Shown here: in pieces, positions 1 through 64,000 of the stretch
How the letters are laid out: each line of letters begins with the position of its first letter
Position numbering within the stretch: the stretch's first letter is position 1
NCBI GenBank assembly: GCA_011033025.1
Contig: WFMF01000025.1
Coordinates: forward strand, 297,018-361,017
Length of the DNA stretch: 64,000 bases
Reading direction: 5' to 3'
DNA from: Beroe forskalii
Lineage: Eukaryota; Ctenophora; Nuda; Beroida; Beroidae
Program-made: the position numbers and the translations under genes
Notes under the pieces: generated by a model
Told to the model about the DNA's origin: nothing
The model's database searches: none
The model's input: only the letters and a program-made list of their open reading frames with translations

Positions 1-1700
1 GGGTGCTGTGATGACGTCATCAAATGGCAAAATCACTAAAATAGCATATTTTGCGATAAAACGCGTTTTGCGCTACTTTGAACATTCTAACTCAGAGAGT
101 TTTCATCAGAATATGTTTTACTGATATTTTGCTTTTAGACTCGAGATTTAGCTATAAAACGAGTTTCAAGGTGATCGGTCGAAATATGTCGTCATGCGAA
201 GCCCTAAAAATTGAGCCGCAAAATGGTTGAAATTACGTTAATGATGAAAATTGTACTTTAGCCTATTCTGTGATCGATGACGAACTAATAATGGTTTCCA
301 TGTCTCTCAGTGACTAAATGTGGGAAATATACGATGAATAGTGAATCACGTGAGTTCACGTGACGTTTTGTAGAAATTAGGGATTTCAAGAAATGATATT
401 TACGCGATTTTCGACTTGATTGTTGAAATGAGTTCAAATACGACTAATGCACGTGAAATTAGATCTGGGTTACATTTCAGCACGTGAGTTCACGGACGAT
501 TTGTAGAAATTAGGAAATTGGTCAATTCTAGTAATTCCAAGTTTGAATAACGTTGTTTCGAATGCGTGAGGTTTAGTTACGTTGGTTCCAACCGAAAGAA
601 ATGGACTGACGTCACCAAATCAGCAGGGGGTTACTACGACAACCGTCCCGGTTTTGGAGAGCCTACTTACTTACTTACTTACTTATATGGTATAGCTGAT
701 AATTTAGGACCAAATTTGAATCGCTGAGATCTCGAGAACCACAAATGGTAGAGCCTTGATCGAGGGCGGGTTTTTTTCGACTAAGGTGGGAGAATGTAAT
801 AGGCTGTGTAGGAAGTTTCGCGGATCGATTTTTTTGCTGTTATGACGTCATCAAAATCGATGAAATCACGATTTTTAGCGAAAAACGTAATTTTGGACCA
901 CTTTGAAGCACTGTATCTGAAAAGTTTTCTACCGCGTCATGATTTCCCGACTTATGTAGCATCTAGACCTCAAGATTTAGCCACGAAAGAAGTTTCATGG
1001 TGATTGGTGAAAAAATGAGGTCGTGGGGGGCCTCCAAAAATCGAGGATCTTTACTAGGCCAAAATATGGTGACTTTGAGCATCTATATCTCAGTTCACCA
1101 ACATTGCTCCATCTTTTCCAGGTGAATCAATGTTCTTTCTCAATCAAATATCAAGGGTAAAAAGTTTCAAGTCGTCCCGATTTAAGGGGAAGGTGTGGTG
1201 GCCCCTCAAAAACGTAAATTTGAGCCGCGCGAAAAAGTCGAAAATTTGGCCAAGTCCAATTTCAGGCCGAATTCCATAAGTGCAGGGCTGTTGTGCTATA
1301 CGATAGTGACTGAATCAACATTTTGATTTCCTTGGTACTTCAATATAACAAGAAATGGCCCATGAAAATGAAGTGCACGTGAGTTCACGTGGACGTTTTG
1401 TAGAAATTAGGCAAATTTGAAATTTGAGTCATAAGACCGAATTTTCGACTTGATTTGATTGAAACAAGTCACAATGCAATAGACAAACATGATTCCAGGT
1501 CCATATGACAAATTTTGCACGTGAGTACACGTGGACGTTTTGTAGAAATTAGGGAAATTACTATTTCAACGATTTTAACAAATGATTTCTATTTCGAAAG
1601 CTTAATAACGTATGTTCAGATCAAAATAACCTCTAACAGTTAAAAAACGGCGCGCCTGTGACTCTGTGAGGGGGTTGCTATGACGGCCGCTTGCGGTTTT
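1..1700. repeat. two diverged tandem copies of a ~0.8-1.0 kb dispersed repeat
   Basis: No gene is seen. The stretch starting near position 3 (TGATGACGTCATCAAA, then a tract about an 'actttgaa' core and a 'gatttagc' core) recurs in diverged form from about 835. Both copies end in a segment with CACGTGAGTTCACGTG-like palindromes followed by TTTTGTAGAAATTAGG (about 347, 481, 1376 and 1517). A (CTTA)n run lies at about 667-687. The copies look like a mobile or satellite-derived family. No terminal repeats or coding sequence were recognised. Confidence 0.55.
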
Positions 1701-2036
1701 GTCTGTGGTTAGATCTTTACATTTTTGTAAAACATCTGAAAATGAAGGAAAAATTGTTTTAAGACAATCAATTTATCCATCACTACGAAAATGGAGGTAA
1801 ATGTATGCAAATATTAAATTCATAACCAAAATGGAATACAAACCTTACTCAATAATCCTGATTATTGATGAAAAGGTTTGTATGGAAAACCATAATAGTA
1901 TATACTTACTCTGAACAAAACATGTTCACATGACAAAGCACATCACAACTAAACAAATCATGCTTGACTAAAAGCTAATGATATAACTTAGAATTATAAT
2001 GAACGTTTTTTTCCATATTTTACTCAGGATGATTAA

Positions 2037-2706
2037 GGGGGCCGGGGGGGTCTGAGGTCGATTTTCGGTTTTTTGTTGTTTCTGATAGAGCTGAACGCCA
2101 GCTACCAGTAGGTTTACGCATCAAAAATATTGTTCTAACCGAAGTTAATTTTTCAAATCGCGATTTCACCTGTAATTACAGTGCGGCGCCAATGACACGA
2201 TTTGCCAAAATCAACTTTAAAATCTATCTCCTCCTACAGTTTTTTGAGGAAAGGAGGAAACTTGGTAGAAATGTTCTAGAAATTAAAAAAAGCAGCCAGG
2301 GTTAAGTCGATTTCCGATTCAGGCCTCAGAAGTGAAAATATGAATTTTCAAAGTTGGCTCCTGTCCCAAAAATGACGATTTTCAAATTTCAAAAATTCAT
2401 ATTTTCACTTCTGAGGCCCAAATCAAAAATCGGCTCGCATGAAAGTTCTGTTTTATGCCCTAGAACATAACTACCAAGTTTCAAGGGTTTTCCTCAAAAA
2501 CTGTAGGAGGAGATAGATTTTAAAGTTGATTTTCGGCAAATCACATAAGTTCGTCGACAATTACAGGTGAAATCGCGATTTGAAAAATTCATAACTTCGG
2601 CTAGGAACAATATTTTTTGAAGCGGTAAAAACCTACTGGTAGCTGGCGTTCAGCTCTATCAGAAACAACAAAAATCCGAAAATCGACCTCAGACCCCCCG
2701 GCCCCC
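2037..2706. mobile_element. TTAA-flanked foldback element (long inverted repeat)
   Basis: The two ~300-bp arms are near-perfect reverse complements: GGGGGCCGGGGGGTCTGAGG at the left reappears inverted at the right end, and the arms meet near 2370. TTAA lies at both edges (2033-2036 and 2707-2710), which fits a TTAA target-site duplication as in piggyBac-type insertion. The flanks also share GGATG, so the true ends may lie about 5 bp further out. It has no coding capacity and is a non-autonomous element. Confidence 0.7.
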
Positions 2707-3080
2707 TTAACATCCACATTCCACATGGAGATCCTAAATTCTTAAACCGTCAGTAGATTTTCTGGTTGTGTGAAATTGTTAGATTCATTCCATTCATTAT
2801 CATCATTGACTTTCACTCATCTCATTGACTTGATATCATAAAGGATCATATTAAAGAAAATTTTTAAAAATATATCGAATTCTCATTTTAGGATCTTGTT
2901 GCTTACCAATTAGAAGTGACAGAATGAATGACAGAAAGAACAACAGGAAAAGGAATAGGAATTGTCTTTTGGTAAGGGTGTACAATCTCATCTGAATGTA
3001 AGAGTCAATAGCCATGTCCTGTGATAGATATTTCTCAGTAAGAGGATCTCATTGGCAATGCCATGCTCAACCATAAAATG

Positions 3081-3762
3081 GGTAAAAGTGTCACAAGAGT
3101 TGTGATTTTTGTCCAATGGATCCATTGGATCCATCATGTCCAATGGACATGTCCAATGGACGTCCATTGGACATCCAATGGACATCCATTGAACATGATG
3201 TCCATCGGTTAAAATGTCCAATGGTGTTCAATGGATCCAATGGATCCATTGGATCCATTTTCGATGTTCAATGGACATGTTCAATGGATCCAATGGATGT
3301 TCAATGGATCCATCTGAGTGGATCCAATGGACACAATCACCAAACATGGTTTGGTAGATGGACATCAGTCTGGTATTCTTGTTCAATGGATCCATTGTGT
3401 CCATTGGATCCAATGGATCCATTGTGTCCATTGAACACCATTGAACATGTCCATTGGATCCATTGGATCCATTGTACATTGTGTCCATTGGATCCATTGT
3501 GTCCAATGGATCCAATGTGTCCAATGGACAAAATGGACCCATTGGATCCAATGGACACAATGTGCAATGGATCCAATGGATCCAATGGATCCAATGGATC
3601 CAATGGATCCATTGAACACCATTGGACATTTTAACCGATGGACATCATGTTCAATGGATGTCCATTGGATGTCCAATGGACGTCCATTGGACATGTCCAT
3701 TGGACATGATGGATCCAATGGATCCATTGGACAAAAATCACAACTCTTGTGACACTTTTACC
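3081..3762. mobile_element. 682-bp foldback element made of TCCAATGGA-type palindromic repeats
   Basis: The ends are inverted repeats: GGTAAAAGTGTCACAAGAGT at the left and its complement at the right. A perfect 8-bp duplication ATAAAATG flanks the element at 3073-3080 and 3763-3770. The interior is an array of 9-bp-like words (TCCAATGGA, ATCCATTGG and variants), so it is self-complementary at the scale of both the unit and the whole element. All long open frames here are by-products of the repeat and should not be annotated as genes. Confidence 0.8.
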
Positions 3763-3939
3763 ATAAAATGTTTTTTTTCTGATATTTTCTAATTGATTTG
3801 AAAAAAACTCATATTGAGTCACAGTTCATTCAGTCAAATGTCAAGAAAACTGTACATGGCATCAAAATTATAATGGACTTCCCAATCCTAACATCACCAG
3901 TGTATTGATTTCATTATTGAGATCCTGTGCTTCACTGCA

Positions 3940-6660
3940 ATGATCAATCATATCAAACATCACAAGTATATTTGAATCACAAGTGTATAGAATTTAATTA
4001 GAGAAAGAAATTTAGAGAAAGAAATTTATTTTTTATCAACATTACAATACATTTAAAATACAAAACAACAAAATTCCTTTCCTTTTCCCTATAATTTCCC
4101 AATTTTAACAATTAAACTTAACTCAGTTGCCCCAGCCCATCGGGGCGCCGCGCACCATGGCGCGCGCACGCCCGGGCAATGATACCCTCCCGCGACGCGC
4201 GACACTGTGCTAGGTACCTTCAGTGCGACAGTGCAACGCACCACAGGAAAAGCACCCAGAGCCCAGGCGCTGCGCGCGGCACAGACCGCAGCGCCACAAC
4301 GGGCCAGATACACCTGGGTAACACCACTCACAAGTCAAAATCGAAAATTTTAACATTGTTACGTTAGGATTTAAGTACTATCTAGCATCTAGTAGCCAAC
4401 AACAAAATTTTATAATACAATATCTCTTATATTCTCTTGTTTTCTAGAAAATTTCAAAAACTTTATCAATTGCAATGATACTGCGATATAGATACTGCTA
4501 AGCTTAGCTACAGCTAATTACAGCTATAGCTTTTATTAAAGACGCATGCGACGAGGCGCGCATGCGATGTTATTTATTTTTTTTATCGCGATAACTATTG
4601 TTATAATAATTGCAATTGATTATATAGATTATAGTCTTCTAATATTCATAATGATTTAAATTTGAGACATGACAGCCCCTATCTCTGAATCTCGAATATA
4701 AATTTAAAATCTCGAATATAAATTTAAAATTCCAATGTTGTAAATATAATATTATAATATTAATATTTAAATTTTAACAGCTCGTAAAATGTGAATATAT
4801 TTTAATTTTAATAACTTAACTGTGTTCGTTTAGTTAAAATGATCTATATTAGTTGAAATGATCTAAATTTTACATCAATGATCAATTAGTTATATGAGGA
4901 AGTCATCTATATTCTATAATTTCAATAATAATGCATGCATCAAATTATTCAAAAAATGCGTTGCAAACACGCATTTTTATGCATCAGTCATAATTCAAAC
5001 TCAAATATGCATTACATTTTCACTTAATTTTCAATTATCAGGATTAATTTTTAGATACAAAGGCCTGGACTGACTCGCTTTAAGATATGCAATGTCTGCA
5101 GACTTGATGCGCCCCAATGCGTTCCAAAGAAAGGATGGCCCTCAGACTACACTCTGTGCACGCGCTATCGGAAGCCCGCCCGCTCATGCACGGCAGCAAA
5201 TGGCGTGAACTTCTAAAGTCCGGATGCGTACCGCTACATGAGCCGATCAAGTCTGATCAATGCAAGGGGGGACGAGCAATTTTCAATTTCCACAGCACAT
5301 TAAACAAGTACATAAAACAATGTAGCTCTAACTCTACAAAATTAACCTTACAAATGAAGCTTCTGGGTTGTGGTGGCCTTGCTAACAGTCTTCATGATCA
5401 ACTAAGTGCTGTCCCTCGTATATGAAAATGTTTTGAAATAAATGTTCTTTAATGTGATCCTTCATGATATCAAGTGAATGAGATAAGAGTGAAACTCAAT
5501 GATGATAATGAAATAAATGATGTTTTGAAATAAATGTTTTAATTTTATAACCTGTAATTGTGAAAATATATTATAAGCTGTAATTGTAAAAATATTTTCA
5601 ATAAAGATAAAGAGTTCTGTGGCTTGACTACAGAGAAAGAAATTTTTTAGAGAAAGAAATTTATTTTTCATCAACATTAGGTGGTTTCATCGTTCCGTGT
5701 CGATCGAATGGATTGATCAAATGAAAAACGCACACAATAAACAAAATGCAAGCGCGCGCAATTGTGTGCGTTATTCATTTAATCAGTTCATTCGATCGAC
5801 GCGGAACGATGCAGGTGCCTTACAATACATTTAAAATACAAAACAAAATAATTCCTTTCCTTTTCCCTATAATTTCCCAATTTTACAAAGATTACTGTAT
5901 TTGTTCTACAAAGAAGATAAAGATAAAGATAAAATTTTTTGTCTTGCCGCAACACAGCTTAATTTTCTAAACACACTATATCAGTAAGTTATGTACCCCT
6001 ACAATAGTAAGACTTAAAAACATTGACATTCAAATTCTTTGTTTGATATGATTGATCATTGCAGTGAAACACAGGAATCTCAATAATGAAATTTATATCC
6101 AAAACATGTTTTGCCACTCATATCAAGGTTGTAGGCCAAAATTACTGACTCCAGCAATGAACACTACTTATGGTTAAAGGAGCCTTTCATTCATTGGTCC
6201 AAAGATCCTCGATAACCTTCCTTCTTCAGCACAACTGCTGAAAGTACAGGGTCGTTCAAAAATGATCTTTTGAAAACATTTCTTTTCAGTCTCACCATCT
6301 CTGAAACTATGAAACTTACTAGGTGACTTTCTGGAAATTTTAAGGACACATATTTAGAGAAACATTTTTTAGAGAACGAAATTTTTATCAACATTACAAT
6401 TAAAATACAAAACAAGATAATTCCTTTCCTTTTCCCTATAATTTCCAAATTTTAACAATTAAACTCAACTCAGTAACAGTTCCTAAGCCTGTATAAGTGT
6501 GTGTACGTGCCGCGCGCTTCCCTACACCGCGACGATAACAGGGGTATACGTGTTTAGCAACAGTAACAGTTGCCCTAGCCCATTGGGGCGCCGCGCACTA
6601 TGGCGCGCGCCGCGCGCGCCCGGGTAATGATACCCTCCCGCGCACCCCTATGCGGGCTTA
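3940..6660. repeat. dispersed AT-rich repeat family with GC-rich core, several copies
   Basis: No gene is seen. A unit containing AGAGAAAGAAATTT, then CAACATTACAATACATTTAA and TTCCTTTCCTTTTCCCTATA occurs at about 4010-4110, 5630-5890 and 6365-6470. Two copies run on into a GC-rich core sharing GGGGCGCCGCGCAC and CCCGGG (about 4130-4200 and 6570-6650). A second shared word, GATTGATCATTGCAGTGAAA, occurs inverted near 3940 and direct near 6050, and recurs near 24.2-24.6 kb. The open frame at 5117-5425 has no recognisable homology. Confidence 0.5.
5680..5819. mobile_element. 140-bp palindromic MITE with TTA duplication
   Basis: Near-complete palindrome: TCATCGTTCCGTGTCGATCG at the left pairs with CGATCGACGCGGAACGATGC at the right. 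It sits inside the dispersed repeat word CAACATTACAATAC and splits it as CAACATTA/TTACAATAC. Uninterrupted copies of the same word lie near 4040 and 6390. This gives a 3-bp TTA duplication (5677-5679 and 5820-5822), as expected for PIF/Harbinger-type MITEs. Assignment to that superfamily is inference from the duplication alone. Confidence 0.7.
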
Positions 6661-7979
6661 GGAAACCAAATTAGTATAATTCATTAATTCAACAATTTGC
6701 TTGAATGATCAAATGTACAACAAATTCGATTTATACTCGTAAAAAAATTGTCAGGCGTTGCCTGACGACGTCAGACAAGAAAAATTAGTTTCAACTGAAT
6801 TTAAAGCACTAAGAGTGTGAAGACATTATCTGATAGCTGCAAAACTTTTCGTTGCAATGGACTATGACATTTTGGCGGTATTTTGGTGTCATTAGTTCAT
6901 GATTCTTCGCTTAATCACGCTCATTATTCAAACACAAGGAAAATTTTTATAGTTGAATTTTAAATTATCATCTTGTACTATTGCTAGTACCGTAACGAAA
7001 TGTCAAATACTTGGCTGATCTTCACTCAGCAAGGCAGCCACCACAAATACCTGGGCTTTTGATTCTGACATTTTCAAACCCAGCTCACAGTAATGTGTAA
7101 TTGCCATAAACAAATCAATTAACGAAACACACTTGCTAAGTAGATTCATGCCATGCTGTGAGACGATACAAGATTGATAAGGTACAATTTCGGGAAGAGT
7201 ATGGCTGTGATAGAAGACGTGATTTGGTACTCCTGAAATTTGGGATCGGCCGGGTGCTGACTGTGTTCTGTCACTGGGGAATATGAATGAATATATTATT
7301 GTTATTTCCTTTGTGGGTGGCTTTATTAACAGTCTTCATGATTGGCCAAGTGCTTTCCCTCAGCACAACTGAGAAGTTTCTTGGCTATCATGTGTGAACT
7401 GTGCATGTGCAATGCAAATACTCCCCCCTGATTGTTTGTTAGCATGGTTACCTCAGTAGAGGTACAATGTTCAAATTTTCCAGGCACTTTCAGAACTTGT
7501 CCATTGCCAGCCTTCCTCAATACCTTTTTGTTACAGAAATAGGCCAGTGGAATTCATGTTTTGTTGACTCTCCAGTGATAGTTGAAAGTTTAATTATGAT
7601 CCTCAATGCCTGGTTTCACTCTAAGTTATTCTATGAATTGGCATTTTGAGGCACAATGCAGTTGAGTATTGTGTGAATAAAGCTGGTGTGTAAAGAAAAA
7701 ACCTTGCCCAAACATAATCCCATCAGGACAAAACCCCACCCAGACATATTCCGACCCAGACAAAACTGCTCCAGGGACGTAGCTTGATTAAAACCTGTTC
7801 AATGTTTGATTTTGTTGTCACAAAGCTCTCATTTTATCAGAATGCTTTTTTCATATCACCTGTCCAAAAAGGGGAGGCAGCCGCCTGTGTCGCCTCCCCA
7901 TGCCCCTGAACCACTCCCAAACTGGGAACAGGTGCACAGCCCCAGCAGTTGACAGAGGCACAGCCCCAGTAGGGGACAG
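6661..7979. other. gene-free stretch
   Basis: No gene is recognised. A short hairpin, GTCAGGCGTTGCCTGAC near 6750, recurs near 40721. A word beginning TTAACAGTCTTCATGAT followed by CAGCACAAC near 7325-7370 recurs in part at about 5370 and 22350. Short open frames (for example 7326-7520 on the minus strand) lie in this repeated sequence and are not supported as genes. Confidence 0.4.
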
Positions 7980-8290
7980 GGGTGGTAACTAACGTGGATT
8001 ACCATGGTTACCGGTTTTAACTTAGGTTGGTTACCATGATTACCAGTTTTAACTTAGGTGGGTTACCATGATTATCGGCGGTTAGTGGTAACTAACGTAT
8101 GTTACCATGGTAGCCAGTGGTAGTTCTAACGTACGTTACCATGGATACAAGTTGTAACTGAGGTGGGTTACCGATGGTAACTAACGTGGGTTATCATGGT
8201 TAACGGTGGTCACTTACGTATGTTACCATGGTTACCGGTGGTCCCTAACGGACATTACCATGGCTAACGGTGGTAACTAACCTGCATTGG
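7980..8290. repeat. degenerate minisatellite (TTACCATGGTTACC-type)
   Basis: Roughly 30-38 bp imperfect units built on GGTAACTAACGTgggTTACCATGGTTACCGG are repeated about nine times. The unit contains the palindromes CCATGG and GGTAACC. Confidence 0.65.
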
Positions 8291-8399
8291 AATGGCGTTG
8301 CATCTGCATTAAAAAGTTAAAACAGCGCCAAACATGCATGAAATGACGTCAAACCTGCATAGTTTAATCGGGGCCAAATCTGTATGAAATGCACAAGTA

Positions 8400-8625
8400 A
8401 TATTGGGATAGCATCCGAGGTGCATTTGACCAGCGCTGCACCTTAACCAGCGCTGGACCTGCACCAAACCGGCGCTAGACCTGCATTAGATATAGAGTGG
8501 CACAGGATCTGCATTAGACTGGCGCTGGCCCCGCGCTGCACCCGCGCTAAACTTGCACAAAACCTCCATTAGACCTGCACTAGACTGGCACAAGACCTGC
8601 ATTAGACTGGCGCCCGGACAAATTG
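8400..8625. repeat. degenerate minisatellite (ACCTGCATTAGACTGGCGC-type)
   Basis: Imperfect units of about 20 bp, with CTGCATTAGACTGGCGC and its variants, end about 90 bp upstream of the proposed EZH start codon. Repeated CTGCAtt/CTGCAcc words also occur in the preceding 100 bp. Confidence 0.6.
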
Positions 8626-8715
8626 GCAAACGGATCTATGCCCATTTTTTGAATATCAAATATAAAATATAATGCATAAGCCCTGGCCCCTGCTGATGTC
8701 AATGTGTTATTGAGG

Positions 8716-11700
8716 ATGGATAATGAAGGAGATAATGGAAAGGCTGCTCCGCTTGCTACAAATCCTGTTGCAGATGAATCTAATGATTTGCGGCTTTGTT
8801 CATTCCTCAGTGAAGACCAATTGACAAGATTTACTAATTTGGCCCGTGATGATTTGAATGCAATACGAAAAAGGAAACTAGAAGAAAGAGATAAGAAATT
8901 CAGGTGAGTTAATGTATCAGTACTTTTTATGGTTATTAATTTTTTGTTGCTGATCCGCAAATTTACCGATAACGTTTCAATTTAATCACCATTTGACAAT
9001 GATCTTACATCATTTAAATATCTATTCCTTCCAGTTCGGAATGGGAAGTCAACAAAAAGCTACTATCATCACAAGCAGAAGTTTATAACAGCAATGCCAG
9101 GAAGATCGCCCATATGTCTAGCAGGTGAATCATTTATTAATGTCTTAGCTAATCGTTACGTGACACGCCATGTCATCAGTTGAGTAATTGATGTTTGGTT
9201 GTATCGATCTGGTTGTTTCATTCAGTGAAAGGTCGAACAGCATATATGTACCCAACAGTATCTCCAATTTATTAGTTTTACCGAGGTATATTCAACAAAA
9301 GTGAAAAAGTGAAATGACGATTTTTCAACTTAGTGAATTCCATGACATTTAAATGTCTCACCATTTAATATATTTCCTTAGGTTACAATCGCTGCAAGAC
9401 AAGGAAACTACTGCGTGCAAGCAGATAACTGTAACTGCTAACGGTCACAGGCGACTGAAGTGCCCCAGTTTAGTGTTTGAGGCGATGCCAGCCTTACCCA
9501 AGTGAGTCTCAATATCATGTATTATTTATGCAGATGTGCGTTATCTGTATTTCTGTGGGCCGAAACCTTTCTGTTCTCTCTCGTCACCTGCTGATAGAAA
9601 ACCTCATCGCAGTTGACAAAGGGGGACTTGCATCTGCAAGGTAACCGCTGATGATTCAAAGTTTCTTCCCTCTCCACTCTGATCCTTGGATTATAAAATC
9701 GATAGCCAGTTTTTATTCTATGTTTATCATATACCCATACACCTTTATAGATAAGCCTTTGGATTTGACTCACGTCATGTCCATCCGATGCACATTTAGC
9801 ACAGCCGTGAAATGCAAAAGTATTCCGACACCGGGAATCGAACCCGGGTCTTGTGGGTGAGAGCCACAGATGCTAGCCCCTACACCATGCCGGAGACATC
9901 TCTCAAGTTTACAACTCCGAACTTGCGACCCTGAATGAAATGAGCGAATTTGTTAATAAAACAGGACACAGAAGTCATGACTGTTTCAGTATTTCAATCT
10001 CCATGACTGATGACTTGTAAGTACTTCAGGATTCGTCGGACATGGTCAATAAATTTGATTTTTCACCAATTCAGCCATTATCATCTCCGGCATGGTGTAG
10101 GGGCTAGCATCTGTGGCTCTCACCCACAAGACCCGGGTTCGATTCCCGGTGTCGGAACGCTTTTTCCTGTTTTTCGATGATCTTCAAGTTTCAAATGACT
10201 TGATTGACAGCTCTGTTACATTTTAAAGAGTAAAAGATTACATCAATTGCTTTGATTTGTCAAATTTCTTGCCGCTGTTTTTGAAATCCTCCTTTCTATG
10301 GGCAGTGAAGATGTTTGACATGGACATATTATATTAGTTAGCTAGAGAGTTTGAATACAATAGTGACACACGCCTTCGTACAGCATGGGCACACAAATAT
10401 AACTTAATTCACTGTACATAGTGCAATACACTACCACTATTGAGTATAAACTGTGAGACTGTAATTGTGTGCGTTGTTCGATGCGTGGACGTTCTGTATT
10501 ATATGAGGAACAGACTCATTGTTAACGATGACAGACATTTATCAACTGAAAACCAACTACTGCAGTCGACTATGGTCTCCCAAAAATACACTGGTCAGTG
10601 ATTCTCGGTTACTTGAAAAACAATTAGTCTCTACCGCAAGTTTTTTATCAGATTTAATTCTATATTTTTCAGATCACCGAGTTTATATGTGTGACTACAG
10701 GCAGGGTGAATTACAAATAAAAGCAAGTTTTTTATAGACGCTATGAATTCTTATTACACATCTCCGGCATGGTGTAGGGGCTAGCATCTGTGGCTCTCAC
10801 CCACAAGACCCGGGTTCGATTCCCGGTGTCGGAATACTTTTGTTAAATCTTTGGATGAATTTGGAGGCTAGAGCAACTGGTAAGCCATGATACATCCTGA
10901 CTTACCTCATGCACCAGTGTTAGGACTCCCTCGAATAGGAGCTGGGATGCGCTGGTTTTTCCCATCATTGAGTCTCGAGTGACTTTATTTCGTTATCCAG
11001 CGCTCTTACAGTATAGTAATACATGGAACAGAGGATTTGGCTTGCTGCTACTTATTGACCCAGAGATACCCAAGAGCTCTCCATCGTCTTGTGGCATATA
11101 TAATGCGTAGTTAATTTTGCATTCTAAGTTTTAGGACGTAATAATCTTGAACAAATTGGGCTATTGATGCCGCCGAACTGCCTACTTGGTAGATTTTAAC
11201 CCCTTCTGTTCCACGACATCCGTGACATGAATTCTTAAAACTTTGTAGCAGCTTTTTCGAGTTGTGAAAAGTACGCACTTGTGACCACTTCTTGTGACCA
11301 TTTCGGCTCGGACTACTGCAGTTCCTTTTCGAGTTGACACGCGTGTGAGGCAAGCATCGTAAGGTCCGCCTCTTTCATAAACTGGACTTCACCGCACGCG
11401 CGAGGCAGTGATTGTGATTATCTTTGCGCTTGCGGTATGATTTAAATTAATTTAATTACTTTTTGCTGCGCGCGGCGCAGCTCAGCACAATTCATTGCAT
11501 GCTTGCATGGCGGATCGGTTGGGCGATAATAAGCTACTTAATAACGTGGAAAATCTGTCGCTTGTCTGACTGAAACAACATAAGGTCTGTTTTCTTGAAT
11601 CCGATTCAGGCGCACTTCATCAGGTACAAATCGCTAGGTCACACAGATAGGTAGGATCATGGTAGCTAAATAATGCACATAGCAATCCTGCGGTATGTGG

Positions 11701-14700
11701 AATGTGCAAACGTTGCTATTCGTCATGCTTGATTTGATGTTGGTATGTGAACGTAACTTAATTCCTCATGTTTGATTTCATGTTGAGTGGTGTCAACGTC
11801 AAAGAGTCGGTATGTGAACGTAAAATCTTTCGTCATGCTTGATTGGGTCCCGAGTGGTGTCAACGTCATAGAGTTGGTATGCGGAATGTGCACACGTCAC
11901 CGTTCGTCATAGATGACTGAGTGGTGTCAGCCATCATGTATAAAGGCCTGTGCTGCAGGTCTGGTCATTATTTTTCGAGTTGTTTTGCTTAATTGTTGTT
12001 GATAATGTTGTTAAAAATGTTGTAGATAATGTTGTTAATAAAGGTACCGTTGTTAATAAGGTACCTTTGTAAATAAGGTACCGTCGTTAATAAGGTACCG
12101 TTGTTGTTAATAAGGTACCGTTGTTGATAGGGTACCGTTGTTAATAAGGTACCGCTGTTAGTAAGGTACCGACCTTGTTAATAAGGTACCGTTGTTGATA
12201 GGGTGCCGTTGTTAATAAAGTACCGTTGTTAATAAGGTACCGTTGTTAATGAGGTACCGTTGTTAATAAGGTGCCGTTGTTAATAAGGTGCCGTTGTTAA
12301 TAAGGTACCTTTGTAAATAAGGTACCGTTGTTAACGAGGTAACGTTATAAATAAGGTGCCGTTTGGAGCGAGTAACGTGTTCTCCCCTAGGTACTACACA
12401 TGGGTACCGGTTACGCAGAATGTGTTTGTGGAAGACGAGACAGTGCTACACAACATTCCTTACATGGGAGAAGAGGTGGGCTTCACTAGTATCTCCTTCA
12501 ATATCTGAGTCTATCAGCTGTTATGGCAGCGCTTTTTGTGGGATATCACCACCATTGAGAAACTAGCAAATGGCGTCGAGTTCATGTCAATTAATGTGCT
12601 TTAAATAAATGTGGTGGCTATGAGAACCAGGTTACTGTGACAGCACCCCATCAGGTTCTACAGCAGGATACCTCGTTTATTGAGGAGTTGATTCTGAATT
12701 ACGATGGCAAGATACACGACAGATGCGGCTTCACGGATACTTGCTTTGACGAGGCGAGTCATTGACTGAGTAATATGTGATTTAATACCGATCTTAAAAC
12801 CCACCAGATTTGTTAAATGGTTATCAAATGTTATGAAAATTTAATTTAGCTAAATCGGAATTGAAATGATTATTGAAAAATGACAAACTATCCAAAATAA
12901 AAGGTACTGGAAGAGCTGGTGTCGAAGGTTCAGAAGTACGAGGATCTGTCACTTGTGGATGCTATCCACGTCATATCTCCTCTCTATCCACAAATAGGTT
13001 ACTGCTACGTTTTCTTGTAATTTACTTGAAACACGGATTTTAATCTACAGAAAACCTCTTTTATCCAGTACTTACTCGTTGTTAACTATTTACACATCTC
13101 ACGTTGTAGGATAATTGAATACTGACGTAGTAAACATTTGATGGGAAACGGAGTAGCAGTATAAACTTCAAATCAAAATAAAACTCCGTCATCTTAAGGA
13201 TAGTTCGAGAAGTTCTTCATGTCATCTTCATCCTGAATTGGGCTGATTTATGATACTAGAAACATTTCATGTAAAAGACTCTGCACAGGTCGGATAGAGG
13301 ATTTGTACGATAAGTATATCCAGATAACAGGGACACAAGTTAACACTGTCAGCTGCTCTAATATCGACGAGAAGCTCCCTCACAAGGTAGTATTGTTAGC
13401 TCTTGGAATCTCCCCCCTCTCCTCTCTCCTACTTTCATTCACGAATCGCATCCTCCTCTCGCACTCTGCACTTGTCACATTCACCACCTCCTTTCTTCTC
13501 ATTCATATGTCTCGTTCTTAACACTCTCTGTATTTCTTACTGTCAGTCATTCCATCCCCTCTTCTCATCCCCTCTCTGCAGGTGTCTCGTGACCAGGTGC
13601 TGCACTCCTACACCTCCCTCTTCTGTCGGGGGTGTTACAAGTACGACTGCTTCCTCCACTCCTGGAACTCCCGGCCCCGGGTCCCCAAGAAGCGGCGGGA
13701 GCCCCTACCCACCTCTCCCTGCTCCTCGGACTGCTACCTCCACAAGTACTCCCGACCCCCCACCCCCGTCAGACGGCCCGAGCACCCCGGGGAGCCACCC
13801 TGTGAGGAGGCCAAGAAACGCCTTCTCAGGGTACGTTACAAGCTCTGTGTTGGTTTGATTGTCTGTTATATCAGCAGAATACTTAACCCCTCCTTTCAGT
13901 ACGAGTATGATTTGAACCCCTCCAAAGTTGCATTTCTTGCTATCATGCTTCTTCCTAATCTTGCAAAAAAAAATCGACTGCTCCGCATTCTGCATCATCA
14001 AATGAACTTTCACAGCATGCTGCCACCTTTTCCTTTTTAAGCACACTTTCTACAGGTCGAGGACACCTCAGTTTCCTCATCTCCGTCCATATCCATGACG
14101 TCATCCCCAGCCCTGTCGTCAGAAAGTGACGGTGATGATAAGAGCGATACGTCCCAGGTAATACGTGAGATGGAGAGTAGATTATATAACATTTCATTGA
14201 TTGTTCCAATTCAAATGTCTGATACATTGCTAGTCAAACACAAGGAAATGTTTTCCACGATTCGTTATTAATATTCGTCGGTCTGCAGGATTCTCAGTAC
14301 CTGCAACGTCAAGCTGAGGTGTGTGCTAGTTGGACCTGCAATGAGGAGAGTCTCTTTAACGCCCTCTTTCCGGTGTTCCAACAGAACTCTTGTAGTTTGG
14401 CGAGGATGCTCAGAACCAAAACATGCGTAGAGGTATTATTATCACTGTTTCTTCTTTCAAAGCAACCTCTCCTTTCCGATAGATCGCATCAAAGTATGAG
14501 TATGGTTGCTTCAAGTTTATCATTCCACCTGTTTTATAAGCAGACCTACTCAATTCCAAACGATTTGAAGCCACATCTTCTCCAACTATCCTTCTCTTTA
14601 TCACCATTATACTCTGGTGTCCAGGTGTTTGAGTATTCTAAGTTCTGCGGATCACACGTCCAGCCAGACGACACCTCTCCCCAAACCTCGAGGAAGAAAC

Positions 14701-16209
14701 AGAAGCGAAAGAAGAACAAGGTGGGTACAGGAGGAAATGCAATGAGAGCGGGGTGTATCAGGGGAGTCTCTACTTTTCTAGAATCTGAAAACGTGATTCT
14801 TTCTGTTTTAATATGAACTCAGTATTATTTCCTCTACATGACACCAATGTTATTTATACTCTGTAAGCCGTGTGATTTGCGTTACAGGTCTCATCAATCA
14901 CATCCCACAAGAAAAGATTCCAGAAGAACCTTCAAAAAGTTCTCAAGAAAGCACAAGAAAATCCTGGGAACTTGGTAAGTCTTGGTATAGCTTGTTCAAA
15001 CAAACTTTCATTTGTTGCAAACTTCAACTTTTTGCAGTGCTATACAGTACTAGAGTATTATTGGGCCAGGGGGCTCATGACATTTTCTTGCTTTTTTAAA
15101 TCGAGCAGTAAGAAAAAACAAAGGACAAAAAATATTTTTAACATCCCCTTGGGATTCTTTGAAAACAAAGCCAGACAGACAGAAAGAAGATTATTTTCTT
15201 ATATCCGTTGTCAGGTGGGTAGTTTCGTGCCGTGTGACCACCCTGGTCGACCCTGTGACCCATGTTGTTCCTGCGTGAGTGGGGGACACTTCTGTGAGAA
15301 GTTCTGTAATTGTAGCAAGGACTGCTCCAACAGATTCACTGGTGAGATAGCACTGTCATCTCGGTGACCCTAGTCCACAAGAAGTCGCGATCTGTAACCC
15401 GACAGTATCAACTTATCAATCCTTGTTCAACCTGCAACTTAATTCGAGTAAGTTGCAACTCATACCTAAATTTCGCGGCAGGTTGCAAATGCAAGTCGTC
15501 ATGTCGGACTCAGATGTGTCCCTGCTTCGTGGCAGTTAGAGAATGTGACCCGGACCTGTGTTCCAGCTGTGGGGCAGGTATTTGCCTTTCCTCAGACTAC
15601 TTGTAACGTTGAACTTCTGTTAACCACACAGATGATAAAGTATTGATTTCATGGATCGGGTAGTTGAATAAGAGTCACATAGGTCATGAGAAAAGAGATT
15701 GATTTATTCTCCTTTCGGTTGTATCATTGATACAGTATTACTGCATTTCTTCCCACTTCTCTTCCCCCTCTCTTCTCCCTCTCTTCCCACTTCTCTTCCC
15801 CTTCTCTTCCTCCTCTCTTCCCCCTCTCTTCCCCTATTCTCTTCCCCTCCTCTTCCCCCTCTCTTCTCCCTCTCTTCACCCTCTCTTCCCCCCTCTCTTC
15901 CTCCTCTCTTCCCCGTCTCTTCCCCCCTCTCTTCCCCTATTCTCTTCCCCCTCTCTTCCCCCTCTCTTCCCACTTCTCTTCCCCCTCTCTTCCCCACTTC
16001 TCTTCCCCGCAGGTGACACGCTGAACGATAAAGCGACCTCGTGTAGGAACGTGTGCATCCAGCGCCGGCAAGGGAAGCACCTCCTCCTGGCGCCCTCTGA
16101 TGTGGCTGGGTGGGGGATATTCGTGAAGGAAGCCTGCCAGAAGAACGACTTCCTCTCAGAGTACTGTGGAGAGGTCATCTCGCAGGAGGAGGCGGACAGA
16201 AGGGGCAAG
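8716..16209 (+). CDS. EZH: EZH-type Polycomb H3K27 methyltransferase, 3' end missing at gap
   Basis: Catalytic subunit of PRC2, which trimethylates histone H3 Lys27 in the nucleus. Fifteen exons join with consistent phase: 8716-8903, 9035-9124, 9382-9501, 12391-12475, 12655-12753, 12904-12997, 13289-13386, 13582-13830, 14056-14157, 14289-14432, 14625-14720, 14888-14974, 15215-15341, 15482-15577 and 16013-16209, giving 624 codons. Family landmarks in order are [45 protein letters not shown], a SANT-like exon (about 14289), a basic stretch (RKKQKRKK), the CXC cysteine cluster ([31 protein letters not shown]) and the SET start ([25 protein letters not shown]). The remaining ~90 residues of SET, including the NHS and catalytic tyrosine segments, are not present and presumably lie in the N gap. 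The first three exons are less certain than the rest because the N-terminus is poorly conserved. The start is the first in-frame ATG with an open frame to a good donor. Intron 5 appears to use a GC donor. The family is certain; orthology to vertebrate EZH1 or EZH2 cannot be split. Confidence 0.9.
9541..9770. repeat. dispersed repeat, partner of the copy at 33228-33440
   Basis: Lies in the large EZH intron. It shares GTGGGCCGAAAC, GTCACCTGCTGATGG-like and GGTAACCGCTGATGATTCA words in the same order with 33228-33440, followed by a conserved tail (ATACACCT.TATAGATAAG). The two copies are about 75-80 percent alike by eye. Confidence 0.6.
9824..9894 (-). tRNA. tRNA-Glu (CTC)
   Basis: The reverse complement folds as a 71-nt cloverleaf. 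The acceptor stem is TCCGGCA/TGTCGGA with one G-U pair, the anticodon stem is TGTGG/CCACA, and the 7-nt loop CTCTCAC gives anticodon CTC. The T arm contains GGTTCGATTCC. A TTTT Pol III stop lies just downstream on this strand. It lies in an EZH intron and is identical over the mature region to the two plus-strand copies. Confidence 0.93.
10086..10156 (+). tRNA. tRNA-Glu (CTC)
   Basis: Same 71-nt sequence and fold as the copy on the other strand at 9824-9894: anticodon loop CTCTCAC, T loop GGTTCGATTCC. It is followed by CGCTTTTT, a good Pol III terminator. The 5' flank shares ATCTC with the next copy. Confidence 0.95.
10763..10833 (+). tRNA. tRNA-Glu (CTC)
   Basis: Third identical tRNA-Glu(CTC). 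It is followed by ATACTTTTG, the same trailer as the minus-strand copy at 9824-9894, which suggests that copy and this one arose from a single inverted duplication. It is in the sense orientation within EZH intron 3. Confidence 0.95.
11690..11940. repeat. degenerate ~60-65 bp tandem repeat
   Basis: About four imperfect units share TTCGTCATGCTTGATT, GAGTGGTGTCAACGTCA and GGTATGTGAACGTAA. The array is intronic in EZH. Confidence 0.55.
12000..12362. repeat. 18-bp minisatellite (GTTGTTAATAAGGTACCG)
   Basis: About 20 copies of GTTGTTAATAAGGTACCG and variants. The array ends less than 30 bp before the EZH exon at 12391, so it occupies the acceptor region of that intron. Confidence 0.85.
15745..16010. 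repeat. polypyrimidine minisatellite at the EZH SET-exon acceptor
   Basis: Pure C/T array of about 265 bp, with units based on CTCTTCCCC, CTCTTCTCC and CACTTCTCTTCCCC. It runs directly into the acceptor TCTTCCCCGCAG of the exon starting at 16013, so the array is an expanded polypyrimidine tract. Open frames read from it on both strands are spurious. Confidence 0.9.
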
Positions 16210-16729
16210 GTAGGTTATATCGCAGGAGGAGGCGGACAGAAGGGGCAAGGTAGGTTATATCGCAGGAGGAGGCGGACAGAAGGGGCAAGGTAGGTTATAT
16301 CGTAGGAGGAGGCGGACAGAAGGGGCAAGGTAGGTTATATCACAGAGTGAGGTGGACAGAAGGGGCAAGGTAGGTTATATCGCAGGAGAGGTGGACAGAA
16401 GGGGCAAGGTAGGTTATATCACAGGAGGCGGACAGAAGGGGGCAAGTGTAGGTTATATCACAGGAGGCGGACAGAAGGGGCAAGGTAGGTTATATCGCAG
16501 GAGGAGGTGGGACAGAAGGGGCAAGGTAGGTTATATCGCATCAGGAGGAGGCGGACAGAAGGGGCAGTAGGTTATATCACAGGAGGAGGCGGACAGAAGG
16601 CAAGGTAGGTTATATCGCAGAGGAGGTGGACAGAAGGGCAAGGTAGTTATATCGCAGGGGGAGGTGGACAGAAGGTTGTAGGTTATACAGAGGAGGACAG
16701 AAGCAAGGTAGGTTATATCGCAGGCGGAC
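16180..16729 (+). repeat. 40-bp tandem array copying the EZH exon end plus splice donor
   Basis: The 40-bp unit comprises TCGCAGGAGGAGGCGGACAG, then AAGGGGCAAG and the donor-side GTAGGTTATA. The first copy (16180-16209) is the real exon end encoding [10 protein letters not shown]. About 13 copies follow, progressively decayed, until the array enters the scaffold gap. Most keep the donor AAG/GTAGGT. Confidence 0.92.
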
Positions 16730-16829
16730 NNNNNNNNNNNNNNNNNNNNNNNNNNNNNNNNNNNNNNNNNNNNNNNNNNNNNNNNNNNNNNNNNNNNNNN
16801 NNNNNNNNNNNNNNNNNNNNNNNNNNNNN
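16730..16829. other. 100-N assembly gap
   Basis: A run of exactly 100 N, a common placeholder for a gap of unknown size. It interrupts the 40-bp array and probably hides the last EZH exons. Confidence 1.
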
Positions 16830-17077
16830 ATGATTATTATAGGCTACAAATCATACTATCATGAACCATTCTTAAATTATTTGATTGTCTGTACCTTTCT
16901 AAAGAATTCAAAACGAGAATCTTAATAACAATATAATTAGTGTATCGAAATAAATTATCTACCTCAGATACTAATATATAATTGGTGAAATTTGGTAGCA
17001 TTATATCTTCATCCTTCTTTTGTGTGTTGTTTGATTGTAAATTGTGGAGATCAATAAAAACTTTGTTTACTTAAACT
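16830..17077 (+). other. possible EZH 3' untranslated region
   Basis: AT-rich, with no open frame of note, and AATAAA at 17053-17058. It would be a reasonable 3' UTR for the gene interrupted by the gap, but nothing in the sequence links the two. Confidence 0.2.
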
Positions 17078-17333
17078 TTGTTTACTTGTAAAGAAGGGCT
17101 ATCTGAATTATTTGATCCAAGCCTGGAACCAAGATATGAAGATATAAGCGACCATGATAGTGACGAGGAGCCTGCTGTCGTTGGATACGAAAGTGGAGAC
17201 TCAAATGGTGGTTCAGAGAATGAGGTATCTCACACTGGTGAGAGTATCAACGATGGCAGTTTACCGACGGATTGGTGCTCTTGCACACGATGTGAAGCTG
17301 TCCACGGGCCTGATGATGACTTTCCCCTCAAAA
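17078..17333 (+). pseudogene. fragment resembling acidic linker plus start of a P2X7-type zinc-binding (WCxC) domain
   Basis: An open frame encodes an acidic, serine-rich segment (EDISDHDSDEEP and GYESGDSNGGSENE), followed by LPTDWCSCTRCEAV. The WCxCxxC spacing recalls the cysteine-rich P2X7 C-terminal-like domain that is expanded in many invertebrate and transposon-associated proteins, where further cysteines follow. Here the frame enters the 21-bp satellite at about 17320 and the rest is missing. The frame itself stays open through the satellite to 17500, but that part is repeat translation. It is unlikely to belong to EZH. Identification rests on a short motif and is tentative. Confidence 0.3.
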
Positions 17334-17585
17334 CCCACCCCTTTCCACTCAAAACCCACCCCATTCCACTCATAACCCACCCTTTTCCACTCATTACCCA
17401 CCCCTTTCCACTCATAACCCACCCCTTTCCACTCATAACCCACCCCTTTCCACTCATAACCCACCCCTTTCCCCTCATAACCATAGCTTCCGACCCTTGA
17501 AAATCCGTTCGGAGGGCAGTTTTTCGCCCAAAAAGGAGGGCAAATCAACGAAAAAGGAGGGCAATATGCTACCAAAATGTGGCGA

Positions 17586-17622
<37 letters not shown>

Positions 17623-19450
17623 GGCCGCCTCAAAATGCAATCCGAGATAGTGCTTATTAGGTGTATTTTCAGAATGATGGGTGTATTTCAGGAACTAAAG
17701 GTGTATTTTAGGTGAATTCAGTAAAGGTGTATTTACAAAATCAATCCGATATAGGGCTTATTAGGTAATTTTCAAAATCATGGGCGAATTTCAGGAAACA
17801 AAGGTGTATTTTTGGTCAATTCAGTAAAAGTGTATTTGCAAAATCAATCTGAGATAGGGCTTATTAGGTGTATTTTCAAAATCATGGGTGTATTTCCGGA
17901 ACTAAAGGTGTATTTTAGGTGAATTCAGTAAAAGTGTCTTTACAAAATCAATCCCAGATGGGCTTATTAGGTGTATTTTCAAAATCATGGGCGAATTTCA
18001 GGAAACAAAGGTGTATTTTTGGTCAATTCAGTAAAAGTGTATTTGCAAAATCAATCCGAGATAGTCCTTTTAAGGTGTATTCCCGAAATAAATGGTCGAC
18101 CTTTTTTTTTTTTTTTTTTGGAAACCGCCCAAAAATACCTATTTTAGGCTGTGAATCTTAGGTGTATTTTGGGAAGCATCGAAAAGGAGGGCATATTGGG
18201 CCTAAAAGAGGGCAAGAGGGGGGAGGCTTGGAGGACAAGACCAAAAAGGAGGGCAAAAAGAGGGCATGAGAGGGCACCCTCTCAAAAAGAGGGCAGTTCG
18301 GAAGCTATGCTCATAACCCACCACTTTCCACTCATAACCCACCCCTTTCCACTCATAACCCACCCCTTTCCCCTCATAACCCACCACTTTCCACTCATAA
18401 CCCACCCCTTTCCACTCTTAACCAACCCCTTTCCACTCAAAACCCACCCTATTCCACTCATAACCCGCCCCTTTCTACTCATAACCCACCCCTTTCCACT
18501 CAAAACCCACCCCATTCCACTCAAAACCCACCCCATTCCACTCATAACCCACCCCTTTCCACTCATAACCCAGCCCATTCCACTCATAACCCACTCCTTT
18601 CCACTTATAACCTACCCCTTTCCACTCATGACCCACCCTTTTCCACTCATTACCCACCCCTTTCCACTCATAACCCACCCCTTTCCACTCATAACCCACC
18701 CCTTTCCACTCATAACCCACCCCTTTCCCCTCATGACCCACCCCTTTCCACTCATAACCCATCCCCTTTCCACTCATAACCCACCCCTTTCCCCTCATAA
18801 CCCACCCCTTTCCACTCATAACCCACCCCTTTCCACTCTTAACCAACCCCTTTCCACTCAAAACCCACCCCATTCCACTCATAACCCACCCTTTTCCACT
18901 CATAACCCACCCCTTTCCCCTCATAACCCACCCCTTTCCACTCAAAACTCACCCCATTCCACTCAAAACCCACCCCATTCCACTCATAACCCACCCCTTT
19001 CCACTCATAACCCACTCCTTTCCACTTATAACCCACCCTTTCCACTCATAACCCACCCTTTCCTCTCAAAAACCCACCCCTTTCCACTCAAAACCCACCC
19101 CTTTCCACTCATAACCCACCCCTTTCCACTCATAACCCACCCTTTCCACTCATAACCCACCCCTTTCCACTCATAACCCACCCCTTTCCCTCATAACCCA
19201 CCCCTTTCCACTCATAACCCACCCCTTTCCACTCTTAACCCACCCCTTTCCACTCAAAACCTACCCATTCCACTCATAACCCACCCCTTTCCACTCATAA
19301 CCCACCCCTTTCCACTCATAACCCACCCTTTCCACTCATAACCCACCCCTTTCCCCTCATAACCCACCCCTTTCCACTCATAACCCACCCCTTTCCACTC
19401 TTAACCCACCCCTTTCCACTCAAAACCTACCCCATTCCACTCATAACCGA
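17320..19450. repeat. 21-bp satellite (CACTCATAACCCACCCC core), split by an element
   Basis: Units of 21 bp on CACTCATAACCCACCCC plus TTTC occur in two blocks, 17320-17481 (about 8 copies) and 18310-19450 (about 54 copies). The second block contains higher-order variants (CTCAAAACCCACCCCATTC, CTCTTAACCAACCCC) that recur in the same order, so segmental duplication has acted within it. Long open frames through it (7-residue THPFPLI period) are repeat translation. Confidence 0.92.
17482..18309. mobile_element. 828-bp hAT-like non-autonomous element inside the 21-bp satellite
   Basis: The ends are CATAGCTTCCGA and its inverse TCGGAAGCTATG. They are flanked by an 8-bp duplication CTCATAAC at 17474-17481 and 18310-18317. 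The CA...TG ends and the 8-bp duplication fit the hAT superfamily. Near both ends there are GGAGGGCA/AGAGGGCA words. The middle (about 17636-18085) holds about four imperfect ~115-bp direct repeats around GGGCTTATTAGGTGTATTTT, bounded by two poly-T runs. It has no transposase. Because the host is itself a repeat, the duplication is less decisive than usual. Confidence 0.7.
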
Positions 19451-22400
19451 CCCTATGATCCTCAAGCGACCTTTTCCTTTACTTTTGGAGCATTTCCCTT
19501 ATTTTTAAGCATTTCCCAATTTTAAGGGGATCTCTCATTTCTGCATACGGGCCAATGCTAAAGCAATCAAGTTCAACATCATAATTCATTACAATTACAA
19601 TATGCTAATAATAAACTAATGTAAAACAAGCTATCATACGATTGATTTTTGTTGGCCAATTTGATTTAAGCAGTGTATGGTGAAAATGTCAATTAAGAGC
19701 ATTCTCTTGCTAACATTTGCGTAGAAATATGTTGCCCATTTGGTTTTCTACCATCATTTAACCATCAGTTGCCAATGTCTGTGTCTCAGAAATAAACAAC
19801 TGCCAGACAACGCAAGTCTTAATTCCAGCCTTATTTAGGAGTAGATTTATGCCATGAAATACCAAAATTCTGCAATTCTGACAAAACCATGCCAAATTTG
19901 TTATCAAATAGCACTCTGCGAAATGTTTTTGGTCATGGCCAATCACTACGAACCAAAGAAATTAGAGAAAAGTCATAAAATGAGCATGATAATAAAACAC
20001 GATAAATCAGGCTGATGATCAACATCTGACAACTATTAATGCTTGGGACCCTTTAAATGAATGAAAAGGTCATTTTGTTGCATGAATCACACCAAAATAG
20101 CATTTTCGACACGGTACGACCCATCATTAACATTCACATGCATAATAACTCAATTCCTTTTATCAATTTTCCTCTACGCTTTAAACCCCTTTACCAATCA
20201 TCAAAATTACTTGAAATAGCTTATATGTCCAAATCCACGTTACGTAACGCACACTTTTTACTCGATTTTGAGGATTCAAAGGTCAAGGCAGCCAAATTGA
20301 AGTCATCACAGCACTATTCCTTGCTTTAGAGACAAACTTCAAACATTCGTTGAGCCTATTTGATGTTTTGAATGAGAATTGGTTGCAAAGAAAATTTTAC
20401 ACAAGCCATCAAAAAATGTTACGTAACGCACAGGACTGGATCTAATAAAATCAATTGACAGAATTTGATCACAAAAGTCAGTTCCATGTGAGCGAATGGG
20501 GGAGTTCACACTAGTTTCTAATGATAGAAGAATATATAAACTTTAAGTTTAACAATGCTTTTATTGGTTGATGCACTCCATTTTCTTTTACCAGGCTCAC
20601 ATAATTTGTTACGTAATGCACAAATTGCCTGTTACGTAATGCACAAATTTTTCCTCACTGTGAATAGACCTATTTTATACTGTTCTATTGGCATAGTAAG
20701 GCCTCAATTAGATGCAGGAGCAATCAAGGTCCTCAATCTAAAAAAATGTTGGTGGTTCTATCAATTTCAGTCCCATATTAGGCCATCAAAGTGTAGCAAA
20801 AAAATTGGATCAATTTTCTATGATTTTACTGTCATACTTAGAATATTTCATTTCTGACAGGGTTAAGATAACTCTTGGTATCACCCAGCAACTTTCCAAG
20901 ATGAATAACGGCCGATTCCTATCGTGAGAGGGCCAAATTCAACGATTTTCGAGTTTGCTAGTAGAAAAAGATGTTTTTTCATGTGTCACAAAGTGGCAAA
21001 TTTTTGAGAAAATCACTTTTTGAGGCCATTAAAGCACAATTCCTCAAGGGCATTGATATCTTATACCCCTGAATACATTTTTGATAGCATTTAGGTTCTA
21101 GAAAAAGAAAATTTATCGATTTATGCTTTGATTTTCTAATGTATGTGGGATTGAATGACTAAATACTAACTTTTTCTTTGTAATTCTTTTCTAAGTTCAA
21201 ATTTACTTTACATTCCTTATCTGTAAGTTATTACAGAATTTTCTGATTAGAAATGGTTATTTCTTGCAGTTTCTTTCATTGAAAATTAATTGGAAAAAGT
21301 TTTGTGCATTACGTAACGTTACGTATAGCACAAGGCCATATTGTCTAAATTTGATCAGTCTAAGCTTTCACACATGTGCCATGACGACCAAAAGTATCCA
21401 AAACAGCTGAAAATGAGTTTTCGGCATAAATGGAAATGAATTAAGGCTTTTACAAAACTTTTTGCATCATTTTGTTACGTAACGCACACATCAATTGTCC
21501 CCAAAGAGTTTTAACGTCACTTCAAAATAGTTAGAGAAAGCGAGTTTTCATATTAAAATATGAATCAAACTAGATCAAAAGTCCACTATTAAGCAAAAAT
21601 TATTCCCTTGATTACAAATATAAGCATTCTTTATGATAATTCAAAAATGCCATTAATTGAGGGCTGAACATTGTCCAAAAGTAGCCCTTACTCAATCGCG
21701 CAAATCGTCGAGGTCTTTCAATATTTTTTGATGCGGTTTTTTGCATCATTTAGAGGAAAGTCTTAGCTTTCATTTGAAGTCAAAACTTTTTGCTGGACTG
21801 ATGATTTCAAATTTCAAAATTTTTCCTCGTTTTCGTGGATTTGCCCATATAGTGGCATTTGGCTAATTAATTTCAAGGTCAGCTATCGCATGAGACTTCG
21901 GTCATGGGTAGTTTTGAAAAAAAAAGTATAATTCCATTGATTTGAAATCGTTTTCCACCATTGAAATCACACAATGCTATTTTTTGTTACATAAGGCTGG
22001 AATTGCCCATTTTGAATTTCAAGAATCGATGGCTACAGTGGGTTGTGTGTGACCAATATGTCAAAATAGTGACAAAAATATCAAATGGGCAACATTTAGC
22101 TATGATGTGGTCATTTTTGTTATTCGAAATTTAAATGTTTGCTTCTATTTATTGAGGATTAAAAATGGCCAACTAAAATCGTCTATATGATACCTAATAA
22201 TGTTGATTTTATAGAATTCTTTATTGTATGATTTTATGGCAGGAAAAGTGCCATTACATGATTGACAATTTAGATTTATTCTACTGAAATGATCAATCAC
22301 TTCAACTATCACAGTATATATACCCATATTTTTAGTCTATTGATGGGTGGCCCTATTAACAGATTTGGAATTTGACTTGGTGCTTGCCCTCAGCACAACC

Positions 22401-22827
22401 TAAAAGCTTCTTTAATATAAACCAAGGGAAAAAATATATTCTAGTTTCAGTGCTGTAATACATTGTAATTGATTTGCATTGAAGTAATTGATGTACCTAA
22501 TAATTAATATAACTTGACAATTAAGTAGCACAGTTATTGCATTCAAAATCAAAGTCCACACATTATCATTCATTTTTGTCCCATGACATCTAATACACAA
22601 TAGTAGGTACTGTTACTTTCACAAGCATAAATCAAATTACCTCTTGAAGGAGTGTGGAGATAAAAACTATCAGATCTTACTATCTTTTTCTCTTTCTGAG
22701 TGTTGTTAACATGATTGGTTTTTCCTTCCAGCCTTTAAAAGTATACTCAATTTGCCATGAACCTGGTAGGGAAAATTATCAAGTGGAGACCAAATAATTG
22801 GAAGCTTATACAAGGAACAACAAATAC
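19451..22827. other. gene-free, AT-rich stretch with GTTACGTAAC motif cluster
   Basis: No gene is recognised; open frames are short and lack homology. The notable content is the repeated palindromic word GTTACGTAAC/T, usually followed by GCACA, at about 20239, 20418, 20608, 20631, 21308 and 21474. Confidence 0.5.
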
Positions 22828-22831
22828 TTAA

Positions 22832-23442
22832 AGGACGAGTAAAGCGAAGAAATTTTGTCCAAATATCGTTCTGAGACGTTGTACACAGAATCTAGGGCAA
22901 TTCTCTAATCTAATCGTTAAAAAACGAAGATCCTACCACACCTACAAGACGAGATATTCCCTTCCATATATTTATCATACATAACATGCAGTTGATGTCG
23001 GAATTTGGTCCCCTTCCTATCCACGCGACCTTGCATGTTATGTATTTTGCATGTTATTAATCTTGCGTTTTGGTATAATTATCTATCCCATATGAGTGGT
23101 TAAACACTGTTTTGCTTCGTCTAGTGGAATTCTCAATTCTATGAGTCAATAATAAAAACCAACAAATCCATCTAATTAGTAATCGAGGCGTGAAAAAAGC
23201 AATCAAAACCGTCAAAAACAGTGGAATATATACTGTGTTTACATAGTGAACTCAGGGTGTAATTTGATACTGGGGACCATACTGCATCATATTTTGCGCC
23301 TAGAATTGCTCTTTGATTTTTAGCTATAGCGTGCGGTAGGAAGTGAATAGAAACATCGGACTTTGACTAAATTGCTTTCAATTATGATACCTATCATAAT
23401 ATGAAATATTTTGTATACCTTAAATTTCGCTTTACTCGTCCT
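22832..23442. mobile_element. 611-bp TTAA-flanked TIR element
   Basis: Inverted ends AGGACGAGTAAAGCGAA at the left and TTCGCTTTACTCGTCCT at the right, with TTAA on both sides (22828-22831 and 23443-23446). The interior lacks coding sequence. The TTAA duplication is piggyBac-like; the TIR itself does not have the usual CCC start, so the family is left open. Confidence 0.65.
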
Positions 23443-23663
23443 TTAAGCTCTGAAAATTTGGACCTGTAAGAGTACACAGGAAACTGATGGAAAACTTAAG
23501 CATTTGGACCTATAAGAGTACACAGGAAACTAATAGAAAACATAAGCATAACAAGTACATATATCATTTATGGTATATATAGTTCTAAACTTCTAACACT
23601 ACACATATTAAATTGACTAACTGACAAGGTTATGTCCCACTTTGTGGAGTTCCTGAAGGGAGA

Positions 23664-23855
23664 ATAATAATAATGCATATTTGTGCAGATCCCTCGATAC
23701 GGAGGGCTCCATAACCTTACATACTAACACTCGCGCGCACAAATCTTTTATACAGTAAGTTACTGTATAAAAGAGTTGCACGTGCAAGTGTTAGTACGTA
23801 AGGTTATCGAGCCCTCCATATCGACTGATCTGCAAACATATGCATAATAATAATT
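23664..23855. mobile_element. ~190-bp palindromic MITE
   Basis: Near-perfect palindrome centred near 23759 (TATACAGTAAGTTACTGTATA is close to its loop). The arms contain GGAGGGCTCCATAACCTTAC and its complement, and outer ATAATAATAATGCATA on both sides. No clear target duplication was found beyond the AT-rich ends. Confidence 0.65.
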
Positions 23856-24184
23856 GTATGTCCAAGTTCCCACAGGCATTTCCAATAGCCCCAATACAAC
23901 TCAATTTGTCTTAGAAAATTAGATTTCCATATCTGCTGCATGGTTTGCACTTTGTTATTGTGTTTATTATAGCTTATTGCAAATCTACTGTTTTCATTTT
24001 TTACAATAATTAATTATTTCAGATTGTTAGGATATCCTGACTTTTAGTTTTTATAATTTATTAAGTTGTTTTGTTATGTTAATGTTGCCCATTTTAATTG
24101 AGCAATTAATCTGAATCATAATTGAAAATGAGATAATACTAATATATGTTCAATCATGGTGTAATGGCAATAAAATATAAATTA

Positions 24185-24790
24185 CTTGTTTTGATATGAT
24201 TGATCATTGCAGTGAAACACAGAAATCTCAATAATGAAATCAAACGGGCCCACACACTATGAACCACTATTCTACTGTTAGTTTCAAGATAAAAATATCT
24301 CTTCTTCAGGAATTCCACATAGTGTTACACAACATTCTCAAATTTGATTGTAATTAGTAGTGTTGTTAAGTTTAAAATTACTTGTTTTATTTAATTTAAT
24401 CTTTTTTGTTTGAAGTGATTGATCATTGATGCAGTGAAACACAATTCTCAAAAATGATATCAAACCCACATACTATGTATACCACTAATCAACTTTTGGA
24501 AAAATCTCCGTGGAGAGTCAAATATTATATAGACCGAGAAAGCACCAAACAATCATAATGGATGGTGTATCACAATAACAGAATCAAATAATCTCTAATA
24601 TATGTTTGAAGTGATTGATCATTGATGCAGTGAAACACAAATCTCAAAAATGATATCAAACCCACACACTATGTATACCACTAATCGACTGTCAGTTTCG
24701 AAATTAAATATTTCTTCTTCAGGATCTCCACATAGTGTAACACAACATTCTCAAATTTGATTGTAATTAGTAGTGTTGTTAAGTTTACAA
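24185..24790. repeat. three tandem-like copies of a GATTGATCATTG repeat
   Basis: The words GATTGATCATTG(atg)CAGTGAAACACA, then TCAAACCCACA.ACTATG.A.ACCACTA occur at about 24190, 24415 and 24610. Two copies continue into a shared CACATAGTGT.ACACAACATT tract. The same family is near 3940 (inverted) and 6050. The rest of 23856-25598 shows no gene. Confidence 0.55.
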
Positions 24791-25598
24791 ATATAATTTC
24801 GCATTCTCTGTTTTTCTGTTTGTCGTAACGGCAGAAACATCTTTGGAACGCGCACGCATTATGATTTGTGTGGGTAACCATGGTGACACGTGCACAGAGA
24901 ATTGCGCACGCTCATTTCTGTTAATGGTGTTTTGATTACATTGCACAATCTCTAATAACTTTTGAACGGATCGGAGTTTTTTGATGCGGTAAAAATTGTT
25001 TAGTTGATTTGAATCACATTGGTTGAAATTTGCGAGCTCTGAGTGAGCTGTGTATTTGCAGGCTCAACGGCCTGCTAGTAATATAATAAAATCTGAAATC
25101 AATCAATATTGTATGATTCAAGGTTTAATAGGGAAGGAGAGAGATGATAAAATAGGTAAGGAAAATATTATGCAGTATTATAAACTCTTTGTGTTTCACT
25201 CAACTACAGTGTAATACTTGCATATCACATCTAATGATGTCTTGAATGATGTCTTGAACAAAGATTTCTTTTTAATTCAAAAACAACTAATATATACTAA
25301 TCAACTGACAGTAAAAGGACACAAATAACCTGGATCCATCCACCGGTCCTCTACTCCTCTTCACTAAGTTTGTTGCTTAATTTCTTGATGCTTGGAGTAC
25401 ATTCAAAGACCAAAGAGCAAGTTTCAGTTTCATTCAGGCATGTGGTCACTGCACTTGACGGTGCTATACCCTGGTACCAGGGGGTGACTGCTGGGGGGGC
25501 CTACCTCATAAAAATCTCTCACAATTTAAACACCCCGAAAGCTGAGGTAGGTATTGGACTGAAGATGCCTGCACACCACTCATCTTGGTGTGACTCAT

Positions 25599-28500
25599 TT
25601 GGGGGGGATGAAGCCCAAAAAAAACCAAAAAAAACCAAAAAAAACCTAGCCCAAGAATCGGAAAAGTAGGGTGGGCCTTGGTTTTTTTTGGTATTTTTTG
25701 GTTTTTTTTGGTTTTTTTTGGTATTTTTTGGTTTTTTTTGGTTTTTTTGGGTTAGGTTTCTTTCAAAAAATTTGACTTTTTCATGCCAATATGGATTGTT
25801 GATGCTTTTAATGTGTTGTTATTGATATTACTTTAGTTTCAAACAATATTCGTCAGTTTTTATCGATGTTTTGGGTGATTTATGGTGTTTTATATGACAC
25901 AATCAGTACGTCAAGGCATTGTTTTGGTGAACTATCAGCGACGCACTGCTCAAGAGTTGTCGAGGGTCAGCCAGCATGGATCAGCAGGGGTTAATAGGGG
26001 TCAGACTTGAATCACCAGGCCAAGAGGCCGCTCAGTGCTTAAGTAAAGGCATAGGGGCCCTGCAAACTGCCAGGTGCTAGTGAACCAGGGGGTTTCTCAG
26101 GGCTCACTGGTTTGCTAATGGCTGATAAAGTTCAGACTAGTGTCATCTGAGATCAACAAGGTGTTTTGCACAGGAAGAGTCACCATGTCAAAGGATAGCC
26201 AAGGGTCGCCAGGGAGCCAGTCACCTATGATTGTCCAATATCAGGTAATGGTCAGAAGGAGCCAGGAGTTAGACAAGGTTAAGCAACGGGTCGCCATGCT
26301 ACTATGGGATCAAAAGGCTAAATTGAGGGAAGAAGTTGAGTGAGGACAATCAAGACATCAGATAATCACTCATTCAGTTGTTATTAAGGGACAGCCAAGG
26401 GTCAGCTGGAAGTCAGCCAATGGTCATAAAGGGACCACTATTGCAGTCAGAAGAGGCAAGAAGGTCACTCAGGTTTTTAACTTCTTGCTAGGGTTCAGTG
26501 AAATGTCAAATAGTCTTAGTTGTAGTGAACGCTGAATTTGGTCGTAGTGAACGTTCATAATTGAGGAACAATTTTCTGCTGAAGTATGTTATGAAGTAAC
26601 GCCCAGGAAACAAACTTCATGTTCCAAACGGCTAACTATAGGAATGATTTCAGTTTCATAATCTCAGTTTGATCCAACTAAGAAAATGCTGCTTTCAGAA
26701 TTTTGAATTTCGGCCATTTTCACGATTTACAGCCTCTTGAAAAATGGGCTTTTTCGTCAACAATTGGCCACAAGGACCAAAAATAAGGCTGAAAACTGCT
26801 TTTTCCCATGTGACTGATTTCCAGAGAGTGCACTAGAACCAAATAATGATGCATTTTTACGCAGAGTATTCCCCAAGTCCAAGTATGTCGGAGAATTTTC
26901 TGAATTTTGATCAGTGTCTGGCCGGGGGGGGGTCGTCCTAATAAACTTACTAGTTAACTCATGAAATTTTGCAGGTCAGTACAGTTTGATCCAACTAAGA
27001 AAATGCTGCTTTCAGAATTTTGAATTTCGACCATTTTCACGATTTACAGCCTCTCGAAAACCCCCATTTTTGGGCTAAAAATGGACTTTTTCGTCTATAA
27101 TGGGCCACAAGGACCAAAAATAAGGCTGAAAACTGCTTTTTCCCATGTGACTGATTTCCAGATAGTGCACTAGAACCAAATACTGATGCATTTTTAACCA
27201 TAATTATCCCCAAGTCCAACTATGTCCGAGAATTTTCTTAATTTTGATCAGTGTCTGGCCGGGGGGGGGTCGTCCTAATAAACTTACTAGTTAACTCATG
27301 AAATTTTGCAGGTCAGTACAGTTTGACCCAACTAAGAAAATGCTGCTTTCAGAATTTTGAATTTCGACCATTTTCATGATTTACAGCCTCTTGAAAACCC
27401 AATTTTTGGCCTAAAATGGACTTTTTTTTGTCTATTCTTGTCCACAAAGACCAAAAATAAGGCTGAAAACTGCTTTTTCCCATGTGACTGCCTTCCAGAG
27501 AGTGTAGTAGAATCAAATAATGATGCATTTTTACGCAGAGTATTCCCCAAATCCAAGTATGTCGGAGAATTTTCTGAATTTTGATCAGTGGCCGGGGGGG
27601 GGGTCGTCCTAATAAACTTACTAGTTAACTCATGAAGTTTTGCAGGTCAGTACAGTTTGACCCAACTAAGAAAATGCTGCTTTCAGAATTTTGAATTTCG
27701 ACCATTTTCATGATTTACAGCCTCTTGAAAACCCAATTTTTGGCCTAAAATGGACTTTTTTTGTCTATTATTGTCCACAAAGACCAAAAATAAGGCTGAA
27801 AACTGCTTTTTCCCATGTGACTGCCTTCCAGAGAGTGTAGTAGAATCAAATACTGATGCATTTTTATGCAGAGTATTCCCAAATACAAGTATGTCTTTGA
27901 ATTTTCTGAATTTTGATCAGTGTCTGGCCGGGGGGGGGAGGTCGTCGTCCTAATAAACTTACTAGTTAACTCATGAAATTTTGCAGGTCAGTACAGTTTG
28001 ACCCAACTAAGAAAATGCTGCTTTCAGAATTTTGAATTTCGACCATTTCACGATTTACAGCCTCTCGAAAACCCCCATTTTTGGGCTAAAAATGGACTTT
28101 TTCGTCTATAATGGGCCACAAGGACCAAAAATAAGGCTGAAAACTGCTTTTCCCATATTGTGACTGATTTCCAGAGAGTGCACTAGGTTAGCCGAGTTTG
28201 ACAATTTTCGATATCACACGATCCATGAGTTTGATAATGTATTATTACCCGACAAAACAGTACTCCCTCCCACTCGGGTCTGACGACCCTCGTCTGAATT
28301 CAACGTTTTTATAGATTTTGAGTGCTCCTTCATAAAATCAACAATTTATTCAGCGATATTCTGCTCTATTATTCCGCCACTGTACAGTAGTTCTATAAAG
28401 GAGTGATATATCGATAATTATCACACTGGAGTTTGAGCCACGGGAGGGTAATAATGCAACTTATGTCCATGCTGGAGGGGAGAGAACCTACATGTCTTGC

Positions 28501-29216
28501 CTGGCTCAATGTGGTGGATGTCCTAGCTGCATGGCTCATTAAACAAGGAACTGAAAAAATGGTAGGGCTCCATACAGGGTTAGCTCTGCACCTTCTGGTA
28601 ATAATGTTGCTGGTAAAAAGTACCCACCAGACTCCAGTGTAAGGAGTTAGTTAAGGAGATAGTTTTTCCGGTTTAGCTTTAGTATTAGTGACTGGGGTCC
28701 CAAACATACTCTGAAGATTAACAGCTAGGGTCATAGTTACTGTTGCAGTTTAAAACCTATAGGAAAAAGTATAGGTACCTATTGGAAATCATCTCATATT
28801 CTTGTTAAAAACTCTGCAAGTGTCGTAATAACAGAGTAATTTCAGTATTAACATCCAAACAATAATAAAATGTCTTCTTGAAAATTAACAAAACAGTCAT
28901 GAACGTGAATTTTGAATTGGACAAATTTCAGAACGATTAGATGAGTGAAAGTATTCAATTATATTCAGTAAATTACACAAGTATAGGTCGTTTAAGCTAC
29001 ATACCAAGCTCCTGTGGATCTACAGTCACATGGTAGACATCATAAAATAATCGAATTTCAATCTAAAAATCGTTTGGAAAGGTGCTAGAAATTAATAAAA
29101 TGTAACCCAAAAAAAACCAAAAAAAACCTAAAAAAACCAAAAAAAACCTAGCCCAAGAATCGGAAAAGTAGGGTGGGGCTTGGTTTTTTTTGGGCTTCAT
29201 CCCCCCCTCATTTAGA
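25599..29216. mobile_element. 3.6-kb TIR element with five internal ~335-bp repeats
   Basis: Left end GGGGGGGATGAAGCCC, then AAAAAAAACC repeats. The right end carries the same sequence inverted (GGGCTTCATCCCCCCC near 29198-29214). Both sides are flanked by TCATTT (a 6-7 bp duplication). The subterminal word CCTAGCCCAAGAATCGG followed by AAAAGTAGGGTGGG is present at both ends in direct orientation. The interior (about 26650-28200) has five copies of a ~317-341 bp unit starting AAGAAAATGCTGCTTTCAG and ending in a G-run before TCGTCCTAATAAACTTAC. No transposase was found, and the open frames are repeat by-products. Confidence 0.65.
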
Positions 29217-29835
29217 TCCTGCTGCTCTCTACATCGCATTACCTAAAGGGATCATGTTGGAGTTCAAGTACGGAGTTGGAGAAAAGTCTTGCAGATTGAT
29301 GTCTTGAAGAAAGTTTTCTTTTTAATTCAAATATATATAACTGACAGTTTAATAGAATAGAATAGAATAGAATAAATTATGGTATTAAACAATCACGAAA
29401 TTAGATTTAAACTTCTATATTATAGAAATAGAACTATTTATGATGAAAGGTCAATTTAAATGATAATGAATAACACACTTTTGAGATCCTTTTCTCAAAA
29501 CTGAAACTTGAATAGTAAAAAATTTCCCTGGCCCTAACCAGGTAGTGGAGACGCTTAGGTACAAAAAATGCAAGTTGTAAAAATTTCTCTAAAATTGACA
29601 TATTTATTATTTTGTACAAAATATGCCTGCCCCATATTTTTCAGTGAATCAAAGTCGGGGTTGCCCTAACCAGTGGGTATGTCTCCCATGTAAACGGGGC
29701 TGAGTGACGTCATTTTTTGCCCTACTTTTTTTTACGGCACCACTTATTTATTCACGAAATTTCGAACTTATTTTGTGCGCGCACAACGTAGTTTTCCCAT
29801 TTTTTAATAAATAATTTTAATTTTATAGTTATTTA
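29217..29835. other. gene-free stretch with short (AGAAT)n run
   Basis: An AGAAT pentamer run lies at about 29350-29375. No gene was found. AT-rich. Confidence 0.4.
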
Positions 29836-31638
29836 AGAACAAGATCACAGAACCGGAACTTAGATCTTAGAACAAGATTGTAGAACTAGATTTAGATCTT
29901 AGAACAAGATCGTAGAACTGGATTTAGATCTTAGAACAAGATCATGGAACTGGATTTAGATCTTAGAACAGGATCGTGGAACTGGAACAGGATCGTGGAA
30001 CAGGATCATGGAACAGGATTTCGATCTTAGAACAAGATCGTAGAACTGGATTTAGATCTTGGAACAGGATCATGGAACCGGAACAAGATCGTGGAACAGG
30101 ATCGTAGAACTGGATTTAGATCTTGGAACAGGATCATGGAACCGGAACAAGATCGTGGAACAGGATCATAGAACTGGGTTTAGATCTTGGAACAGGATCA
30201 TGGAACCGGAACAAGATCGTGGAACAGGATCGTAGAACTGGATTTAGATCTTGGAACAGGATCGTGGAACTGGATTTAGATCTTGGAACAGGATCGTGGA
30301 ACAGGATCGTTGACCTGGATTTAGATCTTGGAACAGGATTGTGGAACTGGATTTAGATCTTGGAACAGGATCGTGGAACTGGATTTAGATCTTGGAACAG
30401 GATCGTGGAACTGGATGTAGATCTTGGAACAGGATCGTGGAACTGGATTTAGATCTTGGAACAGGATCGTAGAACTGGATTTAGATCTTGGAACAGGATC
30501 ATGGAACCGGAACAAGATCGTGGAACAGGATCATAGAACTGGGTTTAGATCTTGGAACAGGATCATGGAACCGGAACAAGATCGTGGAACAGGATCGTAG
30601 AACTGGATTTAGATCTTAGAACAAGATCATGGAACTGGATTTAGATCTTAGAACAGGATCGTGGAACTGGAACAGGATCGTAGAACTGGATTTAGATCTT
30701 GGAACAGGATCGTGGAACTGGATTTAGATCTTGGAACAGGATCGTGGAACTGGATTTAGATCTTGGAACAGGATCGTGGAACAGGATCGTAGAACTGGAT
30801 TTAGATCTTGGAACAGGATCGTTGAACTGGATTTAGATCTTGGAACAGGATCGTAGAACTGGATTTAGATCTTGGGATCGTGGAACAGGATCGAAGAATC
30901 TGGATTTAGATCTTGGAACAGGATCGTGGAACTGGATTTAGATCTTGGAACAGGATCGTGGAACTGGATTTAGATCTTGGAACAGGATCGTGGAACTGGA
31001 TTTAGATCTTGGAACAGGATCATGGAACTGGAACAAGATCGTGGAACAGGATCGTAGAACTGGATTTAGATCTTGGAACAGGATCATGGAACTGGAACAA
31101 GATCTTGGAACAGGATCGTGGAACTGGATGTAGATCTTGGAACAGGATCATGGAACCGGAACAAGATCTTGGAACAGGATCGTAGAACTGGATTTAGATC
31201 TTGGAACAGGATCATGGAACCGGAACAAGATCGTGGAACAGGATCGTAGAACTGGATTTAGATCTTGGAACAGGATCGTGGAACTGGAACAAGATCTTGG
31301 AACAGGATCGTGGAACTGGATTTAGATCTTGGAACAGGATCTGGAACTGGAAGATCTTGGAACAGGATCGTAGAACTGGAAATAGATCTTGGAACAGGAT
31401 CATGGAACCGGAACAAGATCTTGGAACAGGATCGTGGAACTGGATGTAGATCTTGGAACAGGATCACGGAACCGGAACAAGATCGTGGAAAAGGATCGTA
31501 GAACTGAATTTAGATCTTGGAACAGGATCATGGAACTGGATTTAGATCTTGGAACAGGATCATGGAACAGGATCGTAGAACTGGATTTAGATCTTGAAAC
31601 AGGATCGTGGAACTGGATTTAGATCTTGGAACAGGATC
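29836..31638. repeat. 32-bp minisatellite (AGATCTTGGAACAGGATCGT core)
   Basis: About 56 copies of a 32-bp unit made of two related 16-bp halves (GATCTTGGAACAGGAT and CGTGGAACTGGATTTA). An alternative half (CGGAACAAGATCGTGG) recurs in ordered blocks. Since 32 is not a multiple of three, open frames through it rotate (DLGTGSWN-like period) and are spurious. The array ends about 150 bp before the reverse transcriptase ORF. Confidence 0.93.
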
Positions 31639-31785
31639 ACTGGACATTCTGAATTCATACTGTTAGTACCAGTAATACTGATTCAATTCAATATCAACAA
31701 ATTCCATTATCATTTATCTTTCTTATGAGACAGCAAATCAGTCAGCAAATCACCATCACAGCAAATCACCATCGACGACCAAAAC

Positions 31786-32901
31786 ATGTGTCTACCACGG
31801 CTGTTCTGGAATCCTAAACTCCACAAGAACCCATACAAAGCACGCTTCATAGCTGGGGCGAGAAGCTGTGCTACTAAACAGCTAAACATCCTCGTTAATT
31901 GTAGTCTTAAACTCCTCCGAGAATACTTTAAGAAGTATTGTCAGACAATATACAATAACAGTGGTGTCAATGTGTTCTGGAGCATAGATTCTTCTGCACA
32001 GTTTCTTGAGTCACTGCAAGGCAGTGAAGTATTTAATCTCCAAATATATGACTTTACTACTTTATATACCAATTTAGACCTTAAAGAAGTTGATGATATG
32101 ATAGAAGTTATAGATCTTATCTTTTCGGAAAGAAACAAGTATATCAATATTTGTAAATACGATACAAATAAGTGTTTCTTCGCAAAGAAGATCTATGACG
32201 GCTACCATAGTTTTGATAGAGATCAGCTCAAAGAAGCAGTACACTTTATCATCTATCACACATATATAGTTTTCGCAGGTAAAGTTTTTATCCAAGTCTT
32301 AGGAATCCCCATGGGTGGAAATTCCAGTTCCCCCATCGCGGATCTCACTCTCGCTAAACGAGAGTTTAACTTCATGCTTAATCTTTTAAAATCTAAAAAG
32401 TTCTCCCTAGCTAAGATTCTTTCTAAAACACGACGCTACGTCGATGATCTTATTACCACTAATTATCTCAACTTTGAAGCTCTCATCAAACAAATCTATC
32501 ATCCTTCTCTTGAAATGGAGAGGTCAGGTAATGACAACAAGAACGTGAACTACCTGGACCTCAATATTTCTATCCAACCAAGCAAGGTTATTGTGTCTGT
32601 ATATAACAAGACCGATGACTTTAATTTCTCTGTAGTTTCCTTAACATTTCCACAGAGTAATATCCCTCTAGAAGTAGGCCATAATGTATTTTATGGTCAA
32701 ATCCTTAGGTATGCTAACATTTGTACTGAATTTGAAACTTTCCTTTTCAATCTTAAAAAAGTTTTCCAAAAACTGATTGAAAGAGGATATAGTAACTCCA
32801 ATCTTGTAGACATTATTAAACGTTGCCTTAATAAGAATAGCTTAGTTTTTCAAAAATATGCAATTTTAGATAACAGTACAATTTTAGATCAATTTGTTTA
32901 G
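31786..32901 (+). CDS. reverse transcriptase of a retroelement (intact RT core, 371 aa)
   Basis: Single open frame of 371 residues. It begins in a conserved RT segment (FWNPKLHKNPYKARFIAG), followed by motif A (DFTTLYTN, about residue 90), LGIPMGGNSSSPIADL (about 180), the catalytic RRYVDDL (about 218) and a NYLDLNISI/YNKTDDFNF/NIPLEVGHN tail. This order is typical of a single-copy-like animal RT family often left unclassified or placed near Penelope-like elements. No endonuclease, RNase H or integrase is visible. Upstream residues that relatives carry before the LHK motif are absent, because a 32-bp minisatellite occupies that space, so the element is 5' truncated or has a non-ATG upstream part. 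The absence of stops suggests a recent insertion or selection. The exact class is not claimed. Confidence 0.85.
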   Translation: MCLPRLFWNPKLHKNPYKARFIAGARSCATKQLNILVNCSLKLLREYFKKYCQTIYNNSGVNVFWSIDSSAQFLESLQGSEVFNLQIYDFTTLYTNLDLKEVDDMIEVIDLIFSERNKYINICKYDTNKCFFAKKIYDGYHSFDRDQLKEAVHFIIYHTYIVFAGKVFIQVLGIPMGGNSSSPIADLTLAKREFNFMLNLLKSKKFSLAKILSKTRRYVDDLITTNYLNFEALIKQIYHPSLEMERSGNDNKNVNYLDLNISIQPSKVIVSVYNKTDDFNFSVVSLTFPQSNIPLEVGHNVFYGQILRYANICTEFETFLFNLKKVFQKLIERGYSNSNLVDIIKRCLNKNSLVFQKYAILDNSTILDQFV

Positions 32902-34683
32902 GTATTGGCACGCGAGGTTCGTCACATTCTGTACTGGTTAGTTATGCAGCTTGCTGCTGACCTCAAATAACTTGCTGTATGATTAGCCTGGGACTGAATG
33001 TGGGGCTGGACAGGCAGTTGCCTGCAACCTCCCTTTTATTTCAACGTACAAATTCAGGTTTTAATAGCTTTATATTAAGATATTCCACACGATTATAGCA
33101 ATCATTGATCTTTCACCTCTACTGAACTCTTTCTTTTTTCTACCCCTTCCCTCTAAACTGTGTTGCTCAGGAATCCGGAGTCCTGGGTGGCCCAGCCTTG
33201 CAGTTGTAAGCTGTGAGGGGTACGTGGGCCGAAACCCCTCCGTTTCCCTTTGTCACCTGCTGATGGTACACCTACATCGCAGATGGCAGGGAGACCTTAC
33301 AACTGTAGGGTAACCGCTGATGATTCACAGTTTAGTCTCTTCCGCCTCTCATGTCAATCCTTGAATTAGAAAATCGATGTACAGTATTTGTTATGTTTGT
33401 AGTATACTCATACACCTCTATAGATAAGACATTGGATTTGTACATCGCACCTGGGAATCATCTCTGAAGAGCTATTTTGTACGGGATTATAATCCACGAA
33501 TTTAGCGTCTGTTTGATGGAGTTTGTTAATGATTGTCTGTATGCACCACTGCACGTGAGAGGGTGTTAATCTAAAAGCTTTGAAAGCTGTATGCTTTGAA
33601 GCTTTCATATCTGTGAACAGTTCGAGAGTCAATTTCGATGATTCCACGAAACATGAGTCATCGTACCTAACTACTACCAAGTGATAAGCATGGTACCATA
33701 GCAGTTGCTAGCTAGCTAGTAGTATAGACGACATCGATCGCTGTATTGGTGAACCCTGTATGGTACTTGTATGGTACCTACTTACGACCTACCATCCCAA
33801 TGTAGGAGTTAATTTGCTAATATCTGTCCCTTCATTGGTGGAGGGAGTTTGTTTCTCCTTTCATTTCAGTATGTTCCTGTTGCAATAAAGCTGCACAATC
33901 CGAGTTTCGACCATGTTAATTTTTTCAGCAAATATTTTTCAACTATTTCAAGTCTTTTTAAAAATTGCTTTAAATTAAACGCCGGGGATCGTAAACAATC
34001 TCAACAAATTAACAACATACTGCGGGCAACTGGCAAGTGCACTGTGCACACCGTTGGATCAATAGATAAGGATATCAGGTTAAACATTATATCAAAGTGC
34101 CAATGAACACACGACAAGTGAATTAGGCTTTTACGTATTTGCGTGTAAAAATGCGGCAAAATATATACGTGGTAGGTTGCTGATTGTTTTGCTGGTGAAT
34201 GAAAAGGCCTAGGTAATCTGATTCCCTTCTCTTTACGTCATGTCAGGTATGCCTATGGTATGTGTTTGATCACGCACGGAATTCCAAAATCAGTATGTAA
34301 AACAAATTTAAAAACAATGTAATGCAATGGAAAATTACCTGAAGTCAGTTGATGTAGGAATTCGTTTATTTTTTAGATCATCACCTACAACTGAAATTAT
34401 TTATCGGTATGGACTGACGTAGGGATGCCTTAATCCTCTATTACTATATGGAGATAGAGGCAAAGATACTGGACGATACGTAAATGAAACTGAAAAGCAC
34501 AAATAGAGAAGTAGTTTAGTAGGAAGCTGAATTTGAAAATATAAAGTGCAGTGACATACCTACTTGTACTGCGCAAAAGTACAAAGATACAAGTACCTAC
34601 CTAGGTGTTAAGTTACATTACTGAAGTACGGAATTACTGAGAAGGGGCCGAGTCGTCGGGCAGCTTGGGATGCAGTTTTTGAC
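32902..34683. other. gene-free stretch including a dispersed repeat copy (33228-33440)
   Basis: Contains the partner of the 9541-9770 repeat. Short open frames have no recognisable homology. Nothing else was identified. Confidence 0.45.
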
Positions 34684-35280
34684 CTGTTGAGCAGGGCCGT
34701 AATTCCCGGGGGGCTAGGGGGGCTGAAGCCCCCCCCCAAGATTTTTGAACTGATTCAAAAAAAATTCTAACTCCCTATTAAAATTTCCAACTTAACTGAT
34801 CTTTACAGTTTACTCATTGAATGGGGAATGATATTGATGCATCATTCGCAATTGTGAAGGTTTCGGCACAATCCCACTTGTGCAAACCGCCGATTCGGCG
34901 CCTATAGGCGCCTATAAGTTTTTTTCGGCGCCGATTCGGCGCCTATAGGCGGTACCGCTTTTAGGCGCCTATAGGCGCCTATAATTGACATTTTCCAATT
35001 TTTCGGCGGTCATTGGCGCCTATAGGCGCCGATAAGCGCCGATAAGCGCCTATGGACCGCCTATCGGCGCTGTCGGCGCTTTTCGACCGCTTATCGGCGC
35101 CTATGTTTTCAACCGTCTATAGGCGCCTATAGGCGCCGATACTGTTTCTTCGTCCGATTTTGCCTTCTAGCAATCTGTGTTCTTCCGCCTTTTTTCGGCG
35201 CCTATAGGCGCCTATAGGCGCCGATGAATTAAAAGTAAAACAGTCCTAAATTGGCGTGCGCTTTCGTTTCACGGTATGTC

Positions 35281-36045
35281 AGGTTAGGGTTTGGGGTTAG
35301 GATTAAGGTTTGGGTTGGGGTTAGGGTTAGGGTTTGGGTTTGGGTTAGGGTTAGGGTTAGGGTTAGGGTCTGGGTTTGGGTTTTGGGCTTGGGGGTTAGG
35401 GTTTGGGTTAGGGTTTGGGTTAGGGTTTGGGTTAGGGTTTGGGTTAGGGTTTGCTGGGTTTGGGTTAGGGTTTGGGTTAGGGTTTGGGTTAGGGTTTGGG
35501 TTAGGGTTTGGGTTAGGGTTTGGGTTAGGGTTTGGGGTTTGGGTTGGGTTGGGTTAGGGTTTGGGTTTGGTTAGGGTTTGGGTTAGGGTTTGGGTTAGGG
35601 TTTGGGTTAGGGTTTGGGTTAGGGTTTGGGTTAGGGTTTGGGTTAGGGTTTGGGTTAGGGTTTGGGTTAGGGTTTGGGTTAGGGTTTGGGTTAGGGTTTG
35701 GGTTAGGGTTTGGGTTAGGGGTTTGGGTTAGGGTTTGGGTTAGGGTTTGGGGTTAGGGTTTGGGTTAGGGTTTGAGTTTAGGGTTTGGGTTAAGGTTTGG
35801 GTTAGGGTTTAGGTTTGGGTTATGGTTTGGGTTATGGTTTGGGTTATGGTTTGGGTTATGGTTTGGGTTATGGTTTGGCTTAGGGTTTGGCTTAGGAGGT
35901 TTGGTTAGGGTTTGGGTTAGGGTTTGGGTTAGGGTTTGGGTTAGGGTTTGGGTTAGGGGTTTGGGTTAGGGGTTGAGACCCTTGGGTTAACCCCAACCCT
36001 AACCCTAACCCTAACCCTAACCCAACCCTAACCCCAAGTTTAGCC
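35281..36045. repeat. telomere-like array (TTAGGGTTTGGG)n, ending in inverted CCCTAA
   Basis: Mostly alternating TTAGGG and TTTGGG hexamers, with patches of pure TTAGGG and a GGGTTATGGTTT variant block (about 35820-35880). It switches strand near 35990 to CCCTAACCCTAA. It sits between the inverted arms of the foldback element, so it is an interstitial array and not a chromosome end. Long glycine/valine-rich open frames here are spurious. Confidence 0.9.
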
Positions 36046-36399
36046 CTAATCCTGACCCAACGATGTTGCGGGCCAATTTAGGACTACTTTAATTCATCGG
36101 CGCCTATAGGCGCCTATAGAATTTAGGCCAATGAATATAGGTCATAGACTCGGAGCTCAGCTAATAAAACTCATCCTCGCCAGTTCATGACTGTCTTAAT
36201 TCATCGAAAAAGAGGAATAACATAGATTGCTAGAAATCAATATCGGCGCCTATAGGCGCCGAAATATAGGCGCCGATAAGCGGTCGAAAAGCGCCGACGG
36301 CGCCGATAGGCGGTCCATAGGCGCTTATCGGCGCTTATCGGCGCCTATAGGCGCCGATGACCGCCGAAAAAATGAAAAATGTCAGTTATAGGCGCCTAT

Positions 36400-39243
36400 T
36401 GTATTGTATTGTATTGTATTGTAGGTTCCCCAAACTCGGAAGTAAGGGGGACAGTACCCTTAAGGGCACTGCCAGCACTGGGGCCACGGGACACCACTTA
36501 TAGCGACGGCAAGTTGCCACTGGTACCCACTGGGTGCTCTGGCTTTATTGGGAACAGCATTTCAGTGACATTGGCTTGGTGAACTTCACTGAGCAATGGG
36601 GGTCCGGGTGTTAGGCCAGACAAGCCGCCTTTTACTGCTGCACACTACAGTTTGAGTCAACTATATCTCTGTCCAAAGCACAGAAAAATAGATTTACTCT
36701 CTCTGTCCACATTGCCAAGGGTCGGTCAAAAAGTCATAAAAGGTAAGTGTAGTTTTGAAGGCGTGAGCTGGGTTGCCTTCGGTAACATAAGTGTATTTAA
36801 AAAGTGGTACGGATTTCATTTTGAGTGGTGATTATCGAAATGTCAGGACCCTCCTGCTCTCCTTCCATTATTTTCTTGAATCAGCTGGTGTATCGTCGTC
36901 TTTTATTATTATTACCTTGTGTAGGTGTGCTTCTACGTTTGTTAGTTTTGTGAGATAGTGTTCTGTTGGGGAAAGGCTTCTTTTGTTATTTGTGGCTTTC
37001 TTTCAAAAATATTGGTGTTGTTGAAAAATTTTATCATTTTGTTGATTAGATGACTACTTTGCAGATCGTCAATGCTATCAAATTGGTATTTGTTGAATAT
37101 TTCTTTTCTTTTATTGCTGAAATAAGAGCATTTATAAGAGCATTTATATGAGCATTTATAAGAGCATTTATATGATGCGCTGTTTCTAGGCAGTTCTCTT
37201 CCCAGTTGTAGTCAACGTATTTCATTACTTCTGTACAGTATTCACAGTGTTCATTATAACTCTGTTTTGTTTTTGTCATGCGATAGTTTAGGTTGTTATG
37301 ATTGGATAATATTTTAATTAAAGTACTAATTTTCTCATAGTTTAGTGTTAAGATTTTGTTTGTCATTTTATTTGTCCTGTATTTATAAGCTTTAACTAAA
37401 CCAGATGTAAGTATCTTAGCCTCACAGCTTATATCACTATATATAAATCTGTTTTCTATTGATCTATGGTAGTGTTTGTTAATGATATTAATAAATGTTG
37501 TGAATGGTGCTTTATTATACAGCGGATTTGATACTTGTTTTAAGGAACCTTTCTTAGCAAGGTAGTCAGCTATTTCATTTCCTTCATGACCTTCGTGGCC
37601 AGGTATCCAGTTGAGATTGACTGTGTTATTTCCTCCCAGCTCATTAAGTGAGTTATGGCAAATTTTTATTAATTCATTTTTTGTAAGTTTGTTCATTAGA
37701 AACTTAAGTACTGCTTGTGAATCTGAATAGAATTCGATATTTAAATTACTTAAGTTTTTGTTTCGTATGATTTCGCTAGCTTTCCATATGGCAATTGCTT
37801 CTGCTTGGTAAATGCTGGTGTGTGTTGGGAGTGGTTCTGCTACCTCATTTATTTCTTCTTCACTGAATGTTATACCGATTCCTGTGTTGCCTTTTCATTT
37901 TTGACCCATCTGTGAAGATTAGAAGGATTGATTCACATTCTTTCACTTGTATACTGTCCCTGTTTTCAATGTTGATTTTGTATGTTTTGTTTAAGATTGA
38001 GAAAGGACTAATTTTGTCTGAAATTGGGTTTGGGTCAATTTTATCACATTTTTTAATTCCCAATCAATTATTTCTTGTGTTGATTGTAATTTTTTCATTT
38101 TTATAGTTATTCATGTTCCAGTGTTTTTCAGTCTTGAGAGTTAATGCTCTTTTTAAAGCTGTTTCTTCTAATTTTAACTCAATTGGTGCCATATTAAGGA
38201 GTAAATTTAGGGAGTACTTTGGGAGTGCTAGTTTTACACCTTGTTATCATATGTTGTGCCATAGTTTGTATAGGAGTTATTTTAGCTATTTGTGATTTTG
38301 TTAGGTTCATTGCCCAAACAATAGATCCATAACTTATAATCGGTATGATGATTGTCTTGTATATCCAGAGCATTTGTTGTGGAGATATTCCCCATGCCCA
38401 TTTGCTACCTATTGCCCTTTTTGTGGCAAAAGAGCCTTTTACTCTTTTGACTACATTCTCGATGTGATCATTCCATTTTAGTTTATTATCAATTGTTATT
38501 CTAAGTATTTTACTGTTTTTGATATCTCAATTTTGTGACCATCAAGTTTGATTGATTTTGGTGTTTATTTTCCTGGTTGTAGACCAGAAAATTACTTTTG
38601 TTTTAAGTGTGCTGATTTCTAGTGAGTTTTGGTTACACCATTTCATTATTTTCTCAACCATGTTTTTTGTGTTTATTTTTATTCCATATATATCTTTCCC
38701 AGTACTGAGTAGACTGACATCATCTGCAAATGATTGTATATTGTCACTGTATTATATAATCAAATTTTTAAGCTATAATGGTCCATAGAGGATTGCACAG
38801 ATTCAATTAATTCTATGTTTTTTGAGAAGTGAAATTTAAAATTTTGGCAGAGCTTCCGCAGGGCAAAGAAGCCCTACTTCAAACTGCTGAACAAAATTCC
38901 CCAATATCACTTGATTTTAGTGTGACAGATTGGGACCTCACTGGTAGATCTGGAGGATTTTAGTTCTCATCCGGCTAAAAGCACAAAGAACTATTGACTG
39001 TAAGAGGAAAGACTAATGGCTGATACAGCGCTAGTCTGTTAGGTTGCACATTGTTCTTATACTCCAAGAGCATAAGAAAGTTGGCAGCCTACTTGTTGCT
39101 TCTTAGTCTTAACGCACCATCGCTGTAGTATTAGCAAGCTAATCTACAGACTACGGCCTCGGGAGCAGCAACGAAGCTCCGTTCCAGGGAATCTCACCGA
39201 TGTTCTGATTTAACGGTATGGTGCCCGAATCATCAGAACCTGG
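36400..39243 (-). mobile_element. 5'-truncated LINE with RT and RNase H, minus strand
   Basis: On the minus strand the 3' end is a (TACAA)n tail (36400-36422), as in many non-LTR retrotransposons. It is flanked by an 11-bp duplication TAGGCGCCTAT (36389-36399 and 39244-39254). The duplication falls in a repeated palindrome, but the foldback arm resumes exactly across it, which supports the boundaries. Coding remnants are given separately. The 5' 400 bp (about 38850-39243) are not recognised. Confidence 0.7.
37046..38830 (-). pseudogene. LINE polyprotein remnant: reverse transcriptase end plus RNase H
   Basis: Read on the minus strand, the RT part contains QSFADDVSLLS (about 38740-38710) and NDHIENVVKRVKGSFATKRA with a WAWGISPQQMLWIYKTI-like thumb region (about 38490-38340), interrupted by stops and frameshifts. 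RNase H follows: the IFTDGSK motif near 37905, YQAEAIAIWKAS near 37815, FYSDSQAVLKFL near 37715 and NWIPGHEGHEGNEIADYLAK near 37590. All four acidic positions of RNase H are present. The last open frame (37046-37696) is undamaged but the whole is not. An RT-RNase H order with this HEG..GNEIAD motif points to an I-group-type LINE. Near its end, tandem AGCATTTATA words give a repeated ALINALI segment, a local expansion. Confidence 0.8.
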
Positions 39244-39558
39244 TAGGCGCCTATAGGCGCCGAAAAGCGGCACCGCCTATAGGCACCGAATCGGCGCCGA
39301 AAAAAACTTATAGGCGCCTATAGGCGCCGATTCGGCGCCTTTAGGCGCCGAATCGGTGGTTTGCACAAGTGGTAATGTGCCAAGGTTTCAACATCATATC
39401 AACTCTTCATGTATGCTAGTTTGTAGGTATCATCATGGTATTTTTTATCTACAAACCACAGTACAGAAGTGCTGTAATAAATCCATGTCTCCATAGTAAG
39501 TAGGCAAAAATAATAATAATAAGGAAAGGAATAACTAAATATCGTGCTCATATCATGC

Positions 39559-39801
39559 TCATAACATGCTCATAGAATTATGCCAGTGACAAACTGGAAT
39601 GAATAAAAAAAATTCAATAATTGAGGGCGAGCTCCGGATGGAGGATAGAGTGTCTTCTAACCATTGGGCGAAACGGTGGTTGAATGCACCGGTCATGCTA
39701 ATGATTGGGCGGAGTGGGGTGCCTTGCTTGTGTACTTTGGGCAGAAGGTTTCGCCCAATGGTTAGGAGACACTCTGTCCGCCATCTGGAGCTCGCTCTCA
39801 A
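39559..39801 (-). pseudogene. Penelope-like reverse transcriptase fragment with inverted duplication
   Basis: Minus-strand frame with LPKVHKQGTPLRPIISM and FNHRFAQWLEDTL, the conserved start of the RT domain of Penelope-like elements (PKxHK..PLRPI). Only about 45 residues are recognisable. The downstream coding strand (about 39621-39680) is copied in inverse orientation at about 39747-39808, replacing the upstream part of the RT, so the copy cannot be functional. It lies inside the outer hAT-like element. Confidence 0.7.
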
Positions 39802-40268
39802 TGATCAAGGACTCCTTCAGCCTCAGGGATATCTTGGGGAAGTCAAAAAGATTCAATGATGTTCATAATAATTTAACGCCTTAAAACAAGCAAGTGCTCT
39901 GGGCTAACAATGGGTCATCAGTTGGGTAAGGAGGATTATGAGGCACAATATGTCTGCACACGGTTTTTTAACATGAAAAATTGCTCAAGACTTGTTAAAG
40001 TACCATTGTATACGACTCATAATTTTCACGATTCTTACCCATTTCTGTAGCCCAAAATTCATTCTCAGACATTGAAAAACCCAAAAATTTTCCGGCGAGC
40101 TCCGCCCCCCTAACCCCCGGCCAGGGGCTCTGCCCCTGGACCCCGCTGGGGGCTGCGCCCCCAGACCCCTGCCGCCAGGGGCTCCGCCCCAGGACCCTTT
40201 CCCTGGGCTCGCTTCGCTCGCCCAGCCCCCCCCAACTCGAAATTGAGAATTACGGCCCTGCTGGTGAG

Positions 40269-43200
40269 ATTCCACTTCGGTACTTCTACCTAGTACTAGT
40301 AGCTGTAACAGTGTAACCTGTCTCTTCAGGTTTTACTAAATGGTTATCGGTTGAGGAGCAGTACGTCACCGGTTCTTTTCGCACGAGGGGGAGCCGACTG
40401 CCGAGTGTGATAAGTCCCTTATACCAACATACCAGGAGGCAAGCCGAGTTGGAAACCTGATATTTACTCCACAATAATGACTCAGTTAGTACCTATTCTT
40501 CTATTCTGACAAACACCCATCATCTATTATTATTTTGCGAGTTTCGTCATAAGTAGGTACAGATTGATGTTTTGATGACACCGTGAAGGTCATCAAGTTA
40601 CTGATTATAATTTCGATAACCTCTGTTTATTCTTTTTATTCACTCGTTTTTCTTACCTTTTTCTTCACTTCAAAGTTAATAACCCGCGAGAAAAAGCTAA
40701 AAAGCCACGTGACTCAAATTTGTCAGGCGTTGCCTGACCCCCTCGCGCGCAGAATCGCGCATTTAGTTTCTGCTTCTCCATAAAATTGATTAAACCAATA
40801 AACTGGTAAAATTTTGCGTCACGTTTTCTTATCGCACTGCAATAACTTGCAAAAAATGGTTTAATTACTACTTATAGAGTTTTAGCGCTGTCTTTAGTTC
40901 TTTCTTTCATTAGGTACCTATAACTATTCAATTGATTCGTGATTCTAGACATTAAGAAATCTCACTGATATTCATCTGTAAATTTTCTTGTCACCTTAAC
41001 GAGTAATTCAAATTGACTGACAGGAGCTCTAACCCAGACCATACACCATAGCCCGGACATTGATATAAATCACTGTGGCTGCGCTACGCGGAATATGAAA
41101 GTTAGGAACTTTCTCGCGCGTGCTGAAGTGCCCTCACATTTAAATTTTGCAGCTATATAGTTTTCTCACCTTTGTACGCGGATTTTGAATTTTCTGCAAG
41201 TAAAGGGTTTGATCTGCATTTTCCAACAATCCCAGTTTTCTCAGCACATTTACTTGCTGAGTTATGGCCCGTTGAAAATCACGGAAAATCATTCGTCTTT
41301 GTTTGTTCTTAGCTTCTAGGCGCATGGCGTCGCGGGAATGGGAAAACGGTCTTGAAAAGTTCAATATTTCTAGAATAACATCAAAATTTCAAAGTTGCAC
41401 ACCTAAGCGCCAATAAGTCATTTGTTGAAATCAAGGTGAATCCTTATTCTCCCTGACCAATGAACATATCTCGGGGGACTTGTCCCGGGGGACCTTTAAC
41501 TCTTGAGCCCATCATTCGAATAACCTGCTCAGAGTTTTGTCATAATCTCTCGTGGCTCCTTGAATAGTATTTCAGTAATTCTTGCAACGTGACGCAAGGT
41601 GCGACAATCCCGTTGAATCGCCGTTACCTGTATGCCTTGGGTACTGATAACTTTAATATAATGTCATTTCACAGGGTGTCGTTGAAGGTAATATCCTCTG
41701 CTCACGTGTCATATATGCTTGCAGCTAAGTAGTGGGTAAGTGCTACAGCCCTACCTCACTACAGTAGGAGCGTGCGGGCTTGAAAGGATAATATTAATAC
41801 CTGCAGCATTATATTTATGTGAGTATCCGAACAGTGTAGCTCTGATCCTCTCCTGTAGCTATCAGTCCACAGAGCTGGGTCGAATCTGAGCGTTAGCGTA
41901 GTAATACGCTGAGTAATAATGTTGAGCCACGAAGGGGCGAGCCATTATTACGAACCGTATTAATTATTCTAGCGATTGGATGAATTCATTATTTCATAAT
42001 TCGTCATAACACTACAGACTTATAAAATCGCCGTTCCGCATAATCATATAAATTATTCGACTTTTTAAGCCGTCCGGCCTGCAGCTTTGACATTTATAAC
42101 GTTTTCTATGAAATTGAAATAGTACGAGGTTAGCTCATTTGAGCTCTACACTCTGTTCACTTTAATATCAATTACAGTTTTAATGAAAACGTCGCGAGTT
42201 CAATAAAGTTATTAGTGCTCCTAAGCAGCATCGAGTGAGCCCCATCATTACTACCTGCCGCCTCTGACTCGCAGCCCTAGCTCGACTAGTAGTTGCTGCT
42301 TTAGGTTCCTTCACCCCTTTTAAATTCTAGAATTATAATAGAACCATCATCTTTTTACCATCTTCAACCTGAACCTTGAGTCACGACGATTATTCGATGT
42401 TCAAGTTTCAACCATCTATAGCTCTTTAATTTAGGGTGCGTTTAGAGTGAATTTGGGGTGAGCCTAGGGTGCATTCTGTTTTGGAGAGGTGCCCTTAGGG
42501 TGCATTTGGGGTGAATTAAAGGTGCAATTAGGCTGCATTTAGGCCTAGGGTGTGTCGAACGACTGGTCATTGACCATTCTTATTTGTGTCGCACCTTCGC
42601 AAATGATACTTGAAGTCCAAGATTTAATCACTTATTAGCGCAACCGGTCATTTGGACAAAAGTTTCAAATTCGTTTTTGTTTAAACTTAAAAAAAGGCCA
42701 ACAAGGTATCCATTTTAGCGTTTCCTCCTTGCGCGATGTAGATCGCGAGTGGTGAAAACAAATGATCAAGACTAAAATCAGATAAGCTGATATTATAATC
42801 GATTTAGATATTGATATGCTGTGATGCAATCCAAGGATGTCTGTATCATGTTTTGGACTGGCTAAATGTTTAGAAGCAACTGATTTGATGGGCCGCGCAG
42901 CTTGCATGCCAGGACAACTTGAATAAAAGAATAAGATTCCATCTGTAATTCTTGACAGATTTTCAATTTTCATTGTATTAAGCTCCCTATACTAATGAAT
43001 ACCTTTGAGAACTCCCTATCTCTATACCTGGTGCTCCTACAAGACACCAAGTGCTCCTACAAGACACCAAGTCGTGCCAGTACAGCAATTCTGCTCTCTT
43101 TGATGTTGCTATTTGTGACGTAAAAGCACACGACTATTGCATTCAATTATTTATCTTTTATTCTTTTATTACTTCTGATTCCCTTGTTCGCAGAAATTTA

Positions 43201-45646
43201 AGTTTATGTTGCCTTTCATTTGAAGATCAAGTGAGCAAGTGATCGGCAAAACCAATTTCGCTGTCGTGGCTACGAAATAGCGAAATGGTATGTAAAGTGA
43301 AAATGCATGTGTTCTTGTCGTTTAGCCTATATTTGTTGGCAGTTATGTAGCTTGAAGCTTCTAGAGAGTAAAATTATAATGAGTTACCCTAATCTTAATA
43401 CGACAAAACCTTAATGACCCTGACTTTCTGAGTCAACGTTATAGGAATCCACTTGATACTTTGGTGTATTTAATTAAAGCGTTACTGAGTTAAATCATAT
43501 ATGGTTGAAACGTCTGGGCTTCATTTTCTTGAGGGTTGTAGACAGTAGAGACTATCCGAATTCTCCTGTTCGCAATGCAATGTCCAGTTTCGTTGCAATG
43601 TCCAGTTTCTGCCAATGAAGCAATGAGTTAAGTAAAATCATTCACGTCGGCTTTTACTGGCGCTGTCAGGGAATTCATCGTTCCTGAAATTTCCGGATTA
43701 TCAAGCTTGAACAAGCTTGATAAACATTACTTTGTAGTTATTAGTTAACTCGTAGTTAGTCCTTCTTGAAAATCTATAGCCGCATCCAGTGACCAATTGC
43801 CCACTGACCACTGACATTCACGTATCCTATTTCTTAAATTTACTTGGATATTTTAATACCAAATCTGAATCCAAAACATAAAGTCAGAAATTCAATCGCA
43901 TGTACTATAAACTTATAAATTGTTGATATTTGATCTATTTTCACAAATTTTTTAATCTAAACTTTGGGTCCGTACTAACTTGATAGTGCCCATTAGATCT
44001 ATGATTTGATAGGATCTGTGAACTGTGCTTGAACAATTGTACACTGATATTCTGATGTCTGCGCTAACAGCTGGTAATATAAATAGCACCACCTTTAACG
44101 GCTCCATCAGCTGTTCTTGCAGGCTTGTTGCCGCACAATCGCACCCAGACACTTACATCATCTCCATTAATTCTCTGCTGTACGAAAATTGATCAAATCA
44201 AATCATAAGTCCATGATCAAACAGTATGTGCCTGAACGGGGTATAATACGCGTAAGATTGGCGTTACACAGTTGTTGATCAGCTATATATCTTTGTTCGC
44301 CGGGGACTTTCTAGCATTACCTACTAATTTGTTCATTCTCGAGCCTTAAAATCATAACGTCCATTTCAGTCATAGGCAGCAATTTTCAGCCTAAAATTAA
44401 CAAAATTTTGCACTTCAAATGAGTTATAATTTTCATTTCTTTTTCCAAATCTAATTCCATTCTAACAGTTTTTCCCATGTTACTCCCCTAAGAGTGAAAT
44501 GTTGTAGTGCGTCCATCCCCCTTAAACTTCCCATTCCTACTCTCCAATTCTACCATATTAACAAAATTCTACTTTCTTTCCATTCCCTGATTCCCATTCC
44601 CACTTTCCACTCCCACTTTCCAATCCCACTTCCTATTCCCACTGTCCATGGTCCATTCCCACTTTGATTCCGGCTTCCTGATTCAGACTGGCAGCCCTGC
44701 ACTGCCTGATGACCCTGGGGAGTGAATGGGACTTGTTCCCTTCCGCAACGTCTGCTTTTCGAACCATTCCCTATGCAGCAGAATATGTCCCATTTGACCC
44801 CTCACCCGAAGCAAAAGTTATTTTATCATTTAAATATTAGCACCCTGTTCTAATTCGTACTGGAGCTAGCTTCACAAGCTTGGTGCTCGAAAGGATGTCT
44901 TTTGAGTTTGGTGCGGGAGTCACGTATTCATTCAGCTGGGGCCCGCTGACGTCACGAATGTAGACAAGCTGACAAGGGTAGTTTAAAAATAAGGTATAAT
45001 CAATTATTGAGTAGCAGCGTATTTTGCTGAAGGAGCTCTGGTCGTGACGTTAGAAGTATTATTCCTATATACCCGCCCTGCAAAACCATCTCATTATCTC
45101 AATGACATTTTACTGGCTTTTTATTGATATTTCTCTGCGCTTCATCTGTCATTTTCATCATGCTTAGTGTTATGTGCGCTGAACGTTTGAGGAGACCTGA
45201 ATAAAATGCTTCTTGAGCAATAACGATTCCTAATTGCAATTTTCTTATGCCATAATAGCATAATGTTTATGCAGCTCTAGGCTTCCAGATACAGATTGTT
45301 GGGTATTTGGAATTCCTTTTTAAATTAAAAAAAGGGTGTTGTCAACTGACGACTGTTTTATTTGTCCAGGTAATCTTATAATAGTATAATATCACCAAAT
45401 TGATATTTTGTTAGCTATATGTGGCTCTATATTTGGTTATGGGGACTGACTGCTGTATGCTACTTTCCTATAATAACCATTTTGACATAGAACTGTAATT
45501 TGTAGAAGCGGTAGAGAATTCGTTGTATGCGATTTGTTTCCATCTCCAGAATTACCAGCATTTTTTTAGATATTGTTATTGAAAATCTCGATGTTCGCTT
45601 TTGACCCTAATTTGTCTTGTAGGATGGCTGATTTGTGTTGATTGGA
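40269..45646. other. gene-free stretch
   Basis: No gene is recognised in 5.4 kb. Content noted: a GTCAGGCGTTGCCTGAC hairpin near 40721 (second copy of the one near 6750), a tract with a GGCCATAACTCAGCAAGTAA word on the minus strand near 41250 that reads like a dispersed repeat, a degenerate TAGGGTGCATTTGGGGTGA minisatellite (42425-42550), and CTCCTACAAGACACCAAGTG duplicated at about 43035. Open frames such as 42665-42973 and 43952-44152 on the minus strand have no recognisable family. Confidence 0.45.
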
Positions 45647-48600
45647 ATGCTGGAGTTCGGTGAAGCAGGTGTTTCACCCACCACAGTTACTGACAGACCC
45701 CATTATTGGATCACGTTCAGCGAAGGGGTGAGTTATTTCAAACACAAGGAAATTGCTTTTCCTATCAGTATCAGCATTATTATCGCATATATCTGCATGT
45801 ATTTGGATTGATATTGATTCTACTTAATACTAAATTTTTCTCAGATGGGTATCAAAAACTCCGAAGAAAGTTCTGTGATGAGACCTATGATATTTTGAAC
45901 ACTTACTAAGCTTACCGGGTCCCATCTGTTCTTGTCCATACTTTTGGCATTCATAGTTTCCTGACTTTAAGGCCTTTGTACGTAAGCGTTATGCAATGAT
46001 GATTTGATATTGAGTTAGAGATCGTAGGTCCAGCCAAATTATTCACAATATTTTGAACACTCACATCCAAGGGCCTACTGGTTGACTATTTCCTCATATC
46101 CCAGGGTCTACTGGTTGACTTTTTCCTCTTATCCCAGGGTCTACTAGTTGACTATTTCCTCATATCCCAAGGTCTACTGGTTGACTATTTCCTCATATCC
46201 CAGGGTCTGCTGGTTGACTATTTCCTCACATCCCAGGGTCTACTGGTTGACTATTTCCTCACATCCCAGGGTCTGCTGGTTGACTATTTCCTCACATCCC
46301 AGGGTCTGCTGGTTGACTATTTCCTCACATCCCAGGGTCTACTGGTTGACTATTTCCTCACATCTCAGGGTCTGCTGGTTGACTATTTCCTCACCTCCCA
46401 GGGTCTACTGGTTGACTATTTCCCCACATCCCAGGGTTTACTGGTTGACTATTTCCTCACATCCCAGGGTCTACTGGTTGACTATTTCCTCACATCCCAG
46501 GGTCTACTGGTTGACTATTTCCTCACATCCCAGGGTCTACTGGTTGACTATTTCCTCACATCCCAGGGTCTGCTGGTTGACTATTTCCTCACCTCCCAGG
46601 GTCTACTGGTTGACTATTTCCTCATATCCCAGGGTCTACTGGTTGACTATTTCCTCACATCCCAGGGTCTGCTGGTTGACTATTTCCTCACATCCCAGGG
46701 TCTGCTGGTTGACTATTTCCTCACATCCCAGGGTCTATTGGTTGACTATTTCCTCATATCCCAGGGTCTGCTGGTTGACTATTTCCTCACATCCCAGGGT
46801 CTACTGGTTGACTATTTCTTCACATCCCAGGGTCTACTGGTTGACTATTTCTTCACATCCCAGGGTATGCTGGTTGACTATTTCCTCACATCCCAGGGTC
46901 TACTGGTTGACTATTTCCTCATATCCCAGGGTCTGCTGGTTGACTATTTCCTCACATCCCAGGGTCTGCTGGTTGACTATTTCCTCATATCCCAGGGTCT
47001 GCTGGTTGACTGTTTCCTCACATCCCAGGGTCTGCTGGTTGACTATTTCCTCATATCCCAGGGTCTACTGGTTGACTATTTCCTCATATCCCAGGGTCTA
47101 CTGGTTGACTATTTTCTCACATCCCAGGGTCTACTGGTTGACTGTTTCCTCACATCCCAGGGTCTGCTGGTTGACTATTTCCTCATATCCCAGGGTCTAC
47201 TGGTTGACTTTTTCCTCACATCCCAGGGTCTACTGGTTGACTATTTCCTCACATCCCAGGGTCTACTGGTTGACTATTTCCTCACATCTCAGGGTCTGCT
47301 GGTTGACTATTTCCTCACATCCCAGGGTCTGCTGGTTGACTATTTTCTCATCCCAGGGTCTGCTGGTTGACTATTCCTCATCCAGGTCTACTGGTTGACT
47401 ATTTCCTCCTCCAGGGTCTACTGGTTGACTATTTCCTCACATCCCAGGGTCTACTGGTTGACTATTTCCTCATATCCCAGGGTCTACTGGTTGACTGTTT
47501 CCTCACATCCCAGGGTCTGCTGGTTGACTATTTCCTCATATCCCAGGGTCTACTGGTTGACTGTTTCCTCACCTCCCAGGGTCTACTGGTTGACTATTTC
47601 TTCACATCCCAGGGTCTACTGGTTGACTATTTCCTCACCTCCAGGGGTCTACTGTTGACTATTTCCTCATATCAGGGTCTGCTGGTTGACTGTTTCACAT
47701 CCCAGGGTCTGCTGGTTGACTATTTCCTCATATCCCAGGGTCTACTGGTTGACTGTTTCCTCATCCCAGGGTCTGCTGGTTGACTATTTCCTCATATCCA
47801 GGGTCCTACTGGTTGACTATTTCCTCATATCAGGGTCTACTGGTTGACTATTTTCTCATCCAGGGTCTACTGGTTGACTATTTCCTCATCCAGGGTCCAC
47901 TGGTTGACTATTTCCTCATATCCCAGGGTCTGCTGGTTGACTATTTCCTCATCCATGATCCCAGGGTCTACTGGTTGACTATTTCCTCACATCCCAGGGT
48001 CTGCTGGTTGACTATTTCCTCATATCCCAGGGTCTACTGGTTGACTGTTTCCTCATCCAGGGTCTGCTGATTTGACTATTTCCTCATATCCCAGGGTCTA
48101 CTGGTTGACTATTTCTCATATCCCAGGGTCTACTGGTTGACTATTTTCTCACATCCCAGGGTCTACTGGTTGACTATTTCCTCATCCAGGGTCTACTGGT
48201 TGACTATTTCCTCATCCCAGGGTCTACTGGTTGACTATTTCCTCATCCCAGGGTCTACTGGTTGACTATTTCCTCATCCCAGGGTCTACTGGTTGACTAT
48301 TTCCTCACATCCCAGGGTCTATTGGTTGACTATTTCCTAACATCCCAGGGTCTGCTGGTTGACTATTTCCTCTCATCCCAGGGTCTACTGGTTGACTATT
48401 TCCTCACATCCCAGGGTCTATTGGTTGACTATTTCCTCACATCCCAGGGTCTACTGGTTGACTATTTCCTCATATCCCAGGGTCTACTAGTTGACTATTT
48501 CCTCACATCCCAGGGCCTACTGGTTGACTATTTCCTCATATCCCAGGGTCTGCTGGTTGACTATTTCCTCATATCCCAGGGTCTGCTGGTTGACTATTTC

Positions 48601-50088
48601 CTCTTCGTGTTCATCCTGCTGATGTTTGTGGTGGGAGTGATCTGTAACAGTCTCGTGCTGCACACCTTCCAATCCCACGCCTACCGCAGTGGTAAGGTCC
48701 TCTTCAGTCATCTCTGTGTCACAGATCTCTTAACCGAAATCACACAGGTATGTTATTGTGTCTTTCTGTTACTGCTCGGATTTTGCTATTTTCTATGTTC
48801 GAATTTCGGCAAACTCAATGAAACGTTTGAATCCAGGATTTCGGATCATTTTCCTACTATATTTCTTATGAAATTATCAATTAGGTCGGATCATAAGCAC
48901 TATTAATAAGTTAATAAGACTACATGCTTTACCTATGGACCACGGACGGAAGTTCGACACCTTGGAATTCGACAGCCAGAAAGTTAGAAAATCTCACAGC
49001 CTTTCGAACTTCTCCTCGCCAACAGACTGAAGTCCGACAGCCCTCAAGCGCAAGTGTGTCGGACCTCCGAGTTGTCGAACTTCCATCCCCAAATCCGCTT
49101 CATTTCATCACCCACTTCAATTAACACTCTTGTATGTAGTTGACCCGCTCTTCCTCCCCCTGTCAGGCCCCTACCGCTATCACCCACTTCATCTACCAAT
49201 CGCTCCCTCCAGCATCCTGTGCCTCTTCTCAGGCTTCATGTTCGATGTGCTTACCCTCACTTCTCTCTTCCTCACTGCAGGTTATGTGTGGACTTTTGAG
49301 GCAGTAATGACTGAATAAGGTAGAATTCAGTTATAAATTGAGTTTCCCATCAATTTTTACCTTAAAATGATGGGCTTAACAAGTTAGAAGCTTATATCTC
49401 CAGAATTGTGGCCATATTGGCCGAAAATAGGTCAACGCCACTGTGGTGCACTCGCTCTGCATGGCCATCGTCATTTTCATTTAATCTTAAAAACTAAAAA
49501 TGATCAGCTCGTTGGGAACATCCATGGAACCTAATGTGATTAAAATCCCATTGATTGTTTCAGTTTGCTGTGTTGACAGGACGTTGGCCCTCACAAAGCC
49601 TATCCAATACAAGAACCTGATGAGTAGGAGTGTTACTATCAGCGCCGCTACTGGTAATACCATCTTCTGATGCTTAGTTGATTCTCTCACTGTCCATCTC
49701 TTCACGGAGAATTAGACCTTAACTGCTTTAGAGATATCTCCACAGATGGATGACATTCTAACAAGCTGACCGGCTGTTACAAATCGCTGTTCTCTCTGAA
49801 TTTGACTTTAGTTGAATGTAGTCCCTCGTGAGAATGACGCGCCGCACGCTAATTCTCAACCGCTGGCGCCTTGGCTGCGGGTACCAGTCAATCTCTGTAT
49901 CTCGTGAGACTATGACTATCTGTTAGTGTGGATATATGATCATACTCTGCTCTCAACCACCCTTCAATTCAGGGAGCTGGTTGCTGTCTGGCGCCATCAT
50001 CAGTGGCTTTGTAGCCACGTTTATTATCGAGGAGGGCGAGTGGAAAGTGTACAAGAACTACAGTAACCTCGCTCTGTGCGACCCCCAG
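45647..50088 (+). CDS. class A (rhodopsin-like) GPCR, TM1-TM4 exons; downstream exons not found
   Basis: Plasma-membrane heterotrimeric G-protein-coupled receptor. Exons read: 45647-45727 (start, 27 codons, to SEG), 48580-48747 (TM1 with GVICNSLVL, TM2 start with SHLCVTDLL), about 49167-49280 (TM3, ILCLFSGFMFDVLTLTSLF), 49564-49653 (CCVDRTLALTKPIQYKNL, the DRY-equivalent and intracellular loop 2) and 49973-50088 (TM4, then the second extracellular loop with CDPQ). Conserved N of TM1, D of TM2, C at the start of TM3 and DR at its end are all visible. The VDRTLALTKP pattern resembles prostanoid-type receptors, but this is only a lead. The junction from 48747 (phase 0) to the TM3 exon (phase 1) does not fit, so a small exon or an indel is missing. 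TM5-TM7 were not found, although a possible C-tail exon lies at 52199-52304. The intron before the TM1 exon is mostly a 33-bp array. Confidence 0.72.
46070..48600 (+). repeat. 33-bp array copying the acceptor and start of the GPCR TM1 exon
   Basis: About 75 units of 33 bp. Each reads CCCAG, then GGTCTACTGGTTGACTATTT, then CCTCACAT or CCTCATAT. The last unit is the true exon start (GGTCTGCTGGTTGACTATTT encoding GLLVDYF), preceded by the acceptor ATATCCCAG. Each unit therefore carries a pyrimidine-rich tract and CAG acceptor, and is open in the TM1 frame. Long open frames through the array (416 and 214 residues) are repeat translations, though in-frame use of an upstream acceptor would be possible. 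Confidence 0.92.
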
Positions 50089-50459
50089 GTGAGCCCCACA
50101 ACACTCAACCAATCAGCGCGGAGTGTCTTGCAAATCACTCACATTGATTGGTAAAACCTCAAAGCACTATGAGTGGAGTGCTTTTTTAGTATAATTTATT
50201 TTTCATGTATTTAAATTTTGAGACGAGCTCCGTTCGTTGATATGATATAGTAATACGAGAATCTCCATGGCCTATTTTTCCTGCTCAACCAATAGTAAGG
50301 GTACAAAAACGCCGTATTAGTTGAGCTGAAGTTAAATATTAATGCAATTTAAAGCATGGGGGAAATGTTTTTGAATTTCTTTTTAATGTAATTTAAACCT
50401 TGCATAAATCCATAAGATTTTCAGCTAAAGATGAAAGGATACTAATGATAGAATATTTT

Positions 50460-51190
50460 CATATTTATAAATATCGGGAACTGGTGGATACTGGGTGGAT
50501 ACTAATGGTAACTGTGGATACTAATGGTAACTGGGTGGATACTAATGGTAACTGCGGATACTAATGGTAACTGGGTGGATACTAATGGTAACTGTGGATA
50601 CTAATGGTAACTGGGTGGATACTAATGGTAACTGTGGATACTAATGGTAACTGTGGATACTAATGGTAACTGTGGATACTAATGGTAACTGGGTGGATAC
50701 TAATGGTAACTGGTGGATACTAATGGTAACTGGGTGGATACTAATGGTAACTGTGGATACTAATGGTAACTGGGTGGATACTAATGGTAACTGGGTGGAT
50801 ACTAATGGTAACTGGGTGGATACTAATGGTAACTGGGTGGATACTAATGGTAACTGGGTGGATACTAATGGTAACTGGGTGGATACTAATGGTAACTGGG
50901 TGGATACTAATGGTAACTGGGTGGATACAACGACTAATGGTTACTGGGTGGATACTAATGGTAACTGTGGATACTAATGGTAACTGGGTGGATACTAATG
51001 GTAACTGGGTGGATACTAATGGTAACTGTGGATACTAATGGTAACTGGGTGGATACTAATGGTAACTGGGTGGATACTAATGGTAACTGGGTGGATACTA
51101 ATGGTAACTGGGTGGATACTAATGGTAACTGGGTGGATACTAATGGTAACTGGGTGGATACTAATGGTAACTGGGAGGATACTAATTTAA
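50460..51190. repeat. 21-bp minisatellite (GTGGATACTAATGGTAACTG core)
   Basis: About 35 copies of a 20-21 bp unit, GTGGATACTAATGGTAACTG(G), downstream of the last GPCR exon found. The VDTNGNW-period open frames are repeat translations. Confidence 0.9.
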
Positions 51191-51299
51191 CTGAGTATGG
51201 GGTTTTACTGAGCTACAGGGGCTCGCAAGTTGTGGTAACTAATTTCTAAAATTCACATTTGTGCACAGCTATTCTGGTTTTTTGCAAATAAATTTTATC

Positions 51300-51720
51300 T
51301 CGTGGATACTTTTTATTTTAGTATCACCCAGTTACTCACTCAGTTACCATAGTTACCATTAGTTACCATTAGTTACCAAATTTGGGCTCCAGTATCCACG
51401 AAAATTGATTTTTACAAAGTGGTGGTAACTGATGGATACTAATTCGTCCGTGGATACTAATGGATACTAAATGGTGACTAACGGCAATTTTTGGTATCCG
51501 TGGTAACTGGGTGGATACTAAATGGTAACTGATGGTAACTAATGGTAACTAATGGATACTAATTTAGTATCCACGGTGGATACTATTTTAGAAAAATTAG
51601 CCACCAGTATCCATTAGTATCCGTGGATACTAAATCTGAAATTTAGTATCCACCCAGTATCCACCCAGTATCCACCCAGTTACCACGGATACTAATGGTA
51701 ACTAATGGATACTAATTTTC
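51300..51720. repeat. degenerate mixed-orientation extension of the GGATACTAATGGTAACT array
   Basis: Words of the neighbouring array in both orientations (AGTTACCATTAGTTACCAT, TAGTATCCACCCAGTATCC, GGATACTAATGGTAACTAA) are interleaved over about 400 bp. The arrangement suggests inverted duplication of parts of the array. Confidence 0.7.
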
Positions 51721-53716
51721 ATCATGTTCCTGTGGTACAACATTGCCTTCACAAGGTGTGCCGGCCTGATTAACTTCGAGACACTTTGACTCATGGCTTC
51801 ACAGTTACAGATATGGGAATACGGGATGAATAGGAATACATAAATATTGCGGCAATAATAATCGCGTCAAATTTCTATAATCAATGTGTCAAATATCAAG
51901 ATATCAATATCTATACTAAGTGAAATTCTATAACAGGTGCCTATCTCAGTATCTTGAGCCGATGACAATCCAGACACTAGGTCACGTATAACGAGTTCTA
52001 ACGCACACACACAAACTATAGCAACGATGTGGGAGTAGCAACACAAAATGTCAGTTGGCGTATCCAATTACATTCTGACAGTTGATAGGCCGCAATAAAT
52101 TGTACGACTTCAGCACCTCTGAATATGACAGGGCAGTACGTAGGCATATGATATGCTCCATGTACTTCACTTGAAAGCTTCAAGATCGGTTTGGGCAGGT
52201 TCCTTGAGCAGTTCCCGGACACGCCACCTGTTCCGGGGTACACAGCTATGAACAACAACTCATTGCTGAGCTGGAAGGAGACGCGCATGACGCAGATGTC
52301 CTGAGCACGCCCAGTCAAACAACCCTAAACGTACCTAAACGTACGTACGAAAATAGAATCACAAAGGAGAATTGAAAACAGATTAGGATAATATCGTATT
52401 CGTTTGCAAACAGGGTTTGTCATCTCAGCTCTGAGCTTCGGTCATTTGCGAATCCTGTAAACAGGAAAAGAAACAGAAAATTCGAAAAGTTGACAGTTGA
52501 ATTGAAATGATTAAATTTATAACACGATCAAACAATCTCGATAAGTTCTGCCATGACGAGTGACGACGCGACGTAACCGGGGACATGACTTGAATGAATG
52601 AATTAATGAAGTCCAATAAATTAAAATGCCGCGCGCGCAATGATGCGCGCGCGTTTAATTATCCAAATTTGCGCAAAGTTATTGCTATTCAAACGATAGT
52701 TTTAAATGCGCGGCGTAAATACTCATCAAAGAATACATGGACGGTCAGACATATGGCAGGTGTCGCCACCTCGAGAAATGAGAATTCTTCTGAAATTTCC
52801 GATCGCGCGGCGCCATGTACGTAGGTGAATATACTGTTAAATCAGTATCACACGCGTACAAATTGTGGTTTTGTGGAAATTGCAGACACTGATCTCAGAG
52901 GTGGCGACACCTCAGTAGTAAGTAATGTGAAAAAGACAAAATATTTTGCATTTTACTTAATAATTTGACGAACATTGCCCGTCCAATTTATAGCTGAATA
53001 GAGGACAACTTTAAAAAAGCTGACGTGTGCGCGGCGCGTTTCGCGACGCCCCTGGTTCCTGGGGGAAACGTGCCAGCCGCTTGACGCTTCAGCTTCGCCG
53101 TTCTTGTCAGTGGGAGTCTGGGACTATAGTCAAGCCATAGCCATTAAAAGTTTCAATCAATTTCATTTTAAATTTTCATCTGATAAATTTCGAAATCGAA
53201 TGATTGAGGAAGTTAAAAGCAAATAAAACTATTTTAATTTTTAGTAACTGTAAAATTGCAAAATGTTTAAATTCTCTCATTATTAATCATGATTCAACTG
53301 CGGTCATTTTTATGTCGATTATATTATTATCATAATATAATTTGCCTTCACAATACTAGTACTAAAAATACAAAAATCATGATCCAAAGAAATTCTATCA
53401 TGATAAAATGAACATGATCGAATGAAATTAAAATAATGAAATTAAAATAATGATAAATATAAATAAATATCAAAATCGAATATCGGTCTCAAATTAACTC
53501 CCAAAATAATTATCGGCAGCGTTTATTAAGGGCCATCCTTTTCTTATTATATAGGTCACGAAAAGCCGGTAAGATTAACTTTAAGACGATGATTCGCAGT
53601 TTATATCATTAATTATTAATATTTGGAGTACAGTGTAGATAGAATTAAGTCCAGTTCTCCGAGAGCTACTTTAGGAGGATCCCACAGGGCTACAGGCCGC
53701 AGGGCTGCTCATCTTC
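51721..53716. other. otherwise gene-free stretch
   Basis: Apart from the possible exon at 52199-52304 nothing is recognised. A GC palindromic patch (GCGCGCGCAATGATGCGCGC) lies at about 52631. The ABCG stop codon region starts at 53717. Confidence 0.4.
52199..52304 (+). CDS. possible C-terminal exon (34 codons to a stop)
   Basis: After TTTGGGCAG a phase-1 exon would read FLEQFPDTPPVPGYTAMN and continue NNSLLSWKETRMTQMS to a stop at 52302-52304. The composition (Ser/Thr/Pro, hydrophilic) is plausible for a GPCR cytoplasmic tail and the orientation matches the upstream receptor exons. No homology was recognised and TM5-TM7 are not located between, so it may be chance. Confidence 0.2.
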
Positions 53717-56700
53717 TCATCTCCTCACTCGGCACATGAGACAGCTCCACGCAAAGATGCACATCACAGCTCCAAAGATGCAGAGAGCGGCCATGTTAGG
53801 CCACCACATCGTGCCCTGAAAAGCGCGAGTCAAATCATTGAATGTGAAACAGGGTGATCAATAGAGTGGTGTCAGGATGATCAATGCACCGGTGTCAGAG
53901 TGATGAATGGACTGGTGTCAGGGTGATCAATAGACTGGTGTCAGGGTGATGAATAAACTGGTGTCAGGATGATCAATAGACTGGTGTCAGGGTGATGAAT
54001 AAACTGGTGTCAGGTTGATCGATAGACTGGTGTCAGAGTGATCAATACACTGGTGTCAGGGTGATGAATAAACTGGTGTCAGGATGATCAATAGACTGGT
54101 GTCAGGGTGATGAATAAACTGGTGTCAGGTTGATCGATAGACTGGTGTCAGAGTGATCAATACACTGGTGTCAGAGTGATAAATAAACTGGTGCCAGGGT
54201 GATCAATAGACTGGTGTCAGGGTTATCAATATACTGGTGTCAGGGTGATCAAAAGACTGGTGTCAGAGTGATCAATAAACTGGTGTCAGGTTGATCGATA
54301 GACTGGTGTCAGAGTGATCATTACACTGGTGTCAGAGTGATTTCACTGTAGATGGTAAATTTACAGTAAACATGACCAGGAATACTGGAAGAGTCCAGGC
54401 TTGTTGGTATGAAAAGGTTGCAATATAGCAATATAAGTCCGTATACCAGTGCAGGGTCCACACACTTACGGGATCAATTCCATAGCGGAGCAGAACATCA
54501 GTTCCGTTGTTGAAGAAACAAGGGTGGGGGCCCGGACAATCTGAGGAAAGTGAATCCAATAAAATAGGTGGAACTGGCATATGAGATTCAAAGATAAAAT
54601 TTTATCAGTTATCTCCGAAAAAAAAAAAAAAAAAAAAAAAAAAACTTTCCAATCTCAATAAAAATACTTGTTAGTGAATGGCAATCTTGGAGCTTTGAAG
54701 GGCAGCCAACCTATGTCGAGTCCCTGGAACTCGTTTATCATGAGCATGTCAAAGCCGTATCTAATCCAGGAGATATACTTGACAGGGAGGAAATAGATGG
54801 GGGTGGACCTAAAAGTGAACATTATTAGTACTTTGAAGAGTTGTGAATTATCACAAAAGATGAATCAGTTCGATAGATTATCTGGAACTTGAACTTAACA
54901 TTTAGCTTAGACACTTAAAAAAGTCACAAGTTCCAGCTAACAAATCACATAGAAATCAACTCACTCGTCGTTTTGGTAGAGCCCCCCAAAGAGGAAGAAA
55001 GGCATGATAATGGGGGCGGTGAGGGCTCCTGCTATCCGCACATCACCAGTCCACGCAGAGAGGAACCAGCCCAGACCGGTGGAGGACCACGAGATTCCGA
55101 TACAAGCTAGGACGGAGATGAAGAACGCACTCACTGAATTCTTCAGACCTGCGGATCAGTGGTGTCAAGGATAACCGTAAGTCGGCAAAGTAGTGTCAAA
55201 GATAACCGTAGTCCGATAAAGTGGTGTCAAGGATTACCTTAGTCCGACAAAGTAGTGTCAAGGATTATCGTAGTCCGAAAAAGTGGTGTCAAGGATTACG
55301 TAGTCCGAAAAAGTGGTGTCAAGGATAACCATAGTCCGAAAAAGTGATGTCAAGGATTACGTAGTCCAAAATAAGCGGTGTCAAAATATCCATAACGGGA
55401 CTAATGCCACTGGTGTGACAGAAAGTCAAAAACCTATCATGAAGTAGCAGATAGCGAGCTGCAGTAGCGGCAAGCCCACCAGATAGGGAATCTCAGCAAA
55501 TATCTTGGAGAGGAAGTAGGGAACTGTTGTGTACATTCCATTCTGATACTCCCTCTTCACTACAGGCAGCTCCAGAGGGATGGACTACGGGGGGTCAGGG
55601 TTAGAGAGGATTGGAATTCAGGAGATATTGAAGTTAAAACATTAAATAATGCATGTATGGATTTTTTTTTGATAATTTCTGATTCATTCGTCAGTTTTAT
55701 TGATAAGCTTACTGCGTTACTTGCAACCCAGGCTACTACATCTTGGCAATAAATTGGCTTGGACAGTGTGTTCGAATAGATTGGGCTATAGAAGAATAGA
55801 ACTAGAAGGAATATTAAGACTAACCATGGTCTGAATGAAGACGTTTCCGAATGTGAAGTACACCACGATGTTGAAGAGGACTCCGCTCTTGTTTTGTGCA
55901 GCGGTCTGATCATTCTTAGTGTCGTAATACGCCAATCCGCACAGCAAACCAACTATCTGCAGAGCACATTAAGGTTAAATTGGGAGGGTGAAGTTCGGAG
56001 GATTTAGGAGGGACAGGGTAAAATTTGCCAATTTTGCTCAACCTCAAGTACTCCAGTATTTCAAGACCCGCTCACTTGAACTATCGGCTCATGACAGGCT
56101 GCCCTCTGACGGTGTACTCACAATGGTCTGGACTATGCGTGTCCTCTGACGGTATACTCACAATGGTCTGGACTATCCGAGTCCTCTGACGGTGTACTCA
56201 CAATGGTCTGGACTATGCGAGTCCTCTGACGGTGTACTCACAATGGTCTGGACTATGCGAGTCCGGGTGTAGGCGGGGTTCCTCACGGTGTTAAGGAAGC
56301 TCCTCTTGAAGTTCTCACCAACTTGGCGCCAAGTTGACGACCTGATCTCACTTCCACTGATGGGGAGATTCTGTTAATCTACAAAACACAACACAGAGTT
56401 GCAGTGATTCTATCAATTCATGACTCAATTCATGTCTTAATTCATGTTTGAACAATATGTATTTTCTGAATGTTGTCAGAACTCATTATTCTTAAAAATC
56501 AGTGAGAAAATGATGTTATAGTAGCTTACTCGATTTCAGTTCTTCCAAAGCCGTCGTTGGAAAGCCCTATCGTCATCTGCACCTTTTTGTAGTCTTCAGA
56601 TCTTTTGTAGTAGTCTATCATTCTCTGAAGTTGAGCGGTATGACTCATGGGTTTGATTTGTCAGCATTTTAATAGAAAAATTATCTACTAATTTTTCATA

Positions 56701-59700
56701 TTACCTCATGTTCGATTAAAATCTCATGGGGCATGGAGGTAAGATTTTGAGATGACAAATACCAGAGATTAGCCGGCTGGATGAGTCACATGGGAGACTT
56801 AATGCTTTCAGGGTGAATTGATTTAGTAAATCATTTTTAATACTTTAAAATTAATAAGGGGGCGTTCCATTCCTTTACAATTGTGTAGCTAGAAAGCTAT
56901 AGCATTAATTGTGAAGCTTCAGTTATTTCGCAAGATTGCGAACTAAGTTGGTGGTATCTCTACAATGTGGCATTCTGAGCAATATAATTCCTCGTGGAAT
57001 TCGGAACAAAATGAGATAGAAATTGAAAAATATACCTCATTTACAATTACATGGAACAGTAATTGGGGATATTTTTGGAATATTGCACATGTTAATGTAT
57101 GATGATGACGTCATATTAGAATTTAGTGGGGAACGAACATATGGGGATTTTCCCCGAAAAATCCCCGAATATGGTACTTTTTAAATATGTCTCGTAAAGT
57201 AATAGTCTTAGGAAAGACAGTGGTTTTCTGGAACAGAAATGATTGTAATCAACTATCCAATACATTGAATATAATTCGGTTTTACTGTTCTTTGACAATC
57301 ATCTCTAATCATCAATGGAAAATGTAGTACCATTATCGTCAGAGTTGAGAAGTTATTGAAATCTAGCTCTTTTCACGCTTTGTTTTGGGAAATTATTCAG
57401 CTAATACTGCCATAAAGAGAATAGAAAACGGAAAATGTGCGAAAAATGATACCAATCATGTTTCATTCACAACAGTCGAGCTTTTCCGGACAAGTAAAAT
57501 TCATAGAATAATGAATATTCTTCAATATTGGCGTACAGGTGGTCGAACGCTTATTGTCTACGGATAAAGCAGCTGCAGCGAGAGGTTTCTAAGTTTCCCA
57601 ATGAATACTTTTACGTAGGTACTTATTTTCAACATTTCGATCGGAATTCGTCGTTTCTCTGCAAAAATTAAATTGATCGGCTGAAAATCTGGTCAACCAA
57701 TTCAGAATCATGAGGATTATCATATTGATAAGTCATCATATCATTCAGTTTAAACAAAGTTCTCGTAATTTCTGAATTTCTTTCTTATTCATCTGACTGA
57801 TTGGTGTCAGCAATTCTCAAAATATATTGCCAATTTGATGTTTTAGCGCCATCTCTATCTTACCGATAAATTTTTTCAACTTACGCCGTTCTATTCGACA
57901 TGAATCCCACGATATTAACTAGATTGCTTTCCCAGATAACAGCACTGCAGCTGTGGGCTGCTGCTGTTGGAGAGGAGTTGTGTCCCTCTGGAACGTTTTC
58001 TGAGACTGGCAATACGCCATGTGAGTTCTGCCCAGCCGGTGGATACAGTGCCAGATCAGCCGGATCCACTTACTGTTCAACCTGCACTCCTGGCGCTTAC
58101 CAAGATGAGGAGGGCTCGAGTACCTGTAAGCTGTGTAGTGCAGGTACCCGCAGTGCCACGACCATGGGATCAACTTCCTGCACCCCATGCGAGCCTGGCA
58201 CTTACCAACCCTCTAACGGCCGACATACCTGCAACCCTTGCCCTGCTGGCACCAACTCAACAGAGGGCAGTACCAGATGTACGGCCGAGGATACAGTCGA
58301 TGAGAAGTGTGAACCTGGCACCTACTCCAGTACTGGGAAGAAACCCTGCACGCCATGCCAAGCAGGGTACGCCCAGAACCTAGCAGGACAGAGGTACTGC
58401 TCCATCTGTCAGTACGGTACTTACACCCCAGAGCCCGGGTATGCCGAGTGTCTGACCTGCGGGCCGGGTAAGTACAACCAGCGAGGAGGGTATACCTTCT
58501 GCAGGGTCTGTAAAGCCGGGACTTACAGCGGAGAAGAGAGGTCTTCCTGGTGTAATGATTGTCCGCGAGGTACCATCAGTGCGGAGGGGGCAGGAGAATG
58601 TACCAGGTGCGCTGATGGGCACAAACCCAACTCGGACCGCACGGAATGCGTAGCATGTCCCCCGGGCTACTACGGGGAACGTGGGTATTGCAACGAGTGT
58701 TATGTGGGTTCTTATAACGACGTGGGAGGGACCAGATGGTGTACCTGGTGTCCGGCAGGTACTTTTACCGGTGAGACGGGTAGATCTGACTGTGATAAGT
58801 GTCCGTTAGGGCACTACAGTTATGGAGGCAATAGCAAGTGCTACCCGTGCCGGGTGGGGGAGTATGCTGATGAGGTGGGGTCCACTAAGTGTAAGGAGTG
58901 TCATAACGAGAACCACAAGTCATGGGGGGAAGCGCAGACCAAGTGCCAAACCTGCCCCTATGGAACCTATGCGGAGGAGGACAAGTGTATCCCCATCAAC
59001 CAAGCCGCGTGGAAAACAGTCACCCAGTCCTCCAACTCCGCTGAAGATAGCAATGGGGATGCAGCCCATGCAACGGATGGGGATGCAAACTCTGATTATA
59101 ACCAGGGATCCTGTACCATGACAGCATCCGAAACATCGCCCTGGATTAAAGTGGATTTGGAGAAAGAGTGGAGTGTCAAAGAGGTCGTTGTTTACAACAG
59201 AGCGGATTGCTGTTCGGACAGGATTGATGGGTTTAGAGTCCATGTCGGGAGCACAGGAACCTCAAACGACCCCGTTTGTGGGGAACCACTGATGTCCGAG
59301 GACTTTGCCCTGAATGCTAAACACGTGAAATGTGGAGAGGAAGGATTACAGGGTACATTCGTGTCTCTCCACCACCCATCTAGCGACGTGAGCAGAGTAC
59401 TAACGGTCTGTGAGCTGAAAGTCTTCTCTGAGTTTCTCAACGAGCCTTGTCCTGCCCACTTCTACTCAGAGTCCGGGACACGACCCTGTGCCCCTTGCAA
59501 GGCAGGGTCTTATGTCACCGATGGGAAGTGTCTGAAGTGTCCCAGAGGTACTTACACCACGGAAAATGGTGCCACGGAGTGCAAGGCATGTCCCTTCGGA
59601 CACACAACTTACATACCCAACGTAACGGAGTGCCAAGGTCCGGAAATTGAGGCAAACTTGGACGGGCGAATATACCAAATGAATAGTCCAACCCCGAAAC

Positions 59701-62700
59701 TAAATTCTGATATCTATAACCAAGTCTGTACATGGACAGTTAAATCGGGTTTCTGGAACGCTTACTCTGAAGAAAATTACCAAGAACAGATGGACTACGG
59801 CTTCAATTACCCTAACGGTAACCAGAGATTCCCCGCCAAATCCATAGCGCCAGTAATCGCGGGAAACGAGTGCTATACCAGCCGTGGTATGTACAATGGC
59901 AAGCGATCTGCAACAGCAAGTGGTAAGCCATGCGCTGACTGGTACAACCGATACTGGCGGAATGGACACAACCACTGCGGCATTGCCTGGAGCTGGGACA
60001 CCAAATCTTTGCGTGAGATGAAGCCCTGGTGCTACACGGAGAAGTACGGGAGTCTGGACGCCCCGTGGGATTACTGCGGAGTTCCCAAGTGTGTGTATGA
60101 CGAGGAGTGTTACACGGGAAATGGGGCGGGCTACGGGGGTTCAGCGGGCCACGCCGAGGACGGGTCGCGCTGCGACCGCGTATATTCCTGGAACGACGAG
60201 TCTCGGTGGTGTAGACCCTCTTACCAAGGAGGGAGTATCCAGAATAAGCCGTGGTGTTCGGTGAACGGGGTGGTGAAGCCGTGTGCGGTAGACAAGTGCG
60301 GAGTCCGTACGGAGTGCGCGGAGCCTAACGCGGGGATGTGGGGCACGATCAGGGCTAAGAGCGATGGGAGGTGCTGGAATGTGGACGGAGTCGGGAGGAA
60401 AGGAGACATACTTTACATGAGTAGCTGCGGTCCTACCACTGATCTCTTCAGGATGGATAGCCAGGGTTTCATCACTCACAAGAGGTCAGGGCTCTATGTG
60501 GATCCTAAGGGAGGGAGGACTGGGCAGACCAACAACTACTACTTGTGGGAGCAAGGCTGCACCTGTATAAAGGGTAAACACGCCAGTGTCTTCACACTTG
60601 AGAAGCACCCTGAGGACAGCTGCGCCTTCAAACTGAGAGCTGTTTCTGAGGAAGGGGATGTTTGTGTGAATGAATATCTCTGGAAGGCCCCTTGTAGCAG
60701 TAGTGTTGCACAATGGTTCCACTTCGTCCCGGCAATGGACCGCAAGTGCAGCTACGACCAACAGGACGGCACCCAGTTGACCGGGACGTCTGATGAGACC
60801 TACTTCACTCTGTTCGGAGCTCAGACGGCGTGCAGCAGGTAAATAGAGCTGGGAATCAAATACTTTTCTTGGTCTTGACTTTTAAAGTGAATCAGCTAGT
60901 ATTTACCCTTTTTAATCGTACGTTTGCTGTTTTGGTTCATGCAAAAGCCCTAGCAAGTACAAAATGGCTGCATGTAGCATTATACTTTGGTGGTACTGGT
61001 ATCTTTTGACCATAAATTTCTGTTTCATCCAATTTAACAACGTTTTGCCCCATTCAGGTTGGGAGAGAAGTGTGAAGGGGTGTTTGTAAGTGAGGAACAT
61101 CCTACACAGTTCAGACTGAGTACCAAGAAAGATAGCATTGCTGCAGAGAACTACACTTCCTGGGTCAAGTCGGAGTGTGAAGATGTCTACTTTAGTCCAA
61201 TGGAACAGAAATATTAGAGGCTGTAAGACAAAAGTACTGTAAGAGGCTTAGGTATTAGAGACTTAGTAACAGAAGTATTAGAGGATTAGAGATACTGTAA
61301 GACAAAGGTATAAGAGGCTTAGTAACAGAAATAATAGACAAAGGTATTAGTTGCTTAGTAACAGAACTAGTAGAGGCTTAGAGATAGTGTAAGACAAAGG
61401 TATCAGAAGCTTAGAACGACAAGTATTACAGGCTTAAAGACATAAGTTACTTCGCCGGCGCCCCATCTGAACAGAGGTATTGAACTGGTGACATGTTTTA
61501 GGTTGCCAACAGATTTCAAGAAAATAACTTGTGAAATTACCTTACCCATATTTATTTATTTACCTATTCGTTTCAATTTGTCACAGAAACTCCAAACTCT
61601 GAATGCACTTCTTCCAAATTGATAGGAAAAGGCCCTTATTACAAATGATAAAAAAGAGGGTCCAAATGGGAAACACTCTCGGTTCATGGAAATTGATAGG
61701 AAAATGCACTTATATCTCTTGAATTGATGGAGTTAAGGCCTTCATTTTTGGCACTGGTTCACGGACAAATAAGTTTGACAAAACCCCTTACTTTTGATTA
61801 AGATCCCGTCGATTACACTGTAACCCGTGCAACCCAACTTTGGAAAGTAAGTCTGTATGTGGGGACTTCCTCACTTTTATTCACTGAATCAGTATAGAAT
61901 GTGGCCTGACGCAGGCCTTACAGCTTGCTCTAGTCTTTACACCCTAAGGCAGGATTCCCCTCCACGGACTCTCAAGTCTTCAGACAGAGATCTCCAACTC
62001 ATCGGCCCCCTTCAGACCTATCCCTTTTCATTAGAGGCTGGTACATACAGACGTATAGTCGTATAGGGTGCCATATGTTTTCGTCTTTTTGCTTTGTAAG
62101 CCTATTTTGGTGGAACAAATTTCCATCTTAAGTTGTCACTGGTCATGGTGTAAAACAATTGCAACTTGATTGTTTATGACATCATTAGGCATCATTTGGT
62201 AAAAATAACCATCACCCGCCAGTCGCTCTGCCGCATTCCGATATGTAAATATTATGTCTTGATTGTGCAGGGTGCACTGTGCAGTGTACAGTGTGCACCA
62301 TCTTAATGTTGATGTGCACAATCCACATGTTTCTAAAGTTCTTGAACAGCGTAAACTGTTTAGGACTGCTAGGCTATAGGGCTCGTGAATGTCGTCCCTA
62401 GGCTTAGGTTATATGCGTCAATATAATTGCACGTTTTAAACAGTACATGAAATAGTTTCAAGCATGGCATGGGGATGGATTTCTAAGGGAAGAACCTTAC
62501 GGTAGGGATGGTCTGTACGTGAAATTCAATGTCCTAGACCATTTCCTAGACCATAAACAACTTTCAAAAGTCTTACTTTCTTTGATTTCGGCAACATTAA
62601 ACTTCATTTTTATGATGTATATATAAACCTATGGAGATTGGGCCTCCTTTGAGCACAATGGCAAATTTTGACTGTTTCAACCAGCTTGATTGACAAATTT

Positions 62701-64000
62701 GACATCCCCCACCAATCAAATAAGCAGGAAAATGTCAGTTATTTTGAAATTGTTACCACTTTATCTTTCACAACATTTATCTATAATGCTTCATCAGGAC
62801 GAAACCATGAATAAAAAAGGGAAAAAACGGCCAACGGCCAATTGGCCGGAATAGAGAATTGTTTTGACAAAAGGCCGTTGACCCCCCCTCAGGCCCTCAC
62901 TTCCCACACACCCATGTTCCCGGGTCACGTACCTTGCACTTGTTCCTGCAGGCCTCCTCGTCTCCCGGCCTGATAGCCAGCGAGAAGATGTAGTGGTCAG
63001 CAGGGTTGAAGTTCGTAGGACACGGCATTCCGTACCTAGCGAAGTAGTCCAGGGCTGCACTGGACTCCCCCAGGAATGCGATCTGACCTTCTGACACCAG
63101 ACACACTCTGAAAACAGGGAGAGGTGTTGTCAAGCCAGCTGTAGGTCGCATTTTGAAATGGTACGGCAGACACTGGACTTTCTTCATAACTAAAACTTCA
63201 ACCCTCCTAACTTGCATGGTGGAGGTGTGAGTTAGACGTTGAAATACCTGTCAAACATGGCAAATAGCTCTGAAGTAGGCTGGTGAATGGTGCAAAGGAT
63301 GGTCCTGTTTGCGTTAGCTAGTTTCCTCATGAGATTCACCACGCTCTCCGCCATAAAGGAGTCAAGGCCGGAAGTAGGCTCGTCAATAAAGAGGAGGGGA
63401 GGGTCCATGAGCAGCTCAGTGGCTACTGACAATCTCTTCCTTTCCCCACCTAAGAAAAGCAATACGGATATAAGGGCAACGAGTATATTTCACTAAATTT
63501 GCAAAATATTTCTGCGGAATGAAGAGGACTAGAAATTATATACCATTCGGACAATGTGAAACTTTTCACTTTTAACTGTAATTCTAGCCTGGAATACCTC
63601 TTCCAAAATATCCCACTACTAACCTGAAATGCCTCTGACCAAGCCCCCTGGGTATCCCACGAGGCTGTTCATCACTTTGAGAAGACCCAGCTTAGAAAGA
63701 GTCTTGAAAACCTTCTCCTCCTTTTCATAGCTCTTAACAGATCGGTCCATACGTAGGTTTGCCTAAGAAATAAGAAGGTGAAATGTTAATGGTGTTCTAA
63801 TATCAGTCAAGCAATTAAACAAAACAACGGATCATGATAATACCAGATCATTATTCGTGAAAAGAACTACAATGTCAATGGCTAATGAAAGAAGTATGAG
63901 TGAAATGCACGCTCTGAACTGTGAAGTGAGACAGGTGAACTCACATGGAACATCATGACCTCTCCCACTGTCATGGTCCCGATGAAGTAGTCCTCCTGTT
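53717..64000 (-). CDS. ABCG (WHITE-family) half-transporter, 5' end outside window
   Basis: ATP-driven membrane transporter with the NBD before the TMD, working as a dimer. Twelve minus-strand exons have matching phase: 63945-64000 (partial), 63624-63762, 63248-63449, 62933-63107, 56530-56624, 56242-56356, 55825-55956, 55434-55584, 54965-55148, 54711-54808, 54470-54540 and 53717-53815, giving about 504 residues to TGA. The NBD shows the Q-loop ([14 protein letters not shown]), signature [10 protein letters not shown], Walker B/D-loop [14 protein letters not shown]-loop CTIHQPT and FNPADHYI. The TMD shows [38 protein letters not shown], the loop with [16 protein letters not shown], and a last TM before CRVRR. 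Walker A lies beyond the window. The 6.3-kb intron between 62933 and 56624 hosts another gene on the plus strand. The exact ABCG member (ABCG1/4-like, white-like or other) and the substrate are not determinable. Exon 56242-56356 has its donor duplicated in a 40-bp array. Confidence 0.9.
53850..54345. repeat. 23-bp minisatellite in ABCG intron
   Basis: About 21 units of GGTGATCAATAGACTGGTGTCAG with variants (GGTGATGAATAAACTGG, GTTGATCGATAGACTGG). A block of several units is repeated as a higher-order unit. It fills the intron before the last coding exon. A poly-A run lies at 54618-54644. Confidence 0.88.
55150..55395. repeat. 31-bp minisatellite filling an ABCG intron
   Basis: About eight units on GTGGTGTCAAGGATAACCGT plus AGTCCGAAAAA. 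It begins within about 12 bp of the acceptor of the exon ending at 55148 and ends about 40 bp from the next exon, so nearly the whole intron is array. Confidence 0.85.
56105..56262 (-). repeat. 40-bp array copying the ABCG exon end plus splice donor
   Basis: Four units of 40 bp. On the plus strand each has GTCCTCTGACGGTGTACTCA followed by CAATGGTCTGGACTATGCGA. On the coding strand each unit is the exon end (CGCATAGTCCAGACCATT, encoding RIVQTI) followed by the donor GTGAGTAC. Only the copy at 56242 belongs to the intact exon. Confidence 0.92.
56625..57899. other. intronic stretch upstream of the nested gene
   Basis: AT-rich intron of the ABCG gene and presumed promoter region of the plus-strand gene starting at 57900. 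No coding sequence or clear core promoter motif was identified. Confidence 0.35.
57900..61217 (+). CDS. secreted multidomain protein: GCC2/GCC3 repeats, fucolectin, kringle and ricin-B-like lectin domains
   Basis: Two coding exons (57900-60838 and 61058-61217, phase 2) give 1032 residues. An N-terminal hydrophobic stretch (residues 1-23) looks like a signal peptide. Residues about 25-365 are tandem GCC2/GCC3 (ephrin-receptor-like) cysteine-rich repeats (CPAGTYS.E.G...C..C type). Residues about 369-512 form an F5/8-type fucolectin domain ([43 protein letters not shown]). One to two further GCC repeats follow (about 517-585). Residues about 658-731 form a kringle ([26 protein letters not shown]), and about 734-800 a second, diverged kringle-like unit. 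From about 809 there is a ricin-B-type beta-trefoil-like lectin region ([28 protein letters not shown]). No transmembrane segment was seen. It probably binds glycans or matrix outside the cell; this is inference from domains. The gene lies wholly inside an ABCG intron on the opposite strand. The ATG is the first in the frame. Confidence 0.88.
61195..61445 (+). repeat. degenerate tandem repeat overlapping the stop codon of the multidomain gene
   Basis: Units based on AACAGAAATATTAGAGGCT and GTAAGACAAAGGTAT are repeated about five times. The first unit is the end of the coding sequence (GGAACAGAAATATTAGAGG, with the stop TAG inside). Confidence 0.75.
61446..62932. other. gene-free intronic stretch
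   Basis: Between the nested gene and the next ABCG exon (62933). No coding region was recognised. The open frames at 61857-62066 and 62136-62321 have no identifiable family. Confidence 0.4.

Follow-up and report, generated by a model that had tools for sequence, protein, structure and literature searches.

Tandem arrays lie at exon edges in several genes of a 64,000-nucleotide stretch of Beroe forskalii DNA (contig WFMF01000025.1, positions 297,018 to 361,017; hereafter the window), raising the question of whether minisatellites are born at splice junctions through a process aimed at them or persist there by chance and selection. An initial annotation of the window had placed such an array in every host gene and, from independent sequences in four genes, had proposed a genome-wide process rather than chance.

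Arrays at exon edges in the window

The gene for EZH, the PRC2 methyltransferase, comprises 12 homology-mapped exons on the forward strand (12391..16209), which join into one continuous open frame ending in ...EADRRGK, inside the SET domain, with a donor at 16210; a Pfam search of 16831-26432 returned no match to the missing half of the SET domain. The donor is copied by a forward-strand array (16172..16729; TRF end at 16675) whose 40-bp unit, TCGCAGGAGGAGGCGGACAGAAGGGGCAAG|GTAGGTTATA, consists of 30 bp of exon and 10 bp of intron. Its first copy is the real exon edge, and the array continues up to a gap of 100 Ns at 16730-16829. On the acceptor side, a CT-rich array of 11-bp units (15748..16008, forward strand) ends 4 bp before the exon at 16013, occupying the expected position of the pyrimidine tract and copying no exon. 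Both EZH arrays thus agree with the initial annotation. A further forward-strand array of 19 copies of a 17-bp unit (GTTGTTAATAAGGTACC; 12031..12363), absent from that earlier list, lies upstream of the EZH exon at 12391 and stops 27 bp short of it.

In the ABCG gene, on the reverse strand, four copies of a 40-bp unit (56103..56264), each composed of 22 bp of exon end and 18 bp of intron, overlap the exon ending at 56242, an edge that lies under no homology match and was placed by visual inspection of the donor and the open frame. A second reverse-strand array, of 31-bp units (55158..55385), occupies most of the 285-bp intron at 55149-55433, lying 9 bp from the acceptor-side exon and 48 bp from the donor-side exon; the upstream exon of this intron is spanned by a PDB match, and the edge of the downstream exon was read by eye. 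The junction-copying donor array and the array-filled intron near a boundary were both correctly recognized at the outset.

A forward-strand array of 33-bp units (46060..48603), with CCCAG|GG in nearly all of them, continues into a GPCR-like exon placed at 48580-48747 and supplies the start of that exon with its last copy; among the 71 inner copies matched, 68 retain an intact acceptor AG. The claim of an acceptor array holds in that nearly every unit carries the acceptor; because 33 bp keeps the reading frame, however, the array could be either intronic or in-frame and partly coding. The tentative label GPCR-like for 48580-48747 comes from sequence motifs, and a Pfam search of 43000-52601 returned no receptor family. 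At the stop codon of a secreted cysteine-rich gene (61215-61217), where a further array had been reported, TRF detects only a weak forward-strand 36-bp repeat of 2.1 copies in the 3′ flank (61300..61374), beginning 83 bp past the stop, and the best autocorrelation value across 61181-61460 is 0.52, so this example is weak and not confirmed.

Overall, the window contains 56 merged arrays with a period of at least 7, of which about six are no farther than 30 bp from a mapped or read junction, while most of the remainder fall where no exon was mapped. The statement that every host gene bears an edge array was accordingly selective, as it passed over some 50 other arrays. Units that combine exonic and intronic sequence across a splice junction occur in EZH and ABCG, in 11 arrays elsewhere and at the dynein locus C441.

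Frequency and composition of arrays at junctions

Junctions were surveyed outside the window, at 13 loci encoding dyneins or chaperonins that provided 153 introns mapped by homology. Spliced alignment at these loci called 233 introns, and the 154 retained were at least 60 bp long and had a score of 25 or more for each of the two flanking exons. One of them, intron C514:522-588, which is 66 bp long and has weak flanks, was removed before all tests despite a junction-spanning array, and C441, chosen because an array is visible there, was excluded from all counts. Under a uniform null, arrays were placed at random inside their own intron. This placement was not accepted as a sole null: it rules out the very straddling duplications whose number is in question and so favours the finding unduly. 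Two further nulls, one pooled and one confined to the array's own intron, allowed a duplication to cross the junction, since such an event would be harmless when the outer copy is spliced.

The pile-up within 30 bp of junctions that the initial annotation had predicted is present, with 27 of 75 arrays at or within this distance against 9.3 expected under the uniform null across the 153 introns. Allowing straddling raises the expectation to 14.8 with the own-intron null (P = 0.00008), and the pooled null with extended array ends gives 28 observed against 18.2 expected (P = 0.006). Under the straddling null, junction arrays number 17 against 9.5 in introns shorter than 600 bp (P = 0.00065) and, more weakly, 10 against 5.3 in longer ones (P = 0.024). 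The excess of arrays at or beside junctions, about 1.5- to 1.8-fold, is real but modest, and it is strongest for arrays that abut a junction without copying the exon (17 against 8.6 under the pooled straddling null, P = 0.0045).

Arrays that copy the exon itself number 11, in 10 of the 153 introns; with C277:10264 counted by eye, about 7% of the sampled introns (11/153) carry an array copying their own junction. These 11 compare with 9.6 under the pooled straddling null (P = 0.36) and with 7.4 under the own-intron null; the bootstrap ratio spans 0.56-1.75, or 0.73-2.1 at a score of 80, and, given the small number of arrays, the data are compatible with an excess as large as about twofold. At the strictest score cut-off (120), 10 are found against 7.1 (pooled, P = 0.14) or 5.2 (own-intron), and introns shorter than 600 bp hold 6 against 2.9 (P = 0.042). 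Since exon-copying arrays are near chance once straddling is allowed, a targeted process does not follow for them. Of the proposed genome-wide process, what stands is the 1.5- to 1.8-fold residual; a significant excess of exon-copying arrays does not.

Occupancy per base, counted from ungapped matches only (25 of 30 bases at an offset of 7-150), depends on array length as well as on where an array arose and was therefore rejected as a sole measure and kept alongside the counts. It is 0 in exons, 0.029 at donors, 0.016 at acceptors, about 0.07 at 40-60 bp and 0.04-0.07 deeper. There is thus no occupancy peak at the junctions of the 153 introns (2-3% there vs. 4-7% inside introns), and by this measure the initial expectation that arrays are denser at junctions than elsewhere in introns fails.

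Arrays near junctions and those farther away have the same mean copy identity (87%, P = 0.98) and do not differ in GC content (P = 0.49). Donor-side arrays contain GGTAAG, GGTGAG or GGTTAG at 4.7/kb vs. 0.5, and acceptor-side arrays contain the branch-point-like CTRAY at 18/kb vs. 5.6/kb, which indicates that arrays copy local sequence. Exact donor words (two tested) fall in arrays at 1/22 and 3/32 real junctions vs. 9/29 and 14/47 decoys, and two exact acceptor words at 1/26 and 1/45 vs. 4/16 and 8/49; among random non-coding 8-mers the figure is 381/3886. This comparison, which speaks against junction targeting, is given little weight because copies within junction arrays count as decoys. 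Genome-wide, the strong donor word CAGGTAAGT forms 247 pairs spaced 20-50 bp apart, compared with 20 for the reversed word, although as singles the two differ little (1734 vs. 1365). The pair excess is a hint only, because the pairs cluster (the 100 listed of the 247 fall in 11 places, with a few big arrays dominating) and a single control word was used.

Origin and persistence of junction arrays

The pattern probably reflects random tandem duplication in non-coding DNA, a filter imposed by selection on coding sequence, and a residual of about 1.5- to 1.8-fold near splice signals. Short tandem duplications would arise throughout the non-coding DNA of a minisatellite-rich genome and then grow and shrink, and those lying wholly within exons would be purged. 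A duplication straddling an exon edge would be tolerated if the outermost copy (the 5′-most donor or the 3′-most acceptor) is the one spliced in cells, preserving the original message, and its expansion would yield a ladder of near-identical splice sites extending into the intron, the array being presumably neutral. By itself, filtering would yield roughly the observed number of exon-copying arrays (11 vs. 9.6 or 7.4); it does not account for the 27 junction arrays where 14.8 are expected, nor for the surplus of near, non-copying ones. This residual may stem from slippage-prone tracts at splice signals (branch point and pyrimidine tract, G-rich donor flanks), together with slower turnover at intron edges.

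A mutational process aimed at junctions, in which the arrays are seeded by R-loops, by breaks linked to transcription or splicing, or by slippage primed by splice-site sequence, is an unlikely alternative source. The 1.8-fold excess beyond the straddling null, its greater strength in introns shorter than 600 bp, the surplus of CAGGTAAGT pairs and the tendency of exon-copying arrays to exceed expectation at strict score cut-offs are all consistent with it. Against these stand the lack of a significant overall excess of exon-copying arrays, which are the direct footprint of birth at an edge, the absence of an occupancy peak at junctions, the finding that real junctions do not exceed decoys in how often their donor words fall within arrays, and the derivation of 7 of 16 near, non-copying arrays from the single locus C248. 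It is likewise doubtful that junctions are birth hot spots for tandem repeats, at a rate well above that of intron interiors, and that a sizeable share of introns carries intact ladders that the cell ignores.

The converse order of events, in which exonic tandem duplications containing AG|GT became introns (intron gain of the type described by Rogers), would place arrays at junctions by construction. This model is published, and fission yeast genes whose introns span several 24-bp exonic duplicates are cited in PMC4974935. The EZH 40-bp repeat can be divided into units that begin with GT and end with AG, so that removal of whole units restores the frame. Such an origin is nevertheless very unlikely, because a paralogue shares the intron position and phase at 4 of the 10 array-bearing junctions that could be placed in a common reference (2 more being unplaceable), and in 19 of 132 introns overall; those four junctions were therefore not made by the array. 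In addition, the introns in the listed cases extend at least 97 bp past the far side of the array.

Selection for redundant donors, branch points or pyrimidine tracts that aid splicing is a highly improbable reason for the retention of splice-side arrays. With the GPCR-like array excluded, the splice dinucleotide is intact in 44 of 47 inner copies, compared with a mean of 0.84 for the other dinucleotides of the same 16 bp; in the nine copies from C441 the index scored the neighbouring GG instead, and without C441 the count is 35 of 38. Young arrays would look intact regardless, however, and copies were scored only if 10 or more of their 14 flanking bases matched. Furthermore, 15 of the 17 listed unit lengths are not multiples of three, so use of an inner copy would shift the frame. 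Finally, an artefact of low-complexity splice-site tracts or wrong gene models is extremely unlikely: shuffling the sample in 40-bp blocks still gave 42 TRF arrays in 10 copies, of which 8 fell no more than 60 bp from a junction, but this is fewer than one false junction array per sample copy against 27 real ones within 30 bp, the junction copies can be followed at single-base level, and the EZH exons form a single open frame.

Comparison with known systems

Each junction-copying array constitutes a natural experiment in how the spliceosome chooses among near-identical sites. Carranza and colleagues (PMC9225289) report that the sites chosen under exon definition are those nearest to each other across the exon, and under intron definition those nearest across the intron; by this rule, the ladders would be safe only under exon definition, or the organism follows another rule. 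For claims of repeats at splice sites in general, the null used here lets straddling duplications survive, and without it the expectation in our sample drops from 14.8-18.2 to 9.3.

Related duplications have been described in several lineages. In a potato RdRp gene (PMC4974935), a duplicated segment likewise spans the boundary between intron and exon and brings functional splice signals with it, but in that account one duplication yields a new intron, whereas here 2 to more than 10 copies are present at junctions, at least some of which did not originate from the array. Intron sliding in Drosophila (PMC2891723) similarly involves tandem duplications that carry splice signals and shift intron location, the footprints described there being old duplications of exonic proto-splice sites rather than arrays. 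The C. elegans minisatellite CeRep25B (PMC4039745) is also over-represented near alternative splicing regions; as presented, it is one dispersed family, unlike the differing arrays found here, many of which copy their own junction or its neighbourhood.

A further parallel is provided by human genes in segmental duplications, for which internal tandem repeats of about 30-bp units are reported on exon-intron boundaries, with numbers that vary between paralogues (PMC2812944). The human repeats are described as modifying exons or forming new introns, whereas here, to the extent that homology reveals it, the outer copy would keep the message and the rest would be intronic; the comparison there is between near-identical paralogues and is not known to involve a placement null. 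Variation between paralogues is seen here in one pair, the neighbouring dynein copies at C441, which carry 3.0 and about 7 units of 86 bp (76 bp of exon and 10 bp of intron).

Array placement at splice junctions

Tandem arrays at exon edges are a real and recurrent pattern in Beroe forskalii (assembly of 216 Mb in 1134 contigs). Exon-copying arrays, whose unit holds sequence from both sides of a splice junction, are about as frequent as random duplication and selection on coding sequence would leave, and a 1.5-1.8-fold excess of arrays at or beside junctions remains. To keep clear of the discovery window, genes for dynein heavy chains and CCT chaperonins were located by Pfam family and sequence was taken at 13 such loci (10 dynein, 3 CCT), with long-ORF dynein and CCT genes added as references. 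As protein references, the spliced alignment used nearly intron-free dynein frames (3715 and 3010 aa) and, later, also protein sequences deduced from three loci. Of 233 introns, 154 passed the filter (length of 60 bp or more, both neighbouring exons with scores of 25 or more), and removal of one dubious 66-bp intron left 153, summing to 89,846 bp (median 253 bp), of which 40 contain the 75 arrays of period at least 7 detected by TRF.

Across this sample, 27 arrays cross a junction or lie within 30 bp of one, an excess of the kind expected from the genome-wide process proposed in the initial annotation. Uniform placement inside each array's own intron predicts 9.3, and none of 200,000 simulations reached 27; this null favours the finding too much because it forbids straddling, yet a cross-junction tandem duplication does no harm as long as splicing uses the outer copy. 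Once straddling is allowed, the own-intron expectation becomes 14.8 (P = 0.00008), and with introns pooled and array ends extended it is 18.2 against 28 observed (P = 0.006). Taken alone, the 11 exon-copying arrays are near chance, with 9.6 expected in the pooled null (P = 0.36) or 7.4 in the own intron, and bootstrap ratios of 0.56-1.75 (0.73-2.1 at score 80). At a score cut-off of 120 the balance tips upward (10 versus 7.1, P = 0.14, pooled, or 5.2, own intron), with 6 versus 2.9 in introns shorter than 600 bp (P = 0.042). Arrays within 30 bp that repeat no exon sequence number 17 versus 8.6 expected (P = 0.0045, pooled null, ends extended), 16 versus 5.8 at a score of at least 80 (P = 0.0001), and 16 without end extension (bootstrap ratio 1.06-2.69); 7 of 16 come from the locus on contig C248, and the 14 introns of the CCT loci hold a single array, not near a junction.

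Repeat occupancy (the fraction of positions that fall within a close, ungapped tandem duplicate) is nil in exons more than 60 bp from a junction, 0.029 at the donor and 0.016 at the acceptor, about 0.07 at 40-60 bp inside the intron, 0.04-0.07 deeper and 0.09 of pooled interior bases. By this measure junctions are not denser in repeats than positions further in, contrary to the initial expectation, and the clustering of array edges there comes from coding sequence halting arrays and from a modest excess of seeds. For now, the best explanation of the residual excess would be either that splice signals are prone to slippage or that intron edges turn over more slowly. A mutational process targeted at splice junctions could draw on the same excess, but the near-chance frequency of exon-copying arrays speaks against it, and we consider it unlikely.

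Published reports describe tandem repeats at exon-intron boundaries of human duplicated genes (PMC2812944), a minisatellite close to alternative C. elegans exons (PMC4039745) and proximity as governing splice-site choice (PMC9225289). Among the titles listed in a literature search, with most subscription journals outside its scope, there was no paper measuring junction array placement against a straddling-allowed null.

Anatomy of junction arrays and origin of their introns

Donor-side arrays repeat the exon end and the donor (C277:10264, C248:21803, C321:12843, C580:4710, C414:1648, C955:6209, C790:463 and C790:2818; positions within the fetched, sense-oriented stretch of each contig). Acceptor-side arrays repeat the AG with its preceding sequence and the exon start, including branch-point-like words in several (C489:5233, C277:23476, C414:931 and C790:463), and one 279-bp intron carries arrays on both sides. 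Two neighbouring gene copies on C441 have an 86-bp unit (76 exon + 10 intron) at about 7 versus 3.0 copies. Relative to interior arrays, donor words are enriched in donor-side arrays and branch-point-like words in acceptor-side arrays. The splice dinucleotide is intact in 44 of 47 inner copies, the receptor array excluded, or in 35 of 38 without nine C441 copies that were scored one base off. Unit length is not a multiple of three in 15 of 17 listed units, which suggests from sequence that inner copies are normally ignored, or their products lost.

Tandem duplication is described in two reports as a route of intron gain (PMC4974935, PMC2891723). A common reference accommodated 10 of 12 array-bearing junctions; at 4 of these a paralogue has its intron at the same position and in the same phase (as for 19 of 132 introns overall), so at least those four were not made by their arrays.

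Genome-wide, there are 1734 copies of the strong donor word CAGGTAAGT and 1365 of the reversed word. Its pairs 20-50 bp apart number 247 versus 20, which is no more than a hint; these counts overstate the effect, since the 100 pairs listed of the 247 are confined to 11 places. At one of these, from C248:400078 onward (contig coordinates), the sequence of the unit as far as the donor is YCEGGDLHTWLSA(R), which may be kinase-like.

Arrays of the window genes

The window, at C303:297018-361017, contains EZH (Pfam and PDB matches), ABCG (PDB matches), a secreted protein carrying ephrin-receptor-like and F5/8 domains (Pfam) and a receptor presumed from its motifs to be class-A-like (GPCR-like). The initial annotation saw arrays born at exon edges in every one of these genes; its list is a selection, since 56 merged arrays of period at least 7 (13,550 bases) lie in the window. 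Exon-edge placement holds for EZH and ABCG, and for the receptor with an array that is in frame; it is weak for the secreted protein, whose supposed stop-codon array has just 2.1 copies, 83 bp downstream of the stop.

Twelve mapped exons of EZH (12391-16209) join into a single open frame with the expected PRC2 sequence; the intron at 12754 has an apparent GC rather than GT start (GAG/GCGAGT). The 11 introns between mapped exons hold one TRF array, ending 4 bp 5' of the exon at 16013. Two further arrays flank the mapped part. One stops 27 bp short of 12391, where the first mapped exon begins, and may share an intron with the array at 11742-11881, as the exon upstream is unmapped; the other spans the last mapped donor (16210), its unit comprising 30 bp of exon end and GTAGGTTATA. 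A 100-N assembly gap (16730-16829) lies at the end of this donor array. The remainder of the SET domain was sought in 16831-26432 and not found there, which implies that the intron, perhaps the array too, is longer than assembled.

The ABCG array at 56103-56264 (22 exon + 18 intron bases per unit, exon end read by eye) has the same anatomy as that of EZH. A 31-bp array (55158-55385) fills most of another ABCG intron, 9 bp from the acceptor-side exon; its relatives are spread over several contigs, and among the matches listed most are on C913. Before the receptor-like exon, 33-bp units make up a 2.5-kb array; of 71 inner copies matched, 68 retain the acceptor AG.

Other repeats and elements

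Long uninterrupted dynein heavy chain frames of 3715, 3010 and 1583 aa (G000:C1024:1412001-1432000, C534:70001-90000 (L009-L012) and C26:9056-10036) occur alongside paralogues with dozens of introns, and may be retrocopies or intron-stripped genes. The 8-base core TGGTGTCA, the commonest 8-mer among 189 arrays of period 10-100, is present in 7 of them (window 11742-11881, 53850-54341 and 55158-55385; loci C248, C2 and C514), and TGGTGTCAA occurs 7 times in the window versus 0.87 expected; the TGGTGTCA core may be a minisatellite core or the relic of a dispersed family. A 21-bp satellite (CTTTCCACTCATAACCCACCC; 17320-17482 and 18310-19453) flanks a 103/207-bp array and poly-T tracts on either side. 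Retroelement frames occupy 31729-32898 and 37049-37894: one presumed from its motif to be reverse-transcriptase-like, and one matching RNase H (Pfam E 6e-12). A degenerate interstitial GGTTAG/GGTTTG array, telomere-repeat-like, is found at 35282-35975, and short palindromic repeats of the TCCAATGGA type are densely packed at 3138-3705, with nested periods of 9, 11, 22 and 27 bp.
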